In this document: piece by piece, positions 1-57,848 of the stretch
Layout: each line of letters opens with the position of its first letter
How positions within the stretch are numbered: position 1 is the stretch's first letter
Assembly (NCBI GenBank): GCA_017433405.1
Contig: JAFRHH010000046.1
Coordinates: 1-57,848, forward strand
Reading direction: 5' to 3'
DNA length: 57,848 bases
DNA from: Clostridia bacterium
GTDB taxonomy: Bacteria > Bacillota > Clostridia > Christensenellales > Aristaeellaceae
Program-made: the position numbers and the translations under genes
The notes under the pieces: model-generated
The model's input: the letters and a program-made list of their open reading frames with translations, nothing else
Told to the model about the DNA's origin: nothing
Databases searched by the model: none

Positions 1-1
1 C

Positions 2-1423
2 AGCTACATCTCCCCCGAGGCCCGGTCCACCGGCATCCAGGTGGGCTTCGCCACCCCCGAACAGAGGGCCAGCCAGAAGGAGGTGCTGGACGCGGTCCAT
101 GAGGCCGGCGGACGGCTCATCCTCCAGCTCATGCACGCCGGTATGAACGTATTCATGCCCGAAAAGCGGGTGGAGGGCGGCAAGCTGCTGGCTCCCTCCG
201 GTGGGATGACCGCTCCCAACGAGATGATCACCACGGAAATCACCGCCGCCGACACCCGGGAAAATGAAACCTACGCCTCCGAAACGGCTGACGAAAGCGC
301 CCTGATCGTCAATACCGCCGAGGACGTCATCCTCACGAATCCCACCGTGACGAAGACCGGGGATTCCGACGGCGGCGATAACTGCAATTTCTACGGCCTG
401 AACGCCGGCGTGCTGGTCATGGGCGGCTCCACCGCCACGATCATCGGCGGCACGATTGAAACCTCCGCCTCCGGGGCCAACGGCGTCTTCTCCTACGGCG
501 GAAACGGCGGCTCCAACGGCGCGGCCGGGGACGGCACCACCGTGGTCATCTCCGATACTGCCATCACGACCACCGGCGACGGCTCCGGCGGCATCATGAC
601 CACCGGCGGCGGCGCCACCTATGCCACCAACCTGACGGTCACTACCTCCGGCCGCTCCTCCGCGGCGATCCGGACCGACCGGGGCGGCGGCACCGTCGTG
701 GTGGACGGCGGCACCTATACCTCGAACGGTCTGGGCTCCCCCGCCATCTATTCGACCGCGGATATCACCGTGCGGAACGCGGAGCTTGTCTCCAACCTGT
801 CCGAGGGCGTCTGCATCGAAGGCAAGAATACGATCACCCTGGAGAACTGCAGCCTGACGGCCAGTAACACCCAGTGCAACGGCAACGCCACCTTCCTGGA
901 CACGATCATGATCTATCAGTCCATGTCCGGGGACGCGGACAGCGGTACCTCCGCCTTTACCATGACCGGAGGAACCCTGACCGGCCTGAGCGGCCATCTG
1001 TTCCATGTGACCAATACCCACGCGGTCATTACCCTGAACTGTGTGAATCTGGTCAACAGCGGAAGCGACGTGCTCCTCTCCGTCTGCGACGACGGCTGGA
1101 GCGGCGCCGGAAACACCGCGGACCTGATCGCGAAGAATCAGACCCTGGAAGGAACGATCCTGGTGGGCGACAATTCCACCCTGTCCCTGACCCTCTCCGA
1201 AGGCTCCGCCTTCACGGGCACGGTCAGCGGCGAGATCACGAACGCCAAAGGAACCCAGGTCTCCACGGAAGTGGGTACGGTTTCCGTCTCCCTGGATGAG
1301 ACCAGCACCTGGACCCTGACCGCCGATACCTATATCACCGAATTCAGCGGCAGCGCCTCCTCCGTCGTCGGCAACGGCTATACCCTGTATGTGAACGGAG
1401 CAGCCCTGGAAGGAATCAGCTGA
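2..1423 (+). CDS. OYE-fragment / beta-helix adhesin-like fusion, 5' partial
   Basis: The frame is open from the left edge, so the true start lies outside; a GTG at 41 is only an internal codon. The first roughly 78 visible residues match the N-terminal part of NADH:flavin oxidoreductases of the old yellow enzyme/2,4-dienoyl-CoA reductase family (YISPEARS, AVHEAGG, LQLMHAG, LLAPS, TAPNEM). At about nt 235-250 this stops, before the substrate-site part of the barrel. The remaining roughly 390 residues are a Gly/Thr/Ser-rich right-handed beta-helix of the kind found in Firmicutes surface proteins (TADESAL, GGIMTTGGG, IRTDRGGG, GSPAIYSTADI, CDDGWSGAG). No signal peptide or membrane segment is visible at the junction. 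A cytosolic flavoenzyme fragment joined to a surface repeat protein is odd and may be a real fusion, a recombination scar or an assembly chimera. The domain calls are firm; the function of the whole is unknown. Confidence 0.7.
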   Translation, partial: SYISPEARSTGIQVGFATPEQRASQKEVLDAVHEAGGRLILQLMHAGMNVFMPEKRVEGGKLLAPSGGMTAPNEMITTEITAADTRENETYASETADESALIVNTAEDVILTNPTVTKTGDSDGGDNCNFYGLNAGVLVMGGSTATIIGGTIETSASGANGVFSYGGNGGSNGAAGDGTTVVISDTAITTTGDGSGGIMTTGGGATYATNLTVTTSGRSSAAIRTDRGGGTVVVDGGTYTSNGLGSPAIYSTADITVRNAELVSNLSEGVCIEGKNTITLENCSLTASNTQCNGNATFLDTIMIYQSMSGDADSGTSAFTMTGGTLTGLSGHLFHVTNTHAVITLNCVNLVNSGSDVLLSVCDDGWSGAGNTADLIAKNQTLEGTILVGDNSTLSLTLSEGSAFTGTVSGEITNAKGTQVSTEVGTVSVSLDETSTWTLTADTYITEFSGSASSVVGNGYTLYVNGAALEGIS

Positions 1424-1432
1424 CCCTGCTTC

Positions 1433-1472
1433 AAAGAAGCGCCGCCGGATTCATTTCCGGCAGCGCTTCTTT
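1433..1472 (+). terminator. Bidirectional hairpin terminator between convergent genes
   Basis: A perfect ten-base stem (AAAGAAGCGC at 1433-1442, GCGCTTCTTT at 1463-1472) encloses a second stem GCCGG/CCGGC. It starts ten bases after the stop of the left gene and ends 31 bases before the stop of the minus-strand ABC ATPase gene. The A-rich and T-rich ends let it act on both strands. The T-tract is short. Confidence 0.75.
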
Positions 1473-1503
1473 GCCTGAACCTTTTCCAGGAAGCCTTCCC
1501 CGG

Positions 1504-2628
1504 CTATTTTTCAGAAATGACGGCCTTGTCTTCCTTCTGAATCTTCAGCAGATGCGCGCACTCGCTGCGGAAGGAGATGGCGGCCATGTCCCCGACCTGA
1601 TAGGTCTTCCGGCCGATGGGACAGTTGTCCGCGATCTTGACCAGCGACTCCCCGACCCGGACGTGGTAGTTCTGATAGGAGCCCATAAAGCAGCTCAGCT
1701 CCACCCGGCAGGGCAAAAGCCCCTGATCCGCGATCTCGATGGCTTCCGGACGAAGCACGATCTCCGCCTCACCGCCGGTATAGGTCTCCTCGGACCTCAC
1801 CAGGACCGGATAGCCGTACACCGTCGCCTCGATGTCCTCCCACTTCCGGCCGGTCACCGTGCAGGGCAGGAAGTTGCATTCCCCGATGAAGTCGGCGACG
1901 AACTCGCTGTTTGGATGATAGTAGATCTCCGTCGGCGAGCCCATCTGGGCGATGACGCCGTCCTTCATCAGGATGATGTTGTCGGAGATCGCCATGGCCT
2001 CGCTCTGGTCGTGGGTGACATAGATCGCCGTAATCCCGAGGGCCTGCTGGATCCGGCGAATCTCCGTCCGCATCTGTACCCGGAGCTTTGCGTCCAGGTT
2101 GCTCAGCGGCTCGTCAAACAAAAGGACGCCCGGCTCCACCACCAGGGCCCGGGCCAGAGCGACCCGCTGCTGCTGGCCGCCGGAAAGCTGGTTGGTCATG
2201 CGCTGCTCCATGTCGCTCAGCTCCACCAGCCGGAGGATGTTGGTCACCTTTTCCCGGATCTCCTCCCGGCCGAGCTTCCGGAGCTTCAGCCCGTAGGCCA
2301 CGTTGTCGAACACGTTGTAATGGGGAAACAGCGCGTAGCTCTGAAAAACCATGGCCGTATCCCGCTTGTTGGGGGTCAGCTGGTTAATGGGCTGGCCCCC
2401 GAGATAGATTTCCCCCTCGTCCGGGGATTCAAAGCCGGCGATCATCCGCAGCGTCGTGGTCTTTCCGCAGCCGGAGGGCCCCAGCAGCGTTACGAAGCTG
2501 CCCGGTTCAATGTCCAGGTCCACGTCGTGGACCGCGTAAAAATCCTTTCCGGTCTTCGGGTTCTGATAAATCTTGCTGACATGACTCAGCCGGACGCCCT
2601 TGGGCGCCTTTTTTCCGTTTCCGCTCAT
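1504..2628 (-). CDS. ABC transporter ATP-binding protein, ferric-iron/polyamine (FbpC/PotA) type
   Basis: The 374-residue protein is the ATPase of the three-gene importer at 1504-5539. Walker A GPSGCGKT lies at residues 50-57, the Q-loop Gln at 96, the signature LSGGQ at 148-152, Walker B VLLFDE ending at 173 and the H-loop His at 206. The C-terminal third has the TOBE-like beta region typical of the FbpC/PotA/MalK branch. Its ATG overlaps the stop of the permease gene by four bases (ATGA), indicating translational coupling. The family imports Fe(III), polyamines, thiamine or phosphonates, so the substrate cannot be fixed from the ATPase. All catalytic motifs are intact and the length is usual. 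The terminator at 1433-1472 closes the operon. Confidence 0.92.
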   Translation of the reverse strand: MSGNGKKAPKGVRLSHVSKIYQNPKTGKDFYAVHDVDLDIEPGSFVTLLGPSGCGKTTTLRMIAGFESPDEGEIYLGGQPINQLTPNKRDTAMVFQSYALFPHYNVFDNVAYGLKLRKLGREEIREKVTNILRLVELSDMEQRMTNQLSGGQQQRVALARALVVEPGVLLFDEPLSNLDAKLRVQMRTEIRRIQQALGITAIYVTHDQSEAMAISDNIILMKDGVIAQMGSPTEIYYHPNSEFVADFIGECNFLPCTVTGRKWEDIEATVYGYPVLVRSEETYTGGEAEIVLRPEAIEIADQGLLPCRVELSCFMGSYQNYHVRVGESLVKIADNCPIGRKTYQVGDMAAISFRSECAHLLKIQKEDKAVISEK

Positions 2629-4343
2629 GTTGATTCAACCTCCCTGACCTTCCGGCTGGTGCCGAAATGTTTAATGATAAAGTTCATCAGAACCACCGAC
2701 CCGTAGGTGATCAGAATCAGAATCGTCGCGAAGGCGCAGGCGATGCTGTAGGCGCCCTTTTCCGCGAATTCGTTGATCTGAACGGTAATCAGCAGATAGC
2801 TGGGCGTCACCAGCAGGATAATGGCCGAAATGGCCGTAATGGAGCGGACGAAGGCGGTCACCAGGCCGGAGAGGAAGGAATCCTTGATCAGCGGCAGGGT
2901 CACGGAGGTGAACACCTTCAGGCTGTCGGCGCCCATGTCGTAGGCGCTTTCCTCGATGGATTTGTCAATCTGACGCAGGGCGGAGATGCCGGACCGGGTG
3001 CCCGTAGGCAGGGACCGGACGATAAAGACGATCACCAGGATCGCCCCGGTGCCGTACAGGCCGCTGAGTATCCCGGTGTGGAAAAGGCCGTTGGCGAAGC
3101 CCCGGATATAGCCGACGCCCAGCACCGTTCCGGGAACGGCCATCGCCAGAATGGAGACCGCCTCGATAAAGCCCTTGCCCCGGAACTTCCGCTTCACTAC
3201 CAGATAGGAGATGATCATGCTCAGCAGGGCGGTGATCGGCGCGGCGATCAGGGACAGCACGAAGGAATCCCGGAAGGCCTGCAGCCCGCGGTAGCGGGTG
3301 AACACCTGCTCGAACCATTTAAAGGTCAGCGGCGTGAACTTGTATCCCCAGGTCGGGAACAGCGCCCCGATCGGCACGCAAAGGTACATCAGGATGACAA
3401 AGATGGCCGCCAGGGAGCAGAGGATGGTCAGCGGAATGGTGACCGACCTGTCCTCGATCAGCATCCGGACCCGGCTGGCCTTCCCGCTCAGGGTCGCCGC
3501 GGTCTTCCGCTCCAGATAGTACTTCTGAACGGCGAACATGCCCAGGGTAATGCACAGGAGTACCACGGCCATGGCCGCCGCGCCCTCCTTGTCCATCGCC
3601 CCGGTGATCTGCAGATAGATGGTGGTTGCCAGGGTATCATAGCTGCCCCCGATGATCATCGGGTTCGCGAAATCCGCGATGGACTCGATGAAGGTGACCA
3701 GGAAGGCGTTTCCCAGACCCGGCAGCAAAAGCGGAAGGGTCACCGTCGTGAAAACCTTCCAGCGGGAAGCACCCATATCCCGGGCGGCCTCCTCCATGGA
3801 GGGATCGATGTTCTTCAAAAGGCCCTTCAGCATCATATAGCAGACGGGGAAGAAGGTCAGCGTCTGCACGACGACGATGCCCCAGTAGCCATAGATGTTG
3901 TTGTCATAGATCCCCAGGGCAAACCGGGTAATCAGCCCCGCCCGCCCGAAGAGCATGATCATGGACAGGGACAGAACGAAGGGCGGGGAAACCACCGGCA
4001 GCATGGAAACCACCTTGAACAGTCCGCCCACAGCCTTCCGCATCCTGACATAGACCTCAACATAGGCGAACAGGAGCCCGATCAGGGTGGACAGGATGCC
4101 GACCACGAAGCCGACCGCCAGGGTATTGGTAATCGCCGTCCGGAAGTTTTTCAGCTGAAAGATCCGAACAAAGGTATCAAAGGAAAAGCCCTTGGCCCCG
4201 TACATGCTGTCGACCAGCAGGATGGCCAGGGGATACAGAATAAACAGCGTCAGAAACGCGATCAGCAGGACGATCGTCGTCATCATGATGGGATCCGCCA
4301 TCAGCTTCTTCCGGTCCAGCGCCGCGCCTTGTCCCTGCGCCAT
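2625..4343 (-). CDS. ABC transporter permease, fused two-module (FbpB/AfuB-like)
   Basis: The 572-residue membrane protein has two homologous permease halves in one chain, the usual FbpB/AfuB arrangement. Each half has about six hydrophobic segments and a cytoplasmic EAA loop: EEAARDMGAS near residues 184-203 and EESAYDMGAD near 464-483. These loops dock on the ATPase encoded directly downstream (four-base overlap). It would form the channel for the ligand delivered by the SBP at 4460-5539. The gene is separated from the SBP gene by 116 bases containing a stem-loop at 4400-4427, so it is probably expressed at a lower level than the SBP. The family assignment is secure; iron as substrate is an inference from homology only. 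Confidence 0.92.
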   Translation of the reverse strand: MAQGQGAALDRKKLMADPIMMTTIVLLIAFLTLFILYPLAILLVDSMYGAKGFSFDTFVRIFQLKNFRTAITNTLAVGFVVGILSTLIGLLFAYVEVYVRMRKAVGGLFKVVSMLPVVSPPFVLSLSMIMLFGRAGLITRFALGIYDNNIYGYWGIVVVQTLTFFPVCYMMLKGLLKNIDPSMEEAARDMGASRWKVFTTVTLPLLLPGLGNAFLVTFIESIADFANPMIIGGSYDTLATTIYLQITGAMDKEGAAAMAVVLLCITLGMFAVQKYYLERKTAATLSGKASRVRMLIEDRSVTIPLTILCSLAAIFVILMYLCVPIGALFPTWGYKFTPLTFKWFEQVFTRYRGLQAFRDSFVLSLIAAPITALLSMIISYLVVKRKFRGKGFIEAVSILAMAVPGTVLGVGYIRGFANGLFHTGILSGLYGTGAILVIVFIVRSLPTGTRSGISALRQIDKSIEESAYDMGADSLKVFTSVTLPLIKDSFLSGLVTAFVRSITAISAIILLVTPSYLLITVQINEFAEKGAYSIACAFATILILITYGSVVLMNFIIKHFGTSRKVREVEST

Positions 4344-4395
4344 ATCCTCCCCTCCTCTTCTGTTTTTTCTCTGTGAGCGCCGCTTTGGTCTCCTG

Positions 4396-4427
4396 AAAAG
4401 ACCCCGTCCCCGATGAGGGGCGGGGTC
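4396..4427 (-). terminator. Attenuating stem-loop between SBP and permease genes
   Basis: On the minus strand GACCCCGCCCC, a short loop and GGGGACGGGGTC form a strong GC stem followed directly by TTTT. It lies between the SBP stop (4460) and the permease start (4343). Partial termination here would give the excess of binding protein over membrane components seen in many ABC operons. Full termination would leave the permease without an obvious promoter. Confidence 0.65.
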
Positions 4428-4459
4428 TGGAAAATCAGATCAGGGTTTCCGGTCCCGGA

Positions 4460-5539
4460 TTATTCGGTCTTGAACCGGTCGTCCGCGGCGGAGCCCAGCG
4501 CGTCCATAACTTCCTGGACATAGGTAGCCGTATTGGCGGCCGCGTCCGCGAAGTCGTACTTATCCCAGACCAGGCTGGGATCGAGGCCGAACTGAGCGGC
4601 TTCCTTGGGCTGTTCGGCGTTGTCGATGACCAGGAACTGATAGGAACCGGTTCCGGCAGCCAGGCCGACGCAGTCGGGAGACAGCGCGTATTCCACGAAC
4701 AGCTTCGCGGCGTTGGGGTGCTTGGCGCCCTTGAAGATCGCCACCGGCCCGATTTCGCAGGAGGTGCCGTCCGCGGGAATGATCAGCTCGATGTTCTCGT
4801 AGCCGTTGTCCACGATCTGGGTGATGCCGTCATGCAGGAAGCCGATGCCGATGACGCACTCGCCGGTACCCACGTTCTTGGAGGGGCCGGAGCCGGACTT
4901 GGTGTAGACCTGGATGTTCTTGTCCAGCTCCACCAGGTACTTGATGCCTTCGTCATGACCCTTCATCTGAAGCAGGGTGTTCACGACCAGCTTCGCGGTG
5001 CCGGCGGTGTTGTAGTTGGACAGCCAGATCAGGCCCTTGTATTCGGGCTTGAGCAGATCGTCCCAGGTCTTGGGCGCTTCCAGGCCCAGGCGGGCCAGCT
5101 CGTCCTTGTTGACCATGAAGCCCAGGATGCCGGTATAGATGCCGTACCAGTAGCCGTTGGGATCCTTGTAGATATCCTTGGTCAGATGGGAGGCGTTGAC
5201 CGGCACATAGCTGTTGTCCAGCAGGCCCTTGGCCGCGGCGGTGTCATAGGGGTTATTGGTGCCGCCGAACCAGACGTCCGCGGAAGGATTTCCGTTTTCC
5301 TCTTCGATCTTGGTGGGCACCTCGCCGGTAGACAGGCGCTGGAACTGGGTCTTGATGCCGTAGAGCTTCTCAAAGTTCTGGCAGGCGGCGGCCAGGTACG
5401 GTTCCTCGCAGGAGCCGTAGACCACCAGTTCGCCCTCCGCCTTGGCGGCTTCCACCAGATCGGCGGGCACCTCCGCCAGCGCGGCGGCACAGGACAGCAG
5501 CATGGCCAGGGCCAGCAGCAAAGCAAACAGTTTCCTCAT
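4460..5539 (-). CDS. ABC transporter substrate-binding protein (iron/AfuA-like family)
   Basis: The 359-residue secreted binding protein is first in the minus-strand importer operon. The start at 5539 is chosen because it gives a good signal peptide (MRKLFALLLALAMLLSCAAALAE) with AAGGAGGG a few bases upstream; an upstream TTG start in frame would bury that peptide. A Cys at the end of the hydrophobic stretch could be a lipobox (LLSC), but the AALAE that follows also suits signal peptidase I. GELVVYGSCEEPY, NPSADVWFGG and VNKDELARLG are typical of the AfuA/FutA/thiamine cluster. The paired C-terminal Tyr ligands of classical FbpA are not seen, so the metal specificity is open. A consensus promoter at 5679-5707 and a 5' UTR hairpin at 5625-5654 lie upstream. 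Confidence 0.88.
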   Translation of the reverse strand: MRKLFALLLALAMLLSCAAALAEVPADLVEAAKAEGELVVYGSCEEPYLAAACQNFEKLYGIKTQFQRLSTGEVPTKIEEENGNPSADVWFGGTNNPYDTAAAKGLLDNSYVPVNASHLTKDIYKDPNGYWYGIYTGILGFMVNKDELARLGLEAPKTWDDLLKPEYKGLIWLSNYNTAGTAKLVVNTLLQMKGHDEGIKYLVELDKNIQVYTKSGSGPSKNVGTGECVIGIGFLHDGITQIVDNGYENIELIIPADGTSCEIGPVAIFKGAKHPNAAKLFVEYALSPDCVGLAAGTGSYQFLVIDNAEQPKEAAQFGLDPSLVWDKYDFADAAANTATYVQEVMDALGSAADDRFKTE

Positions 5540-5624
5540 AGAATGATCCCTCCTTATTATTCTCGCCGCCCTTCCGCGGCGGAAAGTCCAAAACAATCCC
5601 TGACGCTTATCGCTTCTCCTCTGG

Positions 5625-5654
5625 GAATGGTAATTCTCGTCTGCCATTCTGTCC
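5625..5654 (-). repeat. Dispersed 30-bp UTR hairpin repeat, copy 1
   Basis: This element matches 26936-26965 at 29 of 30 bases. It contains the inverted repeat GAATGG/CCATTC around a 13-base loop, followed by TGTCC. It lies between the predicted start point (about 5672) and the SBP gene start (5539), so it would be transcribed into the leader. The orientation relative to the downstream gene is the same as in copy 2. No known riboswitch consensus was recognised. Confidence 0.7.
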
Positions 5655-5678
5655 AACTCTTCAGTTCATCTGTAGAAA

Positions 5679-5707
5679 ATATTACCACGCCCGCCCTGTT
5701 CTGTCAA
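5679..5707 (-). promoter_or_regulatory. Sigma-A promoter of the SBP-permease-ATPase operon
   Basis: On the minus strand TTGACA (5707-5702) is followed after 17 bases by TAATAT (5684-5679). Transcription would begin near 5672, giving a leader of about 130 bases that carries the hairpin repeat at 5625-5654. No Fur-box-like palindrome is evident around it. Confidence 0.7.
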
Positions 5708-5807
5708 GGCACAGATCGTCCTGCGACACGCCGTCTCCATACGAACCTGGGCAGGCAGCGTTACAGCATGCTGTGGAACGATTCTGTCTGTGCGCAATCC
5801 CGGTCTG

Positions 5808-6038
5808 TCAGTACACTTCCTGAATCGGGCCCTCAATTCCATACTGAGCCCGGAAGGCCTCCAGATCCCGATCGTCCCGGATCAGCATGATCTCCTCGGT
5901 CCGGCCCGTCGCTTTGTCCCGGAATCCGGCGCTCCTTTCCCCGGTGCAGATGGATCTGCGGATCACCGGGGTGTAGCGCTCCGGATCGAAGCGGATCACG
6001 GCTTCCGGTTCCTGTTTTCTTCGGTGAAACAGCAGCAT
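5808..6038 (-). CDS. Small conserved protein of unknown function (76 aa)
   Basis: The 76-residue protein has no signal peptide or membrane segment. It is preceded by GGGGAGG nine bases before the ATG. It contains one Cys in RRSICTGER and a regular mixed-charge C-terminal half (VMLIR-like EEIMLIRDDRDLEAFRAQYG) that looks like a folded alpha/beta domain. Short proteins with this CTGE...GF.D...G...MLIR pattern occur in other clostridial genomes as I recall, but no function is known to me. It lies downstream of the xylB-nrdR-glsB unit, beyond a terminator hairpin, so it is probably a separate transcript. Confidence 0.65.
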   Translation of the reverse strand: MLLFHRRKQEPEAVIRFDPERYTPVIRRSICTGERSAGFRDKATGRTEEIMLIRDDRDLEAFRAQYGIEGPIQEVY

Positions 6039-6143
6039 CCCTTTCAGCCTCCCCGATTGTCGGCAAAATCCGGAATAAGCGGATGAAAACCCTCATCCCC
6101 TTCCCGGACAGCCCTGCAAATCATTCTGAAACCTTCAAAAGGT

Positions 6144-6173
6144 CAGACAGCCGCGGCTTTCCGCGGCTGTCTG
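6144..6173 (-). terminator. Terminator of the xylB-nrdR-glsB unit
   Basis: A perfect 13-base stem (CAGACAGCCGCGG at 6144-6156, CCGCGGCTGTCTG at 6161-6173) has a four-base loop. Read on the minus strand it lies just after the stop of the GlsB-like gene (6182) and is followed by CCTTTTG. Confidence 0.8.
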
Positions 6174-6181
6174 ATTCTTTC

Positions 6182-6448
6182 TTATTTATCAAACCATCTT
6201 CCAATATTAAACTTCCGGACCAGCCAGATCACCAGGCAGGCCCCCGCGGTGGAGACCAGAATCTGCCCGATCATTCCTTCCGTGGATCTGATCCCGATCA
6301 ATCCGAAGAGAAAAGAGCCGAGGGCGCCGCCGATCCAGCCCAGGATCACATTCCCCAGCCAGCCGTTGGGCGTTCCGTCCTTCATCAGGCGGCTGCCCAG
6401 ATAACCGGCCAGCGTCCACAGCGCAATACGAACAATCCACGACCACAT
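6182..6448 (-). CDS. GlsB/YeaQ/YmgE family small membrane protein
   Basis: The 88-residue, very hydrophobic protein has three predicted membrane helices, with Gly-rich turns (GWLGNVILGWIGGALGSFLFG) characteristic of the transglycosylase-associated/YeaQ-YmgE family. Members are stress-linked inner-membrane proteins whose biochemical role is unsettled. The ATG follows AAGGAGG at good spacing. It starts 31 bases after the nrdR stop on the same strand and is followed by a strong terminator, so it is most likely the last gene of the xylB-nrdR unit. Length and pattern are normal for the family. Confidence 0.85.
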   Translation of the reverse strand: MWSWIVRIALWTLAGYLGSRLMKDGTPNGWLGNVILGWIGGALGSFLFGLIGIRSTEGMIGQILVSTAGACLVIWLVRKFNIGRWFDK

Positions 6449-6479
6449 AAAACCTTCCTCCTTATTAAACCCATCAGCC

Positions 6480-6938
6480 TTACATCTTCTCGTTTACGAT
6501 CTTCTGCAGCTCCTCCATGAAGGTGGCCACATCCGTAAACTTGCGGTAAACCGCGGCGAAGCGGACATAGGCCACGTCATTGAGCGACTTCAGCTCGTTC
6601 ATAACCATATCCCCCAGCTTTTCCGACGTAATTTCCCCGTCCATGGAGGCGTAGGCCCGCTGTTCCACCCGGGAAACGATATCGTCAATCTGCTGCATGC
6701 TGACGGGCAGCTTATCGCAGGCATGCAGGATACCGGCCTTGATTTTCTGGGCGTCAAAAGCTTCCCGCCGCCCGTCCCGCTTGACGACGAACAGGGGGCT
6801 CAGCTCCACCTTTTCATAGGTGGTAAAGCGTCGGCCGCAGTTGATGCACTCCCGGCGCCGACGGATGCTGTTTCCGTCGTCGGTGGGGCGGGAATCGATC
6901 ACCTTGCTGTCCACGCAGCTGCAAAACTGACATCTCAT
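6480..6938 (-). CDS. nrdR: Transcriptional repressor NrdR
   Basis: The 152-residue regulator represses ribonucleotide reductase genes when its ATP-cone senses dATP. The zinc ribbon has Cys 3, 6, 31 and 34 (MRCQFC...CINCGRRFTTYE), followed by an ATP-cone from about residue 49 (VVKRDGRREAFDAQKIKAGI). Length and motifs match the family throughout. It starts 14 bases after the xylulokinase stop with AAGGAGGG upstream and so appears to be transcribed from the xylB promoter, which is an unusual partner. No ribonucleotide reductase gene is in the window, and no NrdR box was recognised nearby. Confidence 0.96.
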   Translation of the reverse strand: MRCQFCSCVDSKVIDSRPTDDGNSIRRRRECINCGRRFTTYEKVELSPLFVVKRDGRREAFDAQKIKAGILHACDKLPVSMQQIDDIVSRVEQRAYASMDGEITSEKLGDMVMNELKSLNDVAYVRFAAVYRKFTDVATFMEELQKIVNEKM

Positions 6939-6952
6939 TTGCTCAGCCCTCC

Positions 6953-8476
6953 TTACAGCGCGCCCAGATCCTTGAACAGATCCCGGTTCGCCTGATACAG
7001 CTTCCGGTAGACCCGATAGACCGCCGCGTACTTCGGAACGTTCTCTTCAACAGGAGCCTGCGCCGGATTCACCTGAATCATCTTCCGGCAGGCGTCCTGA
7101 ACGCTGTCATACAGGCCGGCGCCCACCGCCGCCAGAATCGCCACGCCCAGGGCGGGGCCTTCCGTGTTCACCGTCGTCGCCACGGGGCAGTTCATGACGT
7201 CCGCCAGCATCTGGCGCCAGAGAGGGCTCTTTCCGCCGCCGCCGCAGGCCAGCATGGTCTCCGGCGCCACGCCCATCTCTCCCAGTACGCTCAGGCAGTC
7301 GTTCAGGCTGTAGGTGACGCCCTCCATCACGGCGCGAAGCAGATCCCTCCGCTGATGCATGGCGCTCAGGCCGAAGAAGATCCCGCGGCAGTCGCTGTCG
7401 AGATGCGGCGTCCGCTCCCCCATCAGATAGGGGGCGTAGATCAGCTTATTGGCGCCGATCGGGCTCTGGGCGGCCTCCTTGTTCGTCAGCTCATAGGGAT
7501 CCACCCCCATGGCCTCCGCCACGGTCTTCTCCGCCGCGCAGAACTGATCCCGGAACCATTTCAGGCTCAGTCCCGCCGCCTGAGTAACGCCCATGACGTG
7601 CCAGGCGCCCGGAACCGCGCAGCAGAAGGTGTGCACTCTGCCCTTCGGGTCGATGGCCAGTTTGTCGGTATGGGCGAACACAACGCCGCTGGTCCCGATG
7701 GTGGTGAAGGCTCTTCCGTCCTCCACGACGCCGGTTCCCACTGCCGCGGCCGCGTTGTCGCCGGCCCCGCCGACCACCAGGGTCTTCTCGCTCAGCCCCG
7801 TCAGCTTCGCGGCCTCCGCGGAGATATGCCCGGTGACCTCGCAGCTCTCATACACCTTCGCCAGCAGGCTCCTGTCAATATTCAGGATGCCCAGCAGCTC
7901 GTCGCTCCAGCACCGGTTCGGCACGTCCAGCATCTGCATGCCGCTGGCGTCGGACACCTCGGTGGCGTAATCCCCGGTCAGCATGAAGCGGACATAATCC
8001 TTCGGCAGCAGCACGTGGCGGCAGCGGGCATAGTTTTCCGGTTCATGATTCCGCACCCAGATCAGCTTGCTCAGGGTAAAGCCCGGCAGCGCGGGGTTGG
8101 CGGTGATCCGGATCAGGTTGTCATAACCCACCTTCTCCGTGATCTCCTCGCATTCCTTCGCCGTCCGCTGGTCGCACCAGATGATGGAGGGCCGGATCAC
8201 CTCGTTCGCCTCGTCCAGCATGACCAGGCCGTGCATCTGGCCGCTGATGCCCAGGGAAACCACGTCCTCCGCCCCAACGCCGCTCTTCCCCAGCACGGTA
8301 CGGATCGTCGATACCGCCGCGTTATACCAGTCCTTCGGATTCTGCTCGGCCCAGCCGTTCTGCGGCTGATCCATGGGATACTCCACCGTCGCGGAACAGA
8401 TCACCTTTCCGCTTTGATCAAACAGGACTGTTTTGGTTCCGGATGTTCCCAGATCGATGCCCAATACGTACTTCAT
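6953..8476 (-). CDS. xylB: Xylulokinase
   Basis: The 507-residue FGGY-family sugar kinase phosphorylates D-xylulose to D-xylulose 5-phosphate for the pentose phosphate pathway. The start at 8476 is chosen because MKYVLGIDLGTSGTK is the canonical FGGY N-terminus and AAAGGAGA lies just upstream; an earlier in-frame ATG would add 27 unrelated residues. The phosphate-binding loop DLGTSGTK, NGWAEQNP, the catalytic Asp in SDASG, WCDQRT and the ATP-site GGGGKSPLWRQMLAD are all visible. It has its own consensus promoter at 8529-8557 and heads a unit with nrdR. Xylulose use agrees with the nearby cellulase and sugar importers. No xylose isomerase gene is in the window. Confidence 0.93.
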   Translation of the reverse strand: MKYVLGIDLGTSGTKTVLFDQSGKVICSATVEYPMDQPQNGWAEQNPKDWYNAAVSTIRTVLGKSGVGAEDVVSLGISGQMHGLVMLDEANEVIRPSIIWCDQRTAKECEEITEKVGYDNLIRITANPALPGFTLSKLIWVRNHEPENYARCRHVLLPKDYVRFMLTGDYATEVSDASGMQMLDVPNRCWSDELLGILNIDRSLLAKVYESCEVTGHISAEAAKLTGLSEKTLVVGGAGDNAAAAVGTGVVEDGRAFTTIGTSGVVFAHTDKLAIDPKGRVHTFCCAVPGAWHVMGVTQAAGLSLKWFRDQFCAAEKTVAEAMGVDPYELTNKEAAQSPIGANKLIYAPYLMGERTPHLDSDCRGIFFGLSAMHQRRDLLRAVMEGVTYSLNDCLSVLGEMGVAPETMLACGGGGKSPLWRQMLADVMNCPVATTVNTEGPALGVAILAAVGAGLYDSVQDACRKMIQVNPAQAPVEENVPKYAAVYRVYRKLYQANRDLFKDLGAL

Positions 8477-8528
8477 ACCGGATCTGTCTCCTTTAATCCA
8501 CAAAATATAGGGGTTATGGCTTTTTTTT

Positions 8529-8557
8529 ATTATAGAATTGTGTTTCCTTCCTGTCAA
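8529..8557 (-). promoter_or_regulatory. Perfect sigma-A promoter of xylB
   Basis: On the minus strand TTGACA (8557-8552), a 17-base spacer and TATAAT (8534-8529) match the consensus at all twelve positions. Transcription would start near 8522, about 45 bases before the xylB ATG. No clear operator palindrome was seen in the short leader. Confidence 0.85.
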
Positions 8558-8595
8558 TCGTTATTTCCTGCGGCAGAGCCGAAAGATGAACGCTT

Positions 8596-9222
8596 TTACC
8601 GGTCCGGGGCGTCAAAAAGGATTCCTTTTGAGGCGAGCTTTCTCTTCAGCTCCTCCGCGTCGCCGTGAAAGACGATTCCGTCCCAGCCGCATCCGAGCGC
8701 GGCCGCCACGTTGGCGGGCGCGTCGTCGATAAAGAGGCATTCCTCCGGCCGGAGGCCAAAGGTTTCCGTAAGCCGCCGGTAGATTTCCGGATTCGGCTTG
8801 ACGATATGATGGTCGCAGGAAATCAGCTTGCCGTCGAACAGCCTGCTGACGGGAAACCGCGGCCAGTACTGATGCTGGGCCGTGCTGGCGTTGGACAGCA
8901 GATACAGCCCGTAGCCGGCCTCCTTCAGCCGCCCGACGAGCTCCTCCATTCCATCGATCATTTCCCGGTCGTCCGCCCAGTGCCAGAGCAGATGGCGCGT
9001 CTTTTCCCGCAGCCCATCCGGAATTCTTGGGAGAATCGCCTTCTCCGCGCTCTCCTCCGTCAGCGTTCCCAGATCCATCTGGGCCCACTCCGCCGAAAGG
9101 AACAGCTCGTTCATCACGATTTTTCGCTCCTCCGGATCCTGAATCCCCTCCCGGTCCATGAAGAGGTCCGGGCTGAAACGAATCAGCACCTGACCCATAT
9201 CAAAAACGATATTCCGAATCAT
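8596..9222 (-). CDS. HAD-family hydrolase (YihX-like phosphatase)
   Basis: The 208-residue haloacid dehalogenase superfamily protein has motif I FDMGQVL (nucleophile Asp 8), a small alpha-helical cap at about residues 20-90, motif II LLSNAS, motif III Lys in KPNPEIY and motif IV FIDDAPANV. The residue two after the nucleophile is Gly rather than the usual Asp, as in E. coli YihX, a glucose-1-phosphate phosphatase, so this subgroup is favoured. The substrate is unknown, though a sugar phosphate would suit the surroundings. It ends just upstream of the xylB promoter on the same strand and may read through into it. Confidence 0.85.
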   Translation of the reverse strand: MIRNIVFDMGQVLIRFSPDLFMDREGIQDPEERKIVMNELFLSAEWAQMDLGTLTEESAEKAILPRIPDGLREKTRHLLWHWADDREMIDGMEELVGRLKEAGYGLYLLSNASTAQHQYWPRFPVSRLFDGKLISCDHHIVKPNPEIYRRLTETFGLRPEECLFIDDAPANVAAALGCGWDGIVFHGDAEELKRKLASKGILFDAPDR

Positions 9223-9354
9223 CTTGCTCCCTCCGGCTCCTTTTGCTTACGGCGATCCCGTTTCGTCCCATCTTCATCTGTCCCGGTTCGTCCTTTCTGC
9301 AGCTTTCCCGGTTCATTGCCCATTCTATCGGAAACGAGCCTCTTTTGCAATCAT

Positions 9355-9382
9355 GGAACAGAGGGACAGTCTTTTTCGTTCC
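9355..9382. repeat. REP-like palindromic remnant
   Basis: GGAACAGAGGGACAG and, after a T-run, CGTTCC resemble one half of the larger palindrome at 23803-23870, which is built from GGAACA, GGGGAC and their complements. It lies in the 279-base gap between the divergent HAD and cyclo-ligase genes. Read as a degenerate copy of a dispersed extragenic palindrome; it is short and imperfect. Confidence 0.4.
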
Positions 9383-9389
9383 ACGCTTC

Positions 9390-9418
9390 TTGCCTTCGGC
9401 ACTCGGCTGTAGTATGAT
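9390..9418 (+). promoter_or_regulatory. Probable promoter of the 5-formyl-THF cyclo-ligase gene
   Basis: TTGCCT at 9390-9395 and TATGAT at 9413-9418 are separated by 17 bases. Both boxes are close to the sigma-A consensus and lie about 85 bases before the ATG. Confidence 0.5.
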
Positions 9419-9501
9419 CGGCACTGCAAAGCACACCCGTGGTTTCAGCATGGATTGGTTCAGGAAGCATAACGTTGTTTTGAAAGGATGAAGAGATCAG
9501 A

Positions 9502-10053
9502 ATGGATGGTCAGGTTCTCAGGCAGGCGAAACGTACCCTGCGTCAGCAAATGAGGCAAAAGGCTTTTCTCTTCACGGAAGCTGACCGCCGCTGCACCGGC
9601 CATGCGCTGGCGCAGCAAATCGCTGTTCTCCCCGAATATGCTGCCGCCCGCAGCGTTATGGCTTATGTGGGGATGCGGGGCGAGCCGGATACGACGGAAA
9701 TCCTGGAAATGATTCTGCGGGACGGAAAAACCCTGCTGCTCCCCCGCTGTCTGGACAGCACCCGGATGGCGGCGCTTCCGGTAACGGATCTGCGTCAGCT
9801 TCGCCCGGGGGCATTTGGAATTCCTGAACCGCCTGACTCTTTATCAACCATGCCGGAGCCGGATCTTGCCCTGCTTCCCTGCCTGGCCGCCACGTCCGAC
9901 GGCCGGCGTCTCGGCCACGGCGCCGGCTATTACGACCGTTTTCTGGCCTCCCGCAGCGTCCGCAAGATCATTCTCTGCCCTTCCCCTTTCCTGTTGAAGG
10001 ACCTGCCGGCCGGACCACAGGATATCCGGGCGGATCGGGTGCTGACCGCATAA
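9502..10053 (+). CDS. 5-formyltetrahydrofolate cyclo-ligase
   Basis: The 183-residue enzyme converts 5-formyl-THF to 5,10-methenyl-THF with ATP, recycling a storage folate in the cytosol. Basic N-terminal residues (KRTLRQQMRQ), the MAYVGMRGEPDT segment and the family signature RRLGHGAGYYDRFL, which forms the nucleotide and folate site, are all present. The length is usual. The start at 9502 follows AAAGGA at slightly long spacing; no better start is visible. It stands alone on the plus strand between a minus-strand HAD gene and a sugar-binding protein gene, with no clear operon partner. Confidence 0.93.
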   Translation: MDGQVLRQAKRTLRQQMRQKAFLFTEADRRCTGHALAQQIAVLPEYAAARSVMAYVGMRGEPDTTEILEMILRDGKTLLLPRCLDSTRMAALPVTDLRQLRPGAFGIPEPPDSLSTMPEPDLALLPCLAATSDGRRLGHGAGYYDRFLASRSVRKIILCPSPFLLKDLPAGPQDIRADRVLTA

Positions 10054-10143
10054 CGGCACAGACGAAGCCGTTGTCCTGCCGGCTGCTCCTTTGTTCCCGG
10101 TTTCTTCCCAGGCCGGATCTTGTATTTTTTCATTCCGGGTGCG

Positions 10144-10172
10144 TTGCAAACCTGTATGATTTATGCTATTAT
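10144..10172 (+). promoter_or_regulatory. Extended -10 promoter of the SBP gene at 10250
   Basis: TTGCAA (10144-10149), a 17-base spacer and TATTAT (10167-10172) are preceded by TGC, giving an extended -10 box. The predicted start is near 10179 and the leader about 70 bases. A strong AAGGAGGTC ribosome site follows at 10235-10243. Confidence 0.65.
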
Positions 10173-10249
10173 ATCTACAAATCATACATCGTAAGTCTGC
10201 GGATCGGGAGCCCCGGTTCGCTGGCAAATATTTTAAGGAGGTCTTTTCC

Positions 10250-11602
10250 ATGAAGAAAATCCTGGCAATGGTTCTGGCCGCGATGATGCTGTTGGTCTGC
10301 TGCGGCGCGCTGGCCGAGTCTCCCGAAGGCTATCCGGCCAAGGTCGAAGGCATCGACTTTGGCGGGGCCGAGGTAACGATCTATGACTACTGGTCCGGCG
10401 AAGGCGCCCGGAAGACGGATCCCACGGAAGAGGAACAGCTTCAGTATGACTATCGTGACTGGATCAACGCGACCTACAATGTCAAACTGAGCCAGAAGCA
10501 GGACGGCGACTGGGGCAGCAACGCGACCCAGATGACCAACTTCACCACCAGCCCCGACGGCAGCCTGCGCCTCTACATCATCGAGCCCGGCAGCGTGGCT
10601 TCCCTGGTGTCCGGCGGTGTGGCCGCTCCCATCAGCGATAAGTACGTCGATCTGCAGGCTTCCAAGTGGAACGCCGCGGAGCGCGATTTCATGACCATCG
10701 GCGGAAAGGTCTACGGTCTGTACGCCGGCAACTCTGAGCCCCGCGGATGCCTGTATTTCAATAAGCGGGTGCTGCAGGAAGCGGGCATCGACTGGAACAC
10801 CATCTATGACCTCCAGAAGGAAGGCAAATGGACCTGGGCCGCTTTCGAGGAAATGCTCAAGACGCTGACCCGTGACATTGACAACGACGGCGTGAACGAC
10901 ATCTACGGCATCCTGGGTTCCGGCGATGACATGTATGTCTGCGCGGTGTTCTCCAACAAGGGCAGCTTCTTCGATTTCGACGAGAACGGCAAGCTCCAGC
11001 CCACCATGAACAGCGACGCCACCATCAGCGCGCTGACCTGGGGCAAGGACATTCAGGCCAAGTACTGGGCGCCGACGCCCGACGGCGCCAACTGGGACTG
11101 GTACAAGGATGCCTGGAAGCAGGGCTACTGCGGATTCTATATGTATCAGACCTACGGCGGTTTCAATGACAATTCCGAAATGGCTGACATGAAGGACGAG
11201 TGGGGCTGCGTGGCCTTCCCGGTTCCGAACGAAGGCGATCCCTACGTCACCGTCGTCAGCGACAACATCACCCTGATCCCCGCCTGCTACGACGAGGAGA
11301 CCAACGCCAAGCTGGCCTTCCTGTATGACCTGTGGACCAACGACACCCCCGGTGTTGATACCGAAGGCAACTGGATCGGCAACAAGTACAACTACACCGA
11401 CGAGCGCGCGGTCGATGAGACCTACGCCATGCTGCGGGAGCCGGAGCATGCCCGGGTGAACAAGACCCTGTATCTTGGAACCCAGAACGACGTGCTGGGC
11501 GAGAGCCTCCTGTGGGCGCTGGGCGGATCCACCCCCGCGGAGCTGATCGAAGCCGGCATGCCCGCCTGGCAGGCCCGCTGCGACACCTTCAACAGCAAGT
11601 AA
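10250..11602 (+). CDS. Extracellular solute-binding protein, carbohydrate (CUT1) type
   Basis: The 450-residue secreted protein starts at 10250, chosen for the strong ribosome site and signal peptide (MKKILAMVLAAMMLLVCCGALAE); an upstream ATG would add 29 unrelated residues. Cys residues at the end of the hydrophobic core allow a lipoprotein anchor. The body has type-I sugar SBP features: YDYWSGEGARK, INATYNVKL, YLYFNKRVLQEAGIDW in the form LYFNKRVL, and a calcium-loop-like DIDNDGVNDIYGI. It has its own promoter and terminator and converges with the eight-gene sugar transport operon, whose last two permeases (11836-13871) would be natural partners. The substrate is likely an oligosaccharide. 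No ATPase gene lies nearby. Confidence 0.88.
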   Translation: MKKILAMVLAAMMLLVCCGALAESPEGYPAKVEGIDFGGAEVTIYDYWSGEGARKTDPTEEEQLQYDYRDWINATYNVKLSQKQDGDWGSNATQMTNFTTSPDGSLRLYIIEPGSVASLVSGGVAAPISDKYVDLQASKWNAAERDFMTIGGKVYGLYAGNSEPRGCLYFNKRVLQEAGIDWNTIYDLQKEGKWTWAAFEEMLKTLTRDIDNDGVNDIYGILGSGDDMYVCAVFSNKGSFFDFDENGKLQPTMNSDATISALTWGKDIQAKYWAPTPDGANWDWYKDAWKQGYCGFYMYQTYGGFNDNSEMADMKDEWGCVAFPVPNEGDPYVTVVSDNITLIPACYDEETNAKLAFLYDLWTNDTPGVDTEGNWIGNKYNYTDERAVDETYAMLREPEHARVNKTLYLGTQNDVLGESLLWALGGSTPAELIEAGMPAWQARCDTFNSK

Positions 11603-11619
11603 TGCCGGACCACTTCCCC

Positions 11620-11661
11620 GGGCTGTGAGCTTTTCCGATGGGCTCACAGCCCTTTTCTTTT
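11620..11661 (+). terminator. Rho-independent terminator of the 10250 SBP gene
   Basis: GGGCTGTGAGC (11620-11630) and GCTCACAGCCC (11642-11652) form an 11-base stem followed by TTTTCTTTT. This is a textbook intrinsic terminator 17 bases after the stop. Confidence 0.92.
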
Positions 11662-11746
11662 ATTCCTGAAAAGCAGGCCACAATCCCCCATATTCCGATC
11701 CTGCCCTGCCTGTCTTCCCGTTGAAGACATTCAACCGCTTGGGACG

Positions 11747-11825
11747 AAAAAGCCCGCGGTCAGCGCGCCGGTCGGGAGGCTTTGTGCTGTGAAGCCTTCC
11801 CGTCCGGGCCGCTGCCGCGGGCTTT
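11747..11825 (-). terminator. Large terminator of the eight-gene sugar transport operon
   Basis: Read on the minus strand, AAAGCCCGCGG at the far end pairs with CCGCGGGCTTTTT, and a second stem (GGGAAGGCTT/AAGCCTCCC type) sits between them. It ends in a T-run ten bases or more past the stop of the last permease gene (11836). Confidence 0.8.
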
Positions 11826-11835
11826 GTAGGCGGTC

Positions 11836-12960
11836 TTATTCTTTGGAGCCGGACATGGCCAGGCTCTCCACGAAGGTCCGCTGGGTGAAGATATACAGGA
11901 TCACCAGCGGAATGGCGCAGATCAGCACGGCGATGGAGATCAGCTGCTGCTGGCGCGCGTTGGGCACTACCACCGCCACGGAGCTGTCCGCCGAGAAGTA
12001 GCGGGACATCTTGGTAACCATGGAAGCCATCTGATTCGAATAGGTGGAGATGGAGGTAATCGGCAGGAACAGGCGGGTATAGAAGATATCCGTCCACTGC
12101 CAGACAAAGCTGAACAAAAAGCAGCTGGCGATGGTCGGCAGAGCGTCCGGCAGCATGATTCGGACGAAGGTATGCAGCGTTCCGCAGCCGTCCACGTAGG
12201 CCGCCTCCTCCAGGCTCGTGGGAATCCCCTGGAAATACTGGCGCATCATGTAGATATACAGGCCGTTCTTGAGACCCATACATGTCAGGGACATCATGGC
12301 GTAGGCCGAGATATTCGCCCGCAGGTTCAGCGTGTTGCCGGTGATCAGCTGGATCAGACCGGTACCGGTGCCGTCGAACAGGCTCAGCACCCGCTGGCCG
12401 AAGCTCAGCCCCTCGGCGTTGGCCCCGAAGAGGGTAAAGATCTTCAGCACATCAAAGTTGGCAAAGTTCATATAGAGGGCGGACTGAATGGTCTGGGGCG
12501 GGATAATGATCACGGCGACCACGCAGGCAAACCAGAACTTTTTCAGGGGAAACTCATACCGCGCGAAGCCGTAGGACACCAGCGTTGTGGAGATAATCGT
12601 CAGCATGGAAATCAGCGCGGAGACCCACAGCGTATTGAGCAGCGCGTTGAAGGTCCATCCGCCCCCGATGTTCTTCAGATCGGTCAGCTCCGCCACGATC
12701 CGGTAATTGTCCAGCGTGACGTTTCTCGGCAGCAGGATGATGGTGGAATCATACAGATCCTGCTCCTTCATCAGGCTCATGGAAAAGCGGGTCAGAAGCG
12801 GCTGGATGATCATAAAGCACAAGCCAAAGAGCAGCAGCGCCCGAATGACGGAAACGGCAATCTGGCCGATTCTCTTTTTGAGCAGATAGCCTCCGCTGCG
12901 CCGGTTCCGATCCCAGAAATTCTTGTTTTCGCCGATGAATACCGTATTATTCTTACTCAT
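11836..12960 (-). CDS. Carbohydrate ABC permease, MalG-like (CUT1)
   Basis: The 374-residue membrane protein has six main hydrophobic segments after a basic 35-residue N-terminus. The cytoplasmic EAA loop EEAAYVDGCGTLHTF is followed by IMLP, as in MalG-type permeases. A larger than usual periplasmic insert occupies about residues 165-230. It is the last gene of the operon; its ATG overlaps the stop of the preceding permease by four bases. With 12957-13871 it forms a permease pair that needs an ATPase encoded elsewhere, as is common for MsmX-type shared ATPases in Firmicutes. Confidence 0.9.
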   Translation of the reverse strand: MSKNNTVFIGENKNFWDRNRRSGGYLLKKRIGQIAVSVIRALLLFGLCFMIIQPLLTRFSMSLMKEQDLYDSTIILLPRNVTLDNYRIVAELTDLKNIGGGWTFNALLNTLWVSALISMLTIISTTLVSYGFARYEFPLKKFWFACVVAVIIIPPQTIQSALYMNFANFDVLKIFTLFGANAEGLSFGQRVLSLFDGTGTGLIQLITGNTLNLRANISAYAMMSLTCMGLKNGLYIYMMRQYFQGIPTSLEEAAYVDGCGTLHTFVRIMLPDALPTIASCFLFSFVWQWTDIFYTRLFLPITSISTYSNQMASMVTKMSRYFSADSSVAVVVPNARQQQLISIAVLICAIPLVILYIFTQRTFVESLAMSGSKE

Positions 12961-13871
12961 TGCGCCGACTTCACCGCCCTTGAAATGATGAAGGAACTCA
13001 ACAGGATAAAGACTAGCGCGACCCCGAAGTAAATCCAGCTCATGGCTGAGGATACGCCGAAGCGGAAGTCCTTGTACATGACCTCTGTAATCCGTTCCAT
13101 CACACGGTTATCGTTCTTCATGAAGAAGTCCACGATGGTATAGATGCTGTTGACCAGCAGCAGAGGGCTGACCATGGGGAAGGTAATCTTCCAGAAGGAT
13201 TCCCAGGCCGTGCATCCTTCCACGTCCGCCGCCTCGTAAAGGCTGGGGGAAATCGCCTGAAGCCCCGTCAGGAAAATGATAATCTGAATTCCGCTGGCCA
13301 TCACGATGTCATAGATCGCGTCGATCATCTGGAACACGACGTCAAAGACGCCGCTGCCCACCCCGGAGACCGACAGAAGATTCTGCAGCGAGGCGGAAAT
13401 GTTCACCCCCGCCGCTCCTTCAACGCTTTCCGCCACGCCGGCCATCATATCATAAAACTCGTTCTGCCGCTCGATGCCGGGCAGGACGCCGGAAGACAGG
13501 ATCACCGGCAGGAAGAAGATCGCCCGGGCCAGGGTTCTTCCCTTGAAATCCTGATTCAGAATCACCGCGATAACGAAGCTGAGCACCAGGGTCGCGATGG
13601 TATTGATTACCATCCTTCCGATCTCATCGGTGATGTACCGGTTGAAATAGGGATCCACCGACAGCGCCGTATGGAAATTATCCAGCCCGATCCAGGTCAT
13701 TTGATAGCCCTGTCCGGGAACGATTTTGACATCGCTCAGGCTCATGATCAGGGACTGAATCATCGGCCTGGCCATGAACAGGATAAATCCGATGATGAAC
13801 GGCAGAATGAACAGATAACCGGTTCTCGCCCGTCTCTTCTGCATGGTGACGATTTTCCGTCCCCCGTTCAT
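12957..13871 (-). CDS. Carbohydrate ABC permease, MalF-like (CUT1)
   Basis: The 304-residue permease has six predicted membrane helices and the EAA loop YEAADVEGCTAWESF with the following ITFP. The N-terminus KRRARTGYLFILPFIIGF is typical of the LacF/UgpA type. A hydrophilic loop at about 130-180 is longer than usual. It overlaps the DUF5696 gene upstream by four bases and the next permease gene downstream by four bases, so all three are translationally coupled. It is the partner of 11836-12960. The substrate is unknown but probably the same glycan class handled by the rest of the operon. Confidence 0.9.
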   Translation of the reverse strand: MNGGRKIVTMQKRRARTGYLFILPFIIGFILFMARPMIQSLIMSLSDVKIVPGQGYQMTWIGLDNFHTALSVDPYFNRYITDEIGRMVINTIATLVLSFVIAVILNQDFKGRTLARAIFFLPVILSSGVLPGIERQNEFYDMMAGVAESVEGAAGVNISASLQNLLSVSGVGSGVFDVVFQMIDAIYDIVMASGIQIIIFLTGLQAISPSLYEAADVEGCTAWESFWKITFPMVSPLLLVNSIYTIVDFFMKNDNRVMERITEVMYKDFRFGVSSAMSWIYFGVALVFILLSSFIISRAVKSAQ

Positions 13872-16444
13872 TTTCTGTCCCCCCCTTCAACCAGGTAATC
13901 TCTCGCGGGAATGAGAACCGTTCCGCTCCGGAAATCCTCGCTGCCGTAGTTGACGTAGACCTTCGTTCCGTCCTCATAGGTCGTTACGGAAACCTCTTCC
14001 GCCAGCCGTTCATGCCCGATGATCCGCAGCCGGTTCAGGCCCTTCATCTCCCGCTGGTACCGGAGGATCATCTCCTGCACCTGCTCTTTCCAGTACGGAT
14101 ATCCGGAGGAGGTATAGCGGCTGTAGGCCGAATCCTTCAGCACCCGGGTATCCTCCGCCATGAAGGTGAAATTCAGACCGGCCCCGTATTCCGCGCATTC
14201 CAGCAGCTTCGTCCGGTAGTCACCGCTCAGGTTGATCGCCTCGCCGGTATAGTCCTTCATGCCGTGAAGGGCGATCTGATAGAAGGGAATCCGCTCGTCG
14301 ATAATGGCGTAGGCCTGCCCCGTCAGGTTCATGTCCGTGATCAGGTCGGCATAGGGCACCGCGTAATCGTTTCCCTTCCGGATGCTGATCTTTTCGCCGG
14401 CGGCCGCCGCCTCCTTCAGGGTACCGATATTGAGCTGTTTCACCTGCTCCCGGGTCACCAGATCCCGGGGATAATAATCCCCGCTCAGCAGATTCCCGAT
14501 ATCCCGGAAGGAGATCCCCGCAGCGTTCCGGTTCTTCAGGTCGGCGATCAGGTTCGAGGCGTTCTTCCGCGCGTATTCCGGCCGGACCAGATAATAGTCG
14601 TCCATCCAATCCGCCTGCTGATAGGTCACGATGTCGTAGGGATACAGGTGCACCTGTTCCCGGGTGGCGTAGCGGGCCGCGTCCCGGAATGGCAGGAATC
14701 CGTCCAGCAGCCCGCTGTGATAGGCGAAGGTAGTAATCCCGTCCAGATACAGCGTCGCCCCCCGAAGGTTCGCCTCCGCGATCAGCTGATTCAGCCCGCT
14801 GTCGCCCCCCAGCTCACCCAGGGTGTGGACGCCGGTCAGCACCTTCTGCCTGACGCCGCCGTTCATCCATCCGGCCATGCGGATGTTCAGGTTCAGAACC
14901 CCCAGATCCGCCAGCTCGTCGATGATCTTCCGGGCCTGGTCGAAGGTCGTCGTCGGGACGACGCTGTCCACCGGCATGCCGAAGCGGACCATCTTCTTAT
15001 TGATGGCGCCGATCAGCTCGATGTTGACCGGCACCTCCTCGCTGGCGCCCCGGGTGGTCAGGCCTTCGTGATGATCCCTCAGATAGTTTCCGTATTCGGC
15101 GGCCATGGCGGCATAGCTGTTCGTGTCCAGGAATCGGTATCGCTGGCGGATCATATCCTCCGGGATCTTTTTCTCGTAGACGTAAACCAGCTGTGCCGTC
15201 TTGTTGCTAACGTTGTACTGCTCCGCGTGGAGCACGTTGTATTTGGCGTACACCGTATTGTAGCTGTTGTAGCGCCCCGCGATATCCGCGTTGACACCGG
15301 CGTAGGAGCTGGCCCCTTCCATGATGCAGATAAAGGAGCTGTCCCCGCGCGCAGCCCCGAAGACGGGGAAGGCGTTCTCCGTTTCGCTGACGGCCTCCCT
15401 GCGCTGCACGCCGTAGTCCCAGCCGTACAGGTTGGCGTAATAGGTACTCTGGTCCAGCTTGCCGTTATTGTTGCGAATAATGGCCCCGCCGCCCTCGGGA
15501 AGCAGCAGGTATCCCTCGTCTGTCACCCCGGCGGCGCCGAACATGGGCAGCGGACTGACATAGGTGATCGGATAGTCCTTCCGGTATCGGATGGCGTCAT
15601 AGGGAATCTCCACCAGCAGATCCCTTCCATCAAGCCGGTAGACCATGCTGACGTTGAAAACCGGTCCCTGGTTCCCGCTGGATCCCGCCACCAGGGCCTG
15701 ATCGATCTCGAAGTCCGCCTCCGTGTATCCGGCCTCCTCGAAATAGCCCTCGATCTTTTCCTTGTTGCTGGTGCTGGTTCCGCTCTTGAGCACATAAAGC
15801 GCCTGCTCGGTAATGCTGGGATAGCTGGCGATCAGCTCCTCCCTGTTTTCCTTCTTGTCCAGCTTGTCCGGCTCGACAAGAGAGTAGTTGGAGGAAAGCT
15901 TCTTTTTTGTCGCCTTGCTCATCCTGTCCGTGAAGGCCGTATAGCGTTCTTTGGTGATCGCGGTGGGAATCCGGAAGATCCGCTCAATCTGGCCCACGGC
16001 ATAATCCACGCGAATGGCCCCGTCCTCCTGGGGCGTCACGGTATAGCTTCCGTTCTGAACGGAATAGGTATAGTTGTTCATGCCGACTTCCCCGCCGCTG
16101 GTCGTATAGGTCACGATCAGGGTGGAAAGCAGGGTATCCTTGTTCAGGCTCAGGGCGATGGGATCCTTCTCCGCGTCCTCCGGGTTGGAGGTCCAGACCC
16201 TGCCGCTTTCCTTGTCCGTCACCCGGAAGCGGGTGGTCGCCGGATCCATTTCGAACAGCAGACTGTCGTTTTCCATGGTCAGCGGCTTCCCGTCCCCTTC
16301 ATAGTAGCTGACCTGCGGCGGCTCGATCTCCTCCGTCTCCTGCTGGCCGTAGAGCGGAATGCCGACAAAGATGACCAGCGCGGCGATCGCCATGGCCGCG
16401 AAGGCCCAGGGAATCAGGCGCCGGGCCCAGGATTTTTTTCTCAT
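13868..16444 (-). CDS. DUF5696 domain-containing protein, membrane-anchored
   Basis: The 858-residue protein has an N-terminal membrane anchor (about residues 10-30) and a large outside domain. Residues of about 50-350 form a beta-rich region (GRVWTSNPED, LPEGGGAIIRNNNGK), and about 480-800 resemble a (beta/alpha)8 barrel with acidic and aromatic motifs (LNIRMAGWMNGG, LYLDGITTFAYHSG, YPYDIVTYQQADWMDDYYLV, GISFRDIGNLLSGDYYP given as separate short blocks). I recognise it as the DUF5696 type, which often sits in sugar ABC operons of Firmicutes. A glycoside hydrolase-like role is inferred from the barrel and context, not proven. It overlaps the next permease gene by four bases. Confidence 0.8.
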   Translation of the reverse strand: MRKKSWARRLIPWAFAAMAIAALVIFVGIPLYGQQETEEIEPPQVSYYEGDGKPLTMENDSLLFEMDPATTRFRVTDKESGRVWTSNPEDAEKDPIALSLNKDTLLSTLIVTYTTSGGEVGMNNYTYSVQNGSYTVTPQEDGAIRVDYAVGQIERIFRIPTAITKERYTAFTDRMSKATKKKLSSNYSLVEPDKLDKKENREELIASYPSITEQALYVLKSGTSTSNKEKIEGYFEEAGYTEADFEIDQALVAGSSGNQGPVFNVSMVYRLDGRDLLVEIPYDAIRYRKDYPITYVSPLPMFGAAGVTDEGYLLLPEGGGAIIRNNNGKLDQSTYYANLYGWDYGVQRREAVSETENAFPVFGAARGDSSFICIMEGASSYAGVNADIAGRYNSYNTVYAKYNVLHAEQYNVSNKTAQLVYVYEKKIPEDMIRQRYRFLDTNSYAAMAAEYGNYLRDHHEGLTTRGASEEVPVNIELIGAINKKMVRFGMPVDSVVPTTTFDQARKIIDELADLGVLNLNIRMAGWMNGGVRQKVLTGVHTLGELGGDSGLNQLIAEANLRGATLYLDGITTFAYHSGLLDGFLPFRDAARYATREQVHLYPYDIVTYQQADWMDDYYLVRPEYARKNASNLIADLKNRNAAGISFRDIGNLLSGDYYPRDLVTREQVKQLNIGTLKEAAAAGEKISIRKGNDYAVPYADLITDMNLTGQAYAIIDERIPFYQIALHGMKDYTGEAINLSGDYRTKLLECAEYGAGLNFTFMAEDTRVLKDSAYSRYTSSGYPYWKEQVQEMILRYQREMKGLNRLRIIGHERLAEEVSVTTYEDGTKVYVNYGSEDFRSGTVLIPARDYLVEGGDRK

Positions 16445-16457
16445 GCCTTTTTCCTCC

Positions 16458-17138
16458 TTAGTTCAGCCGGAACACGATTTCCCGGTACATGCTGATGAAG
16501 TAGCTCAGCGCGTCGCTCAGCAGGCTGAAGAACACCAGCAGAAGGAAGATAATCACAGCGGCTCCGACCACCGTCACGATCATGAAGATAAAGGTTTTTC
16601 CCGGGCCGTAGTCGTGGACCTCCATCAGCCCGACGAACACCAGGAAGACGCTCCAGATCACGCTGATGGACAGCATGACGCTGTACAGGCTTGCCTCCTC
16701 GAAGGTCAGCATATTGCTGACCAGGATCATCGGCAGCTGAATCAGGATATAGGGCACCAGGGCGTAGCACATGGCGGTATAGATATCCCGGAAGCGCCCC
16801 TTTCCGTCGAACAGGGTCGTCATCGCCCAGTTGGCCAGGCAGAGGATCAAAAAGGGCAGGGCGAGGCTCGCCATCTCCTCAAAAACGTTGATATACTGAA
16901 CCGGGGCGGAGATAAACTGGAAGCTGGTCAGCAGAAGCTTCAGCACCCGGGTCAGCAGGAACAGCGCCAGGAAGGTATGGGCGGCCCCCAGGGTGCCCCG
17001 CTTTTCATGCACCAGATCCCAGAACCCGTCGAAGGGATGGGTGATGACATGAAGGGCATATCGAAGGGAATCCAGATACCGGCCGAAGCCCGCCTGGGCC
17101 GTGAGAGCTTTTTTACTTACGGATTCTGCTCTGTTCAT
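16458..17138 (-). CDS. YIP1-family membrane protein
   Basis: The 226-residue integral membrane protein has about five helices. The N-terminal segment LRYALHVITHPFDGFWDL and the membrane block FRDIYTAMCYALVPYIL identify the bacterial YIP1 family, in which P-x-D-x-F near the N-terminus and a YALVP motif recur. The ATG at 17138 lies within the 3' end of the beta-propeller gene (26-base overlap), preceded by GGGGGAGG. In this operon type YIP1 proteins accompany DUF5696 and beta-propeller proteins; a scaffolding role at the membrane is only an inference. Confidence 0.85.
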   Translation of the reverse strand: MNRAESVSKKALTAQAGFGRYLDSLRYALHVITHPFDGFWDLVHEKRGTLGAAHTFLALFLLTRVLKLLLTSFQFISAPVQYINVFEEMASLALPFLILCLANWAMTTLFDGKGRFRDIYTAMCYALVPYILIQLPMILVSNMLTFEEASLYSVMLSISVIWSVFLVFVGLMEVHDYGPGKTFIFMIVTVVGAAVIIFLLLVFFSLLSDALSYFISMYREIVFRLN

Positions 17139-18636
17139 GCATGACCACCTCCCCCTTCATCCTTCTGATCCGGCCGATCACCAGCGGGATGATCAGAACC
17201 GCGGCCAGTATCCCGAGGATCCAGCCGATATTCGCCTCCACCCAGTCCTTCCGGTACAGCTTGAAGGCTCTTCCGTAATTGGCCCGGTCGTGAGCGAGCT
17301 TAAAATAGTCCATCGCTTCCTCGTAGCGGTTCTGGCGGAGCACCGCCCGCCCGATTCCCCGGAAGGCCAGCGGATAGTTCGCGTTCATCTTCAGCACGCT
17401 GCGCCACTGATCCGCGCTCGCGTCATACTCGCCCCGCAGATAGGCTTCGCTCGCGTCATAGATCGTCTGACCGTATTCCGTTGTCTGAAAGAGGGTCACG
17501 CTGTTCTCCACCTGGTCGAGCACCAGCAGATCGTATCCCATGTGCTCGATGCTGACCGCGCCGGTAAAGGCGCCCTCCACGTTTCCCTTGGTGCCGAAGG
17601 CCCAGAGCATGACCCCCTGGCTGTCGTAGCCGAACAGGCGGCCCCGGGTCCGGTCCAGCGCGACGTAGATATCGTTGTCCATGACCGTGATGTCGACAAA
17701 CTTGCTGGGGCCGTAGCCTTCGCTGCCCTGCTCGATCCACCACAGATCCCCGATCGGGGGGAAGCGGTCGTTCTTGATCAGAATGTCATTTCCGAGGCTG
17801 TTCAGGCGGCGGATGGGCTTTGCGCTGTCGCTTTTTAAGTCGTATTCGCTGAAGACGATGTTGGTCGCGTAGATGAAGCCCTCCCGGTCAATATAGATAT
17901 TTTCGTACTCGGTGGGAACGAAGCTCTCCGTCTGCGCCCGCTGCTCCCGGGTCTGAAAATAGCGCTTCCACATGTATTCCGCCATGGAAATCTTCACGGC
18001 GTTGGCGCCGATAAAGCCGCTGAAGGTTCCGTCCGCCTCGTATTTCGCCAGCCCCTTGTTGACGTTCTGGCAAAGGGCGTAGACCCGGCCGGCCACGTCC
18101 ACGACGATCTTCCGCGGCAGGAAGTTCAGCTTCTGGTCAAAGGTCGCGTCGGCGGGCTTCACGAAATCCTGAATCCAGTTCAGATCCCGATCCATCTTGG
18201 TCACCCGCTGGTTGCCGTAGTCGGCTACGTACAGGTTTCCCTCCGGGTCGGCGAAGACGTCATAGGGCTGGCTGAAGGTATTGACGGCGCTCCCCTTCAT
18301 TTCCCGGATGATTCGCTTCACCGTGAAGGTGTTGCCCTTTCCCCGCTCGATTTCAAGAATCCGGTTGTTGCTCGTGTCGCAGAGATAGAGGAGATTTCCC
18401 CGGGCATAGAGGGCCTGAGGCTTGTTGATCCGGACGCCCTCCAGATTGTCCAGCCCCAGGGTCATGCTGTCGATCACCGTGGCGACCCGGTAGGCGTCGG
18501 GGCTTGCCTGGGAATCCTCCCAGAAGTCGTAGGTATAGGTATAGCTCGTGCTGAACCCATCCTCCGCCGTGGCAGCGAGCGGGATCAGTATCAGGAAGCA
18601 GCCCAGCAGGGCCGCCAGTCGCTTCATTCTCTTCAT
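17113..18636 (-). CDS. Secreted NHL/beta-propeller protein with TPR and C-terminal membrane anchor
   Basis: The 507-residue protein is exported: MKRMKRLAALLGCFLILIPLAATAEDG shows a signal peptide, with GAGGGGGGA upstream of the ATG at 18636. A longer reading to 19059 would overlap the upstream permease gene and is rejected. Residues of about 55-390 form NHL-like beta-propeller blades (KPQALYARGNLLYLCDTSNNRILEI as separate motifs KPQAL and TSNNRI; QPYDVFADPEGNLYVADYGNQRV as PEGNLYVADYGNQRV). Residues of about 400-460 look like two TPR helices pairs, and a membrane helix lies near 470-490. It may present or hold glycan ligands at the cell surface next to the giant SBP. Confidence 0.82.
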   Translation of the reverse strand: MKRMKRLAALLGCFLILIPLAATAEDGFSTSYTYTYDFWEDSQASPDAYRVATVIDSMTLGLDNLEGVRINKPQALYARGNLLYLCDTSNNRILEIERGKGNTFTVKRIIREMKGSAVNTFSQPYDVFADPEGNLYVADYGNQRVTKMDRDLNWIQDFVKPADATFDQKLNFLPRKIVVDVAGRVYALCQNVNKGLAKYEADGTFSGFIGANAVKISMAEYMWKRYFQTREQRAQTESFVPTEYENIYIDREGFIYATNIVFSEYDLKSDSAKPIRRLNSLGNDILIKNDRFPPIGDLWWIEQGSEGYGPSKFVDITVMDNDIYVALDRTRGRLFGYDSQGVMLWAFGTKGNVEGAFTGAVSIEHMGYDLLVLDQVENSVTLFQTTEYGQTIYDASEAYLRGEYDASADQWRSVLKMNANYPLAFRGIGRAVLRQNRYEEAMDYFKLAHDRANYGRAFKLYRKDWVEANIGWILGILAAVLIIPLVIGRIRRMKGEVVMHEQSRIRK

Positions 18637-18653
18637 CCTGATGTCCCCCCTCG

Positions 18654-19877
18654 TTAATCCTTGATCCCGGAGGAAGCCATGGTCTCCAGGATCCGGCTCT
18701 GACTGAACACGAAGATCAGAATGGGTACCGCTACGATGATTACGTTGGCCGCCGCGACCTGGCCGGTCCGGGCGATGCCGCCGGCCTGGATCTGCTGCAG
18801 GGCATAGACCAGCGTCTTGTTGGCTTCGGAATAGATAACCGTCGCCGCGCTGGTGTTCCAAAGGCTCTGAACGCTGAAGATGATCATCGTCAGCCAGGCG
18901 GGCTTGACGTTCGGCATGACGATGCTCCAGAAGATGCGGAACTGGCCCGCTCCGTCGATGGTGGCCGCCTCGATCAGCGCCGTCGGCAGCCCCTCCATGA
19001 ACTGTTTCATCAGGAAGAGCCCGATCGGCGCCGCGAAGGCCGGCAGAATCAGCGCCCACATGGTGTCGATCATCTTCAGCCGGCTCATGATCAGGTAGTT
19101 CGGAATCCCCGTGACGTAGCCGGAGAACATCAGACAGGTGGTCACCACCGCGAAGAACGCCTTTCCGCCCGGAAAATCGTACTTGGCCAGCACGAAGGCC
19201 GCCATGCTGGCGATGATCAGATGGCCGAAGGTGCCCAGGGCGGTGATCAGGACCGTGTTCACCAGGTACCGGCTGAAGGGAACCCAGCTCTGCCCCATCG
19301 TCACGAAGAGATCCGAGAAGTTGTCCATCGTCGGATGCTGAGGCCAGACGGGCGGCGGGAAGCGGAACAGCTCATCCAGGGGCTTCAGGCTCGACCCCAC
19401 CAGGAAGATCAGCGGGAAAACCATCAGCATGCCCACGATGGCCAGCACCAGATAGATCCCGATATCGCCGGCGATGGACCGGTTCGGATGCCGTCGGGTA
19501 ATCAGATGACGCTTCACCTGAATCTTCTCTCCCCGCAGCTCCGCCAGCCGGTGCAGCTCGTCCCCGCGGGTCCGTATTTTTTGCGGTTTATCGAGCCAGT
19601 GCTCGTCCATGAAGTTGTATACTTTCATTCCGTGATCCAGGTCAAAGATGAACCGGCTGTCGTCCTTGAGGATCACGGTCACCTGGGTACTGGTCCCGCC
19701 GAGCCGGATGTTGTCCATCCTGTGCAGGCGGTTATAGCGCCAGTCCGCCAGCGCCTTGTTCGTCTTCCTGGCATAGAAGGTGGCGCCTTCCTCATCGGCC
19801 TCCAGATATCCGCGGTATTTCCGTCCGTCGATGGTTTCCAGCGTGCCGGTCGATCTGACCTTATTGATCTCGCTCAT
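18654..19877 (-). CDS. Carbohydrate ABC permease with extra N-terminal beta domain
   Basis: The 407-residue protein is about 110-120 residues longer than a usual MalG-type permease. Residues 1-105 are a soluble, beta-rich domain (TLETIDGRKYRGYLEADEEG, then DDSRFIFDLDHGMKVYNFM) resembling a PH/GRAM-like barrel. Six membrane helices follow from about 130, with the EAA loop IEAATIDGAGQFRIFW and IVMP. The gene begins one base after the preceding permease gene stop and ends 17 bases before the propeller gene. The N-terminal domain faces the cytosol by topology and may contact the ATPase or a regulator. The permease call is firm; the extra domain is unassigned. Confidence 0.88.
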   Translation of the reverse strand: MSEINKVRSTGTLETIDGRKYRGYLEADEEGATFYARKTNKALADWRYNRLHRMDNIRLGGTSTQVTVILKDDSRFIFDLDHGMKVYNFMDEHWLDKPQKIRTRGDELHRLAELRGEKIQVKRHLITRRHPNRSIAGDIGIYLVLAIVGMLMVFPLIFLVGSSLKPLDELFRFPPPVWPQHPTMDNFSDLFVTMGQSWVPFSRYLVNTVLITALGTFGHLIIASMAAFVLAKYDFPGGKAFFAVVTTCLMFSGYVTGIPNYLIMSRLKMIDTMWALILPAFAAPIGLFLMKQFMEGLPTALIEAATIDGAGQFRIFWSIVMPNVKPAWLTMIIFSVQSLWNTSAATVIYSEANKTLVYALQQIQAGGIARTGQVAAANVIIVAVPILIFVFSQSRILETMASSGIKD

Positions 19878-19878
19878 C

Positions 19879-20826
19879 TCAGGTCCCCACCCTTCCCAGC
19901 ATCGCGCTGATGGCCTTCTTGCACAGGATCATGACCAGGAAAAGCAGCGTCGCGATCGCGCTGGCATATCCCATCTCGAACCGGCTGAAGCCGTAGTCGA
20001 ACAGGTGGGTGACCACGGTCCGCGCCGCGTAATCGGTGGATGGATAGCCGCACAGCGCCCGCGGCACGTCGCAGACGTTGAAGGCGGACGTAATGCTCAT
20101 GACCGCGCCGAAGAGAAGCATCGGCTTCATGCTCGGCAGGGTGATGTGATACAGCTCCTGCCAGCGGTTGCGAACCCCGTCCACATAGCCGGCCTCGTAC
20201 ATGCTCCGGTCGATCCCCTGGAAGCCGGCGACAAAGCTCAGGAAGCCCGTGCCCATGCTCATCCAGAGGATGACGATGATCAGGATCGTCATCATATAGT
20301 TCGGATCCGTCAGCCACAGCCGCGGCGCCTCGATGATGCCGAATTCCATGAGAATCGAGTTGAACCAGCCGTAGGCGTCCCCCCGGAAGATGATGGAGAA
20401 AACCGTGAAGGCCGCCCCGGCGATGGAGGGGGCATAGAAGATCACGACCGCCAGCGCCCGCAGCCACTTGGGCAGCTCGTTGATGAACCAGGCGAAGAGG
20501 AAGCTCAGAATATAGCCCACCGGGCCCGTAATGACAGCGATCACGAAGGTGTTTTTGATCGCTGTCAGAAAGACCTCGTCCTGCAGGATCAGGTTGATAT
20601 AGTTCTGCAGCCCGATAAACCGCGCCGGCTCCAGAATATTATAATAGGTAAAGCTGTAGAAGATGGACGTGACGATGGGCAGGATAAAGAAAACGAAGAA
20701 CAGGACGGCATAGGGTGCCAGAAACAGGTAGCATACCCGGTTTCGTTTCGCCTGCTGCCAGCCGTGCCGGAACTGATCCCGTTTCATGTTCAGCCATCTG
20801 GATGCGAAGGACTGTGTCTGCTGCAT
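19879..20826 (-). CDS. Carbohydrate ABC permease, MalF/UgpA-like
   Basis: The 315-residue permease has six predicted helices (YLFLAPYAVLFFVFFILP, then FVSFVAGFQG-type turns) and an EAA-loop region reading YEAGYVDGVRNRWQELY with ITLP. It is second in the eight-gene operon, 28 bases after the giant SBP gene and directly abutting the next permease gene. It pairs with 18654-19877 to form the first translocation channel of the operon. The ATPase must come from elsewhere in the genome. Length and motifs are normal. Confidence 0.92.
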   Translation of the reverse strand: MQQTQSFASRWLNMKRDQFRHGWQQAKRNRVCYLFLAPYAVLFFVFFILPIVTSIFYSFTYYNILEPARFIGLQNYINLILQDEVFLTAIKNTFVIAVITGPVGYILSFLFAWFINELPKWLRALAVVIFYAPSIAGAAFTVFSIIFRGDAYGWFNSILMEFGIIEAPRLWLTDPNYMMTILIIVILWMSMGTGFLSFVAGFQGIDRSMYEAGYVDGVRNRWQELYHITLPSMKPMLLFGAVMSITSAFNVCDVPRALCGYPSTDYAARTVVTHLFDYGFSRFEMGYASAIATLLFLVMILCKKAISAMLGRVGT

Positions 20827-20854
20827 CTTAGGACTTCCCCCTTTCCGCTTCCCT

Positions 20855-23740
20855 TTAGTCCAGCGGCAGGTTGAATTCCTGCCGTTTGATCCGGATTTCC
20901 TCGTTAATCGTCCGGGCGTAGTTCAAAAGCGTCTCCCGGGGATCCTCCTTGGTGTTGATCACCCGCCGGATCGCGTTGGTGATGTGCCGGGTCGTCGAAT
21001 ATCCGCCGGCGATCTCCGGGAAGCCCCGCGTCTGGGCGATCTGATCCAGAAGCACCTTCAGCTGATCGCTGCTCCAGGCCAGCTGCCGGAGGGCATCCTG
21101 GTTCGCCGTCTGATACCGGGCCGAGGACCCCAGAATGCTCTCCATCTCCCGCCCGAAGCGGGTCTGCGCTTCCTTGCTGACCCACCATTTCATGAATTCC
21201 CAGGCGTTCTTTTTCGTGGTTTCGTCTTTTGTGGCCACCATCATACAGCACAAGCCGTCGGTCTGCGCCGTCCGGTCGATCGTGCCGTCCTCCTTCCGGG
21301 TGCCCGGGAAGAGGGTGAAATCCCACAGCCCCCGGATTTCCGGAGCCGAGACCATCAGGGTATTGTAGGTGGCGTAGCTGGCGACGCCCAGCGGCATCTC
21401 CCCGCTGCGGAAGCGGCTGACGAAATCGAAGACCGTCGGCAGCCCGTAATCGTTATACAGGCTGGTATACTGCTTGAAGGCGCCCACGCCGGCTTCGCTG
21501 TCGATCAGCGTCCGTTTCCCGTCCTCGTCGTAGATCGCCCCGCCGTTCTGGAAGATCATGGAGTCCAGCACGGAGATGTCCGCCACCGCGATATCCGGGA
21601 AATTGACCGCCACCGTCAGGCTGTTTCCCTGAATCGTCGGCAGCTCCGCGATCAGCTCGTCCCAGGTCTGGGGAATGGGCAGCCCCAGCTCCTCCATGAC
21701 GTCGCTGCGATAGAACAGCAGCGGGAAATTCTGGGTTTCCGGCAGGCCATAGACGCCGCGCCGGATGCCGTTGTTGTAGGTCAGCGGCTCCAGAATGCTG
21801 GGGCTGAAGGGTTTGACCACCTCCTGGAAATCCGGGAACTGGGTCAGATCCTCCACGGCGTTGCGCATGGCGTAGTTCACGGCGAACCAGCCGCTGACGC
21901 TGAGCACGATGTCCGGCCCGTTTCCGGCCACGACGGCGGTCAGGATCGCGTCCGCCTGCACCAGCTTGACGTTGACCTTGATCCCCGTGCTGCTGGTAAA
22001 GGTGTCGTCCACCATGGTCTTCAGGACGGTGCTCTGATCCCGGCCCGTCGTAATCCAGATGTCCAGCACCTCGTCCTTCTCGTCGTACTTGTCCCCCAGG
22101 GTATTGTAGTCCACGAAGAAGGAGCTGGCGCAGCTCCGGATCTCATGAATCAGCCCCTGGAAGATATTCTCCCGAACCGCCGGAACGGAGGCCTTCTCCC
22201 CCGTGATCATGATCAGATCCACGTCCAGCTTGCTCTCGGACATGTTCTGCATGGCGGTTCCCAGGGAGGTGATGTTGTCCTTGAAATTGACGAAGGATTC
22301 GGTGATGCGGTTATTGTCGCTGACGAACTGCTCCAGTTGAACCGCCAGGGCCTGCGCGGCCGCCGCCCGGTCGCTCTTCTCGCCGGTGATCCCCACCACG
22401 TCGTCCACGATTTTGTACAGCCGCTTGCTCTCCAGCCCCATGGCCTCGATGGCTTCCGGGTAGATCTTCGCCAGATTGTAGTCCCGGAACCGGTCCGGAT
22501 TGGCCCCCGTCAGCACCAGCAGCTTCCGGTAAATCTGGTTCAGCCGGAAAATGCTGTCCTCAACCCGCTTCAGGATCGGTCCCATCTCCCCCAGGGTGAC
22601 CTCCATCCGCAGGGTATGACGCCCCCTGGCCAGATAGAACCGGAAAGGCTCCCCGGCGCTGTTCCCCAGGGTCTTCATCTGCCATCCGGTGCTGTAGCCG
22701 AAGCGAACCGCCGCCAGATCCTCAAAGGGAACCTGCCCGTCGATCATAACCGTTCGGGAGCTCAGCGCCCCCCGCTGATACATCTGCCGGGCCTTGATGC
22801 TGATGTTATAATATCCGTCCTCCGGAACCTCAAATTCCCACTCGATCCACTCCCCGGCGTGGGTCCAGGGATCTCCCCCGATATAGTTCAGAATCGTTTT
22901 GGTGACGGAATAGGGATCGGTCGCGGGGCTGCTGCGGTCGTAGCGGGCATACAGGCTGGGAGTGGACCGCAGGCAGGCGTCTTCCCCCTGCAGGGTCATG
23001 GCCAAAGTCTGCTGCTCCTCGCTCCCCTGAACCGCCGGCTGCGCTGCCAGATAATCCTCATAGGTCGAATACTGCAGCGGCGGCGTCAGCGTCACGGCCT
23101 TGAGAATCACCGGCTCGTTGACCGATCTGAGGGTCAGGGTGTTCTCCCCCGCCCGGAACCAGAAGGCATAGGGCTCCGTCTGGTATCCCATGTCGTCCCG
23201 GCAGAAGGCGGTCTGCTCCTGAAAGACTTCCTTCTGGCTGGGTCGGATATCGTTGCCCTGATTGTCCTTCCTGACCGCTCCGGCATCCGTCCAGAGCCGG
23301 CTGAAGCACAGGGTGGAGGCGCCGGAAAAGGGAACCTCCCCATTGATGAGCAGCTCCCGTTCAATATCGACGCCGCGGCTTTCCGTTGTCAGGTAGTTGA
23401 TCCGGACATTGTAGAGGCCTGCCTGAGGAACCTGTACCCGCCAGGTGATCTCGGCGGAATCGGAGGTGTAGAGACCATCCTCCCGGACCTCCCCGCCCTC
23501 GCCCTCGAAGGAACTCACGTCGACCGAAACCGGCGCGCTGACAACCGGCTCCCCGGCATGGGCGGCCAGATAGGCCTCATAGGTATTGCCGCGGCCGATG
23601 CCGCTGACATCGCTGCTCAGATCCGTGCCCGCGTACTTCTCCCGGAAGTCGCCGCCGCCCCGGTTCAGAAGCAGGACGCACGTAATCAGTACAGCGGCGG
23701 CCAGGACGCCGATGAGGATATTCCGCCATCTTCTTGACAT
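20855..23740 (-). CDS. Giant extracellular SBP with N-terminal carbohydrate-binding-like domains
   Basis: The 961-residue protein is roughly twice the length of normal sugar SBPs. An uncleaved-looking N-terminal anchor (NILIGVLAAAVLITCVLLL, residues 7-25) is followed by two similar beta-sandwich modules at about 50-215 and 230-410, each with a VP..G.YN..I. strand (VPQAGLYNVRINY and VPEDGYYNISIKA) as in CBM6/35-like domains. A helical linker (about 410-510) leads to a sugar SBP fold at about 540-950 (LDIWITTGRDQS, DIVLSVSGW, LPETQNFPLLFYR, WDELIAELP). It is the first gene behind the promoter at 23911-23940. It probably captures long glycans before import by the downstream permeases. Domain limits are approximate. 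Confidence 0.87.
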   Translation of the reverse strand: MSRRWRNILIGVLAAAVLITCVLLLNRGGGDFREKYAGTDLSSDVSGIGRGNTYEAYLAAHAGEPVVSAPVSVDVSSFEGEGGEVREDGLYTSDSAEITWRVQVPQAGLYNVRINYLTTESRGVDIERELLINGEVPFSGASTLCFSRLWTDAGAVRKDNQGNDIRPSQKEVFQEQTAFCRDDMGYQTEPYAFWFRAGENTLTLRSVNEPVILKAVTLTPPLQYSTYEDYLAAQPAVQGSEEQQTLAMTLQGEDACLRSTPSLYARYDRSSPATDPYSVTKTILNYIGGDPWTHAGEWIEWEFEVPEDGYYNISIKARQMYQRGALSSRTVMIDGQVPFEDLAAVRFGYSTGWQMKTLGNSAGEPFRFYLARGRHTLRMEVTLGEMGPILKRVEDSIFRLNQIYRKLLVLTGANPDRFRDYNLAKIYPEAIEAMGLESKRLYKIVDDVVGITGEKSDRAAAAQALAVQLEQFVSDNNRITESFVNFKDNITSLGTAMQNMSESKLDVDLIMITGEKASVPAVRENIFQGLIHEIRSCASSFFVDYNTLGDKYDEKDEVLDIWITTGRDQSTVLKTMVDDTFTSSTGIKVNVKLVQADAILTAVVAGNGPDIVLSVSGWFAVNYAMRNAVEDLTQFPDFQEVVKPFSPSILEPLTYNNGIRRGVYGLPETQNFPLLFYRSDVMEELGLPIPQTWDELIAELPTIQGNSLTVAVNFPDIAVADISVLDSMIFQNGGAIYDEDGKRTLIDSEAGVGAFKQYTSLYNDYGLPTVFDFVSRFRSGEMPLGVASYATYNTLMVSAPEIRGLWDFTLFPGTRKEDGTIDRTAQTDGLCCMMVATKDETTKKNAWEFMKWWVSKEAQTRFGREMESILGSSARYQTANQDALRQLAWSSDQLKVLLDQIAQTRGFPEIAGGYSTTRHITNAIRRVINTKEDPRETLLNYARTINEEIRIKRQEFNLPLD

Positions 23741-23769
23741 GAGTTCATCTCCTCTGTGAACGTCTGTTC

Positions 23770-23896
23770 ACCTTTGTCATGCTGTCCGGAACATGGGGAC
23801 CTGCGGAACATGGGGACTGTACCCCTGTTCCACGGAACGTGGAACAGGGGGCCTGTCCCCGTGTTCCGCGAATTTTTATTCTTCCCGACAAAGGTG
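23770..23896. repeat. Inverted repeat flanking the REP-like palindrome
   Basis: CACCTTTGTC at 23770-23779 and GACAAAGGTG at 23887-23896 are exact inverse complements and flank the palindrome at 23803-23870. The right copy also belongs to a direct repeat (ACCTTTGT twice on the minus strand) just downstream of the promoter. The palindrome may have inserted within a regulatory region. Confidence 0.5.
23803..23870. repeat. REP-like nested palindrome in the 5' UTR of the sugar operon
   Basis: GCGGAACATGGGGAC (23803-23817) pairs with GTCCCCGTGTTCCGC (23855-23869), and inside it CCCCTGTTCCAC (23822-23833) pairs with GTGGAACAGGGG (23839-23850). The 68 bases can fold into one long, almost perfect hairpin. 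A partial direct copy (GGAACATGGGGAC) precedes it at 23788. The base pattern is that of dispersed extragenic palindromes (REP/BIME class). It would be transcribed in the operon leader. Confidence 0.65.
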
Positions 23897-23910
23897 TCTA
23901 AACAAAGGTA

Positions 23911-23940
23911 ATTATACCTAAACAGTGGACGGCTTGTCAA
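23911..23940 (-). promoter_or_regulatory. Consensus sigma-A promoter with operator-like repeats, sugar operon
   Basis: On the minus strand TTGACA (23940-23935), an 18-base spacer and TATAAT (23916-23911) match consensus fully. The -10 box is embedded in the inverted repeat AGGTA-taat-TACCT. TGTTTAG occurs twice and ACCTTTGT twice around the start point, which suggests a repressor or activator site. The regulator is not encoded in the window. Confidence 0.8.
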
Positions 23941-23949
23941 ATGAAACGC

Positions 23950-23977
23950 TTGATTAATTGATAAAAGCGCCTATAAT
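23950..23977 (+). promoter_or_regulatory. Promoter of the GH5 cellulase gene
   Basis: TTGATT (23950-23955), a 16-base spacer and TATAAT (23972-23977) precede the AGGAGG ribosome site (23992-23997) and the ATG at 24007. It lies back to back with the sugar operon promoter, so one regulator could act on both. Confidence 0.7.
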
Positions 23978-24006
23978 GGAAACAGCATCACAGGAGGTTT
24001 TTCGCC

Positions 24007-25224
24007 ATGAAAAAAGCCGTTGCCCTTTTGGTTTGTATATTGCTTCTCTGCTCTTCCGCCGCCCTGGCGGATCCGCCGATCCGGACAGAAGGGATTGTGA
24101 TACCCGTGATTGAGGAACTGAAGCCCTTTACCGTTCCCGAAAATGAAGCGACGGCCTTCGCCCGGAGGATGAAGGCCGGATGGAATCTGGGCAATACCTT
24201 TGACGCCCATGACGATGAAGGATGGTTCAAAGGATCCGGCGCGGCGATGGAAACCGCCTGGGGAAATCCCGTTACGGTTCCGGAAGTCATGGACCTGCTG
24301 AAGGAGGCCGGCTTCAATACCCTTCGCCTCCCCGTCAGCTGGCATAACCACGTGGATGAAAACGATACGATCGATCCGGCCTGGATGGCCCGGGTGCGCG
24401 AGGTGGCGGATGCCGCTCTCTCCCGCGGCCTGTTCGTCATCGTCAATGTCCATCATGACAACCACGAAAACCAGTCCGCCTGGTTCTATCCGGACGAGGC
24501 CCATTTTGACCGCTCCGCCGCCTACCTGAAGGCCGTCTGGCGCCAGATGGCGGAAGCCTTCGCCGACTGCGATGAGCATCTGATTCTGGAATCCCTGAAC
24601 GAGCCCCGGCTCGTGGGTACGAAGTATGAATGGAGCTGGGACCCCGCCAGCGCGGAATGCAAAGAGGCTGCTGACTGCATCAACCGCTTCAACCAGCTCT
24701 TCGTGGATACCATCCGGTCCACCGGCGGAAACAACGCTTCCCGGTTCCTGATGGTTCCCGGCTATGCTGCCAGCCCCTGGTTCGAGGTGAACGCGGCCTT
24801 CCAGCTGCCGAAGGATCCGGCCGAAAACAGGCTGATGGTGGAAGCCCACGCCTATACGCCCTACCCCTTCGCCCTGCAGCCGGACAGCCACGACTCCGTC
24901 TTTACCCTCGATGACACCGCCAAGAAGGCTGAGATCTCCAACTTCCTGAACCAGCTGTACCGCCGTTTCGTCTCCCGGGGCATTCCCGTCATCATGGACG
25001 AATTTGGCGCGGTGAACCGCGGTGGAAACCTGCAGGACCGGGTCAATTTCGCCGCCTGGTACGTGGCCTCCGCCAGCTCCCGGGGCATCACCTGCTGCTG
25101 GTGGGATAACGGAATCTTCTCCGGAAACGGCGAGCTTTTCGGCATCCTGGACCGCAATACCCTCCAGTGGCGCTATCCGGATATCGCCCTCGCCATCGAA
25201 AGAAATTCCCTGGTAAACCGGTAG
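24007..25224 (+). CDS. Secreted GH5 endoglucanase (subfamily 4-like)
   Basis: The 405-residue glycoside hydrolase cleaves beta-1,4-glucan or xyloglucan chains outside the cell. A signal peptide (residues 1-21) ends at ALA-DP. The catalytic module spans about 50-395: GWNLGNTFDA at 58-67, TAWGNP at 83-88, the conserved Arg 107, HH at 149-150, the acid/base Glu 199 in LNEPR and the nucleophile Glu 332 in DEFGAV; WWDNG at 365-369 lines the subsite. This pattern fits GH5_4. No carbohydrate-binding module or dockerin is present, so it acts as a free single-domain enzyme. It is divergent from the giant-SBP operon and probably supplies its oligosaccharides. Confidence 0.93.
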   Translation: MKKAVALLVCILLLCSSAALADPPIRTEGIVIPVIEELKPFTVPENEATAFARRMKAGWNLGNTFDAHDDEGWFKGSGAAMETAWGNPVTVPEVMDLLKEAGFNTLRLPVSWHNHVDENDTIDPAWMARVREVADAALSRGLFVIVNVHHDNHENQSAWFYPDEAHFDRSAAYLKAVWRQMAEAFADCDEHLILESLNEPRLVGTKYEWSWDPASAECKEAADCINRFNQLFVDTIRSTGGNNASRFLMVPGYAASPWFEVNAAFQLPKDPAENRLMVEAHAYTPYPFALQPDSHDSVFTLDDTAKKAEISNFLNQLYRRFVSRGIPVIMDEFGAVNRGGNLQDRVNFAAWYVASASSRGITCCWWDNGIFSGNGELFGILDRNTLQWRYPDIALAIERNSLVNR

Positions 25225-25249
25225 CGCGCCTTATCCGGCTGCATGCGCG

Positions 25250-26878
25250 TCACTTTTTTTCTGCGGCCCGATGGAATTCCTCTATTTTGCAGGTATGCTT
25301 CTTTGTATTCTCATCATAATTAATCCCGACCAGAATAATCTTTCCGCCATAATGGGATAATGCATCCGGATAATTCCTGTTGATTATCTGTTTGATGGCT
25401 CCTTCCGCATCTTTATTCCACTTCAGTTCTACGATCAGGGCAGGAAGTGTGGATCTGCGCTTCGGCCAGAAAACCACATCCGCAACGCCGTGTCCGCTCG
25501 GCAGTTCTTCCACTTTGGCATACTGATCGACACAGGAGATATAGGCCATTTTGACTACGTATCTCAGGCTCTGCTCATTATTATAATACGTAGGGGCATA
25601 TTCAGAGTCATGGACTTCAGCGATAGCCCTTGCTACTGCGTCGCTTTTCCCTTTCAGCGTATCGCTCAACAGCTGGTCTGATTTTTGAACCATCTCAATC
25701 AAACTCTTATGCTTCGCTTTTCGCAGAATCTTATCAAACTCCGTTCTGACCTCTTCATTGGGAATTGTAACAAGTCCTTCGACTGTATCATCTTCATAGG
25801 AATCCGACTCCTCCTCATAAGTCAGATATCCTAAATGGATCAGCAACGTAAGGACATCATCTTTGCAGGTAAATGTTTCCACATCATTCTGAAAGGAATC
25901 CGGATCAACCACGATGCTTTCACCGGCCATCAGTCTTACGATCGTATCCTGAAGACCGTCCTGATCCATGTCGATATAGGTCATCAGTGTTTCCGCCGCC
26001 GACGTCTTCCTCCAATAGGATTTCATTTTCCCGGAACGAATCGCATGCATAACGGAATAGGGATTATAAATTGAATGCTTAACGCCAACTGTATAACCGT
26101 CGTACCATCGTTTCATCTCGTCAAAGCGCCGATTTGATTCTTCACAAAGTCTCTTCACTTCTTCCTCCGTGAATCCGACATACCCGGCAAATTTCCCTGG
26201 ATCAAGCATGGAATATTCAACGAAATCCGATATTGCCGACTGCGATCCGTCCTTCTTAATCGGCAATATTCCGGTTATATAAGCAGCGGCCACAGCCTTC
26301 GGTGTGAAATTGTTGTTCTTAAACCACCCCCGCAAAAGGTTCAGATAGCTTTCCTGCGTATCGTTGTCGTCCTTCGCCTCCCGGATCATGGAGTCCCACT
26401 CATCTATCACGAATACAATCTTTCTCCCGGTTACCCTTACCAGTTCAAGCAGGCACTCGTTCAAATCCCTGATTTCTTTGAGTTCAGGATAAAGCTTCTG
26501 TGTTTCTTTCAGGAGCGTCGCATCGATCTGGGCCGGGATCTCGCCTAACGAAGTTCTTTTCTTTTTCGCATTCGAAATGAAGCCGGTAATATCAAGGCTG
26601 ATCACATGATACCTGTTGATGAATAAATCATAGGAAGCATCCCCGGAAATGCAGTACCTGTCAAACAGCTCATGTGAATCACATGTCCAATCGTAATAGG
26701 CGCAGAGCATCTGAGCCGCGTAGGACTTCCCGAATCTGCGCGGCCTGCTGATGCATGTCAGATTCTCAGTTGTTCCAATTGAATGATTGATCATGCTGAT
26801 CAGCCCGGTTTTATCTACATAGCTGCTATTCACAATTCTTGCAAATCCACTGTTCCCCGGATTTAAATAGATGCCCAT
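25250..26878 (-). CDS. AAA-ATPase-like / PD-(D/E)XK nuclease-like protein
   Basis: The 542-residue protein belongs to the widespread AAA-ATPase_like plus PDDEXK_9 group (DUF1703 type). The N-terminus FVDKT-like YVDKTGLI, the P-loop-like SRPRRFGKS at 44-52 and the Walker B KIVFVIDEWDSMI are seen. The C-terminus has a nuclease core, GVADVVFWP and LIVELKWNKDAEGAIKQI (D...ExK). The start at 26878 is preferred because GAGGAGG lies eight bases upstream; a start at 26905 has none. These proteins occur in many copies in gut Firmicutes and Bacteroidetes; the role is unknown and a defence function is only speculation. Base composition is visibly more AT-rich than that of its neighbours, suggesting transfer. 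Confidence 0.88.
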   Translation of the reverse strand: MGIYLNPGNSGFARIVNSSYVDKTGLISMINHSIGTTENLTCISRPRRFGKSYAAQMLCAYYDWTCDSHELFDRYCISGDASYDLFINRYHVISLDITGFISNAKKKRTSLGEIPAQIDATLLKETQKLYPELKEIRDLNECLLELVRVTGRKIVFVIDEWDSMIREAKDDNDTQESYLNLLRGWFKNNNFTPKAVAAAYITGILPIKKDGSQSAISDFVEYSMLDPGKFAGYVGFTEEEVKRLCEESNRRFDEMKRWYDGYTVGVKHSIYNPYSVMHAIRSGKMKSYWRKTSAAETLMTYIDMDQDGLQDTIVRLMAGESIVVDPDSFQNDVETFTCKDDVLTLLIHLGYLTYEEESDSYEDDTVEGLVTIPNEEVRTEFDKILRKAKHKSLIEMVQKSDQLLSDTLKGKSDAVARAIAEVHDSEYAPTYYNNEQSLRYVVKMAYISCVDQYAKVEELPSGHGVADVVFWPKRRSTLPALIVELKWNKDAEGAIKQIINRNYPDALSHYGGKIILVGINYDENTKKHTCKIEEFHRAAEKK

Positions 26879-26935
26879 CCCGCAGACCTCCTCGAAAATA
26901 AACACAATCCATTTCCTTCATTCGTGTTTTCTTGT

Positions 26936-26965
26936 GAATGGTAATTCACGTCTGCCATTCTGTCC
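26936..26965 (-). repeat. Dispersed 30-bp UTR hairpin repeat, copy 2
   Basis: This copy matches 5625-5654 with one difference (A for T at the thirteenth base). The stem GAATGG/CCATTC is conserved. It lies between the promoter at 27035-27064 and the AAA/PD-(D/E)XK gene, in the same orientation relative to that gene as copy 1 has to the SBP gene. A second imperfect stem (GATTTTGT..CCGC with GCGG..ACAAAATC) follows on its right at about 26972-27015. Confidence 0.7.
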
Positions 26966-27034
26966 GGATGACGATTTTGTAACCGCTCACGCTAACGCGA
27001 TTCGCGGACAAAATCTGTCTCGCCTGCAGTATTG

Positions 27035-27064
27035 ATTATATCCGGCCTCTGTATTCAAAGTCAA
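27035..27064 (-). promoter_or_regulatory. Promoter of the AAA/PD-(D/E)XK gene
   Basis: On the minus strand TTGACT (27064-27059), an 18-base spacer and TATAAT (27040-27035). The predicted start near 27028 leaves a leader of about 150 bases that contains two potential hairpins, including the dispersed repeat. Confidence 0.7.
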
Positions 27065-27115
27065 ATAGAAGGTTATGTGCTGTTCAGTGTTTTGCGGAAA
27101 AAGTGAATTGCGGCG

Positions 27116-29260
27116 CTATCGATTTTCCGTTACGTCTCTCGCGTAAACCTCTTCTCCTCTGAGATTCATAAAATGCTGCATGACAACTTTCCCATTTTCG
27201 TCATAATCCATTTCAACCGCGCAATAACCGATCCCGATTTCAACAGGCTGTCCCGCAAGGTTGACATAAGTAATTTTAGCAACCCTGCCTTCCTCATTAT
27301 ACTCATAATCGGTCCCCGCGTATCCTTTTTCAATCATCATGATTTCCGTGTTTTCATCAACATAGCGCTCCCCGATAACCGTCCCCTGATCATTTCGAAG
27401 ATACCAGACGCCATTATATCCATTCTCGCAGCGAACAGACTGACCCTGGCCGTCGAAGTAAAACACCGCTTCCAGAATGCCCGTTTCCTCGTTGTACTGG
27501 TAGAAAACCGTTGCGTATGTATCCCCTGCCGGCGCGGGATTGCCGTCGATCCCATAGGTCGATCTCATCAGCACCTTTCCCCGATCATTATACGCCGTGG
27601 TCTGTCCGGCCCAGCCATCCTGCCCGACAACCAGATATCCCTCCGTGTCAAAGTAGCTTTTTTCAACAACTCTGCCAGCGTCATCTCTTCTCTGCGCGTA
27701 TCGATGCCAGCCGTTTTTGCACAGCACCGCTTCTCCTTCGTTCCCAAAGCACGATATTTCAGCCACTGCCGAATGCTCATCGTATTTGTACTGCAGCTCA
27801 TGGACGCCCTCCGGCCCGTTCGTCGCAGTTCCGTCGACGCCATAATACTGATAGCTTCTCGGCTTTTCGTGATAATAGGTGATTTCGCAGCGGTAATATC
27901 CCTTACCCCCATCCACCGGTTCACCCTCAGCGTTCAGATATTCCCGGGCGATATTGTTTCCGTCTTCATCATACTCATACATCACCGTTGCATATCCGTC
28001 AATCCCGTTAACAGGCTTTCTGTCAAAATCGATAAACGTCTCGCTGATCTTCCGCCCTTTTTTCCATTTATAGGAGATCCCATGATAGCCACCCTGAAGG
28101 TTCATCGGATTTTTCTCTTCATCAAAATATTCCTCATACCGATAGATTCCCTTGCTCTGAATCCTCCGGGTCACAATGGCGTAGCCCTTTTCCGGGTGCA
28201 GCATCAGCCTGTCATCGATGTCATAATAAGCCTCCCGGCTGATATCCCCGGTTTTTGCATACGTCCTCTGTATTTTTGAAATCCCCTCGCTGGTTGTTGT
28301 TCGCTCATCCGATTCGTTGTAATAGGTGACAGTATCCGCACGGCCTTTGGCGTCATATGTATAGCCCACCGAAGCCCATCCGCCCGGCTGAATGGCCGGA
28401 TTTCCTTCCTGATCAAAATAATGAACCCTGGCCGGATTCTTCCGGCTTTTCTCGTACTCATTTTCGATATAGGCATATCGCCCTTTATACATCATCAGCT
28501 TTCCGTCGGCGCCGAAGTACTCGACCCTCGCCAGCCGATTGTCCTCATAGGTCTGGAGGTACCCCGCATAACCCCTTGCGGAATTATAAACCATGTTTCC
28601 CTTTTCATCATAGAAATATTCTGAGCTCATCTCAGTCTTTACATACGCTCGTTCCATGACAGCAAATCCGCCAGGGCCATTCATGGGCAGCCTGTCCGCG
28701 TTAAAGTATTCCGCCTTCAGGCACTGCCGCTTGCTGTTGTAGGTATACTGCAGAACCGCCCACAGCGAGTCGCTTCGCAGGAGTTCGCCGTCCGTTCCGT
28801 AATTGATCGTACTGTCCAGCTTCAGGTGGTCGTATTTATTTTCCCGTTTGTGATATCCTTCAGGTCCGATCACCGGGTTTTCCTTCTCGTCAAAATATGC
28901 CCGCCACAGAAGGCGCCCATTTCCGTCCCACTTCTGCTGTACCACCGCATACCCATCCCTGATGACGCAGAGATTGCCGTCCAGGTCATAATAGCTTTCC
29001 CTGATGCAGCGGGGCTTCTTGTTGTATTCATATCGAACGGAGGCCCACCCCAGATCCTCCGCGAACACGCGGGTTCCCTCGTCGTTCTCCCACCAGGCCT
29101 CCTCCACACGGCGACTCTTCTTCCCGACGGTTTCCTGTCTGTGGAGATTGGAAGAAACTTCAGCATACCCGGTATTGAATGTCACCAGAACGAGAATTAT
29201 CCATAACATCGCGTAGCAGCATCGTCTGGTCTTTGCTTCTGTCTTCTCCTTCGCGCGCAT
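27116..29260 (-). CDS. Secreted tandem-repeat protein with YFDxxG / GYAxxxYxYDxxG units
   Basis: The 714-residue protein has an N-terminal export signal or anchor (MLWIILVLVTFNTGYA, residues 18-33). The rest is about fourteen repeats of 45-50 residues. Each has an aromatic, acidic turn (YFDEKENP, YFNADRLP, YFGADGKL, YFDQEGNP, YLNAEGEP), a Gly-Tyr strand (GGYHGISY, GYATVMY, GYAGTDYEY) and a YDxxG hairpin. The pattern recalls RHS/YD or wall-binding repeats but is not identical to either. No enzyme domain is seen. AAAGGAG precedes the ATG. It lies between the AT-rich AAA gene and a zinc-ribbon membrane protein. A surface or wall-binding role is inferred only from export and repeats. Confidence 0.78.
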   Translation of the reverse strand: MRAKEKTEAKTRRCCYAMLWIILVLVTFNTGYAEVSSNLHRQETVGKKSRRVEEAWWENDEGTRVFAEDLGWASVRYEYNKKPRCIRESYYDLDGNLCVIRDGYAVVQQKWDGNGRLLWRAYFDEKENPVIGPEGYHKRENKYDHLKLDSTINYGTDGELLRSDSLWAVLQYTYNSKRQCLKAEYFNADRLPMNGPGGFAVMERAYVKTEMSSEYFYDEKGNMVYNSARGYAGYLQTYEDNRLARVEYFGADGKLMMYKGRYAYIENEYEKSRKNPARVHYFDQEGNPAIQPGGWASVGYTYDAKGRADTVTYYNESDERTTTSEGISKIQRTYAKTGDISREAYYDIDDRLMLHPEKGYAIVTRRIQSKGIYRYEEYFDEEKNPMNLQGGYHGISYKWKKGRKISETFIDFDRKPVNGIDGYATVMYEYDEDGNNIAREYLNAEGEPVDGGKGYYRCEITYYHEKPRSYQYYGVDGTATNGPEGVHELQYKYDEHSAVAEISCFGNEGEAVLCKNGWHRYAQRRDDAGRVVEKSYFDTEGYLVVGQDGWAGQTTAYNDRGKVLMRSTYGIDGNPAPAGDTYATVFYQYNEETGILEAVFYFDGQGQSVRCENGYNGVWYLRNDQGTVIGERYVDENTEIMMIEKGYAGTDYEYNEEGRVAKITYVNLAGQPVEIGIGYCAVEMDYDENGKVVMQHFMNLRGEEVYARDVTENR

Positions 29261-29273
29261 GAGAAGTCACTCC

Positions 29274-29302
29274 TTTACTCCGAAAATAATCCATGGTATA
29301 AT
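29274..29302 (+). promoter_or_regulatory. Probable promoter of the zinc-ribbon membrane protein gene
   Basis: TTTACT (29274-29279), a 17-base spacer and a perfect TATAAT (29297-29302). The -35 box is weak. GGAGG lies shortly before the ATG at 29357. Confidence 0.5.
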
Positions 29303-29356
29303 GGTTTCAGGGATTGGAACGCGAATCCGTCCATTTCTGAGAGTCGGAGGTACATC

Positions 29357-29830
29357 ATGTCAGAAAAGCTCTCCATCAAATGTCCAAGCTGCGGAGCTTC
29401 TCTTGACTATAATGAAAAAAAGGAATCGGGTGTTTGTCCCTACTGCGGAACGCAGGTCGTTTTTAAAAAATCTGAAAAAGAACGAGCCTCTCTTCGACCC
29501 GCTCCTTCACGCGTCAGTTCAGAAGTTCAGCCGAAAAAGCCATTCTATTGGCGAACCGTTTTTTATATCTGGCTTGCCTCTCTGGCATTTCTGGCCATTC
29601 TGATGGTCCTGTTTCCTGTGGAAGCGCCTGGCTCACCCAATTCAATCCGCGCAGCCCGCGTTGATTCGTTCCTGTATTTTGATCTTTTTGCCGGCATAGC
29701 CGTCCTGCTGGGCTATGGTTTATGGAAATTAATCCGATTCCTGTATGACCGCATTCACGACCTGATCGCATATCGGATCCCGGAAATGAAAAGACGTCGT
29801 TTATACCGCAGGAACCATCACCTCTCCTGA
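29357..29830 (+). CDS. Zinc-ribbon protein with two membrane helices
   Basis: The 157-residue protein begins with a double CxxC zinc ribbon (CPSCGASLDY and CPYCGTQVVF, residues 9-34), then a basic linker and two membrane segments at about 62-82 and 100-120, ending in a basic tail. No catalytic domain is visible. Proteins of this layout are common in Clostridia and are generally unassigned. Its 3' end overlaps the 3' end of the convergent metallopeptidase gene by 13 bases. It shares the zinc-ribbon-then-membrane theme with the kinase and pseudokinase of the secretion locus to the right, which may be coincidence. Confidence 0.75.
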   Translation: MSEKLSIKCPSCGASLDYNEKKESGVCPYCGTQVVFKKSEKERASLRPAPSRVSSEVQPKKPFYWRTVFYIWLASLAFLAILMVLFPVEAPGSPNSIRAARVDSFLYFDLFAGIAVLLGYGLWKLIRFLYDRIHDLIAYRIPEMKRRRLYRRNHHLS

Positions 29831-30501
29831 CCGGAGCCTTGCCGGAAGATGACGGACACGACTTTCCCGAGCAACCGAATCGAATTGGACAGCGCCGAAA
29901 GCAGATAACTGCCGGCAGAAACGGCCATGATTCTGCGCACCTTTTTTTCTTCGGTCGCTGTGCAGATGCCGTCTTCCCGCAAGCGTGAGATTCCTCTTTC
30001 CCCGGCGTCTGTCTCCAGAAAGAAGGACAGGCCCGCGTAAATCAGCGTGCAAACGATCATGATGCCGCCGAGCAGCCGAAGCAGATCCCAGTGCGCTGCT
30101 TCTCCGACCAGAAGAACGATCCAGGAAAACGCGGAGCATCCGTTCATAGCGGGCCTGATGGCGGAATGAAAAGCCATCAGGCCGCTGCCGGCGTGATCCT
30201 GATCCAGATGACCCATTTCATGGGCCGCCGTACTGATTGCGCCAATGCTTTTCGAGCGCGCGATCGTTCTTGACAGAACAAGCATGCCTGTTTCCGGTTG
30301 GTAATGATCCGCGCCGGGCGCCTCTGTTACCGCGAAAACGGCTTTCTTTCCCTCGACCCGTTCAATCCATCTGGCAACCATTTCTCCCGCGGTTTCAGGC
30401 GATCCGGAAGGTTGCTTCAGGGCCTGAGCCATTTCTTTTTTTACATAAGCCTGATAAAGGAATCCCGCAAGGATTCCCGCAAGCAGCAATCCGTATATCA
30501 T
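29818..30501 (-). CDS. Membrane zinc metallopeptidase, YugP-like
   Basis: The 227-residue protein has an N-terminal membrane helix (residues 3-20), the zinc site HEMGH (His 94, Glu 95, His 98) and two further hydrophobic segments at about 125-165. The arrangement LSRTIARSKSIGAISTAAHEMGH matches the neutral zinc metallopeptidase family of B. subtilis YugP, which is normally about 225-230 residues long. The third ligand is probably a Glu or Asp near 170 (ETDAGERG), not certain. It follows the last WXG100 gene by 65 bases containing a strong hairpin, on the same strand, and may or may not be part of the secretion operon. Confidence 0.82.
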   Translation of the reverse strand: MIYGLLLAGILAGFLYQAYVKKEMAQALKQPSGSPETAGEMVARWIERVEGKKAVFAVTEAPGADHYQPETGMLVLSRTIARSKSIGAISTAAHEMGHLDQDHAGSGLMAFHSAIRPAMNGCSAFSWIVLLVGEAAHWDLLRLLGGIMIVCTLIYAGLSFFLETDAGERGISRLREDGICTATEEKKVRRIMAVSAGSYLLSALSNSIRLLGKVVSVIFRQGSGQER

Positions 30502-30525
30502 AAACCAATTCTTTCCGCACAGTCA

Positions 30526-30557
30526 GACTGCCGCCCCGCTTACACGGGGCGGCAGTC
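30526..30557 (-). other. Strong intercistronic hairpin after the last WXG100 gene
   Basis: GACTGCCGCCCCG (30526-30538) and CGGGGCGGCAGTC (30545-30557) form a perfect 13-base stem with a six-base loop. No T-run follows on the minus strand, so it is more likely an mRNA-stabilising or partial termination element than a full terminator. It would protect the 3' end of the WXG100 messages. Confidence 0.6.
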
Positions 30558-30566
30558 CTGAAACAA

Positions 30567-30857
30567 TTACCCACGGAAGCCGGCCGCAACCGAGTCATCC
30601 GTATTGTCGAGCGCCTTAGCGGAAGCCTTGGCTTCGGCGGCGATGCTTTCGAGCAGCTTGGGATAACCCCGGAGGCTCTCCTCCATGCGGACATACATAT
30701 TGTAGTACGCGTTGGAGCCCATACCGGTCCACTGGGTGGTCATCTCATCGACGATGTCGCCCAGCACGGAAACCTGCTTGTCCAGTCTTTCAGCGACCTG
30801 GGACAGCTCATTGGCCTTTCTCATTACCTGTTCAGGCGTGATCACGACATTAGCCAT
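30567..30857 (-). CDS. WXG100-family secreted protein 1
   Basis: The 96-residue helical hairpin protein has the defining Trp-x-Gly turn (WTG at 43-45) between two amphipathic helices. Such proteins are exported as dimers by the EssC-type ATPase. A YxxxE-like pattern lies in the second helix, but no clear C-terminal YxxxD is seen. GGGAGG precedes the ATG. It is the last of three consecutive WXG100 genes and is followed by a strong hairpin. There is no signal peptide, as expected. Confidence 0.9.
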   Translation of the reverse strand: MANVVITPEQVMRKANELSQVAERLDKQVSVLGDIVDEMTTQWTGMGSNAYYNMYVRMEESLRGYPKLLESIAAEAKASAKALDNTDDSVAAGFRG

Positions 30858-30890
30858 TTTCTTTTTCCTCCCTCTTTTTTTGTCGTTTCA

Positions 30891-31172
30891 TCAGCTGCGG
30901 GAACCGAGATTCTTATCCGCCGCAATGTAAGCATCCGCAGCGCCGATCGCGGCCTGGCCCAGAGACTTGACCGTATCCGGCAGAGACTCCAGCTGCTTAT
31001 CCGTCCTGTTGAAGTCGTTCAGGAAAGCCACCTGAGCCTGGCCCTGCCAGTTCGCGGTGATCTGATGAACCAGATTCCGGGCATCCGCAAGAATGCCGTT
31101 GAACGTGGTGGCCATGCTTTCAATCTGTGATCCACTGCTCCTGAGCGCCTCTCCTACCTTGATGTTTGCCAT
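30891..31172 (-). CDS. WXG100-family secreted protein 2 with YxxxD export motif
   Basis: The 93-residue protein has WQG at 42-44 between two helices and, after the second helix, YIAAD at 82-86. This is the YxxxD signal that type VII systems recognise, so it is the best EsxA/EsxB-like substrate candidate of the three. AAAGGAGA precedes the ATG. It lies 33 bases before WXG100 protein 1 and 74 bases after WXG100 protein 3; the latter gap contains a small AACCG/CGGTT stem. Confidence 0.9.
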   Translation of the reverse strand: MANIKVGEALRSSGSQIESMATTFNGILADARNLVHQITANWQGQAQVAFLNDFNRTDKQLESLPDTVKSLGQAAIGAADAYIAADKNLGSRS

Positions 31173-31246
31173 TTTTAGGGTTCTCCTTTCATTTTTTTAT
31201 ACAAACCGTTTTCCGGTTGGTACCTGAACATAGAAGGGTTTTCTCG

Positions 31247-31537
31247 TCAAACCTTCAGTGATTCCGCCTGGATCGTAAGCTGGTTATACATGGTGGTGAT
31301 CTTTGTCAGAAGCTCGGAGAAGGTATCGATCATATCGCTGTATTTGGCCAGGGAATCCTTCAGCGTTTCCATGTATTCGCTTTTGAAAAGATCCGCTGCT
31401 TTTCCTTTCCATCCGGCATCCAGATCCTTCTTGGCGTCTTCGACGCCCTGCTTCAATTCAAGCAGTCTCTGGCTGCATGAATTCAGGCTGTTGCAGCACC
31501 GGTTCATCGCGTCAATGTCGTATGAAATCTTAGCCAT
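31247..31537 (-). CDS. WXG100-family secreted protein 3
   Basis: The 96-residue protein has WKG at 43-45 between two helices. Two adjacent Cys (14-15) and Cys 21 in the first helix are unusual for this family and could form disulphides after export. No YxxxD motif is visible. Its ATG overlaps the end of the TPR gene by eight bases, with GGGAGG inside that gene, so the two are coupled. It may form a heterodimer with one of the following WXG100 proteins. Confidence 0.88.
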   Translation of the reverse strand: MAKISYDIDAMNRCCNSLNSCSQRLLELKQGVEDAKKDLDAGWKGKAADLFKSEYMETLKDSLAKYSDMIDTFSELLTKITTMYNQLTIQAESLKV

Positions 31538-32876
31538 TGTTGCCTCCCGTTCTCATCGCTTCGAAGCCTTTCTTCAGTTCCTGTTCCAGCGCTTCCGCTT
31601 CCGCGGTTTTTCCTTCCTTCCGAAGAATCTGCGCTCTTAATTCCTTTGTGCCCAGATTCTCGCCGGAAACCTTCTCCACATAGTCGACTTCTTCCATGGC
31701 CTTATCCGTTTCCCCAAGGCCGATATGGCACATGGCCCGATAGACGTGCGTGTCAACCCTGCTGCGCTGCTTTACGGCGATCATGGTCATTTTCCGAATC
31801 GCTTCCCGATAAAGAGCGGCCGCCTCCTCTTTTCTGCCCATCTCATCGACCGCAATCGCTTCCATCACATGTGCGCTGCACAGCTCATCCTCCCCCTTGA
31901 CGGTTCTGGTCGAATCTGCCGCGAGCTGCTGCAGCTCCTTGTATCTGCCGGTTGTACGGTAAATCGTCATCAGCACCTGTCTGGCTTCCACGTCGGGGTT
32001 TTCAGGCGTGTCCCTCGCCACGCAGGCCCGGTAGCATTCAATCGCTTTGTCAATCTGCTCCGTCCTGAGATAAGCGTCCGCTTCAACCTTGTCCAGATGG
32101 GTCAGAACCTCCGGTGGAATCCCCTCGATCGCCCGAATCTCAGCGGACAGCTTCTGTGCTTCTGCTTCCTTCCCCATAATGATGCAAACATCCATCAGGT
32201 GGAGTTTCAGATCAATGTTTTCGGGGAACCTCTGAACCGCTTCCCGCAGCAGGTTTTCCGCCTGCTCATATTTGTACTGCGAGGAAAGCGTTCTTGCGTA
32301 CTCCTTCCACGCGGCCGGAATATCCGGGAAGCGGTCTTTGGCCGCCTTTGCCTCTTCCTCCGCCTGCTCGATCTTTCTCATGACCATCAGGCAGCCAATC
32401 CTCCGGATATAGGGCACATCCCACTCCGGATATTTTTCGATCGTCCGCTGATAGCTCCGCAGGGCCGCGTCATACTTTCCCTGCCGTTCCTGGCAAAAGC
32501 CCATATTGTTCAGCAGGTGCATATCCTCATAGCCGGCCCGGTCCGCCGCGGCATATTCAAGTTCGGCTGTTTTGAATTCATCCAGCAGGAGATGGGTGTT
32601 GCCCATCATATAATGGGCTTCCGGATCATTTTCGTCGATCATCAGCGTCCGCCTGTATTCTTCCAGCGCCCCTGCATAATCAGCCCTCAGAACCTTGAGC
32701 CCGCCTTTTTCCAGATAGATTCTGGAACACATGGGCTCCGTCTTTTCCGCCTTCTCCAACAGTTTTTCGGCCTCTTCAAACTCATCATTCACAATCAGCA
32801 TATGCGCCTTCTCGGTCAGATCGAGCGCCTCAAGCATCTGGGGGGAAACCTGATCCAGATTTTTCCGTTCATCCAT
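31530..32876 (-). CDS. TPR-repeat protein of the type VII locus
   Basis: The 448-residue soluble protein consists almost wholly of tetratricopeptide helices. About ten units are visible, for example LEEYRRTLMIDENDPEAHY-type blocks with the A-x-x-Y-x-x-A-L pattern (DAALRSYQRTIEKYPEW, KAIECYRACVARD). There is no signal peptide or membrane segment. It is coupled to WXG100 gene 3 by an eight-base overlap. A chaperone or adaptor for export substrates is plausible from its place between the large substrate gene and the WXG100 genes, but this is inferred. Similar TPR proteins have many other roles. Confidence 0.85.
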   Translation of the reverse strand: MDERKNLDQVSPQMLEALDLTEKAHMLIVNDEFEEAEKLLEKAEKTEPMCSRIYLEKGGLKVLRADYAGALEEYRRTLMIDENDPEAHYMMGNTHLLLDEFKTAELEYAAADRAGYEDMHLLNNMGFCQERQGKYDAALRSYQRTIEKYPEWDVPYIRRIGCLMVMRKIEQAEEEAKAAKDRFPDIPAAWKEYARTLSSQYKYEQAENLLREAVQRFPENIDLKLHLMDVCIIMGKEAEAQKLSAEIRAIEGIPPEVLTHLDKVEADAYLRTEQIDKAIECYRACVARDTPENPDVEARQVLMTIYRTTGRYKELQQLAADSTRTVKGEDELCSAHVMEAIAVDEMGRKEEAAALYREAIRKMTMIAVKQRSRVDTHVYRAMCHIGLGETDKAMEEVDYVEKVSGENLGTKELRAQILRKEGKTAEAEALEQELKKGFEAMRTGGNNG

Positions 32877-32925
32877 ATATATACCCTTCCCTTTCTGTTG
32901 TCAGCTGCTTTGCCGCCTTTGGATG

Positions 32926-35352
32926 TCAGAAGTGTTTGTCAGCAAATTCAATCGCGTTGGTGATCTTCTTCGTTGTGGAGGACGATTCAACCACATCGTT
33001 GATGATCTCTCCGGGGACGCCGGGAATATCCTTCGTTGTATACAGAACTTTTGCGTCCGGATTGTCCGTGTTCTGTGCGATGGTCGTATTGACCTTTTCC
33101 GCGGTCTTGTTATAGGTGTCAATGACCTTCCGCAGGCTCGGCTGACTGATGGTATCCGTCTTCTCGTTTACAACCACGCGTTTTTCCTGATCTGCGCCAA
33201 GCTTCCATTCCCGCTCCACCGGGCGATAGGGATCCTTGGGTGTCGTCGCCTGGGGGGCTTTCTCCCGGACCGTGGACGTTTTAGGTCCCTTGTCCGTTCT
33301 GGCGAAATCATCGGTTCCGCTCTTTTTTACCGTGTCCTTCGTGACGGTCTGCGTTCCCTTTCCTTTTGATCCGATCTCGCTGGATTTGGATTCCGTGGTT
33401 CTGTTGTAGGTGGTCTTGCCGTCCGCGTTCGTCTTCAGGCTTGAAGTGCTGCTGTCAGACTGGCTGCTCGTCGCGTAGGTTTTTTTGCCGTCTCCCGCGT
33501 TATAAACCGTCCGCTCGCTGGAGGATGTCGTTCTGCTGGCTTCCGTAGCCGTTTTCCCGCCCGTGGTGGCGGTATGCGTCCGATGAGCCACATCCGTTTT
33601 GGTGCTGCTGGCATTCTCGTAGGACGTGCCGTCGCCGTTCTTCACGGTGACCTTCTCAGAATGCGACGTGGTCTTCGTATCGCTTCCCTTTCCGTAACCG
33701 GCATTGACCTTGCTGGTGGTTGTCGAATCGCTGGTTGTGGAAGTCCGCTTGTAGCCATCCGCGCCTTCATGGGTGGAAACCGTTTCTTTTTTCACCGTCG
33801 TCTGTTCCGTTTTATGCTGTCTTTCGCCAAGTTTCGTCGAGGTTGAATCCGTCGTCTTTGTGGTGTCCGTGGACCCGTCCGAATTCCTGGTTACCACTTC
33901 CCGGATGGTCTTGCTTTCCGTCTTGTTTGAGACACTGTTTTCATATTTATAGGACGTCGTTGTCGTTGTTCTGGAGGAGCCGTCCGGATTCGTTTCGATT
34001 CTGGTTGTTCTCTCCCCTACCGGCTTTCCTGTGGTGGCGTCAATCACATTCTGCTTGGTTTCGGTGATCGTCACCGGATTTCCGTTTGCGTCCACGCCGG
34101 TTTTCTGCACAACGATCCTTTCCGATTTGGGATCGGTCACCATGTCATGGCGCTGCTTAAACGCTTCACTCTTGTAGTTGGATGTAATGATGTCAAGGAT
34201 CGGCTTGGCGTTGTTGAACTGATCGATGACCTTTTCCGTAGTCGTTTTATGATGTGTCGCGTCATGATACGAAACCATATTATAGGTCGTATTGGCAACG
34301 GTCAGCACGGTCTTTACGCGGCCGATGACATCCGCGAATTTCCCGCCGAAGAACTTGCCGTCATAATCCGCGCCAAAGAGCCATTTGCTGGGACCGCCTT
34401 TGAAAAAGTCCTTCGTATTCTTCCAGAAGTCTCCCACAAAGCCCTTAAAGGAAAACCCTTTAATCCAGTTATGCGCCTTGGTCAGGAATTTGCTGGCGTC
34501 ATAGATGAAGGTAATCACGGAGCAGACCATATCGACCGTATCGATCAGATTGGCCAGATCATACTGTCCGCAGTCCCGCAGGAATTCGCTGAAGCTCGCT
34601 TCATTCCTCTTTTTCGTTTCCCAGGCTGCGTCGAAGTATCTGTCATTGCAGGCTGCGTTCGCCGCTTCAACCGCATGCCCCAGCTTCACGCAGGCATTCA
34701 ATATGGATAGCCCTATACTGATCGCCGAGGCCGCAATGACGGCGATAGCGCAGATCGTCCCCAGCAGGGTCGCTCCGGTCAGCAGCGCCAGGGTTGCGGG
34801 GAATGCGGCAATGGCGACGACAATGGCCACAATCGCCAGCACCACCGCGAACACACCTTCAATTATTTCTTTTCCGCCGTCATAGTGGAACCAGTCCTTG
34901 AAATGCTCCTTGAAGGAATCCCACCGGTCCTTCCAGTCATGGAACGTCTGACAGATGGAGTTCCAGAGTCCCGCCCAGAATCCCGGCTTTTCCTCCATTT
35001 CCTTGTATTCGAGGCCATGCCTGTCGCAGAAAGCACGCAGATCGGTATTGATGGTGCCGATCACCTTGGCTTCATGATTCTCCGCCTTTTCCTTCAGCTC
35101 GCGGGCCTTGGTGGCAAAGGTGGAAAACGCCGAAGCCATGGTCAAAAGCTGACTGTTATACTGCGTCACATTGCTTCTGGCTGACGTAATGTTGTAGTTG
35201 TGATCCCCCGAATAGCGATCAATCTTATCAACGACCTGCTGCTTCAGCTTGTCCCAATAGGTATTCGCCCGCTTGGCCACGCCTTTTCCCGCGTTTTCGG
35301 CATATTCCGCCAGATCCTCCAGATATCCGGTATTGATCGTAATCGATGACAT
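32926..35352 (-). CDS. Large WXG/LXG-like secretion substrate candidate with Thr/Ser-rich tail
   Basis: The 808-residue protein has no signal peptide. Residues 1-115 are helical and resemble the LXG/WXG-type export domain, with Trp 33 and a helix-turn-helix pattern. Residues of about 165-222 are strongly hydrophobic and Gly/Ala-rich (VLAIVAIVVAIAAF, LLTGATLLG) and could insert in membranes. Residues of about 240-400 form a soluble helical part. Residues of about 400-720 are an extreme Thr/Ser/Lys-rich, beta-hairpin-like array (repeated DGxxxY turns). The last 80 residues are mixed. No nuclease or other known toxin motif is seen. It is probably exported by EssC with the 131-residue partner encoded upstream. 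The function is unknown. Confidence 0.75.
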   Translation of the reverse strand: MSSITINTGYLEDLAEYAENAGKGVAKRANTYWDKLKQQVVDKIDRYSGDHNYNITSARSNVTQYNSQLLTMASAFSTFATKARELKEKAENHEAKVIGTINTDLRAFCDRHGLEYKEMEEKPGFWAGLWNSICQTFHDWKDRWDSFKEHFKDWFHYDGGKEIIEGVFAVVLAIVAIVVAIAAFPATLALLTGATLLGTICAIAVIAASAISIGLSILNACVKLGHAVEAANAACNDRYFDAAWETKKRNEASFSEFLRDCGQYDLANLIDTVDMVCSVITFIYDASKFLTKAHNWIKGFSFKGFVGDFWKNTKDFFKGGPSKWLFGADYDGKFFGGKFADVIGRVKTVLTVANTTYNMVSYHDATHHKTTTEKVIDQFNNAKPILDIITSNYKSEAFKQRHDMVTDPKSERIVVQKTGVDANGNPVTITETKQNVIDATTGKPVGERTTRIETNPDGSSRTTTTTSYKYENSVSNKTESKTIREVVTRNSDGSTDTTKTTDSTSTKLGERQHKTEQTTVKKETVSTHEGADGYKRTSTTSDSTTTSKVNAGYGKGSDTKTTSHSEKVTVKNGDGTSYENASSTKTDVAHRTHTATTGGKTATEASRTTSSSERTVYNAGDGKKTYATSSQSDSSTSSLKTNADGKTTYNRTTESKSSEIGSKGKGTQTVTKDTVKKSGTDDFARTDKGPKTSTVREKAPQATTPKDPYRPVEREWKLGADQEKRVVVNEKTDTISQPSLRKVIDTYNKTAEKVNTTIAQNTDNPDAKVLYTTKDIPGVPGEIINDVVESSSTTKKITNAIEFADKHF

Positions 35353-35397
35353 GTTTCCGCTCCTCCCCGACCTTTATTCTGCTCACGGAAAATCAGA

Positions 35398-35793
35398 TCA
35401 GCCCTGTGCCAGTTCCATCTCCGCCTGTCTTGCTTCTCTTTCCATTCGCTTATAGTAGGTGTAATCGTTGTAGGCTCTGTCTTTGGCGTTCGATATCCTG
35501 GTCATCTCGGAATTAATGGATGAATAAGCGCCGTTCAACTTCGGCGTCGCCCCATAGGACTGCACCTTGTGATTGCCAATCGCGTTTGCGTTTGTGGTGA
35601 ACTTGGAGGATCCGGTCAGCGCGGACTTCATGGAAGAAATGCATTTTTCGATGGACCAGTTAATGTCTTTGACGCATCCGGACTGATCCAGCCCTCCTCG
35701 AATGTCCTTCAGCTCGTTATACTGATTTCCGTACTGCTGATATTTTCTCCATGCTTCATTCTTTTTATTGGCCCAATAGTAAGACGACGCCAT
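35398..35793 (-). CDS. Small helical partner protein of the large T7SS substrate
   Basis: The 131-residue, charged, helical protein lies between two large WXG-type genes. It has two long helices separated by a Gly-rich segment, aromatic-rich ends (YYWANKKNEAWRKYQQY; YNDYTYYKRMEREARQ) and one possible disulphide pair (Cys 40, Cys 51). There is no signal peptide. Size, helicity and position match the small helical partners that escort LXG proteins in type VIIb systems, though the sequence is not recognised. GGGAGGG precedes the ATG. Confidence 0.72.
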   Translation of the reverse strand: MASSYYWANKKNEAWRKYQQYGNQYNELKDIRGGLDQSGCVKDINWSIEKCISSMKSALTGSSKFTTNANAIGNHKVQSYGATPKLNGAYSSINSEMTRISNAKDRAYNDYTYYKRMEREARQAEMELAQG

Positions 35794-35811
35794 CTGCTAA
35801 CCCTCCCTTTT

Positions 35812-37479
35812 TTAAACTGTCGGCAGCGATCCGGCGGCTGATTCGTCGATCACTGCGGCTGTAACTTCCTGTACGGACAGTCCCGCGGTTCTGAAAGCGT
35901 CATAGGAAACCGTGTTCCACGTATAGTTGATCATCCTTTCCCCGACAGCCTGAGCCGCCTGCGTCTGCTGTTCGCCGCTCATATCAAGCGATGATGGCGC
36001 AATCTGCTTCAGCACCCTTTGTCCAAGCTGCTGAGCCAGTTGTCCCTCCGGAATGTTATTCATGGCGCCGTCAATCCAGACGGCGGCCGTCTTATCCGCC
36101 AGGATGCTGCGCTGGACTGAACGGTACTGATCCGAACCGGCATTGTAATCTTCCATCACCGCCTGGGAGACCGACTCCGCCCTGGCGGTGCCTCTTGCCT
36201 CTGTGTCAAGCAGGGCCGGCATCTCCTCAATGACGACGCTCACCGCGTCAGCCATCCGCGAGCGCATGGCCGGACGAAGATACGGGCCGCCGACGGTCTC
36301 CTGCAGAACCGTCTCCACCACCTGCCGCATGGTTGTCTTCGGATTGCTGGAGAGAACCGCCTCCCGAGCCGCCTCCGTCGTTTCTCCCGCGGTGCTTTTT
36401 TCTGCCTTTGCCGTGTTCTGCAGGGCGACATAGGTGGCGAAAAAAAGCACTGTCCAGGGCATGGGGCGGTAGGATCTTCTGCTTGCTTCGAAAACGGGCA
36501 CGTACTCCGCTTCCATGGTCGAATAAAGCTCCGCCTTCAGGGTTCTCCTCACCTCTTCAAACATCGGGTTGTAAGGAGACGGGATTTCAGAGCTCAATTC
36601 ACCTTTTGCCCCGTGGGAATAGGTGTCCAGAACCGCCTGCACCGCGGTTTCCAGGATTGTCCAGAGCTCCGCCCGCATCGTTCGGAGAGCCTGAATCAGG
36701 ACTGCCGCCCGCTCGTCCGGCAGCACGGAAAGGAGTCCTTCCATCATGGCCCTGAGCTGCTCCGCCAGTTCCGCGATTTTCTCCGCGTCGATGGCCGAAC
36801 TCAGCTCCCCCTGCCCCGTGCGCCCGGAGTCCTCAAGCCGGGCGTTGTAGACATCCTCCACCGTGGAGGAAAGCTCGCTCTTTCCGTTGCGGAGTCTGCT
36901 CTCCACAATCGCGTCACGGGCAGCCTCTTGCAGCGCCGGAAGCTCAGGTCTGGGCTGCCTTCTGTAGTCCTCCAGCACGGCCGGCCGCTCCGCTTCCATG
37001 GTCGAATACAGCTCCGCGCCTTCCTGCCGCCTGCGGCCCTCCAGATTAGCCTCTTTTTCCGCCTCCAGCTCCGCCTCCACGGAAGGCCGCTTATCCGCGA
37101 TTTCCTCAGCGTCCTCCGCTTTCGCGCTTTCCGCCTTCTTGGCCGCTTCGTCCATTCCCCGATATAGCTCCTGATCCGTCTGCCTGAAGGCGTTTGAGGT
37201 ATCCTGAAGAAGCGTCTTGACGTCTTTAAAGCCGTCCTCAAAATCCTTCAGATCATCATTCAGCCTTGAAAACTGCAGGACAAAGGCCTCCGCCGCGTCT
37301 CCGTCCCAGACCGAGTCGATGCTCCTTCGGGTGGAGGAAATGTCATCCTTAATATCTGTCAGGGCTTTGTCGATTGTTTCCATGTCCCCGCATACTTTTT
37401 CCAGCTTTGAAAGATCCAGGTTAATCAGAGAATTGGCTTCAAGGGAATCGTTGGTGTTGAAGGTGTTCTTGGTGGCCAC
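35812..37479 (-). CDS. WXG-domain protein with ten 23-residue tandem repeats
   Basis: The 555-residue protein starts with a WXG100-like hairpin (residues 20-110, WDG at 58-60). Residues 130-359 are ten gap-free copies of a 23-residue unit with Glu-Leu at positions 4-5, Glu near 10, Leu near 17 and Arg-Arg at 21-22 (best seen as AELYSTMEAE in copies 2 and 9). The remainder is helical and unassigned. A GTG at 37479 is chosen because AAAGG lies ten bases upstream; the GTG at 37488 is almost on that site. It follows EssC directly and is probably a secreted, rod-forming substrate. The repeat family is not one I recognise. Confidence 0.78.
   Translation of the reverse strand: MATKNTFNTNDSLEANSLINLDLSKLEKVCGDMETIDKALTDIKDDISSTRRSIDSVWDGDAAEAFVLQFSRLNDDLKDFEDGFKDVKTLLQDTSNAFRQTDQELYRGMDEAAKKAESAKAEDAEEIADKRPSVEAELEAEKEANLEGRRRQEGAELYSTMEAERPAVLEDYRRQPRPELPALQEAARDAIVESRLRNGKSELSSTVEDVYNARLEDSGRTGQGELSSAIDAEKIAELAEQLRAMMEGLLSVLPDERAAVLIQALRTMRAELWTILETAVQAVLDTYSHGAKGELSSEIPSPYNPMFEEVRRTLKAELYSTMEAEYVPVFEASRRSYRPMPWTVLFFATYVALQNTAKAEKSTAGETTEAAREAVLSSNPKTTMRQVVETVLQETVGGPYLRPAMRSRMADAVSVVIEEMPALLDTEARGTARAESVSQAVMEDYNAGSDQYRSVQRSILADKTAAVWIDGAMNNIPEGQLAQQLGQRVLKQIAPSSLDMSGEQQTQAAQAVGERMINYTWNTVSYDAFRTAGLSVQEVTAAVIDESAAGSLPTV
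36403..37092 (-). repeat. Ten tandem 69-bp coding repeats (23 residues each)
   Basis: The repeats keep exact 69-base periodicity without insertions, but copies have diverged at DNA level. Copies 2 and 9 are the most alike (GAELYSTMEAE and KAELYSTMEAE). The preserved length with diverged sequence points to structural constraint rather than recent slippage. Confidence 0.7.
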
Positions 37480-37506
37480 TTTTCTCACGCCTTTCTTTTG
37501 TTATCG

Positions 37507-40500
37507 TTAAGGAATCATTAATTTGATGTGTGAAATATCACCGGAAGCCGCAAAGTAGGCATCGTTCAGAGCGTAATTTCTCTGCAGCTTTTTCATGGAT
37601 CCTACCGTTTCAAGATACTTGGCGTTTGTTAGGCGGTCACAGAAGAGGGTGGGCGATTCAGCCGTCAGGAATTTACCCAGATCGTCACCGTACCCCGGTC
37701 TGGCATTCGGATACTTCCCGAAGATGACGCAAATCTTACTGTCGCCCCGCCGCTCAACCAGTTCCAGCAGCGTGCGTGAAATAGATGAATCCTCGCTGAT
37801 CTGCTGAATCAGATGGTCATCATAGATGACCAGCAGAAGCAGGGGCCACCGCCTCAGCACATCTTCTCTCGATGCGTTGTCCTCCATATCGTAAAGAATG
37901 CTCTGGCGCTTCTGCGTCTCCTGATCCAGATAATCAACAATCTCCTTCATCTGGTTCAGATCCGTCGTATAGTCCCTGACGCAGCTCAGTTCCCGAACAT
38001 CTGAAAGCAGACGCTTCGTGTTGTCAAAAACCCACGCTTCCGTCTGGTGCAGGACGATGTTCTTCTGGATCTGATAAAGGATATTCCGAACCGGCTGCGA
38101 CAGATCCGCCGAAGTCGGGCCGCTGATCAGCAGCGCGCTGTTCTCAAGCAGATTGAAGGTAAGGTATTCCACCGTGCTGTAATCCATCCCCAGCACCATT
38201 TCGTAAGGCGTCCTGAATCGCTCGGGAGCGGCCGCCAGGGTTTCGCCAAAGTTCAGCACGGACGGCACAACCGGAACCGCCTTGGCTCTCCCGCGCGTAG
38301 ATTCCGTCCGGAGTTCAAGTGCCTTGCGAAGGGCGTTGATTCTGCGCTTGTCATCTTTGGCCAGATATTGATAATACCGTTCTTTTTCCTCCGCCCCGGC
38401 TGTTCTGGAATCAAACTCGTCGTCCAGCTCCAGGTGGAGCGGCATGCCGAACTGAACCTCAACCACCCGCTTTTCTATGGGGGCCAGGCAGCACCCCGGC
38501 ACATTGTGCGGTTCAAAATTCCGGACGTTTGTCATGGCCATGTATTCCGTGGGATCGTTCACGGTCAGGCACATTTTCAGGGAGAAGGATGTCTGCATAC
38601 GATAATGAATATTGTTCAGGGCCACGCCGGTCAGAATCATGGTGATGCCGGCGCTCATTCCCTCCCGCGCCAGCGCCTGCAGCACTTCGTCATACTTGTC
38701 ATAATACTCTCTGAAGGCGGCGATGTTATCGATCACGAGCACCACCAGGGGCATGTCCGTTTTCCCCATCGCCCGATAGCCCAGATAGGTGCCGATGCCC
38801 TCCGCCATCATCTTCTCCCGCCGGGCGTCCATCATCTGGCGCAGGAATTTCATGGTGTTCTCGACCAGATCCTCGTTTCTGTAATCGACCACGGCGCCGA
38901 CGTGGGCGCATCCTTCAAACACGCTCAGCGCCAGATTTCCCGCGTCGATCAGATAGAAATTCACCTCATCCGCTTCATAGTTCATCGTGGCCTGATGTAT
39001 GATGCTGATCAGCGCCTCGGTTTTTCCCATCTGGGACGCGCCGATAATAAACGTATTGTTCTGCGCCAGATCGATCGAATAGGGACCCTGATAGTGCTCC
39101 TCCGGATCGTCATACATGGCGGCGTTGACGATCACCGTCCCCGGCTCCTTCCGATCCGGCACGGGCAGCGAATCCAGGGGAATCAGCACCGGCATCGGCG
39201 GCAGGCAGACCTGCTGCAACGCTTCGATGCCGACATCCTTACAGAACTGGATGATATAATCCCGAACCGCCTCCAGCTCGCTCCGGCTTCGGATCGATTC
39301 CCCGGAATGGTCCTTCGGCCTTTCGACAGAATACACCTGGGTCGGCTTTCCCCAGAGATTCAGCTCGTTGACCGTATACGGCCTGACCGCGTGGGAAGCC
39401 GCGCTCGGCTCCGCTCCGCCGGAATAGGCGGACTGGAACAGCTCAAAGATCTCATTGTTGCCGACCTGCAGATACGCCCGGCCCGGCTCGCGAATCTCCG
39501 CGGCCAGCGGCGTGCTGATCATTTCATTGGAATCCTCCTTGCTGGCCACCTTGAGGCACAGCCGGAAGCGGCTGTTGGATACGATCTGCGGATCAACAAC
39601 GCCGGAAGGCTTCTGCGTCGCCAGAATCAGGTGTACGCCCAGCGACCGTCCCACGCGGGCTGTGGAGATCAGTTCCTTCATGAATTCCGGCTGCTCTGCC
39701 TTCAGCTCCGCAAACTCGTCCACCACGATGATCAGATGCGGCAGCGCCGCCGGAACACTTTCCGGATCCTGCTTGCGCATTTTGATATAATCATCGATTT
39801 TGTTGACGCGAGCTTTTTCAAAAAGCCGTTTGCGCCGCTCCAGCTCCGCCCGGATGGCCTTCAGGGATCGCTCGATCTCCCGTCCGTCGATATCCGTAAT
39901 CGCGCCGGTCAGATGCGGAAGCCCCTCGAAGAGGTTGGACATGCCGCCGCCCTTGAAGTCGATCAGCAGATAATTGACCTCGTCCGGTGGGAAATAGACG
40001 GCCAGGTTGATCAGATAGCTCTGCAGGATTTCAGATTTTCCGGATCCTGTTGTTCCTGCCACCAGTCCGTGCGGACCATGCGCCTTTTCATGTATATCCA
40101 GATATTGTACCGCGTTTTTTGTTTTAACGCCCAGCGGCACGCTCATGCTCTTGACGATATTGGACTGGGCCCACAGTCTGGCCAGATCAAGGTCCTCCGG
40201 CGCTCTGATGCCAAGAAGCTCAAACAGGGTAATGTTTTTGGACATTTCGTTCGCCAGGCTTGACTCAACCACCCTGACGGGAGCCAGCTTGCGAACGATT
40301 TCCTCCATTCTCTCCGCCATAATTGCGCTGTACTCGAAGGTGGAATCCTGTTCAGCCGCTTTTGTATAAAAAATGGTTCCCGTATTGCCGGCGTTGTCCA
40401 GACGGATCATCTGATCGCAGCCCCTCGGAATCCGTTCTTCCGCCTCGTCCATGAAGATGAATCGCACGCCCAGGGAGGCGCTGACTTCAAAGTATTGTGA

Positions 40501-42177
40501 AATGGGATGATTTCGAATCGCGTCGATTCTGTATACGAAAACGACATGATATTCAGGCCAGAGGACGGGCTTTCCGTCCGTTTGTCCCGCGCGGGTTGAC
40601 AAAATCCGGTACAGCACCTCCAGATACAGCTTGTTGCTCTCGTCGTCGCACAGGATGGTCCTCATGCTTGACCCGTCCCCGACGGAGCAATTCTGGAGCC
40701 AGCGAACCCAGGCAAACTGATCTGCGTCCTCTTCGCCGATCACGTAATAAAGCTTCACGTCCCTGTAATATTGCCGGACGATCAGATCCAGGGTCATGGT
40801 CTTGACCATTTCGAACAGCCATTTTCTTCGGCCGACGACGCCCAGAGCGCTGCACTGTCCAAGCCGGGCTACGATCGGGGCTTTCTCCAGATATCTGTAT
40901 TTTTCGATGACCTGTTCGGCGGTGTCCACAAGCTCATCGTCCGTCTCACGGTATTCCGGCGTGTTGGTTGAAACCTTCAGAACCGCCTCCCGTTGGCCCC
41001 TTCCAAGCCGGATATCCAGGAAGTCCAGATCCTGGGGCGACCGGTCGAATAAGCCCTTATCAAAGTTTCGAATGATGTTGATATTGTCATCCTCAGACCG
41101 ATAAATCCGCTCCAGAACCCGAAGCTCGTCCTGCCGTTTCAGCGTGATTTCGTCAATCTTCTTTTGGATGTATTCAAAATACCGGTTTTTTCGGTTGACG
41201 CTCTCCTCCGCGGCCTTCTTCCTGGCCTCTTTCCTCGTCAAAAATGTGACAAGGATGGATGACCCCATGGAGGCTCCCATGTACAGGGCCATCGTCAATC
41301 CGTTTCCGCCCATTCCACCCCGCATGAGGATCATCGCCAGCAGCATCGCCGCGGATGGCAGAATCCTCAGCAGCAGGTTATCTTCATTGGGTTTGTTCTG
41401 CCTGGCCGGCTGCTGAATGTCAATCTTGTCATCGGCGATCTGATGCTGAATTCTCGTGGACCGGATAAAGACCGGATAAGCCAGCGCCCCGGCGGATTCA
41501 CGCACCGGAATCTCGTTCAGTCCCCGGGTCTTCGGGCTGAGGCCGGCGTCTGTAAAGAGGTTGCCCTCCATGTAATATAGCCTGACGCCGCCCAGGGTAA
41601 TAAAATCATGGTCATAGAGCGGAAGGCGATGCTGAATATAGGTGGTGTTCAGATATCCGGACCCTTCGCCATAGGGTTCAATGCTCCAGTCCCTTCCCTC
41701 CCGGCTCATCCGGACGCTGTTGGTCAGCACCATCGTCCGGTCGAAGGAGATGGTGCAGTCTCCCGTTCCGATGGTCACCATATCCCGATCCATGATCTGA
41801 ATTCGCAGATCAAAGCGGGTATTGACCATCTCGGAGCAGTCCCGGTCCATCGAGATCTGCATGACTTCCTCCAGCCCGCCTCCAGAAGTTCGGCACACGG
41901 AAACCTGCCCCTGATCCGTCAGCTCAAAGGAGGGGAATTCCTGATACTGCTCATTGAAGCCTTTCGCGTACAGCTTCGTCCCTTCGCCAGCCGGAATGAT
42001 ATCCCACCGGTCATGTTCCCGAACCAGCGCCACAGCGAAGACACCGGGGCCAAAGACCCTCCTGTCGCACTCCTCCGTGGTTCCGATCGTGTATCTTCGC
42101 TGCATTCCCAGATCCGCGGTGCGAACTGTGATGAAACTGCCGGGCAGGGAAAATCTCAGCTGAAACTGTTCCGTCAT
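37507..42177 (-). CDS. essC: Type VII secretion ATPase EssC/YukB (FtsK/SpoIIIE family)
   Basis: The 1,556-residue protein is the motor of the secretion system. Two FHA-like domains occupy about residues 1-105 and 110-210, two membrane helices about 268-313, a degenerate ATPase-like region about 380-640, then three FtsK modules. D1 has GTTGSGKS at 708-715 and VVDE ending at 821 and looks active. D2 has GASQMGKT at 1046-1053, but its Walker B reads VLVIDN with Asn for Glu. D3 (from about 1330) has ISGPTSADLSQP and lacks the P-loop Lys. The length equals that of B. subtilis YukB and S. aureus EssC. EsaB-like and FHA genes precede it and WXG substrates follow. The WXG100 YxxxD signal is normally read by the last module. 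Confidence 0.95.
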   Translation of the reverse strand: MTEQFQLRFSLPGSFITVRTADLGMQRRYTIGTTEECDRRVFGPGVFAVALVREHDRWDIIPAGEGTKLYAKGFNEQYQEFPSFELTDQGQVSVCRTSGGGLEEVMQISMDRDCSEMVNTRFDLRIQIMDRDMVTIGTGDCTISFDRTMVLTNSVRMSREGRDWSIEPYGEGSGYLNTTYIQHRLPLYDHDFITLGGVRLYYMEGNLFTDAGLSPKTRGLNEIPVRESAGALAYPVFIRSTRIQHQIADDKIDIQQPARQNKPNEDNLLLRILPSAAMLLAMILMRGGMGGNGLTMALYMGASMGSSILVTFLTRKEARKKAAEESVNRKNRYFEYIQKKIDEITLKRQDELRVLERIYRSEDDNINIIRNFDKGLFDRSPQDLDFLDIRLGRGQREAVLKVSTNTPEYRETDDELVDTAEQVIEKYRYLEKAPIVARLGQCSALGVVGRRKWLFEMVKTMTLDLIVRQYYRDVKLYYVIGEEDADQFAWVRWLQNCSVGDGSSMRTILCDDESNKLYLEVLYRILSTRAGQTDGKPVLWPEYHVVFVYRIDAIRNHPISQYFEVSASLGVRFIFMDEAEERIPRGCDQMIRLDNAGNTGTIFYTKAAEQDSTFEYSAIMAERMEEIVRKLAPVRVVESSLANEMSKNITLFELLGIRAPEDLDLARLWAQSNIVKSMSVPLGVKTKNAVQYLDIHEKAHGPHGLVAGTTGSGKSEILQSYLINLAVYFPPDEVNYLLIDFKGGGMSNLFEGLPHLTGAITDIDGREIERSLKAIRAELERRKRLFEKARVNKIDDYIKMRKQDPESVPAALPHLIIVVDEFAELKAEQPEFMKELISTARVGRSLGVHLILATQKPSGVVDPQIVSNSRFRLCLKVASKEDSNEMISTPLAAEIREPGRAYLQVGNNEIFELFQSAYSGGAEPSAASHAVRPYTVNELNLWGKPTQVYSVERPKDHSGESIRSRSELEAVRDYIIQFCKDVGIEALQQVCLPPMPVLIPLDSLPVPDRKEPGTVIVNAAMYDDPEEHYQGPYSIDLAQNNTFIIGASQMGKTEALISIIHQATMNYEADEVNFYLIDAGNLALSVFEGCAHVGAVVDYRNEDLVENTMKFLRQMMDARREKMMAEGIGTYLGYRAMGKTDMPLVVLVIDNIAAFREYYDKYDEVLQALAREGMSAGITMILTGVALNNIHYRMQTSFSLKMCLTVNDPTEYMAMTNVRNFEPHNVPGCCLAPIEKRVVEVQFGMPLHLELDDEFDSRTAGAEEKERYYQYLAKDDKRRINALRKALELRTESTRGRAKAVPVVPSVLNFGETLAAAPERFRTPYEMVLGMDYSTVEYLTFNLLENSALLISGPTSADLSQPVRNILYQIQKNIVLHQTEAWVFDNTKRLLSDVRELSCVRDYTTDLNQMKEIVDYLDQETQKRQSILYDMEDNASREDVLRRWPLLLLVIYDDHLIQQISEDSSISRTLLELVERRGDSKICVIFGKYPNARPGYGDDLGKFLTAESPTLFCDRLTNAKYLETVGSMKKLQRNYALNDAYFAASGDISHIKLMIP

Positions 42178-42194
42178 CGTTCTGCTCCCCTTTT

Positions 42195-42449
42195 TCAGTG
42201 TCTGGGTTCAAAAAAGATCCGTGTGCCGTTGGCGATGCCCAGCTGTTCCAGCGTCTGCTGACCGGCCAGAAAGGCAATCGGGTTTTCCGCCCTCATGTAA
42301 ACCTGAGCAGGATCCTCCAGATTGATCGGCAGATCATAGGCATGGGTCAGGGCGGCCACCAGCTCCCCCGCGGTCAGAAACAGTGGAATCTGAACATCCA
42401 CCGTCCTGTCACGGCTCCTGTCATGAAATTCGACCGAAACGGTATCCAT
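42195..42449 (-). CDS. EsaB/YukD-type ubiquitin-like protein
   Basis: The 84-residue small protein has a beta-grasp pattern: VSVEFHDRS strand, VDVQIPLFLTAGELVAAL helix region, then LEQLGIANGTRIFFEPR at the end, matching YukD/EsaB, which is an essential cytosolic accessory of type VIIb secretion. The turn L-x-x-L-G-I-x-N-G-T/S is the family hallmark. It sits 17 bases upstream of essC on the same strand, the normal genetic neighbourhood. Length is typical. Confidence 0.88.
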   Translation of the reverse strand: MDTVSVEFHDRSRDRTVDVQIPLFLTAGELVAALTHAYDLPINLEDPAQVYMRAENPIAFLAGQQTLEQLGIANGTRIFFEPRH

Positions 42450-42471
42450 CTGCGAATCCTCCCTGTTTTCC

Positions 42472-43857
42472 TTAATAGGCGTCCGACAGCACCTTGAACT
42501 GGTATCTCCCCGCCAGCGTGATCAGATCCCCAATCTGCAGCGGATAATCGATTCCGGGATCCAGCTTGCGGTCGTTCAGCTTCGTGCCATTTTTGCTCCC
42601 CTCGTCTCGGACGAAATACGTCGTGTGTCCATGCTGATGCTTACTGATGATCGTGCAGTGCCTGTGGCTGATCCCTTTATAGGGAAGCGGCTGAATGCAC
42701 AGCACGCTGTCGCATCCCAGCAGCTGCTCCTCCTTCCGGATCGTGATCTCGACCGGCTTGGGCAGGTTCGTGGACTTGAGCCGGAGTTTGACGGTATAGA
42801 CGGATGTCAGCTCCGGCGCATCCAGCTCCGGAAGGTTTTTCTTTGGCTTTCGGGGTCTCAGGAAGCCCCGAAGCTTTCCTGTCGCCGTAAGGATCCCTGT
42901 CGTCGCAGCGGCGAGAATCAGCACAAAGATCACACCGACGGCCCCGGCGAATGCGCCGCCCAGCAGCGCGGCCCCAGCGACCGCGATCAGCAGCACGAAC
43001 GGGATCCAGAGGTGTTTCTTCCATCTGGCCAGGTTCTCCGAATACTGCTGAACCTCAGCGCTATACCGTCTTTCCTCCACGGAAACCATTTCCTTCAGCG
43101 TCAGGGAACGGTGATCGGACTGAATTCCCTGTCCGGGTAACTCCGACGGCTTCGGCGGAGGAGGCGGAGTCGGCTGTGAATACGCCGGTTCCCTTCCGGA
43201 CCGCGGCGGTTCCCGCTGAATCGGCGGCTGCGGAACGTTCCGCTGAATCGGCTGCTGTTGTGGCTCCCGCCGTACCGGCTGTTGTGGGGGATCCCGCCGT
43301 ACCGGCTGCGCAGACTGTCCCTGAACTCCCCCCGATCGCCCTGCCGCCCCGGCGTTCCATCCGCCGGTTCCGGTGCTTTGCACAGCGTTCCGCCCGGTCG
43401 ACGTTCCGGGAACCTGTCCGACGTTCCGTCCGGCCGGCCCGCTGCTTCCCATCGGTCTGAAGGGCGCCGCGGGAGCAACAGAGCCTGTTCCTCCGTTTCC
43501 TCTCTGCTGTCCCATGGGAATAAAGGGCACATTTCCACCGCCGCCCGCTATGCTGAAGCCCTGCGGCGACCCAACACGCTGCGGAGGACTTGCCGGTTCG
43601 TTATCCAGCTCATCTTCGGTCGGAGCGTCCGGGGTGACATTTACCTGCTGCGGCTTCCGGGTGGCATTCCGGCTGGAGGGAACGTAGGTCTTCGTGTCCC
43701 CGTCGATGGTGGGCATATCCGGGCTGAAGCCCTGAATCGGCGTCTGCTCCTCCGAAGTCTGATATCCCATCCCCCCCACGCCGCCGTTGTTGTCGATGGT
43801 CGGCGCATCCGGATTAAAGAAGCCTTTCGTCATCCCGCTGTTCTGCTCATTGCTCAT
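42472..43857 (-). CDS. FHA-domain membrane protein with three D-x-P-T motifs
   Basis: The 461-residue protein has a disordered Pro/Gln/Arg-rich cytosolic N-terminus (1-255), two membrane helices at about 280-322 and a C-terminal FHA domain (about 365-455) with ISHRHC and GSKNGTKLN. The usual FHA Gly-Arg is Gly-Cys here (LLGCDS), so phosphothreonine binding may be altered. In the N-terminus PDAPTID, PDMPTID and PDAPTED recur with Thr at 20, 50 and 80, exactly 30 residues apart; these are likely kinase targets. The gene begins six bases after the VWA-FHA gene and precedes the EsaB-like gene. It is the probable adaptor between kinase and secretion machine. Confidence 0.85.
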   Translation of the reverse strand: MSNEQNSGMTKGFFNPDAPTIDNNGGVGGMGYQTSEEQTPIQGFSPDMPTIDGDTKTYVPSSRNATRKPQQVNVTPDAPTEDELDNEPASPPQRVGSPQGFSIAGGGGNVPFIPMGQQRGNGGTGSVAPAAPFRPMGSSGPAGRNVGQVPGTSTGRNAVQSTGTGGWNAGAAGRSGGVQGQSAQPVRRDPPQQPVRREPQQQPIQRNVPQPPIQREPPRSGREPAYSQPTPPPPPKPSELPGQGIQSDHRSLTLKEMVSVEERRYSAEVQQYSENLARWKKHLWIPFVLLIAVAGAALLGGAFAGAVGVIFVLILAAATTGILTATGKLRGFLRPRKPKKNLPELDAPELTSVYTVKLRLKSTNLPKPVEITIRKEEQLLGCDSVLCIQPLPYKGISHRHCTIISKHQHGHTTYFVRDEGSKNGTKLNDRKLDPGIDYPLQIGDLITLAGRYQFKVLSDAY

Positions 43858-43863
43858 GAGTCC

Positions 43864-46794
43864 TTAACTCCATTGCACTTTGATAAAGCTCTTTCCAATC
43901 TGCAGCTGGCTTCCCTGGGTCAGCTGTCTGGTCTCGAGATGGATCCGTTCCCCGTCGACAACGGTATAATGGCTGGAGGTATCCTCATAGCTGACGGATC
44001 TGGCGTTGTAGCGAAAAATGCCATGGCTCCTGGATACGCTCAGATCCTCCGTATCGGTCACGATATCCGCAGAAGATCCCCGTCCGATCACAAGCTGTTC
44101 CCCGTCCTGAACGTTGTAGGAAACATCCCGGCTGATCCCCTGGGGATTGGTGATCATCAGGGACAGCACGCATCCCTCCGGATCGACCGTCGGGGCGTCC
44201 AGACCGGTGGAAACGCTTTCCGCCACTTCATCCGTGGGCGCGTCCACAGATACGTTCACGGACGGTGCGGACGGCATAAACGAAGGCGCTCCCGGTTTTT
44301 TGCTTCCGGATTTCTTCTGGCCCTTCACGAGCAGAACGATCACCACGATCACGCCGATCAGAATCAGGGCGGCGGCGGCCAGCAGAATCCACATGGGAAT
44401 ATCCCGCCCGAAAAGTTCATAATGTCCGGTCACAAATTGCTTCGTGTTTTCAAACAGGTTGAGCGCCGGATTCTCCGTTTTGGACTCCAGTACCTTTTTC
44501 TGCTCTTCCCAGCTTACCTCCCCGCCGTCCCACTCGAGGCCGGAAACCTCGCAGAATCTTCTGTACGCTTTCTGCGTCGGCTCATCAAAGAATCCTGTCT
44601 TGTATTTATCCTGAATATCCCGGAAATACTTCAGCTTGTCCAGGGCTTCCTGGAAGACGACCACCTGCTCCTTTTCCTGGTCCGTTCCGGGAACCAGCAC
44701 GCCGGGCGGATCCTGTGCCGGCCGGGCGTCCTCCCGGAGAATGGCCTGATAGGTTGCTTTATCCAGATACTTATCGGGCTCGGACAGCTTGTTTCGCTGC
44801 GCAAAGAGAATGGCCGCCTTTCGGAAAGCGTCCGGGTTGTCTTCCTGCTCCAGATATCCCAGTTCTTTCAGCCTTTGAGCCGCGCTGATCGCTTCCGGAG
44901 ACTTCAGATCCTCCGCCGAGAACGTGAACTGAAGGTCCAGAATCGGGGTCGCAGTCGGCTTTGGGTTCTGATGAAGGAGGAACTCGTAAGCAGTTTTGGT
45001 GATTCCCGCGCCTCTGGTGGGCCTGGGAATAGCGTCCTTCTGAACGTTCAGCGACTCATAGTATTCATAGAACGCAAGCACAGCGTTGTTTGTTTCGTCT
45101 GTATACTGACTCCATACAATCCGGGACGGATCCTCCACAAAAAACCGATCCGCCAGCGCGTGATTCAGTTCGGCGATCAGATCGGGATCATCCGAGCTGT
45201 AGCTGATATAAGCCGGATTCGGATCTGGCGTCGGCTCCGGGGTCGGTTCCGGCGTCGTCTTCGGAAGCGTCGCCTCATCGCAGAGGACCTCAAAAGCCCT
45301 CCGGGTGATGCCCTCGCCCGCGTCCGGTCTGTTCAGGCCCTCGTTCGGATGATCATTGTAGAAATCTTCCACCGCCTGCTGGGTCGCATCGCTGTATACG
45401 GAAATATCCAGATCCGCTTCCAGATAATATTTATCCTTCAGCGCCCTGTTCAGCAACCGAACCAGGCTTCTGTCCTCCGTGTCATATCCGATATACAATC
45501 CTCTTTCAGGATCAACTGTCGGAACCGGCGTGGGTTCTGGCGTGGGGGAAGCGGTCGGAACCGGCGTCGGCGTGACAACCGTTCCGGCATTGGCCGCTGC
45601 CATCAGCTCCTGATAGAGCTCCAGCGTCATCCCGCCCTTGGCGGGAATCCGGCTTGTGCTGATCCCGTTCATGCTGTAGTACAGGTTGACGGCGCTTCCG
45701 GTGGTCATGTCCCACATACCGCTGGGTTCCGCGTCCGACGGCATAAAGCCCAACTGAATCAGCACCCGCTGCAGTTCCCAGATATCGTGCTCGTTTCCGG
45801 TACCTTCCCCGACAAACTGCGGATTGATTTCAGGCGTCGGAGTAGGTTCAGGCGTCGCGGTCGGTTCAGGTGTTGGAGAAGGAATCAGGCTGAAATTCAG
45901 AGAGATCGCGTCCTGGCTGGCCCCCTTCTGACTTCCCGCCAGGCTGATGGTCAGGTTTTCGCCCTGCGCGGAATAGATTTCCGGGCCGAGATCCAGCCGG
46001 CTCTTATAGATGAGGTTGCTGAAGGGAACCACGCAGTCCCCGGCGATGGAATCCACATTCTGAATGGTCACCGTCTTGCTGGCGCCCATCGCCAGCTTTC
46101 CGGCAAATTCGATGAATTTTCCTTCATCCTTGGTCGGTGTCAGATGGAGGCAGTAGAAAGGAAGCGTGAAGGAAAGCTTCTGTATCTCCGCAAGACAGGT
46201 GTCCGCCGTTTTGCTCGGCCCCCGCGCCGCGCCGTCCGTAATCAGAATCATGACCATTTCCCGGGCCTTCTTGGCCTGATACATTTCCTGAGCAAAGGCA
46301 ACGCCCTTGGAAATGGCTTCCCAGGTGTATTCCTTGGTGCTGGCGCTCGATGCGCCGGTTCCCAGCACGCTGTTATAGGCCTGCTCCCAGCCTCCCTTCA
46401 GAACAAATTCCGTATTTTTCCCCAGATCGCCCTGGCGGATCCCGATAAAGGCCACGGAGTCATAATTGGACATGCGGCGAATAGCGCCTTCAATCAGCGG
46501 TCTCGGATCCTTCACGGTCGCCTGAGAATAGTAGCTCGTATTGTCAACGACAAAGATGTATCCAACACCCTCCGTTGTGCTCAGATTCGTCTCCCGAAGC
46601 GGAATTCCGCCGTAGTTGTAAATCACCCGGCCGGAGGAAATCTGTTCATCCGTCGCAAACCAGACTTCCAGCGCGTCCCCGTTCTGCTGCGAGTCCAGGA
46701 TCCTCCATCCGGACACATCCCCCCAGGCGGAAAGCGGCGCCGTCAGAAGCAGAACCAGCGTCAGCAGCAGTAGCAGGCGTTTTTTACCATCCAT
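43864..46794 (-). CDS. VWA / peptidoglycan-binding-like / FHA transmembrane protein
   Basis: The 976-residue protein is exported (signal peptide 1-25). Residues of about 70-280 form a von Willebrand A domain; its metal site is divergent (VVDNTSYY and ILITDGA). Pro/Thr linkers (PTPEPTATPEP) join about five peptidoglycan-binding-like helical units (LQRVLIQLGF...; LNRALKDKYY; LNHALADRFF; AQRLKELGYL; FQEALDKLKYF). A membrane helix at 801-823 leads to a cytosolic part with VDAPTDE (Thr 854) and LDAPTVD (Thr 869) and a C-terminal FHA domain (GRGSSADI, VSRSHG). It thus links the wall to cytosolic phosphothreonine signalling. It is coupled to the kinase gene upstream, five bases away. Confidence 0.87.
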   Translation of the reverse strand: MDGKKRLLLLLTLVLLLTAPLSAWGDVSGWRILDSQQNGDALEVWFATDEQISSGRVIYNYGGIPLRETNLSTTEGVGYIFVVDNTSYYSQATVKDPRPLIEGAIRRMSNYDSVAFIGIRQGDLGKNTEFVLKGGWEQAYNSVLGTGASSASTKEYTWEAISKGVAFAQEMYQAKKAREMVMILITDGAARGPSKTADTCLAEIQKLSFTLPFYCLHLTPTKDEGKFIEFAGKLAMGASKTVTIQNVDSIAGDCVVPFSNLIYKSRLDLGPEIYSAQGENLTISLAGSQKGASQDAISLNFSLIPSPTPEPTATPEPTPTPEINPQFVGEGTGNEHDIWELQRVLIQLGFMPSDAEPSGMWDMTTGSAVNLYYSMNGISTSRIPAKGGMTLELYQELMAAANAGTVVTPTPVPTASPTPEPTPVPTVDPERGLYIGYDTEDRSLVRLLNRALKDKYYLEADLDISVYSDATQQAVEDFYNDHPNEGLNRPDAGEGITRRAFEVLCDEATLPKTTPEPTPEPTPDPNPAYISYSSDDPDLIAELNHALADRFFVEDPSRIVWSQYTDETNNAVLAFYEYYESLNVQKDAIPRPTRGAGITKTAYEFLLHQNPKPTATPILDLQFTFSAEDLKSPEAISAAQRLKELGYLEQEDNPDAFRKAAILFAQRNKLSEPDKYLDKATYQAILREDARPAQDPPGVLVPGTDQEKEQVVVFQEALDKLKYFRDIQDKYKTGFFDEPTQKAYRRFCEVSGLEWDGGEVSWEEQKKVLESKTENPALNLFENTKQFVTGHYELFGRDIPMWILLAAAALILIGVIVVIVLLVKGQKKSGSKKPGAPSFMPSAPSVNVSVDAPTDEVAESVSTGLDAPTVDPEGCVLSLMITNPQGISRDVSYNVQDGEQLVIGRGSSADIVTDTEDLSVSRSHGIFRYNARSVSYEDTSSHYTVVDGERIHLETRQLTQGSQLQIGKSFIKVQWS

Positions 46795-46798
46795 GTCC

Positions 46799-49700
46799 TC
46801 AATCCTCCGTGGCCCAGGTCAGGCTTTTGATAAATTCCTTCTGATTTTTGACCTGCGCATTATTGTTCTGAATTTTCAGCTCAAACGGCCCGAATGTGAT
46901 ATCGCCGCCGTCGATCTCAAGCACAGCCCAGTAAGTGCCGTCCTCGACCTTGACCTGCTTGAACTGCATGATCCATCCGCCTTTTTCATAGGCGGCGGCA
47001 TCAAGATTCCGGGCATCCGTGCCGCAGGAGGTCGTCCCCGGCAGCCTCTTCCTGAATTCCTTCCTTGAGGAGCTTGCGGCGGCCGCCGCGTTGACGCAGG
47101 CCTGCTCCTCGTACAGCGTAAGCCTTCCGCTGCCGATGGCTCTGGTCGTGTCGTCATAGTAGTTGTATAGCCAGCCGCTCAGGCAGATCGCCTTCGGGCT
47201 GTAGCTCAGGCTGGGGGCGTCCATCCCCATGTCATAGCCGTCTCCGCTGTCCTCCACATGCATGACGGTGCCGCCTGACGCCTCCTCACCGGAACAGGTC
47301 AGCGACCAGCTTTCCACGACCTTGCTGCCGACGACAAGCCGTAGCGTGCAGGGCCCTTCCTCCGCCAGAGATATATCCAGCGTCCCCTTTTTCAGCCGCC
47401 AGCCTTTGTCGGCCTGATGTCCGCTCAGCTTATCGGCTACCCACTGCAGATCGTTGCCTGTGACCGGGCTCAGATTTACACGCGCGACAATGATGTCGTT
47501 CTGTACCAGCTGCACCGAAGCTGAATCTGCCGCTGCTTCGTAACCGGCCGCGGCATAAGCCTGAATCTGCAGTGTGCCGCTGAAGCTGTCCCCATCATGC
47601 ACTTCGTTCTCGTTGGCGTCCACCACGGACTGAATCGTACCGCTGATCTCATCCCGTTGCTCCTGCACCTGGATCGAACGGACGCTCTGATTGCCGTAGG
47701 GATCCGTCACGGTTACGACAAACTGATCCCCGGCAGCCCTGCCGGCCGGCAGCTCGATCATCGTCACCGTTCCGCTGACGCCAGTAAGGGTTTTTTCGGC
47801 TTTAATCTGCCCCGATTCAGAAATCAGCGCCCAGTGAATCGTGCAGTCCGATTCAGTCAGCCTGCAGGACAGCTCATCCGGGCTGTGCTCATAGAGGATT
47901 TCAGGCTGCAGATCCGGCTGTTCAACGCTCGCGTCGCACCATGTGTGAAGGATCAGATTATTGCCCCGGCTGTCTTCATACTGAATCAGAATATCCGTTT
48001 GCTTCTGATCGCTGACAGGCAGGGCAATCATGGTCTCCCATTTTCCGTCCTCTCCCACCGGGATCTGCAGCACCTGATCCTCGAAGCTGCCGGATTCCCG
48101 GATGGTGGCTGTCAGCAGTTTGTTTCTGGAAGCGGTTCCGGACAGCGTCAGCTCCGCGGATTCAGGGCCGTACAGAATGGTCCTGTTGTTTTCATACTCA
48201 TTGAGCTGAATGTTTTCCCGCGTGACGGCTTTGACCTGATCGTTCCAAGTCGTGGAGTTGCCGTAGGGATCGGTTTCAGAGACGGATACCGCATCCCCGG
48301 CCGCCAGCTGCAGGTGATCAAACAGGAAGGAACCGTCTCCCTTCGTCGTCACACTCGCGACAGGTTCGTTGTTGATGAAAAGAACGATCTCCGCGCCGGC
48401 CTCAGCTGTTCCGCGGATCGATGCGCTTTCCTCCGTCAGCTCGCCCGTGATTCGAATGGCGTCGGCGATCCTGTCCACCCGCAGGACGACGGGATCTGAG
48501 GTGTTTTCGCTTTGCTGAATATAACGGAACTGCAGTTCCGCCTGAACGCTTCCGGAAGGAATATCCTCCGCGGTCAGCTGAACCGAGGCCGCTCCGGTCT
48601 CATCCAGCCTCACGGTTTTCCAGACAACGTTGTTTCGCAGAAACTCCAGCTCCTGCCCCGCGCTACCGATGACGCTGATCGTGGCCGTTCCCTGCAGCCC
48701 GATCGTCCGGTCGGCATCCCCGCCTGTTACGGCATGACTGGTAACCATCTGAACCGTGAGAGGGGTCAGCCTAGGATTGGTCACCGACAGGCGCAAGGGC
48801 GTCTCGGATGTAACGTCAACCGCGATATAGCGAACCTGCAGCGACAGCTCTGTCGTTTTTTCCAGCTCCGGCTTCCAGGTTTCCAGGCTGTTGATTCGAT
48901 AACTCCATGTCCCGTCCGACCGGACAACAATATCGTTTGGCTGCTCCTGGTCATTGATCAGAATGCGCAGGTGCTCGCCGCTTCTGGCTGTACCGGTCAG
49001 GGTGACCGCCTCCGTATAGCGAAGCGCCAAGCTGCGTTCGGTTCCTTCCTCGAACCTGATGGTCGGAATACTGTAGGTCTTCGGCTTGGAAATAAAGATG
49101 GTAACCGGATTGGACTGGTATTCCTTTCCGCCAAACTGAAGCTCCATTCGGGCGGTATATCCGGTGGAGCTTCCTTCCTTCCGCTCCTCCGCGATGTCTC
49201 CGGTGTTCAGGCTCAACTTCCAGGAGCCGTCCTCCTGATCCGCGGTGGCCGTGATTCCGGATGTCAGGTTCCGGCTCTGACTGTCCCGCTCGCTGAACAC
49301 CCGAAGGGTCATTGTGGCGCCCGCGTCCGCCGTTCCCTCCAGCACGATCTCGTTCCCTTCCGTGACGGTAATCGGGCTGACCGTCGCAATAATCGGGGTG
49401 TGATCCGTTTTGCCGACCTGCACGTTGCTGATAAGGGTTAAATGCTCCGACTGAAGGGCGGTCTTCGCGTTATACCGGGCATAAATATCAAAAGGAACCT
49501 CGCTGTTTGTCACATAGCCGCTAATGCCGCGGATGGCGGAAATCTCATATTCCCACTGACCGTCCTCTCCTGCTTCAGCTGAATATATATCTGTCCCAAT
49601 CATCAGCGAAAGGGTTTCACCGGGTTCGGCGGTTCCCCGAATGATCGTTCCGAGATCCGCTTCCCGAATCGTCAGGCTCGTGCTTCCGTCCTCAAAGGAA

Positions 49701-51418
49701 ATCGTAATCGGTTTAAACTGCCTGGTCACCTTCAGCGTCAGCTCATCGCGGCTGCCGGTCCCTGAACCGATCGCATACTCGCTGTTATAACCCGCGCTGA
49801 TATGGTAGGTTTTTTCCGCTTCTCCTTTAGCAAAGGCTATCTCGGATGTGTCGATCGTCAATAACCAGCCGTCCGCTTCGCAGACCGTTTCCTGGTCAAT
49901 CCCCTCTTCCGCGGAGAAAATCCTCACCTTTTCCCCGGGCTGGCCTGTCCCCTTCAGCGTGATCGTCTCTCCCCATTCCACACTCTGATAGGTTCCCGCC
50001 CAGTCCGCGTATCCCAGTGTCAGCGGCGCAAATTCGCGGCTGACAATCAGATCCACATAATCCGAAGAACGCCTGTGATCCTGGGCTCCATATTCCACGA
50101 ATGTCTCAAACTTGGCAGAACGGTTTTTCTCTACCGGCAGCCCAGAGGTATCAAACTCGATCTGCCAGTTTCCCTGGCTGTCAGCCGATGTTTCTTCTGA
50201 TTCGAATTGCTGTTCTCCCCCGGCCACCCGCACGATGAGCCTGACATTTTCGTTCGGCTGGGAAGTACCCGACAGGCCGTAGCTCCCGCCATAATCAATT
50301 CTGACCTCCCGCTCTGCCTGGCTGAGGGTAATTTCCGCCCAGCTGTCTTCCGGTCGCCCGGAGAAAAAAATCAGGACAATGCCCAGAATCAGCGCGGTCA
50401 AAAGGATCGCAAGAGCTCCCAGCAGGACCCCTCTCCTGCCCTTTCCGTCCTTCTCCCCGATGAGTGGAAGCAGCTTTCTCCGGAATTCTGCAGCGGTCTG
50501 GATACGGCTGGCCGGATCCTCCGCGGTCGCCTCCATCAGAATTTTGTCAAGCGCCGCCGGAATTTCCTGATTATTTGCCGCTGCGCGAACCGAAGGCAGC
50601 GTGCGTCCGTTCAGCTGACGATCCACATTCCCTGTGATCATCTTGAACAGGACGACGCCCATGGCATAGATATCGCTATAGGCGCCCTGTTCCCTGTTTT
50701 CCGCCTGCTCTCTGGGGGTATAGGCCGGCTTACGTGACCGCCAGAGGCTTCCCGGATCCGTCTGCGCCTTGTCCAGTGGCTCCGCGCTGCCGAAATCGAT
50801 CAGCCGGATGGTGTTGTCTGTGCACAGAAATATATTGTTGCAGCTGATGTCCCGATGGATAATGTTTTTTTCATGAAGCTTCTGCAGGGCATCCAGCGCC
50901 TCGACCACATAATGCACCGCGGCGTCCCATTGGAATGGTCCGTAGAGCACGTTGTGCATATAATCGTCGAGCGTATATCCCTCCAGGTATTCCATCAGGA
51001 TGTAGGATGTGCCGTTTTCCTGGAACTGATCGATTCCCTGGACAATGCCGGGAATATGCCCTTCCGATGCCCGGATCATCATCCTGGCTTCATGAAGGAA
51101 GTGCTCCCTCGTTCGTTCTACGTTGGCCGCTTCGCTTTCGGGATAAACCGGCTCGAGCTTGTAGTTTCGGGAGGCTCCCTTTGGAAAATACTCTTTGATG
51201 GTTCGGCGAACATCCATCTTGGTGTCGTAGGCGATATAGGTAATGCCATAGCCCCCGTGACCTAGGGCGCGCCCGATAATGAACCGCCCATCCTCTCCCA
51301 GCCGGGTTCCCGGCTGAAGGTCTTCCTGATGAAGCGGAACATAGGGAATCCGGCTTTTGCAATGAGGGCAGACCGGCACTTCCGTATCAAGCTGTAACAT
51401 ACAGGAATAGCAGAACAA
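46799..51418 (-). CDS. Zinc-ribbon Ser/Thr protein kinase with giant Ig-like ectodomain
   Basis: The 1,539-residue receptor-type kinase starts at a TTG (51418); an in-frame stop lies just upstream, and the TTG keeps Cys 3 and 6, which pair with Cys 17 and 20 in a zinc ribbon. The kinase domain (about 45-320) has glycine loop GHGGYG 53-58, Lys 75, HRD 188-190, Asn 195, DFG 208-210 and YTPREQ and is complete. A membrane helix lies at 330-352. The outside part, about 1,190 residues, is a chain of Ig-like beta modules with recurring LxGTAxxGxxL or GTARSGEHLRI-type strands. It probably senses a surface signal and phosphorylates the FHA proteins. Its ectodomain is unlike the PASTA repeats of PrkC. 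Confidence 0.9.
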   Translation of the reverse strand: MFCYSCMLQLDTEVPVCPHCKSRIPYVPLHQEDLQPGTRLGEDGRFIIGRALGHGGYGITYIAYDTKMDVRRTIKEYFPKGASRNYKLEPVYPESEAANVERTREHFLHEARMMIRASEGHIPGIVQGIDQFQENGTSYILMEYLEGYTLDDYMHNVLYGPFQWDAAVHYVVEALDALQKLHEKNIIHRDISCNNIFLCTDNTIRLIDFGSAEPLDKAQTDPGSLWRSRKPAYTPREQAENREQGAYSDIYAMGVVLFKMITGNVDRQLNGRTLPSVRAAANNQEIPAALDKILMEATAEDPASRIQTAAEFRRKLLPLIGEKDGKGRRGVLLGALAILLTALILGIVLIFFSGRPEDSWAEITLSQAEREVRIDYGGSYGLSGTSQPNENVRLIVRVAGGEQQFESEETSADSQGNWQIEFDTSGLPVEKNRSAKFETFVEYGAQDHRRSSDYVDLIVSREFAPLTLGYADWAGTYQSVEWGETITLKGTGQPGEKVRIFSAEEGIDQETVCEADGWLLTIDTSEIAFAKGEAEKTYHISAGYNSEYAIGSGTGSRDELTLKVTRQFKPITISFEDGSTSLTIREADLGTIIRGTAEPGETLSLMIGTDIYSAEAGEDGQWEYEISAIRGISGYVTNSEVPFDIYARYNAKTALQSEHLTLISNVQVGKTDHTPIIATVSPITVTEGNEIVLEGTADAGATMTLRVFSERDSQSRNLTSGITATADQEDGSWKLSLNTGDIAEERKEGSSTGYTARMELQFGGKEYQSNPVTIFISKPKTYSIPTIRFEEGTERSLALRYTEAVTLTGTARSGEHLRILINDQEQPNDIVVRSDGTWSYRINSLETWKPELEKTTELSLQVRYIAVDVTSETPLRLSVTNPRLTPLTVQMVTSHAVTGGDADRTIGLQGTATISVIGSAGQELEFLRNNVVWKTVRLDETGAASVQLTAEDIPSGSVQAELQFRYIQQSENTSDPVVLRVDRIADAIRITGELTEESASIRGTAEAGAEIVLFINNEPVASVTTKGDGSFLFDHLQLAAGDAVSVSETDPYGNSTTWNDQVKAVTRENIQLNEYENNRTILYGPESAELTLSGTASRNKLLTATIRESGSFEDQVLQIPVGEDGKWETMIALPVSDQKQTDILIQYEDSRGNNLILHTWCDASVEQPDLQPEILYEHSPDELSCRLTESDCTIHWALISESGQIKAEKTLTGVSGTVTMIELPAGRAAGDQFVVTVTDPYGNQSVRSIQVQEQRDEISGTIQSVVDANENEVHDGDSFSGTLQIQAYAAAGYEAAADSASVQLVQNDIIVARVNLSPVTGNDLQWVADKLSGHQADKGWRLKKGTLDISLAEEGPCTLRLVVGSKVVESWSLTCSGEEASGGTVMHVEDSGDGYDMGMDAPSLSYSPKAICLSGWLYNYYDDTTRAIGSGRLTLYEEQACVNAAAAASSSRKEFRKRLPGTTSCGTDARNLDAAAYEKGGWIMQFKQVKVEDGTYWAVLEIDGGDITFGPFELKIQNNNAQVKNQKEFIKSLTWATED

Positions 51419-51479
51419 GACCGGGACACCCCCTTTCTAACCAGATTTCCTCAAAACCCCAATTCTGAACCGGCGGAAC

Positions 51480-52388
51480 TTACTGCGTCGTATTGATGGT
51501 TGCGGTATTTTCATGCAGCAGTGTGAGGGCGGCAAGCGATGCAGGGGTCGCCATCGGCAGATGCAGCCCCAGAACATCCACAACAATCACCGTCGCGTTG
51601 TCCTTCCCGGACATCTCCAGCGCCACCTCAACCATCTGCCTGGCCGCGTCCATGGGGGACGCGTTATTGTAAAGAATATGCTCCATCTGCTCGTGGGGAA
51701 TCAGATCGCTGATCCCGTCCGAACAGAGAAACACCCGATCGTTTCCGCACAGGGAGCAATTCTTATGAAACACGAAATCCTTGCTGATCCGATCCTGAGG
51801 CATACCGAGGTAATGATCGATTTTATTGCTGTCCGGATGCTTTCTCAGCTGCTCCCGGGTCAGCTGACCCGTCAGCATCCTCTGATACAGCTGGGTCTGA
51901 TCCATGGATACCTGATTCAGGATGCCGTTTCGAAGAACATAGACCCGGCTGTCGCCAACGTTGGCTACATGCATCGTGCCGCCCGTCAGATAGGCCAGCG
52001 CCATCGTCGTACCCTCTTTGTTCTTTCCTTCCTTTTGATTGGCATCCTGCTGAATTTTTTCGCTGATATCCCTGGCAAAGCTGTCAATCTGAAGGGAAAT
52101 ATCCTGAATGGAATAGGGCTTATCCAGCTTACCGATTTCCTGTACAGCCAGCCCGGCAGCTCTCTCTCCGCCCTCCAGTCCGCCCATGCCGTCACAGATG
52201 CACAGCAGATGGTGTTCTCTGATTGAGTCAACCCGGAAGGCCGCGCCCTGATTCACCTCTTTGAAGTCCATGAAATCCCCGTTGAAGTAGAAATTATCCT
52301 CATTATTTCCGCGAACGCAGCCAATGTGGCTGATCACCGCGCCCCGCAGCGTGATTTCATCCTTAACGCTCTGTGCAGCCTTTCCCAT
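51480..52388 (-). CDS. PP2C-family Ser/Thr protein phosphatase
   Basis: The 302-residue cytosolic phosphatase has the PP2C metal-site motifs: RGNNEDN (Asp 31), CDGMGG (Asp 66), GDSRVYVLRNG, CSDGISDL and GKDNATVIVV. It would reverse phosphorylation by the kinase encoded just downstream (61-base gap). An N-terminal extension of about 15 residues and a short C-terminal tail are otherwise unremarkable. The ATG follows GGGGAT. It resembles PrpC/PppA in size. Pairing of PP2C with a kinase and FHA proteins next to a secretion motor is the notable point. Confidence 0.93.
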   Translation of the reverse strand: MGKAAQSVKDEITLRGAVISHIGCVRGNNEDNFYFNGDFMDFKEVNQGAAFRVDSIREHHLLCICDGMGGLEGGERAAGLAVQEIGKLDKPYSIQDISLQIDSFARDISEKIQQDANQKEGKNKEGTTMALAYLTGGTMHVANVGDSRVYVLRNGILNQVSMDQTQLYQRMLTGQLTREQLRKHPDSNKIDHYLGMPQDRISKDFVFHKNCSLCGNDRVFLCSDGISDLIPHEQMEHILYNNASPMDAARQMVEVALEMSGKDNATVIVVDVLGLHLPMATPASLAALTLLHENTATINTTQ

Positions 52389-52494
52389 GTTCTTATCCCC
52401 GCTTCAACTCATCTGTTCTCTTCCGGCAATGGCGGATTCACTTCCGCGCCTTCTATTCCACCGAACTGCCTTTTTCTGATTCTGGCGCTGTCTT

Positions 52495-55167
52495 TTACTG
52501 ATCAGGCGACTGACCCGCGCCATCCGGGCTTTCCACGTCTTCCGGTTCTTCCGCTTCTTCCGCGCCTTTCTCGCCGCTTAAGTCCGAAATCGCTTCCTTT
52601 ATGGAAATCAGGCCGTCGTTCTGATACGAATACTTATCCTTTCCGCCAACCATCTCGTGATCGGACAGAAATTGATTGATCGCCCTGCAGAAAGGCTCTG
52701 TAAAGGATCCGTCCAGTTCGATTAAAGGTTCAGCGACAGCATAGGCCGTTGAAAATTCCTGAAGCTTTTCGTTCAGCGTCTCCGCATCACGCATCATGGC
52801 TTTCAGCAGCTCTTCCGGCTTCAGCTCTGCCCGCTCGCCTCCCAGATTTCTGTAAATGATATCGAGCCTGTTGGAAACCCACTTGATATTATGCTTTACG
52901 CTCTGAAAAATGCCGTCGCCGGACAAATCCGGCCTGGGCTGAGGATTTGTCGCCTCTTCCTGAACCGTATGGAGCAGGTATTCCCGCACATTCTCCAGCG
53001 CTGCGCGATCTTCGTCCCCGTCTGCCAGTTGATCCGCTTCTTCCGCCTTTCGCACAGCTTCATTCGCTTCCGTTTCTTCGCCGGGCGCTTCCTCATCGGG
53101 CGCTTCTTCACCTGGTGCTTCCTCCGGCAACTTTGCGTTCAGTTCGCCAAAGAGCATCAGCGTCATCAGCTTGTCCTCTTCCGTCTTCCGAAGAAACGCA
53201 ACAATATCCTGGACGCAGCCGGAATCCGGAACATCTCCGTTTTCCTTCTCCGCCTTTTCGTACTGCTGTTCGTAGTATTTCATCAGCTGCCTGAATTCGG
53301 ACCCCATATCGTCAACGCTTTTGATGGCATTTGTGAATGCAAACTCTTCCTGCTCCTCCGCGTTTTCGGAATCGCTGGAAAATCTTTTGAAAACGCTGAG
53401 GGCCAGTTCAAAATCATTATTCTCCTCAAGTCCCTCCGCCTTCTTGTCATCCTCAGTGTACTGCTTCATATACAGGGCCTGATATACAAGCTTTTTCATG
53501 CGGGTCCAGGCGGGCTCATCCTGTCCGTCCGGGCAGAAGACAATTTTAATTGGCAGGCTTGCTTCGTTTGTGCCATTTTCGAAACGGTAATCCGGATTCA
53601 GAAGCTTAACGGTCACCGCTCCTTCATCAAAATCACGCTCCGCGAGTGTTCCCGTCACGAACCACTCGCACTGGGATGAATCAGCATCCTCCAGAAGAAT
53701 GGTATAATGACGCGAATTCTCAGCGTCCTGACTCTCTGAGGATTCAGTGCTGATCCGAATCATCTTTTCGATGTCCTGATTGTCAAAAAAAGGAATGTTC
53801 CCGGCGAAGGGTTCCTCCCAACGGGGCGACGGGATCACCTTCGGCTCAACAACAAGGATTCCCGGCTTAACATCTTCCGCAAAGACATACCCCGGACTCA
53901 GCTGAATCAGATCGCTTGTGATTTCATATTGCCCGGCGTGAATCCATTCCTCTGCGCTGTCCGCATTGAGCGTGAAGATATCGCTGCTCTGGGCGTTCCC
54001 GACGGATGTCTTGACAGAAATCTTCACCCTTCCGCGCCAGTCCTCCCCGTCATAAACAGCCGTTTTTGCGTCCGGACTGATCATAATTTCCGTTACTTCG
54101 ACCGGCTTTGGCGTTTGCGTAGGTACAGGCGTGGGCGTGGCCGTTGGTGCCGGCGTCGGTTCCACCGTCGGGGACGCGGTCGGTGTTGCCGTAGGCGCAG
54201 CCGTCGGTGTTGCTGTAGGGGTAGCCGTCGGTGTTGCCGTGGGGGTGGCCGTCGGCGTCGCCGTGGGGGTAGCCGTCGGCGTCGCCGTGGGCGTGGCTGT
54301 CGGCGTGGCCGTGGGGGTGACCGTAGGTGTCGCTGTGGGCGTGGCCGTCGTTGTCGCCGTGGGCGTGGCCGTTGGTATTGCCGCGGTCGTCGCCGCAGGT
54401 GATGCAGTCAGCATCGGCGCAGGCGCTTCCGTTAGCACAGTCGCGGACTCTGCGGCATTTTCACCGTCTTCCTTCTGGCCGTTCAGGAAAGGGAATGAGA
54501 ATAAATCCAGTCCGTTCAGAATCTTTGTCGCAGCCCAGGTTCCGGCGATCAGCGCAAGCGCCGCGGCAATGGCCAGAAAAATTCTGCCGACCCTTTTCCC
54601 CCCTGCGGCTTCCGTCCTGACGCCAGCGCCCCGGTATTCCCTGTTTCTCGGCATAGCTGGATAAGGAATCCCCGTGATGGTCATCTTCGGACGTCCTACC
54701 CCGTCTCGGAAGAGGATCGGATCGTCCGCCAGCTGCTCAGCCAGGATGCCAAGATTTCCTTCGCCGGCGTCATAGACCCTGTAAACCGTATTGTTGGCCT
54801 CAAAGGATTTAATCAGCGGGAGACAGCGCTGCTGTCTGCTGCTCAGGAAAAGCTTCTTCGCTTCCTCAACGCTTTCCGGATGCTTTACGACCGATGTTTC
54901 CTCATGCCCGGAAATCCGCCCCATGGTCACATAGGGCAGGAATTCCTCCAGGATCACGCGCCGTTCCGTATCCTCCTCGATCGCGGCGTAGAACTGAGCC
55001 TGCCGGTTGGACGTCAGAACAACTCCGACCAGATACTGATCCAGTCTGAAGCCCAAAGGCAGGGCTCGTTCTGATTCCTGATGTTTGGAAAGATCAAATC
55101 CACAGTTGGGACACTTATCCTTCCATCGGAGAGGTCTACCACATCTCGGACAGTACTGCATGCTCAC
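52495..55167 (-). CDS. Zinc-ribbon pseudokinase with Thr-Pro stalk and ectodomain (EssB-like layout)
   Basis: The 890-residue protein begins with a zinc ribbon (Cys 6, 9, 19, 22) and a partial kinase N-lobe (about 33-150) that aligns with the active kinase of this locus: LVGVVLTSNRQAQFYAA replaces the glycine loop, and ERRVILEEFLP has Leu where that kinase has Lys 75. The C-lobe with HRD and DFG is missing. One membrane helix (196-216) leads to a Thr-Ala-Thr-Pro repeat stalk (about 265-370), a mixed beta region and an acidic helical end. GTG at 55167 is preferred for its GAGGT spacing; ATG at 55161 is possible. Pseudokinase, single helix and ectodomain are the layout of EssB/YukC, which is otherwise absent. 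Confidence 0.8.
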   Translation of the reverse strand: MSMQYCPRCGRPLRWKDKCPNCGFDLSKHQESERALPLGFRLDQYLVGVVLTSNRQAQFYAAIEEDTERRVILEEFLPYVTMGRISGHEETSVVKHPESVEEAKKLFLSSRQQRCLPLIKSFEANNTVYRVYDAGEGNLGILAEQLADDPILFRDGVGRPKMTITGIPYPAMPRNREYRGAGVRTEAAGGKRVGRIFLAIAAALALIAGTWAATKILNGLDLFSFPFLNGQKEDGENAAESATVLTEAPAPMLTASPAATTAAIPTATPTATTTATPTATPTVTPTATPTATPTATPTATPTATPTATPTATPTATPTATPTAAPTATPTASPTVEPTPAPTATPTPVPTQTPKPVEVTEIMISPDAKTAVYDGEDWRGRVKISVKTSVGNAQSSDIFTLNADSAEEWIHAGQYEITSDLIQLSPGYVFAEDVKPGILVVEPKVIPSPRWEEPFAGNIPFFDNQDIEKMIRISTESSESQDAENSRHYTILLEDADSSQCEWFVTGTLAERDFDEGAVTVKLLNPDYRFENGTNEASLPIKIVFCPDGQDEPAWTRMKKLVYQALYMKQYTEDDKKAEGLEENNDFELALSVFKRFSSDSENAEEQEEFAFTNAIKSVDDMGSEFRQLMKYYEQQYEKAEKENGDVPDSGCVQDIVAFLRKTEEDKLMTLMLFGELNAKLPEEAPGEEAPDEEAPGEETEANEAVRKAEEADQLADGDEDRAALENVREYLLHTVQEEATNPQPRPDLSGDGIFQSVKHNIKWVSNRLDIIYRNLGGERAELKPEELLKAMMRDAETLNEKLQEFSTAYAVAEPLIELDGSFTEPFCRAINQFLSDHEMVGGKDKYSYQNDGLISIKEAISDLSGEKGAEEAEEPEDVESPDGAGQSPDQ
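54120..54378. repeat. 12-bp minisatellite encoding (Thr-Ala-Thr-Pro)n
   Basis: A run of 12-base units related to GCCGTGGGCGTG (plus strand) encodes the Thr/Ala/Pro stalk of the pseudokinase protein. Third-base differences between units show that it is not freshly expanded, but the copy number is likely to vary between strains. It is not a CRISPR array. Confidence 0.8.
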
Positions 55168-55219
55168 GGTCTGCACCTCACTGCTGCGTTTCCCTTAATC
55201 TGTCAGTTAAAGAAACTGG

Positions 55220-57848
55220 TCAGTCTTCCGGCATCGGGTATTTCCGCTGTCTGTTGAAGTAGAAATCTCTGATCGCCTTCTGCTCCTCATCCAGCTGGAA
55301 GGAATTATGCAGCATCTCAACCGGAATATTAGCTTCCACATAAGCGCTGACCCAGTATCCGTAGAAGGCCCTTTCCGCTTCCGCAACAGAATCTCCGGCT
55401 TCTCTGAATTCTTCCATGGAGAATCCCTTCGTCTGCGTCCTGAGAATCGTAACCTTCTGGCCGGCCAGATCCACCCCTTCCGCCGGATGGAAGACGGATT
55501 CGATCTTACCGTTCGCCAATCGCAGATCCACTTCGCCGATATGGAAGGCGCAGGAAGCAACCAGCGGAACCGTCACACCGCGCAGCAGCTCTTCCTCCGT
55601 ATAGAGGCCCGCCATCAGCCATTCAGGGAAATCCCGGTTCGTATGGGCTGTTGTATGGGTCGTTCCCATAGCATACGCGTCCAGAGTCAGCTTTCCGCTG
55701 GCCGGGCTCTTCTCCACGGTCATCGTCTTATCGATCTGGTTGCCGGAAAGATCCGTCGCAACGATACGGACAGTGCTTCCCTCCTCCAGCTGCGCCTTTC
55801 TGGCGGCGAATACGGTGAATCCGTCCCGCTTACGGTTGGAAACCTTCTCGCCATCCACATATACCTCCACGCTGGATCCGGGCTCCGCGATGCCGGGAAT
55901 AACCCAGTTGTCCTCTGTGATGACGGGCATGGTAATGATCAGACCGTCCGCTTTGTCATCATAATAGAAGGTGTACTCGGTTGATCCGATCAGGTCGTCA
56001 TACTTGGCCGCGGTCAGAATATCCTTGTCGTCCGGGAAGACATTGGTATCCACAATGAAGGAATATTCCCCCGTACTGGCCTGCGCCCAGGTGCCGGAGG
56101 CCGTTGTCGTATCGGAATTCCTCGTAAGTCCGCGGCCGTCGGCCGTCAGGTCCGTATGAATCAGTTCCCAGCCTGTGCCGGTAATCGTAATGCGAATCTG
56201 CTGAGGCCTTTCCGACATGTCGATCCGCTCCTGGCTGCCGGCAATCCGGATCGGCTCCACCAGGATTTCGATCGGCGCACCTGTGGACTGTCCAATATCA
56301 AAGTTGGTTTGGGTGACATTGCAAACCAGGTCCGTATATTCCATGCTCAGCGCACCGGCTCCGGAATGAATCAGCTGCGGATTGCTGCCGCTGTTCCACT
56401 CCACGGGTCTGGTCACATTAAAGGCAGAATAGTCGCGCACGTCAAAGAATTCTTCCGTGTTAACTTTCACCGTCTCGCTGAACTGAATGTACTCCAGTCG
56501 TCCAGCCTCCGGTACATGGAAGGTAACCTCCATATCCCGGTTCAGGAAGGACGCGATGGAATCTTCAATCTGCGGATTCTGGCTGTCAAAGTGGATCGGG
56601 ATTTCAATAGAGGCAGGATTCCTTCCCTCCGCTCCGCGGTCTTCCAGGTTGGAAGCGTCCGCGTAAGCCAGGACAATCGTCAGATCCGTGTTATGCGCGA
56701 GTGATATGGAGCCTTCGCCGCCTTCCGCCGTCAGCACACCACCGGAGCTGATGTTCAGGTTCATCGTGCCGGTGTACTGAGCCGGCGTCAGATCGTAGTT
56801 GCTGAACCTGGTTCCGGAAATTCTGCCAGTGATCGTCTCATTGCCGACAGTCACATTGATCAATTCTCCAGGTTCTCCGCTGACATCCATTGTTCTGGCG
56901 CTCTGATTCTGATTCGGTCCGAAGCGATAGACATCCGCGTAGCTCACAACTGAATCCGCGCTGAGCACAGTGACGCTTGTTGTCTCATTCTTCAACGGGA
57001 TGACTGGATATCTTTCAATGACGTTCAATCCCAGCGCTACATACTGCGGATCCGCACTTTCGTCAATGACACCGCTCATGCCGTCTGCCTCATTGATACT
57101 CTCTTCAAGATACTTGAAGTTACTCGTATCATTCAGCACAACCCAGATTGGATAGGTTCCCGCATTGATGATCTCTGTTACGCTGGCTCCGGAAGAATTA
57201 TGGAAATCAAGACTGATTTCTTGAGCTTCGCCTGGACCATTGAGTATGAAATCGTCTATTTTAGGAGGGGCTACCAGTTCTTTGATATCTGAAGACACCG
57301 TTTGAGCCTTTGTCTTGGCCGTTATTATAAAATAATGATGCGGTGATTTTACTTCGGCGTCGTTGATTCCGGTTCTCTTCACCCAATCCTCGTGGTCATA
57401 ATCCGTATAGACTTTATGTCCGGCATCTTCATCATTTCCATCTTCTGAAATTGTGACAGACAATATTTCTGCCTTGTGAACAGTCAAGTTTTTTATCAAC
57501 AATTTTTCTGATTTCAGTTGGAAATTCTTTGCACCATGTTCTGTCAGTTTCCATATAACACTATAACTACCAATTCCACTTTCTGTCATAGGATTGGCAT
57601 CAATCATCTCGCCACTTGCCGTCTGATCAAATTCATATTCAGGCTTAGACTCAGACCACCCAGAGTCTACAGTTTTATTATCATTCAGCGTAAGGTCAAT
57701 GGTATCACTCGAATCAGAAGGATCGGTATCTTCTGTTTTGACAGTTATAATATTGATTAATTCTTCCCTTGAAATATCATATGTTTTAATCTGATCCGCC
57801 CAGTCATTCCTATTATAGTACGTATGGTTATAGGTAAGTTCCGCAGAA
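55220..57848 (-). CDS. Large Ig-like surface protein, 5' end outside the window
   Basis: The frame stays open to the right edge, so the start is missing; about 875 residues are visible. They are rich in beta strands, Thr, Asn and Asp with Ig/cadherin-like motifs (GIAEPGSSVEVYVDGEK, IVATDLSGNQIDKT), and resemble the ectodomain modules of the kinase encoded downstream. The last 120 residues change to a mixed alpha/beta domain ending FNRQRKYPMPED with no anchor or sorting motif. A methionine at 57607 is only an internal codon. The gene lies 52 bases upstream of the pseudokinase gene in the same direction, so it probably belongs to the locus as a surface partner or ligand of the kinase. Confidence 0.72.
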   Translation of the reverse strand, partial: SAELTYNHTYYNRNDWADQIKTYDISREELINIITVKTEDTDPSDSSDTIDLTLNDNKTVDSGWSESKPEYEFDQTASGEMIDANPMTESGIGSYSVIWKLTEHGAKNFQLKSEKLLIKNLTVHKAEILSVTISEDGNDEDAGHKVYTDYDHEDWVKRTGINDAEVKSPHHYFIITAKTKAQTVSSDIKELVAPPKIDDFILNGPGEAQEISLDFHNSSGASVTEIINAGTYPIWVVLNDTSNFKYLEESINEADGMSGVIDESADPQYVALGLNVIERYPVIPLKNETTSVTVLSADSVVSYADVYRFGPNQNQSARTMDVSGEPGELINVTVGNETITGRISGTRFSNYDLTPAQYTGTMNLNISSGGVLTAEGGEGSISLAHNTDLTIVLAYADASNLEDRGAEGRNPASIEIPIHFDSQNPQIEDSIASFLNRDMEVTFHVPEAGRLEYIQFSETVKVNTEEFFDVRDYSAFNVTRPVEWNSGSNPQLIHSGAGALSMEYTDLVCNVTQTNFDIGQSTGAPIEILVEPIRIAGSQERIDMSERPQQIRITITGTGWELIHTDLTADGRGLTRNSDTTTASGTWAQASTGEYSFIVDTNVFPDDKDILTAAKYDDLIGSTEYTFYYDDKADGLIITMPVITEDNWVIPGIAEPGSSVEVYVDGEKVSNRKRDGFTVFAARKAQLEEGSTVRIVATDLSGNQIDKTMTVEKSPASGKLTLDAYAMGTTHTTAHTNRDFPEWLMAGLYTEEELLRGVTVPLVASCAFHIGEVDLRLANGKIESVFHPAEGVDLAGQKVTILRTQTKGFSMEEFREAGDSVAEAERAFYGYWVSAYVEANIPVEMLHNSFQLDEEQKAIRDFYFNRQRKYPMPED

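Follow-up and report, generated by a model that had tools for sequence, protein, structure and literature searches.

The minus strand of the window, the whole 57,848-nucleotide stretch of DNA analyzed here, from a relative of gut Clostridia, carries an operon, roughly 27 kb long, that encodes a type VII secretion machine together with a kinase, phosphatase and phospho-reader module. Judging from gene content and domain architecture, we lean towards reading it as a type VII secretion system (T7SS) related to T7SSe, T7SSf and T7SSj, of a subtype unmatched in Garrett et al. 2024, that shares its operon with a portable phosphothreonine module and may be gated through a kinase and FHA proteins.

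The operon and its type VII core

The first-pass annotation had described EssC, an EsaB-like protein, four WXG-type proteins, a transmembrane (TM) kinase, a PP2C phosphatase, a pseudokinase and two FHA proteins as a single directional array. This description is borne out: sixteen minus-strand genes (all those given below) lie in tight array, with intergenic gaps of at most 106 bp. At one end is an Ig-repeat surface protein of 875 aa (55220..57847), which runs into the end of the contig and is probably truncated by it. Its Pfam match to Big_6 (E 5e-4) falls under the cut-off, and residues 310-869 align to residues 1200-1734 of a 1741-aa Ig-type protein in genome G026 (27%, E 1e-24), whose gene sits just upstream of the G026 pseudokinase. 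At the other end, after a gap of 65 bp and followed by one of 557 bp, is a zinc metallopeptidase (29818..30501, PF04298), tied to the secretion system only by position. Promoter and terminator scans gave no clear difference from shuffled sequence. The only EssC-type, WXG100 and FHA matches in the whole genome, which is 89% complete, are at this locus, and the same holds for kinases and PP2C_2, except for one neighbouring pair of matches on another contig (C36).

The EssC/TsxC ATPase (37507..42177) scores 1023 bits to TIGR03928, above cut-off, and matches YukB (9qks) in the PDB; its N-terminal region gave no FHA score with Pfam or with a local FHA model. Upstream of it is the YukD/EsaB-like protein TsxB (42195..42449; PF08817, 1.6e-7, above cut-off). 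Four WXG100 proteins exceed the Pfam cut-off: a 558-aa protein with a WXG100 N-terminus (35812..37488; PF06013, 9e-10) and three others at 31247..31537 (6e-8), 30891..31172 (7e-12) and 30567..30857 (2e-12), the last two also above cut-off for TIGR03930. With an EssC-type ATPase, WXG100 proteins and a YukD/EsaB-like protein, the locus is classed by sequence as a type VII secretion system. PF10140, the EssB/YukC model, found no match genome-wide in this 89% complete assembly and did find one in the Bacillus subtilis control; EssA and EsaA had no match in Pfam or NCBIfam among the 17 window proteins scanned.

A candidate substrate, S6 (32926..35352), combines a helical, WXG/LXG-like N-terminus (judged by eye) with a hydrophobic hairpin and a divergent C-terminus, and a Pfam scan placed it in no family above cut-off. 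Homologs occur at 12 distinct loci, with likeness to the window's copy mostly inside the first ~300 aa. Every one of these 12 loci also encodes homologs of two neighbours, the 131-aa protein P7 (35398..35793; no Pfam match, Lap-like by position only) and a TPR protein that is a candidate chaperone (31530..32876, Pfam TPR).

Kinase, phosphatase, pseudokinase and FHA proteins

The kinase (46799..51418) consists of a zinc ribbon, a Hanks-type Ser/Thr kinase domain (PF00069, 1.9e-26), a TM segment and Ig-like repeats (Big_6) outside. The catalytic motifs IK, HRD..N and DFG are present by eye, and phmmer against the PDB matched the kinases PknB, PpkA and StkP. The adjacent PP2C/PPM phosphatase (51480..52388; PF13672, 6.8e-15) carries, again by eye, DGMGG, SDG and DN, which we take to be PP2C motifs. 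The pseudokinase (52495..55176) has a zinc ribbon, a kinase N-lobe only, a TM segment and a PT-rich extracellular part. In an alignment read by eye, the glycine loop, beta-3 Lys and alpha-C Glu are lost; there is no C-lobe, the tail FRD..LPIP is conserved, and PF10140 gave no match. Its gene adjoins that of the PP2C in six of seven testable loci, and in the seventh (G034), linked to EssC, the pseudokinase lacks the TM segment and is fused to PP2C. Left out of this count were an ordinary kinase (L092, E 3e-6), duplicates of G059 and G034 (L076 and L077) and G139, whose pseudokinase sits at a contig end. Since it is adjacent or fused to PP2C in each testable locus, the pseudokinase would most simply be a docking subunit that takes PP2C to the kinase.

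Two FHA proteins are encoded directly ahead of YukD and EssC, the genes being 6 to 22 bp apart. The first, VWA-FHA (43864..46794), has in its sequence a signal peptide (by hydropathy), a VWA domain, peptidoglycan (PG)-binding repeats, a TM segment, a linker and a cytosolic FHA domain, the only one at the locus to keep the phosphate-contact Arg and Ser, with His in place of the usual Asn. The second, which resembles the FHA protein J of known subtypes (42472..43857), has a low-complexity cytosolic N-terminus, two TM segments and a C-terminal FHA domain lacking the phosphate-contact Arg. That FHA domain is its only Pfam match, and DUF6382 was not detected in it or in the J proteins of G059 and L075, where N-termini look folded and a diverged DUF6382 is possible.

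Both proteins carry the motif D-x-P-T: J at residues 17, 47 and 77, and VWA-FHA as two copies of DAPT in the linker, with a further copy at position 737 of its extracellular part. The three copies in J residues 1-279 compare with 0.09 expected and the two in the linker with 0.02, each count being reached by 3 of 20000 shuffles, figures for a motif picked after the sequence had been read. The 14 other window proteins (8193 aa) contain none. Conservation in relatives is loose: DAET occurs in L078 and DEAT, DQPT, DPVT and DLPT in G059, while none was seen in L075. Across the TM-FHA linkers of 15 VWA-FHA loci, Thr-centred windows are non-random (z 7.3) and Ser-centred windows are not (z 0.8); Pro-centred windows are non-random too (z 6.2). 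When all 42 linkers are taken together, 11 of 12 tested residues differ from shuffles, Ser included (z 6.6), and the Thr signal is therefore specific in the smaller set only. In VWA-FHA loci the phosphate-contact residues of the FHA domain are kept without exception (Arg 14/14, Ser 14/14). Among FHA domains of EssC they are kept in few cases (Arg 9/58, Ser 16/58); with the window's own EssC N-terminus unscored as FHA, phosphothreonine reading by this EssC looks unlikely, and we rejected EssC as the phospho-reader.

These architectures suggest how gating might work. An outside signal, from the cell wall or from contact, would be sensed through the Ig, VWA and PG-binding parts and activate the kinase, which would phosphorylate both J and VWA-FHA at the Thr of their D-x-P-T repeats. 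Once phosphorylated, the repeats could be bound by the FHA domain of VWA-FHA, gathering J, and hence EssC, into an active complex that PP2C, docked on the kinase by the N-lobe pseudokinase, would reset. Control of export by phosphorylation is what we infer from this arrangement.

Occurrence in related genomes and rival readings

Co-occurrence was examined in relatives, whose gene maps were made by homology-guided calling. In a family sample of 150 genomes, 23 with EssC and 127 without, FHA matches outside EssC at E <= 2e-8 were counted by hand from match listings in 20 of the 23 genomes with EssC and in 16 of the 127 without; counting all matches to E 0.001, the figures are 20 of 23 and 48 of 127. 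Of the EssC loci, 54 have 8 kb or more on each flank; among these, a separate FHA gene is found at 51, a kinase at 32, PP2C at 18, and all three at only 15. The signalling genes are therefore not random neighbours of EssC, though not every locus has all three. EssC at E <= 1e-90 was matched in 4 of 347 genomes of the order sample and 29 of 391 of the class sample, own genome included. The pseudokinase model hits 58 of the 150 family genomes at E <= 1e-5 and six at E <= 2e-50; the weaker matches, covering part of the model, are taken as ordinary zinc-ribbon kinases. In the class sample, its matches beyond the own genome were all kinase-like, in 3 of 391 genomes at around E 1e-20. Anti-phage defence was considered and rejected, the PADLOC matches being to kinase models and FtsK-like ATPase regions.

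The association can be read in more than one way. The signalling cassette might be a separate cell-envelope sensing unit that shares only the operon with a T7SS able to work without it, like T7SSb, which we judge rather unlikely. A genome of the same genus (G026, 97% complete) has no EssC match and yet has the Ig protein, pseudokinase, PP2C and kinase in identical order, and G050, likewise without EssC, encodes pseudokinase, PP2C and VWA-FHA; the cassette may therefore serve another process. The degeneracy of most EssC FHA domains agrees with this. What speaks for a connection is that the genome's only FHA proteins directly precede YukD-EssC and that FHA genes track EssC in the family sample at the stricter threshold. 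The association of the kinase, phosphatase and FHA genes with the T7SS is supported; the G026 block speaks against a switch dedicated to the T7SS. It is less probable still that the pseudokinase replaces EssB as a scaffold binding the EssC N-terminus independently of phosphorylation, a quite doubtful reading. Its topology (cytosolic pseudokinase, TM segment, extracellular part) is that of EssB/YukC, no EssB was found genome-wide, and the pseudokinase domain of YukC is reported to bind the FHA region of YukB in an apparently phosphorylation-independent manner (PMC9600267). Unlike EssB/YukC as described there, however, the pseudokinase is an N-lobe only, is linked to PP2C, occurs in three genomes without an EssC match (G026, G050 and G139), and in its EssC-linked G034 copy has no TM segment.

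That the locus is simply T7SSe, T7SSf or T7SSj with added genes also seems unlikely. Components A, B, C, D and F and a J-like FHA protein are common to it and to T7SSe and T7SSj (PMC11217815, in the text accessible), and an ATPase that Pfam likens to ParA/MinD, presumed to be the V that marks T7SSf, is common in neighbouring EssC clades (50 of 100 rows). The window, however, has no match to a local V model, a J without detected DUF6382, and the extra VWA-FHA and pseudokinase; VWA-FHA and V never share a locus (0/102, many with short flanks). VWA-FHA turns up in 13 of the 100 EssC rows, which fall in three separate parts of the EssC tree; a locus of the VWA-FHA type is also known from a cultured species, Thermoclostridium caenicola (L106). 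The window's EssC falls in a clade of five (SH-aLRT support 100), four of which have the pseudokinase with PP2C, the fifth (L078) showing only 1.7 kb upstream; the scan of named genomes for EssC relatives covered the best 80. Our preferred reading of a distinct, phosphothreonine-linked subtype can be extended, tentatively, to a separable cassette in which a mimic of the kinase N-lobe carries PP2C to the kinase, and in which VWA-FHA, a membrane protein whose FHA domain adjoins repeats of a Thr motif, is a GarA-like reader. Type VII secretion would be one among several outputs to which such a cassette has been coupled, and the result would be a new T7SS subtype that opens in response to a signal from outside.

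Comparison with known systems

In the accessible text of Garrett et al. 2024 (PMC11217815), the description of T7SSc-j includes kinases, PPM phosphatases and FHA proteins. T7SSe and T7SSj share with our locus WXG100 proteins, the YukD-like B, the EssC-like C, a TM kinase D, a PPM phosphatase F and an FHA protein J beside EssC, and likewise have an Ig-like surface protein, I, a possible homologue of the one here. The locus adds the VWA/PG-binding/TM/FHA protein and the PP2C-linked N-lobe pseudokinase, and its J has two TM segments and no detected N-terminal DUF6382, a trait of J in T7SSe, T7SSf and T7SSj. T7SSf is alike in its PPM phosphatase and in a J with two TM segments and a C-terminal FHA domain, but lacks a kinase and has V, a TadZ-like AAA protein, the reverse of what is seen here. 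In T7SSc, EssC is likewise accompanied by a vWA protein, a kinase and a PPM phosphatase, but that EssC has no FHA domains and TscE is predicted cytoplasmic without a TM segment, whereas our VWA domain is exported and TM-joined to FHA. T7SSb differs in having EssB/YukC. The locus most probably represents a T7SS variant that has no name as yet and stands close to T7SSe, T7SSf and T7SSj, set apart by gene content against the descriptions in that paper.

Beyond type VII systems, the PpkA-PppA-Fha pathway of type VI secretion (T6SS) also encodes a membrane kinase, a PP2C and an FHA adaptor with the secretion machine (PMC3953482, as far as accessible). The locus probably works like this threonine phosphorylation pathway, a likeness in logic only, for a different machine. 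As the kinase matches PknB just as it does PpkA, no special kinship to PpkA is shown. In mycobacteria, the FHA partner of MviN is FhaA. MviN resembles the present arrangement in that a Hanks kinase acts upstream of a pseudokinase and an FHA protein, but it functions in cell-wall synthesis, with no secretion machine or PP2C fusion mentioned in the available text (PMC12599244).

The first-pass annotation had suggested that the arrangement would be a new type of control, which overstates it, because a T6SS-like switch in T7SS subtypes has already been printed as a possibility, with the analogy drawn explicitly (PMC11217815, accessible text). In open-access literature and the main text of PMC11217815, so far as available, we found no exported VWA/PG-binding/TM/cytosolic-FHA protein, PP2C-linked N-lobe pseudokinase, D-x-P-T linkers or EssC-less Ig-pseudokinase-PP2C-kinase block. 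The combination is known in outline, and two of its parts, VWA-FHA and the N-lobe pseudokinase, are unusual here. The locus narrows the published kinase/phosphatase/FHA idea to one competent-looking FHA domain, a defined set of candidate Thr sites, and a PP2C phosphatase for which the pseudokinase would be a dedicated partner; if true, that partnership would be an unusual way to aim a PP2C phosphatase.

Organization of the type VII secretion array

Sixteen consecutive genes on the minus strand, from 57847 to 29818, are separated by no more than 106 bp, with one pair overlapping by 8 bp. They encode, in order, an Ig protein that is probably cut by the contig end, a zinc-ribbon pseudokinase limited to the kinase N-lobe (PSK), a PP2C phosphatase, a zinc-ribbon kinase, an exported VWA protein with a transmembrane segment and cytosolic FHA domain (VWA-FHA), a J-like FHA protein (J), YukD and EssC, followed by a WXG-headed 558-aa protein, the 131-aa protein P7, the candidate substrate S6 (32926-35352), a TPR protein, three WXG100 proteins and a zinc peptidase. 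This bears out the first-pass annotation, which had placed EssC, an EsaB-like protein, WXG proteins, kinase, phosphatase, pseudokinase and two FHA proteins in a single-direction array. EssC passes its NCBIfam cut-off. A genome-wide search of the 2.53-Mb, 89%-complete genome, in which the window is the entire contig C21, found no EssB.

The WXG100 proteins and S6 are candidate substrates. S6 has a conserved helical head, a hydrophobic pair and a mostly divergent tail, which in the window is long and Ser/Thr-rich beyond the hydrophobic hairpin; the S6 proteins of Thermoclostridium caenicola (L106) and Acetatifactor muris (L118) are alike over almost their full length (58%). P7 and the TPR protein each occur in all 12 distinct S6-positive loci.

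GC content is 0.57-0.62 over positions 1-24000 and 0.51-0.57 over 24000-56000, changing about 6 kb before the array; the shift may reflect acquired DNA. At 27116-29260 (minus strand), 557 bp past the zinc peptidase, lies a gene for a repeat protein of 714 aa whose N-terminus is signal-like. Membership in the signalling cassette is possible for this gene too, since its product resembles a 1357-aa gene product inside the EssC-less signalling cluster of the same-genus genome G026 (about 30% identity over 708 aa, E 3e-75).

Association with EssC and recurrence of the locus

Chance association is addressed by counts within the genome and across the family. Searched at E <= 0.001, the genome yields two matches each for Pkinase, PP2C_2 and FHA, four for WXG100 and one for EssC. 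All lie in the array except the second Pkinase and second PP2C_2, which adjoin each other on contig C36. Co-occurrence of FHA with EssC was found among 150 family genomes, 23 of which have EssC (E <= 1e-90): FHA outside EssC at E <= 2e-8 is present in 20/23 EssC genomes vs 16/127 others (Fisher p ~2e-12). The contrast shrinks when every match to E 0.001 is admitted (20/23 vs 48/127, p 2e-5). Both sets of figures are hand counts on non-independent genomes. EssC is patchily distributed, occurring in two of the seven sampled genomes of the genus, the window's own included.

The 80 best loci from a scan of named genomes were retained, and a 100-row EssC tree was built by a quick method with SH-aLRT support. 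The window groups with L078, L075, G059 and G034 (support 100), and the order PSK, PP2C, VWA-FHA, J, YukD, EssC is repeated in G059, which has a divergent kinase at its upstream edge, and in L075, where no zinc-ribbon kinase was found within the 10 kb seen and two other kinases lie 3' of the WXG100 genes. L106, L118 and L130 place VWA-FHA and a kinase downstream of EssC. VWA-FHA occurs in 13 of the 100 rows, at three separate places in the tree; a ParA/MinD-like ATPase (Pfam), taken for the V protein of T7SSf, occurs in 50. None of 102 loci has both (Fisher p 4e-4 over the 54 loci with at least 8 kb on both flanks, uncorrected for kinship).

Pseudokinase and linker threonines

PSK can be aligned to the kinase of the same operon over the N-lobe, at 23% identity, but its beta-3 Lys is gone; a conserved FRD..LPIP tail closes the domain. 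Of the eight PSK loci identified, six (window, G059, L075, L080, G026, G050) have PP2C directly after PSK; in G034 the two are fused, without zinc ribbon or transmembrane segment, and the G139 locus stops at a contig edge. In three of these genomes, G026, G050 and G139 (97, 80 and 82% complete), EssC was not matched at E <= 1e-90. G026 keeps the order Ig protein, PSK, PP2C, kinase seen in the window, its Ig protein being related to the one there (E 1e-24), amid further kinases and FHA proteins, with no local-model match to YukD or WXG100 in the 40 kb read around them. This signalling cluster (L189/L190, G026:C29:158000-197999) exceeds 25 kb and includes three zinc-ribbon kinases, three PP2C, several TM-FHA proteins, one kinase-FHA fusion and repeated TMPAE motifs.

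J carries the motif D-x-P-T three times, spaced exactly 30 residues apart (residues 17, 47 and 77). VWA-FHA carries it twice in the linker between membrane and FHA domain (851 and 866) and once in the extracellular part (737). It is absent from the 14 other window proteins scanned, a set that includes P0011 and leaves out the zinc peptidase. Three of 20000 shuffles reach three copies in J residues 1-279, and three of 20000 reach two in the linker, values that are optimistic because the motif was picked by eye. Related linkers carry other threonine repeats: GTVRI/GTERL in G003, G033 and G061; tandem EETVQPY/DETVNPY N-terminal to the FHA domain in EssC-locus FHA proteins of G126 (L044/L045) and G096 (L055/L056); and (D/E)TTVLG in Lachnospiraceae TM-FHA proteins near EssC (L086, L104, L125, L091, L092), whose outer part looks trypsin-like by eye, without a family call. 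Against shuffles, 15 linkers of VWA-FHA loci, a set without the tandemly repeated ones from G126 and G096, gave z 7.3 for Thr-centred, 0.8 for Ser-centred and 6.2 for Pro-centred windows; in the full set of 42 linkers most residues depart from shuffles, Ser included. Kinases and FHA domains prefer hydrophobic residues at +1 and +3, which the linker threonine repeats fit.

Proposed mechanism and relation to known systems

From the observed parts, gene order, conserved residues and recurrence of the locus, a scheme may be proposed in which a signal would be sensed outside the cell, the linker repeats phosphorylated and then read by VWA-FHA, with J passing the effect on to EssC and PSK bringing in PP2C to reset the system.

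The first-pass annotation had suggested that such a switch in a type VII operon would be a new type of control. That headline is already known in kind: Garrett et al. 2024 (PMC11217815) named T7SSc-j, noted its kinases, PPM phosphatases and FHA proteins, drew the comparison with T6SS, and described J proteins with DUF6382. An exported VWA-TM-FHA protein is not described in the abstract, results or discussion of that paper, and the same holds for an N-lobe pseudokinase linked to PP2C; we file the locus as a kinase-bearing T7SS in a new form.
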